The notes beneath the pieces are model-generated. The model searched no databases. It had not been told where the DNA came from and worked only from the letters and a program-made list of their open reading frames with translations. Positions 1-23,430 of a DNA stretch of 23,430 bases are shown here, piece by piece. A program made the position numbers and the translations under genes. The stretch is from JBBIVP01 sp037439705 [NCBI: bacterium] (lineage in GTDB: Bacteria; JBBIVP01), in assembly GCA_037439705.1 (NCBI GenBank), contig JBBIVP010000009.1:1-23430 (forward strand). The letters run 5' to 3'. Position 1 is the first letter of the stretch; every line of letters starts with the position of its first letter.

Positions 1-1081
1 GAACTTCCTGAAGGATAACTATCCTTCTCGTTTTCTCTTCAGGTGGGACATCGTCAGTAAGTTTTTCTGCAGATGTGCCAGGTCTTGGGGAGTATTTGAA
101 AGAGAAGAAGTTGTCAAACCGAACCTCTTCTACCAGTGATAAGGTATCTTTAAAGTCTTTTTCCGTTTCAGACGGAAATCCAACTATGAAATCGCTTGTA
201 ATAGCAATATCAGGTCTTACACTTCTCAACTTCTTTACGAGCATTAAATAATCCTCCCTCGTGTACTTTCTGTTCATTCTCTTAAGGATTCTGTTTGAAC
301 CGGATTGTGCAGGAAGATGAATTTGCTCGCAGAGTTTTTCAACTTCTCCAAAACACTTTATTATATCATCTGTAAGGTCTTTCGGGTTGGATGTCAAAAA
401 CCTTATCCTCTTTATTCCATCTATGAGGGAAATTTTTTTGATTAAATCAGCAAGGGATATCCCGAATTCCTTTCCGTAGGAATTCACATTCTGTCCGAGA
501 AGTATGACTTCTTTGATTCCATTTTCTGCATGTGCTTCACATTCCTTTAAAATATCTTCCATACTTCTTGAAATCTCCCTTCCCCTTACAAAAGGAACTA
601 TGCAGTAGGAGCAGAAGTTGTCGCAACCTTCCATTATTGTTACATAAGCCTTTACTTTTCCCATATATGTGCTTTCAAAATTCCGCTTTCCATCTCCTTT
701 CCTTTCGGTGAGAATTATCTTCCTTTCTCCCCCTTCTATTCTTTCTAATAATTTTTGGAAAGAAGAAAGGGCAGGCGGTCCCATTACAAAGTCCAGAAAC
801 GGGACCCCTTCAAATAAATTTTCCTTTCTCTCCTGTGCCACACATCCTGTAATACCAATTAAAGCCCCCCTTTTTTTGAATCTTTTCAACCTTCCAAGAA
901 GACTTAATGCCTTGTGCTCGGATTTTGACCTCACACTGCAGGTATTTACGATTATTATGTCAGCAGAAGATGGTTCATCAACCTCCTCATACCCCATTGA
1001 GAGCATAACCCCCCTCATCCTTTCGCTGTCGTCCTCATTCATCTGACATCCGAAAGTCTTTATGTAAAACCTTTTTCCCAT
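1..1081 (-). CDS. miaB: tRNA-2-methylthio-N6-dimethylallyladenosine synthase MiaB, 3' end cut by the window
   Basis: MiaB is a radical SAM methylthiotransferase that adds a methylthio group to C2 of i6A37 in tRNAs reading UNN codons. Reading the minus strand from ATG at 1081 gives about 360 residues with no stop. The N-terminal UPF0004 domain carries the three cluster cysteines C12 (KTFGCQMN), C48 (VNTCSVR) and C80 (ITGCVAQ). The radical SAM triad C153, C157, C160 sits in EGCDNFCSYC, followed by IVPFVRGRE. The C-terminal TRAM domain would lie outside the window. The first ATG is favoured because it begins the conserved MGKRFYIKTFGCQMN start. It is divergent from xerC, with 133 bp between them. 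It is assigned to MiaB rather than MtaB or RimO by the QMNEDDSERM and NTCSVR segments. Confidence 0.95.
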   Translation of the reverse strand, partial: MGKRFYIKTFGCQMNEDDSERMRGVMLSMGYEEVDEPSSADIIIVNTCSVRSKSEHKALSLLGRLKRFKKRGALIGITGCVAQERKENLFEGVPFLDFVMGPPALSSFQKLLERIEGGERKIILTERKGDGKRNFESTYMGKVKAYVTIMEGCDNFCSYCIVPFVRGREISRSMEDILKECEAHAENGIKEVILLGQNVNSYGKEFGISLADLIKKISLIDGIKRIRFLTSNPKDLTDDIIKCFGEVEKLCEQIHLPAQSGSNRILKRMNRKYTREDYLMLVKKLRSVRPDIAITSDFIVGFPSETEKDFKDTLSLVEEVRFDNFFSFKYSPRPGTSAEKLTDDVPPEEKTRRIVILQEV

Positions 1082-1088
1082 GCATATT

Positions 1089-1117
1089 ATTTTCCTTTTT
1101 GTGATGAATTATTTCAA
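1089..1117 (-). promoter_or_regulatory. Candidate miaB promoter, near-leaderless
   Basis: On the minus strand, TTGAAA (1112-1117) is followed after 17 nt by GAAAAT (1089-1094). This ends 7 nt before the miaB ATG. The -10 matches the consensus at 4 of 6 positions, so this is the weakest of the promoters proposed here. An AGGA about 11 nt before the ATG could be a poor Shine-Dalgarno site, which would argue for a short leader instead. Confidence 0.35.
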
Positions 1118-1133
1118 GTGGAAGTATTTAGAA

Positions 1134-1151
1134 GGTGAGAACGTTCACTCC
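1134..1151. promoter_or_regulatory. Imperfect palindrome between miaB and xerC
   Basis: GGTGAGAACGTTCACTCC is an 18-bp imperfect palindrome with a perfect 8-bp core, GAACGTTC, centred at 1142/1143. It lies between the proposed -35 boxes of the divergent miaB and xerC promoters, upstream of both, where a dimeric regulator could bind. No second copy was noticed and no regulator is recognised, so the operator role is inference. Confidence 0.3.
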
Positions 1152-1177
1152 TGTATCAGCACGAATAGGGTCGGGAT

Positions 1178-1206
1178 TTGCTTTTTTTCTGTTTATTTAT
1201 TATCTT
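1178..1206 (+). promoter_or_regulatory. Candidate leaderless promoter of xerC-hslVU
   Basis: TTGCTT (1178-1183), a 17-nt spacer, then TATCTT (1201-1206) ends 8 nt before the xerC ATG. Transcription should start at about the A of the ATG. No Shine-Dalgarno sequence lies in the AT-rich stretch before the start. The same TATCTT -10 is seen upstream of nfeD. Confidence 0.5.
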
Positions 1207-1214
1207 TTATATAA

Positions 1215-2090
1215 ATGGTAAAAAAGGATTTTTTAAAAAGTTTTTGTGAATTTCTTAAAAAGGAGAAAGGAGCTTCCTTACACACGATAAGGGCTTACAG
1301 AAAAGATGTAGAGGGGTTTCTTGATTTTCTCAAAAAAAATTATTCAATTTCCGTGGAGAATACAAAGCCCCTTCATATAAGGGCATTCCTTGTTTCTTTA
1401 AAAAATCTCAAGAAAAGTTCATCGTTCAGGAAAATTTCAGCCATAAGAACCTTTTTTAATTATCTTATATATGAGGGGAAAACAGAGGTAAATCCTGCAT
1501 CCCTGATAGAAATGAGGGGCAGGGAGAGGAAACTTCCTTCATTCCTTAGCGTGGAAGAGGTTTTTTCCATTCTTGATTCAGAAGTGGTAATGGAATCAAA
1601 AAGGGATAGGGCTATTCTGGAATTTCTTTATGACACAGGGCTTAGAATTTCAGAACTTCTTTCTTTGAGGTTGAAAGACATTGACCTTAAAGAAAGGGTT
1701 GTTCTTGTTAAAGGAAAAAGGGGGAAGGAAAGGATTGTTCCCGTTGGAAAAAAGGCTGTAAGGGCTGTTGAGGAATATCTGTGCGAAAGAAATGAAACAA
1801 ATCCCGAATCCTTTCTTTTTTGGGGAAGAAATAATAAGCCATTATCAGACAGAACCGTGAGGAGGCTCGTTAAGAAATACAGCATTTTATGCGGGATTCC
1901 AAAAAGAGTTACACCCCATACCATGAGGCATACCTACGCAACACATCTTCTTGAAAGCGGTGCAGATATAATAACCATTCAGGAACTTCTCGGGCATTCA
2001 ACCATAGCGAGCACCCAGCAATATCTTCATTCGTCTGTTGGAAGGCTCATGGAGGTTTATGATAGGACGCATCCAAGGGCCAAAAAATGA
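1215..2090 (+). CDS. xerC: Tyrosine recombinase XerC/XerD family
   Basis: This is a site-specific tyrosine recombinase of 291 residues, the usual Xer length, probably resolving chromosome dimers at a dif site. An N-terminal SAM-like core-binding domain (about 1-95) contains the typical HTIRAYRKD. The C-terminal catalytic domain carries R144 ([11 protein letters not shown]), a Lys in the VKGKRGKER hairpin (K166 or K168), H235 and R238 ([12 protein letters not shown]), H261 (LLGHSTI) and the nucleophile Y270 (QQYLH). All of the catalytic set is present, so it should be active. It heads an operon with hslV, whose ATG overlaps its TGA; linkage of xerC to hslVU (clpQY) is also known in Firmicutes. 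XerC and XerD cannot be separated by eye, and if only one Xer exists in this genome it may be XerH-like. No mobile-element context is present. Confidence 0.9.
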
Positions 2091-2623
2091 AGGAGATTTT
2101 GAGAGGAACAACTGTTCTCTGTATAAGAAAGGGAGAAAAGGTTGTTATGAGCGCAGATGGGCAGGTGACATTGGGGAGCCTTGTGATGAAAAAAAATGCG
2201 AGGAAAATAAGACCTCTTCTTGAAGGAAGGGTGCTTGCGGGATTTGCAGGTGCCACTGCTGATGCCTTTGCTCTTTTTGAAAGGTTTGAGAAGAAACTGA
2301 ACGAATATGCGGGAAACCTTTTAAGGGCTTCGGTGGAACTGGCAAAGGAGTGGAGGACGGATAAATATCTTCAGAGACTTGAAGCAATGCTCCTTGTTGC
2401 TGATAAAATGAAAACACTTGTTATATCTGGAACGGGTGATGTAATAGAACCCGAGGATGAGGTCATAGCCATTGGTTCGGGAGGTGCATACGCTCAGGCT
2501 GCTGCAAAGGCTCTTCTACTTCACACCAATATGCCCATAAAAGAGATTGCACTTGAGGCTATGAAGATAGCTGCTTCTTTATGCATATATACCAATGAGC
2601 ATATAATTCTGGAGGAATTATGA
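2087..2623 (+). CDS. hslV: ATP-dependent protease HslUV, peptidase subunit HslV
   Basis: HslV (ClpQ) is the proteasome-like threonine peptidase that forms the double hexamer core of HslUV in the cytoplasm. At 178 residues it is near the family length. The N-terminus [15 protein letters not shown] fits removal of a short propeptide to expose Thr8 as the catalytic N-terminal threonine. Next comes the family motif [19 protein letters not shown], then the helix [13 protein letters not shown] and the conserved [18 protein letters not shown]. The ATGA overlap with xerC and the overlap with hslU at the other end indicate translational coupling. An AAGGG lies about 8 nt before the ATG. Confidence 0.97.
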
Positions 2624-3978
2624 TGGAGATAGTAGAAGTTGACAGGATGGAATTTTTGACTCCAAATCAGATAGTGAGGGAACTTGACAAATACATTGTT
2701 GGGCAGAAGGAAGCAAAGAGGGCGGTTGCTATTGCACTTAGAAACAGGTGGAGGAGGATGAGAGTTAACGGTAAGATGAAAGAAGAAATATCTCCGAAGA
2801 ACATTATTATGATAGGTCCTACAGGAGTTGGAAAAACAGAAATAGCGAGGAGACTTGCCCGTCTTGTTGATGCTCCGTTCATAAAAGTGGAGGCAACAAG
2901 GTACACCGAGGTTGGATATGTGGGGAGGGATGTGGAATCCATAATAAGAGATCTGGTGAACATATCTGTTAACGAGGAAAAGGCACGGGAGAAAAAGAAG
3001 GTTTTTGAGAAAGCGAAGCAGAACGCTGAAGAGAGGCTACTTCATATTCTTTATCAGACATTTTCAAAAAAATATAAGAGCCAATCTGAGGAAGAACAGA
3101 TTACAAAGGGAAAATTAAGAAGTCTTCTCAGGGATAAGATGTTGGAGGAGGAGTACATAGAACTTGATGCAAAAGACCAGTTCATGCCTGTGGTTGAGAT
3201 TGTGGGAGGAATTGGTGGATTTGAAGAAATAGAAACACATCTGAGAGAAATGCTTGGAGGTATGTTTCCTGGTAGAGAAAGGAAAAGAAGGATGCAAGTC
3301 AAAGATGCACGGGAGTTCCTCGTTGAGGAGGAAGCGGAAAAACTTATAGATAATTCAAAGGTTATAAAGAATGCTATAAAAAGGGTTGAAGAACTTGGGA
3401 TAGTTTTTATAGATGAGATAGACAAAATTGCTGGAAGAGAAAAGGGATATGGTCCTGATGTTTCAAGGGAGGGTGTTCAGAGGGATTTGATTCCCATTGT
3501 GGAAGGTACAACTGTAAATACCAGATATGGACCGGTAAAAACAGAACACATACTTTTTATAGCAGCAGGTGCATTTCATGTCTCAAAACCATCTGACCTC
3601 ATTCCAGAGATTCAGGGCAGATTTCCAATAAGGGTGGAACTTACTCCTCTCGGCAAGGATGATTTTGTGAGAATTCTGACAGAGCCTGAGAGTGCGCTTA
3701 CGAAACAATACGAGGAGCTTCTCAGAACCGAAGGTATTGAACTGGTTTTTGATAATCAGGCAATTGAAGAAATTGCAAGTATTGCAGCAGAGATAAACAG
3801 CAGAAGCGAAGACATAGGGGCAAGAAGGCTTCATACGGTTATGGAAAAACTCCTTGAAGACATCCTTTTTGAATCTCCCGATATAGGAACCAGAAAAATT
3901 GTTATAACAAAGGATTATGTGATTCAAAAATTAAGAAGCCTCCTGAAAGACGAGGACATAACGAGATACATTCTCTGA
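2620..3978 (+). CDS. hslU: HslUV protease, AAA+ unfoldase subunit HslU
   Basis: HslU (ClpY) is the hexameric ATPase that unfolds substrates and feeds them to HslV. The 452 residues show Walker A GPTGVGKT (66-73), the pore loop GYVG (99-102), the family-specific I domain (about 110-240, Lys/Glu-rich with GGIGGFEE), Walker [11 protein letters not shown] (261-270) and a sensor-2 region around [14 protein letters not shown]. The extreme C-terminus TRYIL is the tail that docks into HslV and triggers the peptidase, so the pair should be functional. A GGAGGAATT ribosome site precedes two consecutive ATGs (2620 and 2623). The second is better spaced, so the true start may be one codon in. It overlaps the hslV stop and touches the following response regulator. 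Confidence 0.97.
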
Positions 3979-5423
3979 TGGAAAGAATTCTTGTAGTAGA
4001 TGATGACATAGAAGTAGCAAAGGATATAAAGGAGGTGCTTTCGCAATCCTATGAGGTTGACTTTACAGTCGACGGCAAAGAAGCCCTGAAGATGTTTTCT
4101 GAAAGAGATTATGCACTTGTTCTTGTAGACATAATTATGCCGGGTATGCACGGAATTGATGTTTTGAAGGAAATAAAGGCAAAGAAAAAAGAAACGAAGG
4201 TTATAATGATGGCAACTCCTCTTGAAAAAATTCTTGTTGAAAAGGCTCTTCAGATGGGAGCGGATGATTTTATAAAAAAACCAATAAATGTAGAAGAGCT
4301 TTTTAAAAAAATCAGCGTTTCCGTTGAGGAAAAACAAGTAGTTTCTCTTCCCCAAAAACCTGACCTTTTTGAGGTTCTTTCAGGCCTGCAAAAGGAATTT
4401 CTTGAAGGAAAGATGAAAACAGAAAGCGATGTTCTCCATTCCATACTTGCTTCTTTGAGCAAATTATTAATGGCAGAAAGGGTTTCGGTCACCATAATAG
4501 ATAAGGAGTCAGGAACCCTCAGGCCATTTCAGGGTATAGGCGTGGAATTTAAAGATGAAGGAGGACCATTCCTGAAGGTTGGAGAAGGAATTGCGGGGAA
4601 GGTGGCTTTGACAGGAGAGCCAATCCTTGTGAAAAATCTTGAAAAAGAAGGGCTTCCGCCGTCAAGGTATGGCTACAAATACAAAACCCAATCTTTTATA
4701 TGTGCTCCAATAAAGGTGAGGGGAGAAGTTATAGGGGTTATAAGCGTTAACGACAAATTGAGCAGGGAAAGTTTTACAGAAGATGACCTTTCTCTTCTCC
4801 TCACATTTTCCTCACAGGTTGCCTCAATTATTGACAGTGTCCTTTCAAGGATTGAAATGGAAGAACTGGAATTGAAAAAAAAGATATCCGAAAGTATGCT
4901 CTCACTACTTCTTTCTGGGCTGGAGCCATCTTTCATATACAATGGAATTTTTGAACTGGTGAAAGAATTTTTGGAGGCAGAAATAATGTGGATTGTGGTT
5001 GAGGAACCTGGAACCGGAGATTTTCACCTTGAATATGCAGGAGGTGTGGAATTTAAGAAAACTCCTCTCAAGGGGATTTATAAAGGATTAACCGGGAAGG
5101 TGATATATAGCAAGCGCCCTGTAAAATCGTCTGATTTGAAAGAAAGCTTTTCCGAGAGTGAGATTTATTTCGCTCAAAAAATCAGGGATTGGATTGGTTC
5201 TCCAATTCTCCTGAGGGGGAGACACATAGGAGGTTTTTTTGTGGCTAACAAAATAAGTGGGGCATTTGCTCAAAAAGATGCAGAGAACCTTTCGTTTCTT
5301 GCAAAATTTTCCGCTCTTGCCCTAAAGGAGTTCTGGCTCCACGAAAACCTCGTAAAAGCCCTTGACCAGATAACAGAAAAGGAACTGGAGCTTGAAGAAA
5401 TAAAAAAAGGATCCAGAGTTTAG
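3978..5423 (+). CDS. Response regulator with two GAF-like domains and no recognisable output domain
   Basis: The receiver domain (about 1-118) has the acidic pair D8/D9, phosphoacceptor D51 (LVLVDIIMPGMHG), T80 and K101 (IKKP), so it should be phosphorylated by a partner kinase. GAF domain 1 spans about 140-290 (the GEGIAGKVALTGEPILVKNL and ICAPIKVRGEVIGVISV segments are diagnostic). A second, more divergent GAF-like region lies at about 305-455 (YKGLTGKVIYSKRPVKSSDL, IGSPILLRGRHIGGFFVANK). The last 30 residues look like a short coiled coil. No HTH, GGDEF, HD-GYP, PP2C or kinase motif is visible, so the output is unknown and may be protein-protein. Its ATG overlaps the hslU stop by one base (TGATG), implying coupling to the protease operon. 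The stop overlaps that of the convergent radical SAM gene. Confidence 0.85.
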   Translation: MERILVVDDDIEVAKDIKEVLSQSYEVDFTVDGKEALKMFSERDYALVLVDIIMPGMHGIDVLKEIKAKKKETKVIMMATPLEKILVEKALQMGADDFIKKPINVEELFKKISVSVEEKQVVSLPQKPDLFEVLSGLQKEFLEGKMKTESDVLHSILASLSKLLMAERVSVTIIDKESGTLRPFQGIGVEFKDEGGPFLKVGEGIAGKVALTGEPILVKNLEKEGLPPSRYGYKYKTQSFICAPIKVRGEVIGVISVNDKLSRESFTEDDLSLLLTFSSQVASIIDSVLSRIEMEELELKKKISESMLSLLLSGLEPSFIYNGIFELVKEFLEAEIMWIVVEEPGTGDFHLEYAGGVEFKKTPLKGIYKGLTGKVIYSKRPVKSSDLKESFSESEIYFAQKIRDWIGSPILLRGRHIGGFFVANKISGAFAQKDAENLSFLAKFSALALKEFWLHENLVKALDQITEKELELEEIKKGSRV

Positions 5424-7066
5424 TAAGTATTTCTCAAATTATAAAATGTCACCTTCGTCTTTGGCTGAATGACATCCCCAAAAAATTTAATCTGTATCTC
5501 CTTCTTTTTACCCAGCATAAAGAGGGATGTGCCTAAGAGGTAATCTATTGGACCCATTTTTCCAAAATCCCTTTCAATCTCTTTCCTTAGAGTTCTGATT
5601 CTTTCAGCCATTTCTTTTTTTGGAACAAGCTTTTCTGCTGCCCACAGGATTGGTTTATAAATTCTCGTTCTCTTTTTTATTTTTTCAGCCCTTCTTTTGA
5701 GAACAGGACTTTTTGAATTCAAAAGGTTGGGATATGCTCTGTAATCCACTTCAATGGCTCTGACAAGGGTTGGACCGAGTTCATAATAATCTTTGAGATA
5801 TGCCTCCCTCTGCAGGATTTCAGATTCGTAAGGAGTAAAATGCGGATGTTTGAACCATATCTGTTTGAAGCCGTGCCTGTCTTCAAGAGAGATTGAGTGC
5901 AGAATCCTGTTTTCCTTCAACATCTTCTTCCATAGAGTTGTCCCCTGAGCAATGGATAGATGTGCGAACTGGCTGAAGGTTGGCTTCATTGAAAGATGCC
6001 AGTTTATGTCCTCCCACACATTTTCCTTGGTATGTTCGTCAAGGCAGAGAATGGAAGAAAGAACGGTCTTTATCCCGAAACTTTCAAGTTCTTTTACAAG
6101 AGCTGGAAGGTCAACATTTATGTTCTTTGGGTAAAGCCTGAATTTTGATTCAATTCCAAGCCATACTATTCCAAGTCCAAGTTCTGCAAGAAATTCAGGT
6201 TCATATTTTATGAGATTATTTGCCGAACTGAAAGAAAGCGAAATCTCGTAATCCTTTTCCTTTCCAACTATGAGTGAATGAAGTTCTTTTACCTTATCTT
6301 CGTCCTTGAAGAAGTTTTCATCCCCTACAAATGCAAATCTCTTTACTCCATATTTTCCCTCCTGTTCGTTCATTATTTCAAAAATTTCCCTTCCGGTGTT
6401 CAAAAAGGGAATGTATCCTCCTTCAAAAAATTGTCCTGTTGAACAGAAATCACATCTTTCATAACATCCCACCCCTGTTGCTATCATTGAAACGAGATGC
6501 CCTCTTTCCATTGATATTCCGAGTTTCCTCATCGTTTCTCCGATAAGATGTACAGGAATGCCCATTACTTCAAGGACTGACATAAATACTGGAGGATGCC
6601 TGAAGGAAAATTGAACGGGTTTTCCAAGAAGACTTCTCATAAACCTTATTCCCTCACCCCTGCACACATAGTCTACATCAACTATTCTTTCAATGTCATC
6701 AATCATCGTGCCAAAACCACCTATTATGATTTTTGATTTTGGAGAAACCTCTTTTATTATTTCTACCATCTTTTTCATCTTCAAAAAATTTGGCTGGATA
6801 AAGGTTATTCCGATGTATTCATAACATTTCTTTATTTCTTCTATGAATCTCTTTATGGTTGGCCAGTCCAAAACTGTAACAGGAGTATCAATGTTTGCTG
6901 CTATGACATGAAGGTTGAGGGAAGGGTACCTTTCCCTGAAACTGAATATTCCCTGATAACGGGTGAGTTGATTGTGAGAGAGTTCCGGTATGTTTTCCTT
7001 TCTTCCAAACTGGTCGTCCACACCGCACGGTTTAAATATAGATGTAAGAAGGACTTTTTTTTCCAT
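5420..7066 (-). CDS. Radical SAM protein with N-terminal B12-binding-like domain, function unknown
   Basis: The protein has 548 residues from the ATG at 7066. Residues 1 to about 150 resemble the Rossmann-like cobalamin-binding fold of B12-radical SAM proteins (a YIGITFIQPNF strand, a KIIIGGFGTMIDD strand-loop, then DYVCRGEG), but the DxHxxG cobalamin-ligand motif is not seen. The 4Fe-4S site is CYERCDFC (C201, C205, C208), followed by a TIM-barrel-like region with FVGDENFF and IVWLGIESK. The C-terminal 150 residues are basic and unassigned. A GTG at 7084 would add six residues. The ATG is preferred because a promoter -10 ends 8 nt before it and the GTG falls inside that promoter. It is divergent from a GNAT gene across a shared inverted repeat. 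The substrate cannot be told from the sequence. Confidence 0.8.
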   Translation of the reverse strand: MEKKVLLTSIFKPCGVDDQFGRKENIPELSHNQLTRYQGIFSFRERYPSLNLHVIAANIDTPVTVLDWPTIKRFIEEIKKCYEYIGITFIQPNFLKMKKMVEIIKEVSPKSKIIIGGFGTMIDDIERIVDVDYVCRGEGIRFMRSLLGKPVQFSFRHPPVFMSVLEVMGIPVHLIGETMRKLGISMERGHLVSMIATGVGCYERCDFCSTGQFFEGGYIPFLNTGREIFEIMNEQEGKYGVKRFAFVGDENFFKDEDKVKELHSLIVGKEKDYEISLSFSSANNLIKYEPEFLAELGLGIVWLGIESKFRLYPKNINVDLPALVKELESFGIKTVLSSILCLDEHTKENVWEDINWHLSMKPTFSQFAHLSIAQGTTLWKKMLKENRILHSISLEDRHGFKQIWFKHPHFTPYESEILQREAYLKDYYELGPTLVRAIEVDYRAYPNLLNSKSPVLKRRAEKIKKRTRIYKPILWAAEKLVPKKEMAERIRTLRKEIERDFGKMGPIDYLLGTSLFMLGKKKEIQIKFFGDVIQPKTKVTFYNLRNTY

Positions 7067-7074
7067 CAGATTGA

Positions 7075-7103
7075 ATAATAACACACCTACCCCATTTTTC
7101 CAA
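7075..7103 (-). promoter_or_regulatory. Candidate leaderless promoter of the radical SAM gene
   Basis: On the minus strand TTGGAA (7098-7103), a 17-nt spacer, and TATTAT (7075-7080, 5 of 6 to consensus) end 8 nt before the ATG at 7066. Transcription should begin at or within two bases of the start codon. This placement decides the start: the upstream GTG at 7084 would lie before the transcript begins. Confidence 0.55.
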
Positions 7104-7120
7104 AAGGTCTTGACTTTTTG
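7101..7120. promoter_or_regulatory. Inverted repeat over both -35 boxes of the divergent radical SAM and GNAT promoters
   Basis: CAAAAGGTC-TT-GACTTTTTG is an inverted repeat with 8 of 9 complementary pairs around a 2-nt centre (7110-7111). Its left arm overlaps the radical SAM -35 (7098-7103) and its right half covers the GNAT -35 (7110-7115). A dimeric protein bound here would block or recruit polymerase at both promoters. The geometry is seen directly; the operator role is inference. Confidence 0.45.
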
Positions 7121-7140
7121 AGAGCATTCGTGATTATAAT
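7110..7140 (+). promoter_or_regulatory. Candidate leaderless promoter of the GNAT gene
   Basis: TTGACT (7110-7115) and a perfect TATAAT (7135-7140) are separated by 19 nt, longer than the optimal 17. The -10 ends 6 nt before the ATG, so position +1 would be the A of the start codon. The long spacer could mean that activation needs a regulator at the overlapping inverted repeat. Confidence 0.55.
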
Positions 7141-7146
7141 AAACTT

Positions 7147-7761
7147 ATGAAGGTAATTTTGAGAGATTATCCGAAGGAATTTACGCTGAAGGACAAAAAA
7201 ACGAAAGTGGTTTTAAGACCCATGGAGGCTTCTGACAGAAATGCCCTTCTAAAATTCTTCCTGACTCTGAGCGAGAAAGACCTCCTTTATCTGAGGGATG
7301 ATGTGACAAAGGAAGAGACAATAGACAAGTGGATTAAGAACATAAATTATGAAAGGGTATTTCCCCTTCTTGCAATTCACGAAAAATCAATAGTTGCAGA
7401 CGGAACCCTCCACAGGAATGAGTTCAGCTGGACAAGGCATGTGGGAGAGATAAGAATAGTGGTTGCTGAAAAATTCAGAAGGAAAGGGCTCGGCTTTATT
7501 ATTCTGAAAGAGTTATTTTACATTGCTCTTCGCATGGGACTTCACAAGATAATTGCTGAGGTTGTAGAAGATGACCTTTCGGGAGTGAGGATGTTTGAAA
7601 AACTCGGGTTTCAGAAAGAGGCACTTCTGAAGAACCATGTAATGGACCACAGAGCAGTAAAACACAACCTTCTTATTATGAGCAACGATGTGGAGGCTCT
7701 TCTGAGGCACATGGCAGATCTGGAGAAAGAACTTTTTCCTTCAAGACCTATGGAAGGATAG
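7147..7761 (+). CDS. GNAT family N-acetyltransferase
   Basis: This 204-residue protein has one GNAT fold. The acetyl-CoA binding motif A is IRIVVAEKFRRKGLGFIIL, with the pyrophosphate loop RRKGLG at 111-116. The following VVEDDLSGVRMFEKLGF is the usual motif B helix-strand. The N-terminus (VVLRPMEASDRNALLKFF) is typical of RimI/PhnO-like proteins. The substrate is unknown; small-molecule amine or protein N-terminal acetylation are both possible. There is no Shine-Dalgarno site, but a consensus -10 lies 6 nt before the ATG. It is divergent from the radical SAM gene and 39 bp ahead of nfeD, which has its own promoter in that gap. Confidence 0.85.
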   Translation: MKVILRDYPKEFTLKDKKTKVVLRPMEASDRNALLKFFLTLSEKDLLYLRDDVTKEETIDKWIKNINYERVFPLLAIHEKSIVADGTLHRNEFSWTRHVGEIRIVVAEKFRRKGLGFIILKELFYIALRMGLHKIIAEVVEDDLSGVRMFEKLGFQKEALLKNHVMDHRAVKHNLLIMSNDVEALLRHMADLEKELFPSRPMEG

Positions 7762-7765
7762 TTAT

Positions 7766-7794
7766 TTGACATAAGTTATTTTATCTTATATCTT
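7766..7794 (+). promoter_or_regulatory. Leaderless promoter of nfeD
   Basis: A perfect TTGACA (7766-7771), a 17-nt spacer and TATCTT (7789-7794) end 6 nt before the nfeD ATG. This is the best-formed promoter in the window. There is no room for an untranslated leader or Shine-Dalgarno site. Confidence 0.65.
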
Positions 7795-7800
7795 TAAAAT

Positions 7801-9069
7801 ATGAAGAAATTTTTGTCACTTTTACTGTTAATTGGTTGTTTAAAAGCGAATGCAGATGAAAAAAGGGTTTTTGTTGCGGAGATTGATGGACCTATTAATC
7901 CGGCTGTTCAGGAATACATAGGAAGTATTATAGCGCGGTCTGATAGAGAGAGACCTGAACTCATTTTGATTTTAATGGATACTCCGGGAGGTCTGGATGA
8001 GTCCATGAGGAAAATAATAAAAGATATTGAGAATTCAGAAGTTCCTGTTGCAGTTTTTGTTTATCCAACAGGAGCAAGAGCTGCTTCTGCTGGTGCAATT
8101 ATTACCCTTTCCGCTCATATTGCAATTATGGCGCCCGGAACAAACATTGGCGCAGCCCATCCAGTTGCGATGGGTGGTAAAGAAATGGACGAGGAGATGA
8201 AGAAAAAGGTGGTCAATGATGCAGTTGCATTTGCAAAAAGCCTTGCAAAAAAGCACGGAAGGTCAGAGGTGTGGGCTGAAAGGGTGGTGAAGGAAAGCAT
8301 TTCCTCTACCGCTGATGAGGCATTGAAAGAAGGCGTAATTGAATTCATAGCAAGAACTCCTGAAGAGTGTCTTGAAAAGCTTGATGGATACAAGGTAAAC
8401 ACTGTTTTCGGAGAGAAAGTTTTGAATACAAAGGGAGCAAAGCTTGTGAGGATAGAAATGGGGTGGAGGGAGAGGGTCCTTAACACATTTTCAAATCCGA
8501 ATATAGCCTACATCCTCCTTATGATAGGAATGTGGGGAATATTTTTTGAACTTTCCCACCCCGGAGTAATATTTCCTGGCGTTGTCGGAGCAATATGTCT
8601 TATACTCGGATTGTACTCCCTTCACACCCTTCCCGTAAACTTTGCGGGTGTTCTTCTTATTCTGCTCGGGCTCATTCTATTCTTTGCAGAGATAAAACTC
8701 ACAAGTTATGGTATGCTTGCGCTTGGAGGAATTATTTCAATTCTTCTCGGAACCATACTGCTTCTCAAATCCTCTCCTCCCTACTATCAGTTTTCATTAA
8801 AAGTTGTTCTGCCATTATTTGTATTTACCGTTATTTTTTTTGGAACCCTTGCCTACATAGCAATTACCGCTCAGTTTCAGAAACCTTTTGTTGGAATTGA
8901 AGCACTTATCGGTGAGGAAGGAGAGGCAGTTACGGATATTGACCCCGAAGGGAAGGTCTTCGTTCACGGAGAATACTGGAATGCTTTTTCGGAATATCCG
9001 ATAAAAAAGGGAGAAAAGGTAAAGGTGGTGGACATTAAGAGATTTAAGGTTATTGTGAAGCGGATATAA
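7801..9069 (+). CDS. nfeD: NfeD-family membrane serine protease, long (ClpP-domain) form
   Basis: The 422 residues follow the long NfeD1b plan. An N-terminal signal is followed by a periplasmic ClpP-like protease domain (about 22-205), four or five membrane helices (about 235-365), and a C-terminal OB-fold NfeD domain (from about 375; IGEEGEAVTDIDPEGKVFVHGEYWNAFS). In the archaeal homologue 1510-N the dyad is Ser97/Lys138. Here Ser96 lies in GARAASAGA and a Lys at 134-136 (EMKKKVVND) fits the partner. The family cleaves stomatin-like membrane proteins. The signal is ambiguous: LIGC at 10-13 could be a lipobox, while ANA/DE at about 19 could be a signal peptidase I site. No slipin/stomatin gene is adjacent, although the two usually pair. 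It has its own leaderless promoter and is convergent with atpG. Confidence 0.92.
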   Translation: MKKFLSLLLLIGCLKANADEKRVFVAEIDGPINPAVQEYIGSIIARSDRERPELILILMDTPGGLDESMRKIIKDIENSEVPVAVFVYPTGARAASAGAIITLSAHIAIMAPGTNIGAAHPVAMGGKEMDEEMKKKVVNDAVAFAKSLAKKHGRSEVWAERVVKESISSTADEALKEGVIEFIARTPEECLEKLDGYKVNTVFGEKVLNTKGAKLVRIEMGWRERVLNTFSNPNIAYILLMIGMWGIFFELSHPGVIFPGVVGAICLILGLYSLHTLPVNFAGVLLILLGLILFFAEIKLTSYGMLALGGIISILLGTILLLKSSPPYYQFSLKVVLPLFVFTVIFFGTLAYIAITAQFQKPFVGIEALIGEEGEAVTDIDPEGKVFVHGEYWNAFSEYPIKKGEKVKVVDIKRFKVIVKRI

Positions 9070-9252
9070 TAGATGCTGTCAAATGACTTAATGGGTTGTA
9101 CTGACATAGAGAATGTTACCACCCCGTAAGTGCCCCCTCATTTTTATTTTTTAGCGAATGGAATGTGGGGTAATAGAACCTTTTCATCCAATTATCCTTT
9201 TTAGCTCAAATTTCTTCCTTCTCCTGATATTTTGTGATGTTCTACAAAAAAT
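9070..9252. other. Intergenic region between convergent nfeD and atpG
   Basis: These 183 bp hold no supported gene. No atpD or atpC follows atpG here. An imperfect inverted repeat pairs TTACCACC (9116-9123) with GGGGTAA (9167-9173) with one bulged base. It flanks a T-rich run (9140-9152) and could be part of a bidirectional terminator. It lacks the compact GC hairpin plus T-tract of a clear intrinsic terminator. Confidence 0.3.
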
Positions 9253-10125
9253 TTATCCCTCTAAAGCGGATTTTCCTGTTATAATGTCAAGAAGTTCCTT
9301 CGTTATACTAGCCTGTCTTGCCTTGTTAAACTGAAGGGTTAATTTTTTTATTAATTCAGACACATTCCTTGACGCATTCTCCATAGCAGTCATCCTCGCT
9401 GCCTGTTCGCTCGCAATACTTTCGTATGCATAAAGGACAAATCTCATTCTGTAAACCGTTTCCACAAGCTTGTCTATAACCTCTTTTCCTGGCTCAACGA
9501 TGAAAGGAAGCAATTCCCTTTTTCCCTCTACTTCAAGAGGTAACAGGCGCTTTATTGTTGGTACCTGTTTCAACGGGGAGAAAAATTTTGAAAATATCAC
9601 ATCAACCTCTCCAAAATCCCTGAGAAAATAATTTTTGATTTCATCGGCTATGAAATAAAGGTCATCGGGGAACAAAGATGCTGAAAGAATCTCCTTTCTG
9701 GAGGATATTATTTCAACCTTCAAACCCGTTGCTTTAAACCGTACACCGGTGAAGTAGTCAATTACCTTTTTCCCAAAAAGGTAGAGGTAAGGAAGATTAC
9801 CTCTTGAGATTTCATTTCTTATTTCGCTTTCGGCAAGACGGATTATATTGGCATTGAAACTTCCGCACAGACCTCTGTCCGAAGAGATGATAAAAATCAG
9901 CCTGTGTCCCTCTCTTTTTTCAAGAAGAGGATTTGTATAGTTTTCTTCTGATAGGGCAAGAGATGAAAAAAGGGTCTCCATATTCTTTGAAAAATTTAAA
10001 AAGTTAGTAAGCCGCTCCACCGCTCTCTTCATTTTAGCAGCAGAAATCATTTTCATTGAACGGGTTATCTTTTCAATTCCGAGAAGGGCTTTTTTCTTTC
10101 TTTTCAGTGCTCTTAAAGAAAGCAT
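9253..10125 (-). CDS. atpG: ATP synthase F1 gamma subunit
   Basis: Gamma is the central rotor shaft of F1. The 290 residues begin with the classic coiled-coil start SLRALKRKKKALLGIEKITRSMKMISAAKMKRA and end with the conserved C-terminal helix ARMTAMENASRNVSELIKKL followed by QASITKELLDIITG. The Rossmann-like middle contains IISSDRGLCGSFNANI. The ATG overlaps the atpA stop (TGATG), so it is translationally coupled. It is the last gene of the minus-strand cluster; the expected atpD and atpC are missing downstream, where nfeD runs convergently. Confidence 0.97.
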   Translation of the reverse strand: MLSLRALKRKKKALLGIEKITRSMKMISAAKMKRAVERLTNFLNFSKNMETLFSSLALSEENYTNPLLEKREGHRLIFIISSDRGLCGSFNANIIRLAESEIRNEISRGNLPYLYLFGKKVIDYFTGVRFKATGLKVEIISSRKEILSASLFPDDLYFIADEIKNYFLRDFGEVDVIFSKFFSPLKQVPTIKRLLPLEVEGKRELLPFIVEPGKEVIDKLVETVYRMRFVLYAYESIASEQAARMTAMENASRNVSELIKKLTLQFNKARQASITKELLDIITGKSALEG

Positions 10126-11633
10126 CAGGATTTAAACCTTTTGTCAAACTCCTTCAAAGCGGTGTTCAGTTTTTGTTTTATTTCTTCTGTAAGCTCTTTT
10201 TTCGTTCTAAGCTCATTTAATAAGTTTTGGTAATTTTCGTCAAGGAACTTATAAAGTTCTTTTTCGTATCTCTTCAATGAAGAAACCGGATATTCATCCA
10301 CATACCCATTCGTTCCCGCATATATTATGATTATCTGTTTTTCAACAGGCAGGGGTTTGTACTGCTCCTGTTTCAATAGCTCCGTCAATCTTTCTCCCCT
10401 GTGAAGAAGTTTCTGAGTAGCCCTGTCAAGCTCACTTCCAAACTGGGCAAAAGCAGCAAGTTCTCTGTACTGTGCAAGTTCAAGCCTCAGTCTTCCAGCA
10501 ACCTGTTTCATAGCCTTTATCTGTGCAGCACCTCCAACCCTTGAAACTGAAAGCCCCACATTTATAGCCGGTCTTATTCCAGCGTAAAAAAGGTCGGATT
10601 CAAGATATATCTGACCATCGGTTATGGATATAACATTTGTTGGTATATAAGCCGAGATATCTCCAGCCTGCGTTTCTATAATTGGAAGGGCTGTCAAAGA
10701 ACCTCCTCCATCTTCGTCTCTGAGCTTCGCAGCCCTTTCAAGCAACCTTGAATGAAGATAGAAAATGTCTCCTGGATAAGCTTCTCTTCCAGGTGGTCTT
10801 CTCAAAAGAAGTGCCAGCTGTCTATATGCAACTGCGTGTTTTGAAAGGTCATCATATATCACGAGTGCATGCATACCATTATCTCTGAAGTATTCTCCCA
10901 TTGAGCATCCAGCATATGGAGCAATAAACTGAAGGGGAGCAGGCTCACTTGCTGTAGCTGATACCACAATTGTCCATTCCATTGCTCCAAACTCCCTCAA
11001 TTTCTCTACCACCTGAGCCACTGTAGAACGTTTCTGTCCGATTGCCACATATATACAATATACTCCTGAATCCCTCTGGTTTATTATTGTATCAATAACT
11101 ATGGCAGTTTTACCCGTTTGTCTATCGCCTATTATCAGTTCCCTCTGTCCCCTTCCAATAGGTATCATTGCGTCTATGGATTTTATTCCTGTCTGAAGAG
11201 GTTCCTTAACAGGTCTTCTATAAATTATTCCCGGAGCCTTTAACTCTATTCTCCTTGTCATCTTTGCATTTATAGGACCCTTTCCATCTATAGGTTCTCC
11301 CAGAGCATTAACCACCCTTCCTATAAGTTCTTTTCCAACAGGAACTTCAGCAATCCTTCCAGTCCTCTTAACAACGCTTTCCTCCTTTATCCCCTTTTCC
11401 TCGCCCATTATTGCTATTCCAACAGTCTCATCTTCAAGGTTCAAAACTATTCCCTTTACTCCATTTTCAAACTCCACAAGTTCCCCTACCATCACATTTT
11501 TCAAACCGTAGGCTCTGGCAATTCCGTCACCTACACTCAAAACAATCCCTGTCTCTGCCACCTCAACCTTAGGGGTATATCCCTTTATCTTCTCCCTTAA
11601 AACTCTTGTAAGTTCATCAGGTGTTATTTTCAT
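10125..11633 (-). CDS. atpA: ATP synthase F1 alpha subunit
   Basis: Alpha forms, with beta, the catalytic hexamer head and carries the non-catalytic nucleotide sites. The 502 residues are full length. The N-terminal beta-barrel contains [14 protein letters not shown], Walker A is GDRQTGKT (about 169-176), and there is an [17 protein letters not shown]alker B region. The alpha-specific [10 protein letters not shown] holds the arginine finger presented to the beta active site, and a helical C-terminal domain follows. It begins 2 nt after the atpH stop. The normal order delta-alpha-gamma is kept. Confidence 0.98.
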
Positions 11634-11635
11634 CT

Positions 11636-12169
11636 TTACTCTCCTTTAAAAGTTTCTACAAAATTCCTCATTTTTTTCAAAATAGAATTGTCAATCAAAA
11701 GGTCTCCAATTTTAATAATTATCCCGCCTATAATTTCTTTATCCACTTCTTTTTTAAGAAAAACCTCCTTTCCCGACCATTCCTTAATCCTTTCTTTAAG
11801 GGCTTCCTCCTCAAATTCATTCAATTCCCTTGCTGTTTTTACTTCCGCAACCACATATCCCTTTTCCTCCATGTATAATTGGGTATAATAAGAAATAAAA
11901 ACCGGGATGTAGCGCGCCTTATTCTTTTCAACAAGAAGAAGAAGGGTATTTGTGATAAAAGGGTGAAACCTGAGCCTTTCCTGCAAGTCTTTAATTAAAT
12001 CTACCTTGTGTTCAAATACAACAGTGGGAAGAGAAAGAAATTCCATTATTTCTTTGTCCAAAGTTTTCTCCAGTTCATTTATTTCCCTTAAAATTTCATC
12101 TGACAGGTTTTCCTCCTTTGAAACCTCAAACAGTGCCTTTGCATATTTTCTGGCAATACTTCCTTTCAT
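11636..12169 (-). CDS. atpH: ATP synthase F1 delta subunit
   Basis: Delta (OSCP-like) joins the peripheral stalk to the top of the alpha/beta head. The 177 residues have the family's N-terminal six-helix domain starting [16 protein letters not shown]. The C-terminal signature is [20 protein letters not shown], followed by [13 protein letters not shown]. The ATG overlaps the atpF stop (ATGA). No anomaly was seen. Confidence 0.95.
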
Positions 12170-12657
12170 CTTTTAATGGATGCTAAAGCTTCTTGAAAAA
12201 GTTTTTTTTCCTTTTCTTCGGTAAATTTCTGTGCGATAATCCTCTTTGTAATCTCCATTGCCATATCAATTATTTCCTTCTGAACGGTGGAAATAGCCCT
12301 CTCGTATTCCGCACTTATTAACAGGTCAATTGTTTCCTCAAACCTTTTAGATGAATCCATTATTTTTCTTCTGTGATTTTCTACAGCTCTTTCTATTTCC
12401 TCAATTGCCTTCTTCTTTATCTCCTCCATTTCTCTTTCCAAACCTCTCAATTTTTCAAGATATTCCATCTTCATCTTCTCCACTTCCTCTCTTTCCATTT
12501 TTAAAGTAGAAAACTCGTTTTTTATTGCCTCCCCTCTATTTTTTACTGCCTCTATTATCTTTTTCCTCCCAAACAGGAATAGGACGGTTATAAGGATAAA
12601 AAAGTTGATGGTTGTAAAAAGGAGATGGATTCCAAAACCATAACCTTCTTCCATCAT
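12166..12657 (-). CDS. atpF: ATP synthase Fo b subunit
   Basis: This is one half of the peripheral stalk. The 163 residues have a single N-terminal membrane helix (about 10-30, HLLFTTINFFILITVLFLF), then a polar segment and a long, highly charged Lys/Glu coiled coil to the end. It overlaps both neighbours by 4 nt. There are two candidate ATGs, at 12657 and 12654. It is called b rather than b' by its position next to delta and by the longer C-terminal part; the two are hard to tell apart by eye. Confidence 0.88.
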   Translation of the reverse strand: MMEEGYGFGIHLLFTTINFFILITVLFLFGRKKIIEAVKNRGEAIKNEFSTLKMEREEVEKMKMEYLEKLRGLEREMEEIKKKAIEEIERAVENHRRKIMDSSKRFEETIDLLISAEYERAISTVQKEIIDMAMEITKRIIAQKFTEEKEKKLFQEALASIKR

Positions 12658-13076
12658 TTCTCCTCCAGAATTTTTTCAACAATGATATAAGCCATCTCGC
12701 TTGCAATTTTCTCTTTGTTATTTCTCAGCTCCTCCATATCTCTCATTATCATTACCCTCATTTTTTTTAACTTTTCCTGAAGGTTCGCTCTCAATCTCTC
12801 CATTTCTTCTTTTTCAAAAATCCTAACCTCTTCCATCTTCTTTTCCCTTATAGTTTTGATTTCTTCTTCAACCTTCAACATACTTTTTCTGTATTCCTCC
12901 TTCAGCGTTTCAACCTCTTTCTTCAGTTCTTCAGTCTCAGAAACAAGCTTTTCCTTCCTTTTCCTTCTTTCTTCAAGAATTGAGGCAATGGGTTTTATTG
13001 CAAAATTTGATATTACTATCGCTGTCAGAACATAAATTAAACCGCTTATAAATGCTGTCCAGTTAAGTTCCATCAT
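12654..13076 (-). CDS. atpF': ATP synthase Fo b' subunit
   Basis: This is the second, shorter stator subunit, pairing with b as a heterodimer. The 140 residues have an N-terminal membrane helix (about 6-28, with IYVLTAIVISNFAIKPI) that runs into an uninterrupted charged coiled coil beginning EERRKRKEKL. Paired b and b' subunits are known from cyanobacteria, many Proteobacteria and some deep lineages. There is no clear Shine-Dalgarno site before the double ATG. It starts 38 bp after the bactofilin stop, and its TGA overlaps the start of atpF. Confidence 0.87.
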   Translation of the reverse strand: MMELNWTAFISGLIYVLTAIVISNFAIKPIASILEERRKRKEKLVSETEELKKEVETLKEEYRKSMLKVEEEIKTIREKKMEEVRIFEKEEMERLRANLQEKLKKMRVMIMRDMEELRNNKEKIASEMAYIIVEKILEEK

Positions 13077-13114
13077 TTCTGACTTAGTAAATGTTATTTG
13101 TTAAAAAAAATTAT

Positions 13115-13510
13115 TCAAGAAATATGTATAAACTCCTTTTCTTCAGGAAAACTGCCCACCTTCCTTTCCATTTTGCAGGTTCCGTTGAACAATGCCCCTT
13201 CCTCAACAACCAGAACTTTTGTTTGAATATCTCCAACAACCCTTGCAGTTGCCCTCAGAAATACTTTTCCAGATGAAATTATGTTTCCCTCTATAATTCC
13301 TGCAGCCTCAAGTTCATCAACTTCTATGGCTGCCCTTACCTCAGCCCTTTCTCCCACTATGAGTTTTCCCTTCGTAAAAATTTCTCCTACAAAATAACCA
13401 TCAATCCGCACCGTTCCCTCAAAGAACAGTTTTCCTTCAAATCTGCTTCCCGGACCGAGGACTGTGTGAATCTCATCAACAATTACTTTCTCTCCTTTTA
13501 ATTTCAACAT
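13115..13510 (-). CDS. Bactofilin (polymer-forming cytoskeletal protein, DUF583)
   Basis: Bactofilins polymerise without nucleotide into filaments through a beta-helix. The 131 residues carry the family core from about 18 to 110, with repeating short strands: GSRFEGKLFFEGTVRIDGYF, VGERAEVRA, AAGIIEGNIISSGKVFLRA and ARVVGDIQTKVLVVEEGALFNG. Short charged tails flank it, as in BacA/BacM. A strong AAGGAGG lies 5 nt before the ATG. It sits directly upstream of the atp genes; a bactofilin ahead of atpF' is also known in some deltaproteobacteria, so the link may be conserved rather than chance. Confidence 0.9.
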   Translation of the reverse strand: MLKLKGEKVIVDEIHTVLGPGSRFEGKLFFEGTVRIDGYFVGEIFTKGKLIVGERAEVRAAIEVDELEAAGIIEGNIISSGKVFLRATARVVGDIQTKVLVVEEGALFNGTCKMERKVGSFPEEKEFIHIS

Positions 13511-13520
13511 CTTTTCCTCC

Positions 13521-14180
13521 TTACATTGGAATAACTGGAAGTTTTATTTCTTTCCTTTTCTTCAATATATCGTTCATGGTAAGGTTTACAGCATTCAGTA
13601 TGACATACCCATCAATAAAATCAAGGATATTGATGCAGGCATAGTCCTGTTCAATGAGAGAAAAAGATGTGTATGGAAGTTCAAGAAAATGGATGAGAAT
13701 GATCCTGTTTACCCCTCCATGTGCGACAATACCTATCCTTTCCGCAGGGTCTTCTCTTAAAATTCTTTCTATTACCGGTATTACCCTTCTTTCCAGTTCA
13801 ATCATATTTTCTCCACCGGGAAACTTTTCGTGAGGAAGGATTTTTCTGAAACCGGTCAAAATCGGGGAATTTTTAAGAATCTCCTGTGCTTCAAGAACAT
13901 GTGTGTTTTCAATATCTCCTGTGGAAAACTCCCTCAGGAGCGGTTCTACCTTTACAGGAATTCCTGTTTTTTTGCTTATTATCTCTGCAGTCTCAAGTGC
14001 TCTTAAAGCATCTGATGACCAGAGACTTTCAATGCCAACTTCCTTTATACCTTCCGCAAGAAATTCTGCCTGTTTCTTTCCGGCTTCTGAAAGCGAATTC
14101 CCTGGGTAAGTCCTGATAATTCCATCCTCCCCTATCGGAAATGCGTGAGCATGTCTTATCAGATACAATCTCTTCCTCAT
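13521..14180 (-). CDS. Histidine phosphatase superfamily (phosphoglycerate mutase-like) protein
   Basis: The 219-residue protein has the RHA motif at its start (LYLIRHAHAF), with H9 as the phosphoacceptor. The second catalytic His is in IGIVAHGGVNRIIL (about 148-161). The Arg/Glu elements around SSDALRALETAEIISKKTG and VEPLLREF complete the site. It is probably a cytoplasmic phosphatase (CobC/SixA/GpmB-like). The substrate is not decidable and it should not be called a glycolytic mutase. It lies between tatA and bactofilin in the same direction. No good ribosome site precedes the ATG. Confidence 0.85.
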   Translation of the reverse strand: MRKRLYLIRHAHAFPIGEDGIIRTYPGNSLSEAGKKQAEFLAEGIKEVGIESLWSSDALRALETAEIISKKTGIPVKVEPLLREFSTGDIENTHVLEAQEILKNSPILTGFRKILPHEKFPGGENMIELERRVIPVIERILREDPAERIGIVAHGGVNRIILIHFLELPYTSFSLIEQDYACINILDFIDGYVILNAVNLTMNDILKKRKEIKLPVIPM

Positions 14181-14211
14181 CCGAAAAATGATTCAGTTTC
14201 TTATTTAAAGC

Positions 14212-14415
14212 TCAATTTTTGTTGGTTGTGTCCTTTTTATCTACTTCCTTATTTTCCTCTTTTCCAGGCTCTATTTCCTTTGAGGAAAGTGCTTTCTTGA
14301 ATTCCCTTATCGCCTTTCCAAGCCCTGAAGCAAGTTCTGGAAGTCTCTTTCCTCCAAAAAGAAGCATTATGATAAAAAGAATAAGAAGTATCTCTGTCCA
14401 TCCTATATTCATCAT
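14212..14415 (-). CDS. tatA: Twin-arginine translocase subunit TatA/E
   Basis: This is a short pore subunit of the Tat system, which exports folded proteins. From the ATG at 14415 it has 67 residues: one membrane helix (about 4-20, [16 protein letters not shown]), the FG hinge ([14 protein letters not shown]), an amphipathic helix ([12 protein letters not shown]) and a charged tail. An AAAAGGAGT sits about 10 nt before this ATG, so an upstream in-frame start at 14448 is not preferred. No tatC or tatB lies in the window. It is placed between purH and a histidine phosphatase gene. Confidence 0.93.
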
Positions 14416-14450
14416 TTTTATTTTACTCCTTTTATTTTCATAAAGCAATT

Positions 14451-15965
14451 TCAGTGTTTGAAGTGTCTTATGCCAGTAAAGACCATAGCAATTTTCCTTT
14501 CATCAGCAGCCTTTATAACCTCTTCATCTCTTACGGAACCTCCGGGCTGGATTATCGCCTTTACTCCAGCATCAGCGAGCACATCAACACCATCCCTGAA
14601 GGGAAAGAAGGCATCAGAAGCAGCCACGCTGTCCTTCAGCGGAAGAAGCGCCTTCATCACAGCTATTTTTGCTGAATCAACCCTTGACATCTGTCCAGCA
14701 CCAACCCCGACGAGCTGTGTTCCCCTCGCTATAACAATGGCATTGGATTTTACATATTTGCACACCTTCCATGCAAAAAGAAGGGATTCCATCTGAGCCT
14801 TTGTAGGTTTTACCTTTGTTACAACCTTAATGGATTTTTTATCATAATCAATCCTGTCCGTATCCTGAATGAGGTAACCTCCGGGCACACTTCTGAGTTC
14901 TACCTTATAATTTTTTAATTCCTTGAAATTTACCCTTACAAGCCTCAGATTTTTTTTCGCTGTTAGGATTGAAAGGGCTTTTTCGCTGAATTGAGGGGCT
15001 ACAATCACCTCAAGAAATGTTTCTGAAAGGAGTTTTGCAGTTTCCTCATCCACTGCTCTGTTCAATCCCACTATTCCTCCGAATGCTGAAACAGGGTCTG
15101 TTTGCCTCGCATTTTTATAAGCCTCTGAGAGAGTCTTTGCACATGCCACTCCGCAGGGATTCGTGTGCTTTATAATAACAGCAGTGGGGTTTTCAAACTC
15201 CGAAACAAGAAGGACCGCAGAACTCATATCAATTATGTTGTTGTATGAAAGTTCCTTCCCGTGAATCTGCTCATATATCTTTTCTGATTGTGAAACATAA
15301 AGTGCAGCCTTCTGATGTGGATTCTCTCCGTATCTCAAATCTTCAACTTTTTTCAGAACAAAAAATTTCTTATCCGCATCAAGTTTTCTCATTTTTAAGA
15401 GATGGCAAAATATAAATGCATCGTATTCCGCTGTAAGGGAAAAAGCCTTGAGTGCCAGTTTAAACCTGTCCTTTTCAGATATCTTCCCCTTTCTCAATCC
15501 ATCAAGCACCCATTGATAATCCTTGGGGTCCACAATCACAAGAACATCTTTATAATTCTTTGCTGATGCCCTCACCATACTTGGACCACCTATATCAATG
15601 TATTCTATGAGTTCTCCAATTGAACGAATTTTCTTGCTCATTTCATCAAAGGGATAGAAATTTACAACAACCATATCTATTGGTTCTATTACCATCTTTT
15701 TGAGTGTAACCATATCCTCATCCACATCCCTCCTTGCGAGAATTCCTGCATAGATAAATGTGTGAAGGGTTTTTACCCTTTTGTTTAAAATTTCTGGATA
15801 ACCTGTAAGTTCGCTCACTCCCTTAACGCTCATTCCTGAACTTTTGAGAAGAGAAGCAGTCCCGCCAGTGGAGATGATATTAATCCCTAATTCAGAGAGC
15901 CCCTTACAGAACTCCACAATTCCTCTTTTGTCCCATACACTAACAAGCGCATTTTTCACCTTCAT
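14451..15965 (-). CDS. purH: Bifunctional AICAR transformylase / IMP cyclohydrolase
   Basis: PurH catalyses the last two steps of purine synthesis, AICAR to FAICAR to IMP. The N-terminal MGS-like cyclohydrolase domain (about 1-190) shows [10 protein letters not shown] and KRVKTLH. The transformylase domain shows [14 protein letters not shown] and [11 protein letters not shown] with the catalytic Lys-His pair at 266-267, and ends with [20 protein letters not shown]. From the ATG at 15965 it has 504 residues. An in-frame GTG at 15971 lies inside the Shine-Dalgarno sequence AAGGAGGTG, so it cannot be the real start. It is in the same direction as mlaD, 18 bp downstream of it. Confidence 0.97.
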
Positions 15966-15983
15966 CTTCACCTCCTTCTAGTT

Positions 15984-17372
15984 TTAAAAGGAACTGCCTG
16001 CAACCGCTGATGTCGCAGCGAGTCCGAGTATTTTCTTAAGGTCTTCGTCGCTGAAGACTATTCCAAGCCCTGCAAAAAACCTTCTGTTTTTGGACCGTGT
16101 ATCTATGAGGTAATCCCCACCTGCTGTGATAAAGAAGTATTTGTAAAGTGTGATATCAAGATATGCTTTTAAAGCAGGGTTTGTCTTTCTTAAAAAATCA
16201 TAGCATTCCATGGTAAAAGATATATAATCCTTTAAAAGGCCAATGTCAACTCCAATTCCTCCAGTTGATTCAATTATTCCTCCTCTGAACCGAAATTTCC
16301 ACAACTTCATGGCATAATATAAGGAAAAACTCAATGTCCTTTCACCGGTAAGGTCTTTTGTTTCAGATGACCACTCCGGAACGCTCTCTATATCAAGTTC
16401 ATAATACTTCTTCTCGTTTGGCTGAAGCCTTATACCGAAAAAATGCTTTGATGATTCACCATCAAACCATATTTCTCCCCTGTATTTCAAAGACAACTGC
16501 CATCTCTGTGTCGCCGATGTCATCTCTTTTAAGGAGGTAAGTGTATCCTCTATCTTCTTTGCAGTTTCCTCATCGCTGATGAGTTTTCCGAGTGTTCCTT
16601 TTCCGCTCTCAATATCATTAAGTATCCGCTCAACCTGAGCAATTGCCCTGTCAAGTTTTTCTGAAAACTCCTTAGCCTTTTTCACTGTTTCCCTCAAGTC
16701 CTCTCTGTTTTCTGTAATTGCGGAATTCGCTTTGTCTATAAAATCTCTCAACTTCTCCGCATCTTCTTTAAGAACAGATACAAGACTTTTGAAATCCTCA
16801 TCCACCCCCTTTGTCATACTTTTTACATTTTCAAAAAATTCAGAAACATTATCAACGAGATGAGATAGCCTCTCTTCCCCTTCTTTCTCGCCGAGTGATT
16901 TTTTCAGGCTTTCTGTGACACTTTTTATGTCTTCTTCTATTTCGTAAGCCTTCTGCATAAGATAATCCATATCAACAGGAACCCTGGTTTTCTCTATGAA
17001 ATCTCCATCCTTCAACTCTCCGCTTTCTGGAGTTCCGTGTGAGAGGTCTATATAGGCTGAACCAAGAACCCCCTTTGTCTTTATGGTAGCCACTGTATCC
17101 CTGTTTACCCTTACTCCCTTTTTTATCCTCATTTTAACAAGAATTTTCCCATCCTTGTATTCAAGGCTTTCAACAACTCCAACCTTCAATCCCTCAAGAT
17201 GAACAGGAGTGGCTTCATATACTCCTGCTACATTTTCAAAATATGCGTTTAAAGTATAACCGCTTTTCCTTTCAGGATAATGACTGAGTTCAAATGTCAT
17301 GTAAATAAAAAAAGCAAGAACAAGAAAGACAAAAACTCCAACCTTCGCCTCAATAGAAAGTCCCTTTTTCAA
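15984..17372 (-). CDS. mlaD: MlaD-type MCE protein with long coiled coil and C-terminal beta-rich domain
   Basis: This is the periplasmic lipid-binding subunit of the Mla-like transporter. The 462 residues have an inner-membrane anchor (about 9-27, AKVGVFVFLVLAFFIYMTF), one MCE domain (about 36-115; YFENVAGVYEATPVHLEGLK, VLGSAYIDL), a predicted coiled coil (about 130-260) and then about 190 residues rich in aromatic, alternating strand-like segments. E. coli MlaD has 183 residues, so the extension is large. The start codon is TTG at 17372, overlapping the mlaF stop; the next ATG would remove most of the anchor. The beta-rich end could sit near the outer membrane, with the coiled coil spanning the periplasm, but that is inference. 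Confidence 0.9.
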   Translation of the reverse strand: MKKGLSIEAKVGVFVFLVLAFFIYMTFELSHYPERKSGYTLNAYFENVAGVYEATPVHLEGLKVGVVESLEYKDGKILVKMRIKKGVRVNRDTVATIKTKGVLGSAYIDLSHGTPESGELKDGDFIEKTRVPVDMDYLMQKAYEIEEDIKSVTESLKKSLGEKEGEERLSHLVDNVSEFFENVKSMTKGVDEDFKSLVSVLKEDAEKLRDFIDKANSAITENREDLRETVKKAKEFSEKLDRAIAQVERILNDIESGKGTLGKLISDEETAKKIEDTLTSLKEMTSATQRWQLSLKYRGEIWFDGESSKHFFGIRLQPNEKKYYELDIESVPEWSSETKDLTGERTLSFSLYYAMKLWKFRFRGGIIESTGGIGVDIGLLKDYISFTMECYDFLRKTNPALKAYLDITLYKYFFITAGGDYLIDTRSKNRRFFAGLGIVFSDEDLKKILGLAATSAVAGSSF

Positions 17373-18109
17373 GTCAGAACCTCTAATCCCTTAATCTCTA
17401 AAAATCTTTTAACAGTTTCATTTTTTGAATTCATTATTCCTTCAGGACTTCCTGTTTCAACAATTTTTCCATCCTCCATCATAGCAATTTTATCTGCAAT
17501 TCTAAATGTGGAAGCAATATCATGTGTTATAACAATAAAGGTTAAATTGAATCTCCTCTGTGTCTCCTTCATCAGCATGTCAATAGAATAGGCAGTAGGA
17601 GGGTCAACACCTGTTGTGGGCTCATCAAAAATTATGTATTCAGGGTCAAGTGCCATAGCCCTGGCAAGTCCGACCCTTTTCTTCATCCCTCCGCTCAATT
17701 CAGATGGATAAAGGGACTCAACATCCTTAAGCCCAACAACCTCTAATTTTTCCTTGGCCCTTTTTTTAATCTCCTCTTCAGAAAAATTTGAATGCTCTCT
17801 CATGGGGAATGCTACATTTTCCTCCACAGTCATTGAGTCAAAAAGGGCTGAGCCCTGAAAGAGCATGCCAAATTTTTTCACAATATCTTTCATCTTCCTC
17901 CATGAAAGTGATGTTATCTCCACTCCGTCTATATAGATTTTACCCCTGTCCGGTTTAAGGAGACCAATTATGTGTTTCACAAAAACAGTCTTACCACATC
18001 CAGACCTTCCAAGAATAACCGTTATCTTCCCCTTTTCAATCACAAGATTTATCCCTTTAAGAACATGATGGTCTCCAAACCACTTATGGAGGTATTCTAT
18101 AACAATCAT
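17369..18109 (-). CDS. mlaF: ABC transporter ATPase of the Mla-like lipid transporter
   Basis: This is the cytoplasmic ATPase that powers lipid movement by MlaE/MlaD. The 246 residues contain Walker A GRSGCGKT (34-41), a Q-loop in GMLFQGSALFDSMTVEENV (typical of MlaF/Ttg2A), signature LSGGMKKRVGLARAMALDP, Walker B YIIFDEPTTGVDP and switch His in VITHD. The ATG overlaps the mlaE stop (ATGA) and its own stop overlaps the mlaD start, so the three subunits are tightly coupled. Confidence 0.95.
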   Translation of the reverse strand: MIVIEYLHKWFGDHHVLKGINLVIEKGKITVILGRSGCGKTVFVKHIIGLLKPDRGKIYIDGVEITSLSWRKMKDIVKKFGMLFQGSALFDSMTVEENVAFPMREHSNFSEEEIKKRAKEKLEVVGLKDVESLYPSELSGGMKKRVGLARAMALDPEYIIFDEPTTGVDPPTAYSIDMLMKETQRRFNLTFIVITHDIASTFRIADKIAMMEDGKIVETGSPEGIMNSKNETVKRFLEIKGLEVLT

Positions 18110-18879
18110 GTCATAAATGCGGTAAGAAGGTAATCGCTCAAAAATATGAGGACAGAACTCAAAACAACGGAATGAGTGGCTGACATTCCTACCCCTCTTG
18201 CTCCGCCTTCTGCCTTCATCCCATTATAACAGCTTATGACCCCGATTAAATATCCAAAGAAAAAAGCCTTTTTTATTCCCATCCACATATCAGAGGTCTC
18301 AACATAATACTTCACCTGGTCAATGAAAACCTGAGGGGTTACGCCTACAATGCCCACAGTCACTATATAACACCCGAGTGTGCCTATGAAAGAAAATACA
18401 ATTGAAAGCATTGGAACAGCAAAGGTACTGGCAACCACCCTCGGAACAGCAAGATAGTGAACCGGTTCTACTGCCATTGTCCACAAAGCATCAATCTGCT
18501 CTGTAACCTTCATGGTCCCGAGTTCAGCTGCCATTGCAGAACCTGCCCTTCCTGTCACCATGAGGGCTGAGAGAACTGGAGAAAGTTCTCTTGTGAGTGC
18601 AAGAACAACCGTTGGACCTATGAGATATTCTGCACGAAATAGTTTGAATGCATGAGAGCTCTGAAGAGCAAAAACCATTCCTGTAAACAATCCCGTGAGT
18701 GTAATAATAAAAATTGATTGTGCGCCTATGAATTCCATCTGTTTGAGAAAAAGTCTGACCCTGTAGGGAGGAAAGAAAAAAAGGTATATAACCCTTAATC
18801 CTAAGAGAAGAAGACCACCTGCCTCTTCAAGAGCCTTTATTACAGCCCTTCCAACAATGCTGAATATCCTTTCCACCAT
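18106..18879 (-). CDS. mlaE: MlaE-family ABC lipid transporter permease
   Basis: This is the inner-membrane permease of the MCE lipid transporter. The family signature runs through IGAQSIFIITLTGLFTGMVF, then LTRELSPVLSALMVTGRAGSA and ELGTMKVTEQIDALWTM, with five or so hydrophobic helices. The start is uncertain. A TTG at 18897 gives 263 residues. The ATG at 18879 gives 257 and is chosen because a GGAG lies upstream (12 nt) and a promoter gives it a leader of about 24 nt. STAS protein MlaB and chaperone MlaC are not in the window, as in many non-proteobacteria. Confidence 0.93.
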   Translation of the reverse strand: MVERIFSIVGRAVIKALEEAGGLLLLGLRVIYLFFFPPYRVRLFLKQMEFIGAQSIFIITLTGLFTGMVFALQSSHAFKLFRAEYLIGPTVVLALTRELSPVLSALMVTGRAGSAMAAELGTMKVTEQIDALWTMAVEPVHYLAVPRVVASTFAVPMLSIVFSFIGTLGCYIVTVGIVGVTPQVFIDQVKYYVETSDMWMGIKKAFFFGYLIGVISCYNGMKAEGGARGVGMSATHSVVLSSVLIFLSDYLLTAFMT

Positions 18880-18909
18880 ATAATTCAACTTCTCCAAAAG
18901 TTTTATTCT

Positions 18910-18938
18910 ATTTTAGTTCAGAAAAATCCTAAATTCAA
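18910..18938 (-). promoter_or_regulatory. Candidate internal promoter of mlaE-F-D
   Basis: On the minus strand TTGAAT (18933-18938), 17 nt, and TAAAAT (18910-18915, 5 of 6) lie in the 117-bp gap after gmk. The -10 is 12 nt from the TTG and 30 nt from the ATG. The transcript should therefore have a short leader with GGAG, unlike the other promoters here. Confidence 0.5.
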
Positions 18939-19014
18939 AATAAGGTTTGAGGTGGTTTGAAAAAAACTGTTAAAATCCTTTCTTCAAAATATGCATTCAA
19001 CTTTTCCGAAAAAT

Positions 19015-19623
19015 TTATTTATTATTTATTTCTGTTTTCAGTCTGCTGGTTCTTAATTTTTCTGCGATAATAACTGCCTTTAAATTTTTATAAGCAGATT
19101 TCAGGTCATTGTTCACGATGAGATAGTCGTATTCAGGAATATATTCCATTTCTTTTCTGGCAATCTCCATCCTTCTCCGGATTTCTTCTTCCGAAATGTC
19201 TCCTCTTTTCCTCAGTCTGTTTTTCAGTTCGTCAATAGATGGGGGGGAGACAAATATAAGAACGGGCTTTAAACTGCTTTTTTTTACCTTCATAGCTCCT
19301 TGAACATCTATTTCAAGGATGATGTCTAATCCCTTTCTTTTTGCCTCCTCTATGTTTTTCCTGGGAGTGCCATAGTAATACCCGTGCACGGGAGCCCATT
19401 CAAGAAATTCTCCATTTCTTACCATTTTCATAAATTCCTCTTCAGATACGAACCAGTAATCCTTTCCGTTTTTTTCCTTTCCCCTTTTTGGTCTTGTTGT
19501 CACCGAAATTGACCTGACAAGATTTTTAAAATTTTTAACGAGTTTCTTCCATAGGGTAGTTTTACCACTTCCGGATGGACCAGAAATAACAAACAGTATT
19601 CCTTCAGAGTATGTTCTGGGCAT
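19015..19623 (-). CDS. gmk: Guanylate kinase
   Basis: Gmk phosphorylates GMP to GDP. The 202 residues have the P-loop GPSGSGKT (15-22), the GMP-binding segment SVTTRPKRGKEKNGKDYWFV, FLEWAPVHGYYYGTP, ILEIDVQGAMKVK and a lid with RLRKRGDISEEEIRRR. A GAGGG lies 3 nt before the ATG. The start lies inside the end of yicC (20-nt overlap), the widespread yicC-gmk arrangement. The usual rpoZ partner is not downstream; instead there is a gap and then mlaE. Confidence 0.97.
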   Translation of the reverse strand: MPRTYSEGILFVISGPSGSGKTTLWKKLVKNFKNLVRSISVTTRPKRGKEKNGKDYWFVSEEEFMKMVRNGEFLEWAPVHGYYYGTPRKNIEEAKRKGLDIILEIDVQGAMKVKKSSLKPVLIFVSPPSIDELKNRLRKRGDISEEEIRRRMEIARKEMEYIPEYDYLIVNNDLKSAYKNLKAVIIAEKLRTSRLKTEINNK

Positions 19624-20407
19624 GTTCCCTCATCTTTTCAAGTTCGTTTTTTATTTCAATACTAATGAGGGAGATTTTAAAATTTTCTGCCTTGTTGGTT
19701 AAGGTTGTTACCTCCCTCAGCATCTCCTGCTGAATGAACTGGATTTTTTTACCCACTTCATTTCCTTCTATTACCCTTTTCAGAAGGTTAAGATGCGAGT
19801 TGAGCCTTGAAAACTCCTCAGAAAAATCCCTGTTCTTGAGAATCTCTTCTTTTTCAGGAAATTTTGAAACTTCTTTCATGAGCCTTTTTTCAATTATGTT
19901 TTTTAATTTTCCTATTTTCTTTATTGCCTTTTCAATTCTTACTATACTTTTTTTCATTTCCCTTTTTATCTTTTCCCCTTCCCTTTTTCTCATTTCGTCC
20001 ACTTTCTTTATTGTCATGAGCAAAATCCTTTCAAACTCTTTTTTTTCACTTTCTTTTAGCAGAGTTTCTTCTTCACCTCTTTCTTTCATAAATAATAGAA
20101 AATCAGAAAAGGAAGGTTTCAGGTTGTAACCGCTTTTCTTGTTAAAAATTTCAACGCTTTTCAAAAATTCTTTAATATGCTTATCTTCAGGAATTTTATC
20201 CCTTGAAATTGAAACCTTCACCAGTATTTTTCCTCTTTTCAATTTTTCTCTGATGATTTTTCTTACAGGAATTTCAAGGTCAAAGAGTTCTTCCGGAAGA
20301 GAGGTAAAAATTTCTATAAATCTGTGATTCAATGATGAAATCAAAATCTCCACAGTTTTGCCATTTAAGACCTTCCTTATCCTTCCAAATCCAGTCATAC
20401 TTTTCAT
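19604..20407 (-). CDS. yicC: YicC family endoribonuclease-like protein
   Basis: YicC-type proteins are linked to RNA turnover and reported to have endoribonuclease activity. The 267 residues (family about 290) begin with the conserved MKSMTGFGR, followed by the N-terminal segment ILISSLNHRFIEIFTSLPEE, LEIPVRKIIREKLKRGKILV. They end with the DUF1732 region: RLNSHLNLLKRVI, QFIQQEMLREVTTLTNKA, and EIKNELEKMREHAQNIL. The middle is very Lys/Glu-rich. The ATGA overlaps the end of the DUF4416 gene. Confidence 0.95.
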   Translation of the reverse strand: MKSMTGFGRIRKVLNGKTVEILISSLNHRFIEIFTSLPEELFDLEIPVRKIIREKLKRGKILVKVSISRDKIPEDKHIKEFLKSVEIFNKKSGYNLKPSFSDFLLFMKERGEEETLLKESEKKEFERILLMTIKKVDEMRKREGEKIKREMKKSIVRIEKAIKKIGKLKNIIEKRLMKEVSKFPEKEEILKNRDFSEEFSRLNSHLNLLKRVIEGNEVGKKIQFIQQEMLREVTTLTNKAENFKISLISIEIKNELEKMREHAQNIL

Positions 20408-20928
20408 ATCCTTATTCTCCTTTTATATTCTTCTCTTTTAAGGTTAAAAATTTTTATAATTTTCTCGCTTCTGTAATCAGGGTATGTCCATGGAAGGGGC
20501 TCATAACTTCCTTTTCTGTAAATCAATGTTATTTCAGCAAAAACACCATTCCCGAGGTAGATTCTGTGAGAGTAATTTTTGAATGTGGATAGCACAATGT
20601 TTTCAAGTGTTAAATATCCCGGGTCTATGTTTACCTTTCTTTTTTCATTATCTGATAGTTGTCTTTCAATGGAATAGGAGAGATGCTTTAATCCAATTAT
20701 TTTTTCCCTCTCATTAAATTCCTCAAAAAACACAAAAATCCTTTTTAAAGGTTTTCCCATTTCTTCACAGTAGAAGTCAGTATAATTAAAATCCATCTCC
20801 TCAGATTTTTTTGAGATTTTCCAGCCATTCCGGGAAAGGAGTTCTATGGCTTCCTTTAAAGGTTCTTCTTTTTGATAGATTATGCTGGCAAAGAAATAGG
20901 CGGGTGGAGGAGGATTCGGATGGCTCAT
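20404..20928 (-). CDS. DUF4416 family protein
   Basis: A conserved protein of unknown function, 174 residues. Recognised features are the Pro-rich AYFFASIIYQKE start, a central FNEREKIIGLKHLSYSIE, KVNIDPGYLTLENIVLSTFK, and the C-terminal YRKGSYEPLPWTYPDYRSEK. These fit DUF4416, known mainly from deltaproteobacteria, Nitrospirae and related groups. It has no signal peptide or membrane segment, so it should be cytoplasmic. Four-nucleotide overlaps with the phosphohexomutase upstream and yicC downstream suggest co-expression with sugar-phosphate and nucleotide or RNA functions. The exact role is unknown. Confidence 0.8.
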   Translation of the reverse strand: MSHPNPPPPAYFFASIIYQKEEPLKEAIELLSRNGWKISKKSEEMDFNYTDFYCEEMGKPLKRIFVFFEEFNEREKIIGLKHLSYSIERQLSDNEKRKVNIDPGYLTLENIVLSTFKNYSHRIYLGNGVFAEITLIYRKGSYEPLPWTYPDYRSEKIIKIFNLKREEYKRRIRI

Positions 20929-22304
20929 ATGCCGAGTTTCTCTTTCAGGGAGGAAATCTGTTTTTCTGCTTCTTCCACGGTTGGGGCTTCAGAGTATATT
21001 CTTATAAGTGGTTCGGTTCCAGATGGACGAATAAGAACCCACCCTCCGTTGTGAAGCCTGTATTTCTTTCCGTCTATATTTTCTATCTCCAGAACCCTGT
21101 AATTTCCTATTTTCTCAAAATCCTTTAACTCAACTTTTTTATCCGGAGAGAGGGGGATGTCCTTTCTAACCTGAAAATGTGGTCCTATTTCCTCAAAGAG
21201 TTCCATTTTCAGCCTTTCAATGCTTTTATTCCTGTAACATGCCATCTCAAGAAGCATTAATGCTGAAAATATTCCGTCCCTTTCCATTGAATTGATGGAA
21301 ATTCCGATTCCTCCGCTTTCCTCACCTCCTATCAGTCCTTTTTTTTCAAACATCTTTTTTGATATGTATTTGAAACCTATCGGGGTTGTTATGCATTCAA
21401 GACCGTAATTTTTAGCGAGTTTGTCAATCATATCAGAGGTGGAGAAGTTTTTGAATACCTTTCCTTTCAATTTTCTGTCTTCTACAATGTGTTTGAATAG
21501 AAGGGCAAAAACTATATGTGGCGTCACAAATTTCCCCTCTCCATCCACAACCCCCACCCTGTCTCCATCACCATCTGTGGCAATTCCGGCAAAGGCATTT
21601 TCATCTATAACAGTTTTAGAAAGAACTGACAGATTTTCCGCTGTTGGTTCCGGTCTTCCTCCGCCGAAGTATGGGTTTATTTCTTCCCTTATTTCTATTA
21701 TTTCCCATTCAAGAGGTTCCAGGATGCTTTTTAAGTACCCTCTTCCCGCTCCATGCATAGCATCAACAACAATTTTTTTTGAGTTTTCCATAAAAAGTCG
21801 CTGGTCAATGATTTTCAAAAGGTGCTGGATGTAGGGAGATTTGAAGTCTTCTGATGGAACCTCAATTTTTTCCGTCTCTGGAACATCTACTTTTTCAAGA
21901 AGAGCCTCTATTTCGTTCGTGATTTCGTTCTCAGCAGGTCCTCCGAATTGGTTTTTTATTTTGAAGCCGTTGTAATAATATGGGTTATGACTTGCAGTTA
22001 TTACAACTCCACCGTCTAACTTTTTATCCATAATGTTCCATGAGATTTCAGGAGTTGGACTTGGTTCAGAGGAAACGCTCACGGAGATTCCATTTTTGAT
22101 AAGAACCCTCCCGCACTCCTTAGCGAATTCCTCAGACATAAATCTCGTATCGTATCCTATTATTACATTTTTAAAACCCTTTGACTTCAACCATTCCGCA
22201 TAGGCAGAGGCAATCTTTTTTACATTTTCAAATGTCCAGTCCTTTGCTATAACTCCTCTCCATCCGTCCGTTCCAAATTTTATATTCATCCATGCTTTTG
22301 CCAT
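20925..22304 (-). CDS. Phosphoglucomutase/phosphomannomutase family enzyme
   Basis: This is an alpha-D-phosphohexomutase that moves phosphate between C1 and C6 of a hexose. The 459 residues carry all four loops: the phosphoserine loop VITASHNPYYYNG (S105), the metal loop DGDGDR (244-249), the sugar loop GGEESGG (326-332) and the phosphate loop RPSGTEP (426-432). GEESGG and the KFGTDGWRG start are consistent with a PGM/PMM; specificity for glucose, mannose or glucosamine phosphate cannot be fixed, although the serine loop is not the GlmM type. The ATG at 22304 is supported by a promoter ending 7 nt upstream; a second Met six codons in is the alternative. It is the first gene of the sixteen-gene minus-strand cluster. 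Confidence 0.93.
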   Translation of the reverse strand: MAKAWMNIKFGTDGWRGVIAKDWTFENVKKIASAYAEWLKSKGFKNVIIGYDTRFMSEEFAKECGRVLIKNGISVSVSSEPSPTPEISWNIMDKKLDGGVVITASHNPYYYNGFKIKNQFGGPAENEITNEIEALLEKVDVPETEKIEVPSEDFKSPYIQHLLKIIDQRLFMENSKKIVVDAMHGAGRGYLKSILEPLEWEIIEIREEINPYFGGGRPEPTAENLSVLSKTVIDENAFAGIATDGDGDRVGVVDGEGKFVTPHIVFALLFKHIVEDRKLKGKVFKNFSTSDMIDKLAKNYGLECITTPIGFKYISKKMFEKKGLIGGEESGGIGISINSMERDGIFSALMLLEMACYRNKSIERLKMELFEEIGPHFQVRKDIPLSPDKKVELKDFEKIGNYRVLEIENIDGKKYRLHNGGWVLIRPSGTEPLIRIYSEAPTVEEAEKQISSLKEKLGI

Positions 22305-22311
22305 GTTAAAA

Positions 22312-22341
22312 AATATATATCAGGAGCCCTTATTTTATCAA
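22312..22341 (-). promoter_or_regulatory. Candidate leaderless promoter of the phosphohexomutase cluster
   Basis: On the minus strand TTGATA (22336-22341), 18 nt, and TATATT (22312-22317) end 7 nt before the ATG. An overlapping TATATA at a 16-nt spacing ends 9 nt before it. No Shine-Dalgarno site is present. The promoter lies immediately beside the 5' edge of the decayed gene on the other strand. Confidence 0.5.
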
Positions 22342-22416
22342 GTTTTTCTTTATCTGATTATCCAACCCAAAATATCTTGGCACTCCTGCTATATGTGCGT
22401 TGGTTTTTCAACTCCC

Positions 22417-23340
22417 ATTTTGATTCTTCAAAAAAATGTGAATCTTTCTCCTCCAGGAATAATTTATTCACCACTTCTTGTTGAGGGTCCCATATTTAGC
22501 TTAACCATCCCTTCAATTTCTATTAATAAAGAAGGTTTTTCTGCCTCTTTAAATGGCCAATTTAGCTTTCAACCTGCTATTGATATTGAAATAGATATAT
22601 CAGGGTTTGAATTAAAGAAATTTAAATTCGCAGTCATTGGAGATATTAATCAAGGTCTCACTTTGCCATTCACTATAGGTTATGTAGAAGATGTTCAATA
22701 GGAGGTGCCTCTTGTTGATTATGGGGGGCTAATTTCTCCAGTCCCATACCATCTTTTTACAATCCCTATAGGACCTATAGTTTTGACGGGCAAAATTACC
22801 GTCGGTGCTGGAATATCTGCGGGAGTGAAGGGGTTGAGTATTCGGATGGAAGATGGAAGACTGTATCGGATTTTAATTATGAATTTGAACCTGTTTTTAA
22901 CATTGGGGTTGGTGTAGGATTAGCATTAGAAGCTTTCATCAAGGGGAGATTAAACATCTACCTTTACGATGTTCTCGGTCCATATTTCCAATTAAAACCC
23001 TATGGAAAAGGGGAGGTGGAACTTATTCCACCACATCTTGAAGCAGGATTGGGGCTTGAAGGGTCAGTGGGTGCGAGCGTTAAAATTTTATGATGGGCAT
23101 TACTTGATGTATATTATCTGATTTTTAATTTCTATGAAGTATTGTGGAAGCAAGACATAACTCTTCCAAATACACAACTACAACTCCTCTGGTCTTACAC
23201 AACAGGTTCTTATGTGTACTCCTCACCCTCTATTGGGGACATAGATAATGATGGAAGATTAGAGATTGCCATGGCCAGAATTCAAACACGATACAAAAAA
23301 TACTGGATTTTACACAGGAAATCAAAATCCTCCCTCGTAA
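22417..23340 (+). pseudogene. Decayed C-terminal part of a large secreted protein with FG-GAP/VCBS-like repeat
   Basis: Four coding pieces on one strand read as one broken protein. Piece 1 (22417-22698, frame 1; NVNLSPPGIIYSPLLVEGPI, FSASLNGQFSFQPAIDIEID) ends at TAG 22699. The same frame resumes with EVPLVDYGGLISPVPYHLFT to about 22830. The sense then moves to frame 3 (EGVEYSDGRWKTVSDFNYEF, then YDVLGPYFQLKPYGKGEVEL, then GLGLEGSVGASVKIL), stops at TGA 23091 and continues in the same frame to an FG-GAP-type repeat (GSYVYSSPSIGDIDNDGRLE). Near 23272 it moves to frame 1 as WPEFKHDTKNTGFYTG and ends at TAA 23338. The GPY..LKPY..LEAS-like and GDIDxDG patterns are typical of long extracellular proteins. 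No start or signal peptide remains. Nothing is seen from 23341 to 23430. Confidence 0.75.
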
Positions 23341-23430
23341 GTTTGGTTACAGGGTTTCTGAATATAAAATTTCAGTTTAAACTTTCCGTTTTCCTCTTTC
23401 TTTTAAACCTGATTTATTTAGAATGAGACC

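What the first reader, a model, noticed from the sequence alone, without database searches (positions are those of the whole stretch)
1079..22341. Six transcription-unit starts all look leaderless, with -10 boxes 6-8 nt before the start codon
At miaB, xerC, the radical SAM gene, GNAT, nfeD and the phosphohexomutase, a sigma70-like -10 ends 7, 8, 8, 6, 6 and 7 nt before the start codon, with a -35-like box 17-19 nt further up. The best are TTGACA-17-TATCTT (nfeD), a perfect TATAAT (GNAT) and TTGGAA-17-TATTAT (radical SAM). None of the six has a well-placed Shine-Dalgarno site. Internal genes such as hslU, bactofilin, purH, tatA and gmk do. The contrast suggests leaderless first genes with SD-driven or coupled internal genes. 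Leaderless mRNAs are known in Actinobacteria and Deinococcus-Thermus; their use as a rule in this lineage would be worth documenting. The promoter calls were made by eye and AT-rich DNA gives false hits.
Basis: partly seen in the sequence, partly recalled or inferred. Interest (0 to 1): 0.6.

Follow-up and report, generated by a model that had tools for sequence, protein, structure and literature searches.

The report
Leaderless promoters at operon starts
In this stretch of bacterial DNA the promoters of nearly all first genes sit so close to the start codon that their messages probably begin at the start codon itself, a known way of starting translation that seems unusually common here, though the bacterium could not be identified or tested genome-wide.

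Summary
Enrichment at this distance is far beyond chance: summed score 20.7 against -0.3 +/- 4.3 in shuffles, p = 0.0013 after correcting for choice of distance, 5 of 6 first genes against 0 of 16 internal genes, and 9% of 492 first genes in AT-matched control DNA. Best explanation: sigma70-type promoters giving leaderless or nearly leaderless mRNAs. 'A rule in this lineage' could not be tested: no genome is held and no close relative turned up. The mechanism is well documented, and control genome G542 shows it clearly. Verdict: new member of a known kind, modest interest.

The parts
1089..1094 (-). -10-like GAAAAT of miaB, 7 nt before ATG (start codon A at 1081); weak, 4 of 6
   Evidence: sequence; score 1.73
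1112..1117 (-). -35-like TTGAAA of miaB, spacer 17
2..1081 (-). miaB, first gene (runs off the window)
   Evidence: TIGR01574 449.5 bits, cut-off 355.3
1178..1183 (+). -35-like TTGCTT of xerC, spacer 17; weak
1201..1206 (+). -10-like TATCTT of xerC, 8 nt before ATG
1215..2090 (+). xerC-like tyrosine recombinase, first gene; no alternative in-frame start within 30 codons
   Evidence: TIGR02224 299.7 bits, below its cut-off 335.15
7075..7080 (-). -10 TATTAT (TG upstream) of the radical SAM gene, 8 nt before ATG
7098..7103 (-). -35 TTGGAA of the radical SAM gene, spacer 17
5420..7066 (-). radical SAM protein, first gene
7110..7115 (+). -35 TTGACT of GNAT, spacer 19; 6 bp from the divergent -35 at 7098-7103
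7135..7140 (+). -10 TATAAT of GNAT, perfect, 6 nt before ATG
7147..7761 (+). GNAT-type acetyltransferase, first gene
7766..7771 (+). -35 TTGACA of nfeD, perfect, spacer 17; starts 5 nt after the last base of the GNAT stop codon
7789..7794 (+). -10 TATCTT of nfeD, 6 nt before ATG
7801..9069 (+). nfeD-like gene, signal-peptide-like N terminus at this ATG
22312..22317 (-). -10-like TATATT of the phosphohexomutase, 7 nt before ATG
22336..22341 (-). -35-like TTGATA of the phosphohexomutase, spacer 18
20925..22304 (-). phosphohexomutase, first gene; a second in-frame ATG at codon 6 is an alternative start
   Evidence: TIGR03990 320.3 bits, below cut-off
18905..18910 (-). -10-like TAGAAT of mlaE: 7 nt before the TTG at 18897, 25 nt before the ATG at 18879
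18106..18897 (-). mlaE, a further unit start: seventh leaderless case if TTG is used, short leader with GGAG if ATG is used
   Evidence: TIGR00056 239.5 bits, above its cut-off 212.2

Best explanation
The six first genes are transcribed from ordinary sigma70-type promoters placed so that transcription starts at, or within about 0-3 nt of, the first base of the start codon. Their mRNAs are leaderless and would be started by a ribosome binding the 5'-terminal AUG without a Shine-Dalgarno site; downstream genes of the same units are reached by a Shine-Dalgarno site or by overlap with the preceding gene. Shown: promoter-like boxes at the right place and spacing, beyond chance and specific to first genes. 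Inferred: that RNA polymerase uses them, the exact 5' ends, and the mode of translation.
For: -10 score at gap 6-8 of 20.7 against -0.32 +/- 4.33, 0 of 2000 shuffles reach it, and the peak over distance is there; local shuffles p = 5e-5, look-elsewhere p = 0.0013, -35 boxes p = 0.00025; TATAAT gives the most matches of the 20 arrangements of its letters. Still p = 0.001 with miaB, xerC and the phosphohexomutase all dropped (local shuffle). 5 of 6 first genes against 0 of 16 internal genes. Same ruler elsewhere: window ranks 1 of 74 loci; 5 of 7 in the window against 0.02-0.17 in 11 control groups; 9.1% of 492 first genes in AT-matched control loci, so P(5 or more of 6) = 3.5e-5 if genes are independent; with the automatic gene picker applied to the window too, 3 of 6 starts pass and the summed score has p = 0.001. 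Geometry read from the sequence: only 39 nt separate GNAT and nfeD and the nfeD -35 starts 5 nt after the last base of the GNAT stop codon, so this promoter leaves no room for a leader; the radical SAM and GNAT promoters sit back to back in 80 nt with 6 bp between their -35 boxes. The distance equals that in D. radiodurans, where a -10 motif lies about 6-7 bp upstream of ORFs and transcript levels rise after it (PMC12340547, section 7).
Against: No 5' end is mapped. In 4 of 6 genes a better-scoring hexamer lies at another distance. miaB is weak (GAAAAT) and has AAGGA 11 nt upstream. Among 720 column orders of the weight matrix the true one ranks 2nd, close to several others. mlaE read from its ATG does not fit, and atpF1 (38-nt gap) has neither an SD nor a -10. 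The Shine-Dalgarno contrast is not significant at 5%. Window starts were set by hand while control starts were automatic; with automatic starts the window passes in 3 of 6, because nfeD and the phosphohexomutase drop out and mlaE (ATG) and a phosphoglycerate-mutase-like internal gene come in. One control locus, L118, reaches 4 of 4. Weight matrices are recalled E. coli frequencies.
Confidence: 0.8

Rival explanations
1. Promoters are real but leaders are short (about 3-18 nt), not zero; ribosomes bind an unstructured AU-rich leader without a Shine-Dalgarno site.
For: Gaps of 8 nt (xerC, radical SAM), a better xerC hexamer at gap 11; an alternative phosphohexomutase start 15 nt downstream; mlaE read from its ATG has an 18-nt leader with GGAG. 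xerC of two genomes of another phylum, of which two genomes are held, has TAAACT 9 nt before ATG and no SD.
Against: The score peak is at gap 6-8; GNAT and nfeD have gap 6, which places the start of transcription on the A of ATG by the usual -10 to +1 distance (recalled).
Confidence: 0.15
2. The boxes are chance matches in AT-rich upstream DNA; the genes use leaders and promoters further up.
For: Upstream DNA is 71% A+T and 4 of 6 genes have a better hexamer elsewhere; a simple scan finds many promoter-like sites in the window (67 against 41.1 expected).
Against: Local-composition shuffles, look-elsewhere test, the -35 test and the control panel all speak against it; the nfeD promoter fills the whole gap between genes.
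Confidence: 0.05
3. Some start codons are misassigned and the true starts lie downstream behind normal leaders.
For: The phosphohexomutase has ATG at codon 6, near where TIGR03990 begins (profile position 4 aligns to residue 10); mlaE has TTG and ATG candidates 18 nt apart.
Against: Within the first 30 codons xerC has no other in-frame start; no downstream start of the radical SAM gene, nfeD or the phosphohexomutase has an SD match, GNAT has only a 4-nt match before a TTG at codon 5, and of four downstream ATGs of miaB only that at codon 26 has one (5 nt), inside the stretch matched by the MiaB profile from residue 4; nfeD's ATG opens a signal-peptide-like stretch (by eye).
Confidence: 0.05

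Closest known systems
-10 motif next to ORFs in Deinococcus radiodurans and the Deinococcus-Thermus phylum (PMC12340547)
   Same: -10 hexamer about 6-7 bp upstream of the ORF, leaderless mRNA, a second class of genes with an RBS motif (section 7).
   Different: There TANNNT, most often TACACT, with transcription data; here closer to TATAAT with -35-like boxes, sequence only, unidentified AT-rich organism.
TA-led leaderless genes of bacteria surveyed by Zheng et al. 2011 (PMC3160421)
   Same: TA-like signal around 12 bp upstream of the start codon counted from its first T (gap 6); TATAAT-like pattern in medium- and low-GC genomes (passages).
   Different: Survey averages are shares of genes per genome: 39.4% in Deinococcus-Thermus, 26.5% in Aquificae, 19.2% in Actinobacteria; here 5 of 7 first genes of one window, so the figures are not directly comparable.
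   Same: First genes with TATAAT-like boxes at gap 6-8: 14 of 45 and 6 of 33, against 6 of 74 and 4 of 88 internal genes; none of the 14 or 6 has an SD of 5 or more nt.
   Different: Smaller share of first genes than in the window, automatic starts; in G391 a second rise of the same height lies at gaps 22-24.

Membership tests
Bacterial leaderless genes of the -10-proximal (TA-led) type | sigma70-like -10 box about 12 nt (first T) before the start codon, i.e. 5-8 nt gap | tested here: met
   5 of 6 score 2.5 or more at gap 6-8, miaB weakly
Bacterial leaderless genes of the -10-proximal (TA-led) type | no Shine-Dalgarno site before these genes | tested here: met
   5 of 6 have none of 4 or more nt; miaB has AAGGA at 11 nt
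Bacterial leaderless genes of the -10-proximal (TA-led) type | signal concentrated at first genes of transcription units | tested here: met
   5 of 6 against 0 of 16 internal, p = 0.0002; atpF1 and mlaE are in neither set
Bacterial leaderless genes of the -10-proximal (TA-led) type | mapped 5' end at the start codon | not testable with these tools
   needs 5'-end RNA sequencing
Bacterial leaderless genes of the -10-proximal (TA-led) type | translation of the message from its 5'-terminal AUG | not testable with these tools
   needs ribosome profiling or reporter assay
Genome-wide leaderless rule in the window's lineage | peak of -10 boxes at gap 6-8 over all first genes of the genome or of close relatives | not tested
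   no genome held; no close relative found

The most novel reading that the evidence does not exclude
The window comes from a deep bacterial lineage, not represented in the genomes I could reach, in which leaderless initiation is the default for most first genes, a share as high as or higher than in the strongest groups known, with Shine-Dalgarno sites kept mainly for genes inside operons; even mlaE would then be leaderless, from a TTG.
Probability: 0.3. Interest if true: 0.45.

Novelty: new member of a known kind. Interest (0 to 1): 0.27.

Why it matters
Leaderless messages are read by a different initiation route and confuse gene-start prediction. Adding a further lineage, possibly with an extreme share, would help show how often bacteria arrived at this route and would warn that automatic start calls in such genomes need a leaderless model. 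It does not change the known mechanism.

Tried and rejected
Whole-genome test of the window's organism: not possible, no genome held. HslU in six phylum or class samples gave at best 60% (5 of 159 pass the cut), 64% (5 of 297), none (0 of 121; 0 of 30), 62% (3 of 118), 61% (6 of 142). Two wider draws that reached beyond the starting phylum gave at best 62% (9 of 386; 5 of 386), and the two held genomes of G958's phylum gave 62% and 59%. These cuts were strict, so weaker matches were hidden, and share genomes. AtpA reached 70% (31 genomes; 41 genomes), MiaB 52% (1 of 275 passes). Gene trees were unstable: the window joined different neighbours depending on genes and sampling, so no phylum is named. 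Viral contigs had no AtpA relative. Rfam: no match at the gathering cut-offs, so no known leader RNA or riboswitch reached its threshold.

Rejected: that the boxes are chance in AT-rich DNA. Not settled: whether mlaE is a seventh case; whether atpF1 has its own promoter. G958 and G1099 pooled (48 first genes) showed no peak, and G1051 had only 5 first genes. The other Aquificota pieces (64 first genes without G542) show no peak either, although the 2011 survey lists Aquificae at 26.5% (in 2 of 5 genomes). Among 61 AT-matched control loci with at least four first genes, L118 of G542 reaches 4 of 4, above the window's share, and L135 of G391 2 of 4.
Full report
What was checked. I worked with 24 genes in the window.

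The boxes. Each of the six boxes is at the place and distance claimed. nfeD has TTGACA-17-TATCTT-6-ATG, GNAT TTGACT-19-TATAAT-6-ATG, the radical SAM gene TTGGAA-17-TATTAT-8-ATG, the phosphohexomutase TTGATA-18-TATATT-7-ATG, xerC TTGCTT-17-TATCTT-8-ATG and miaB TTGAAA-17-GAAAAT-7-ATG. miaB has the weakest -10 and xerC the weakest -35.

Chance. Scored with a recalled E. coli -10 matrix, the six genes sum to 20.70 at gaps 6-8. Dinucleotide shuffles of the 60 upstream bases give -0.32 with standard deviation 4.33, and none of 2000 reaches the observed value; the 16 internal genes show no excess. The sum is highest at this distance; the best window not overlapping it reaches 9.0. Taken gene by gene the picture is less sharp: only the radical SAM gene and GNAT have their best hexamer there, the other four have a better one at another distance. 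Keeping the local base composition by shuffling only the last 24 bases gives p = 5e-5. Letting the distance vary over 43 windows gives p = 0.0013. Dropping miaB, xerC and the phosphohexomutase still leaves p = 0.001. The -35 boxes are better than chance as well, p = 0.00025. TATAAT beats the other 19 arrangements of its letters (28 matches of 36, next 26), though with the full matrix the true column order ranks 2nd of 720, so the exact motif is not pinned down.

Control panel. The same measure was run on loci from other bacteria. The window ranks first of 74 loci with at least four first genes (the window set was hand-picked, with mlaE counted from its ATG and nfeD left out). In grouped controls, 5 of 7 window starts pass, against fractions of 0.02 to 0.17 in 11 groups with 23 to 91 first genes each. 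In 492 first genes from loci of 31-46% G+C, 9.1% pass, which makes 5 or more of 6 a 3.5e-5 event if genes are independent. With the automatic gene picker on the window too, the set changes (nfeD and the phosphohexomutase drop out, mlaE from its ATG and the gene at 14180 come in), 3 of 6 pass, and random draws reach its sum with p = 0.001. The one control locus with a higher share, L118 at 4 of 4, led to genome G542. There, 14 of 45 first genes and 6 of 74 internal genes pass, and none of the 14 has a Shine-Dalgarno match of 5 or more bases. G391 shows a smaller and less clear version, 6 of 33 against 4 of 88, with a second rise of similar height at gaps 22-24. So the ruler detects a leaderless class where there is one.

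Geometry. Between GNAT and nfeD there are 39 bases, and the nfeD -35 starts 5 bases after the last base of the GNAT stop codon, so this promoter leaves no room for a leader. Between the radical SAM gene and GNAT there are 80 bases that hold two back-to-back promoters with 6 bases between their -35 boxes. Both follow naturally if leaders are absent (read).

First against internal genes. A strong -10 at gap 6-8 occurs in 5 of 6 first genes and 0 of 16 internal genes (p = 0.0002; mlaE and atpF1 are in neither set). The Shine-Dalgarno side is weaker: matches of 4 or more bases in 1 of 6 and 11 of 16 (p = 0.056), of 5 or more in 1 of 6 and 8 of 16 (p = 0.33). Of the five internal genes with no match of 4 bases, four overlap the preceding gene by 1 to 4 bases, which fits coupling; the fifth, at 14180, has a 31-base gap.

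Exceptions and doubts. miaB has AAGGA 11 bases before its ATG. mlaE has TAGAAT 7 bases before a TTG and 25 before an ATG; with TTG it is a seventh case, with ATG it has an 18-base leader that includes GGAG. The phosphohexomutase could start at codon 6, near where the family profile begins. atpF1 has neither signal.

Lineage. No genome is held for the window. HslU identities peak at 64% in sampled genomes, AtpA at 70% and MiaB at 52%; trees disagree. G958, from a phylum of which two genomes are held, shares the order xerC-hslV-hslU-response regulator, and xerC there and in G1099 has TAAACT 9 bases before ATG without a Shine-Dalgarno match, but the pooled first genes of those two genomes show no peak. 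I therefore cannot say that the pattern is a rule of the lineage; 5 of 7 gives a 95% interval of 0.29 to 0.96.

Literature. Zheng et al. 2011 (PMC3160421, passages) find TA-like signals around 12 bp upstream and report leaderless genes in 207 of 953 bacterial genomes; the group averages include 39.4% in Deinococcus-Thermus, 26.5% in Aquificae (2 of 5 genomes), 19.2% in Actinobacteria and 15.8% in delta-Proteobacteria (8 of 33 genomes). A 2021 paper (PMC9581028, passages) cites Lomsadze et al. 2018 and gives predicted leaderless transcription in 21.6% of bacterial species; the 2018 paper itself is not held. PMC12340547 (outline and one results section) places the D. radiodurans -10 motif about 6-7 bp upstream of ORFs in nearly a third of genes, with transcript levels rising after it; the heading of a section I did not read says it functions as the classical -10 region. 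PMC5397173 (passages) notes that leaderless mRNAs are reported especially for single and operon-proximal genes, and that upstream bias may also reflect ribosomal protein S1 sites. Two searches for leaderless initiation in candidate phyla returned 0 and 4 papers, none on the subject by title or shown abstract; that is thin evidence of absence.

Conclusion. The mechanism is known and widespread; what would be new is the lineage and perhaps the high share, neither of which could be established here.

Noticed in passing
window 22303-23430: Upstream of the phosphohexomutase the plus strand carries short broken ORFs, the last with an FG-GAP-like stretch (SPSIGDIDNDGRLEIA, read by eye, motif recalled); looks like a decayed or frameshifted secreted protein gene.
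   Followed up: no
   Followed up: no
window 3978-5423 and L161 4756-5685: A response-regulator gene directly follows xerC-hslV-hslU in the window and also in G958, from a phylum of which two genomes are held.
   Followed up: partly
L118, L201-L213 (G542): Clear leaderless class with TATAAT-like boxes 6-8 nt before ATG and no Shine-Dalgarno match of 5 or more nt, 14 of 45 first genes, while the other Aquificota pieces sampled show no such peak.
   Followed up: partly
window 7067-7146: Two divergent promoters packed in 80 bp with only 6 bp between their -35 boxes; RNA polymerases may exclude each other, which could couple the two genes.
   Followed up: no
L161 near 1952 and L166 near 2833: xerC in G958 and G1099 also lacks a Shine-Dalgarno match and has TAAACT 9 nt before ATG.
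   Followed up: partly
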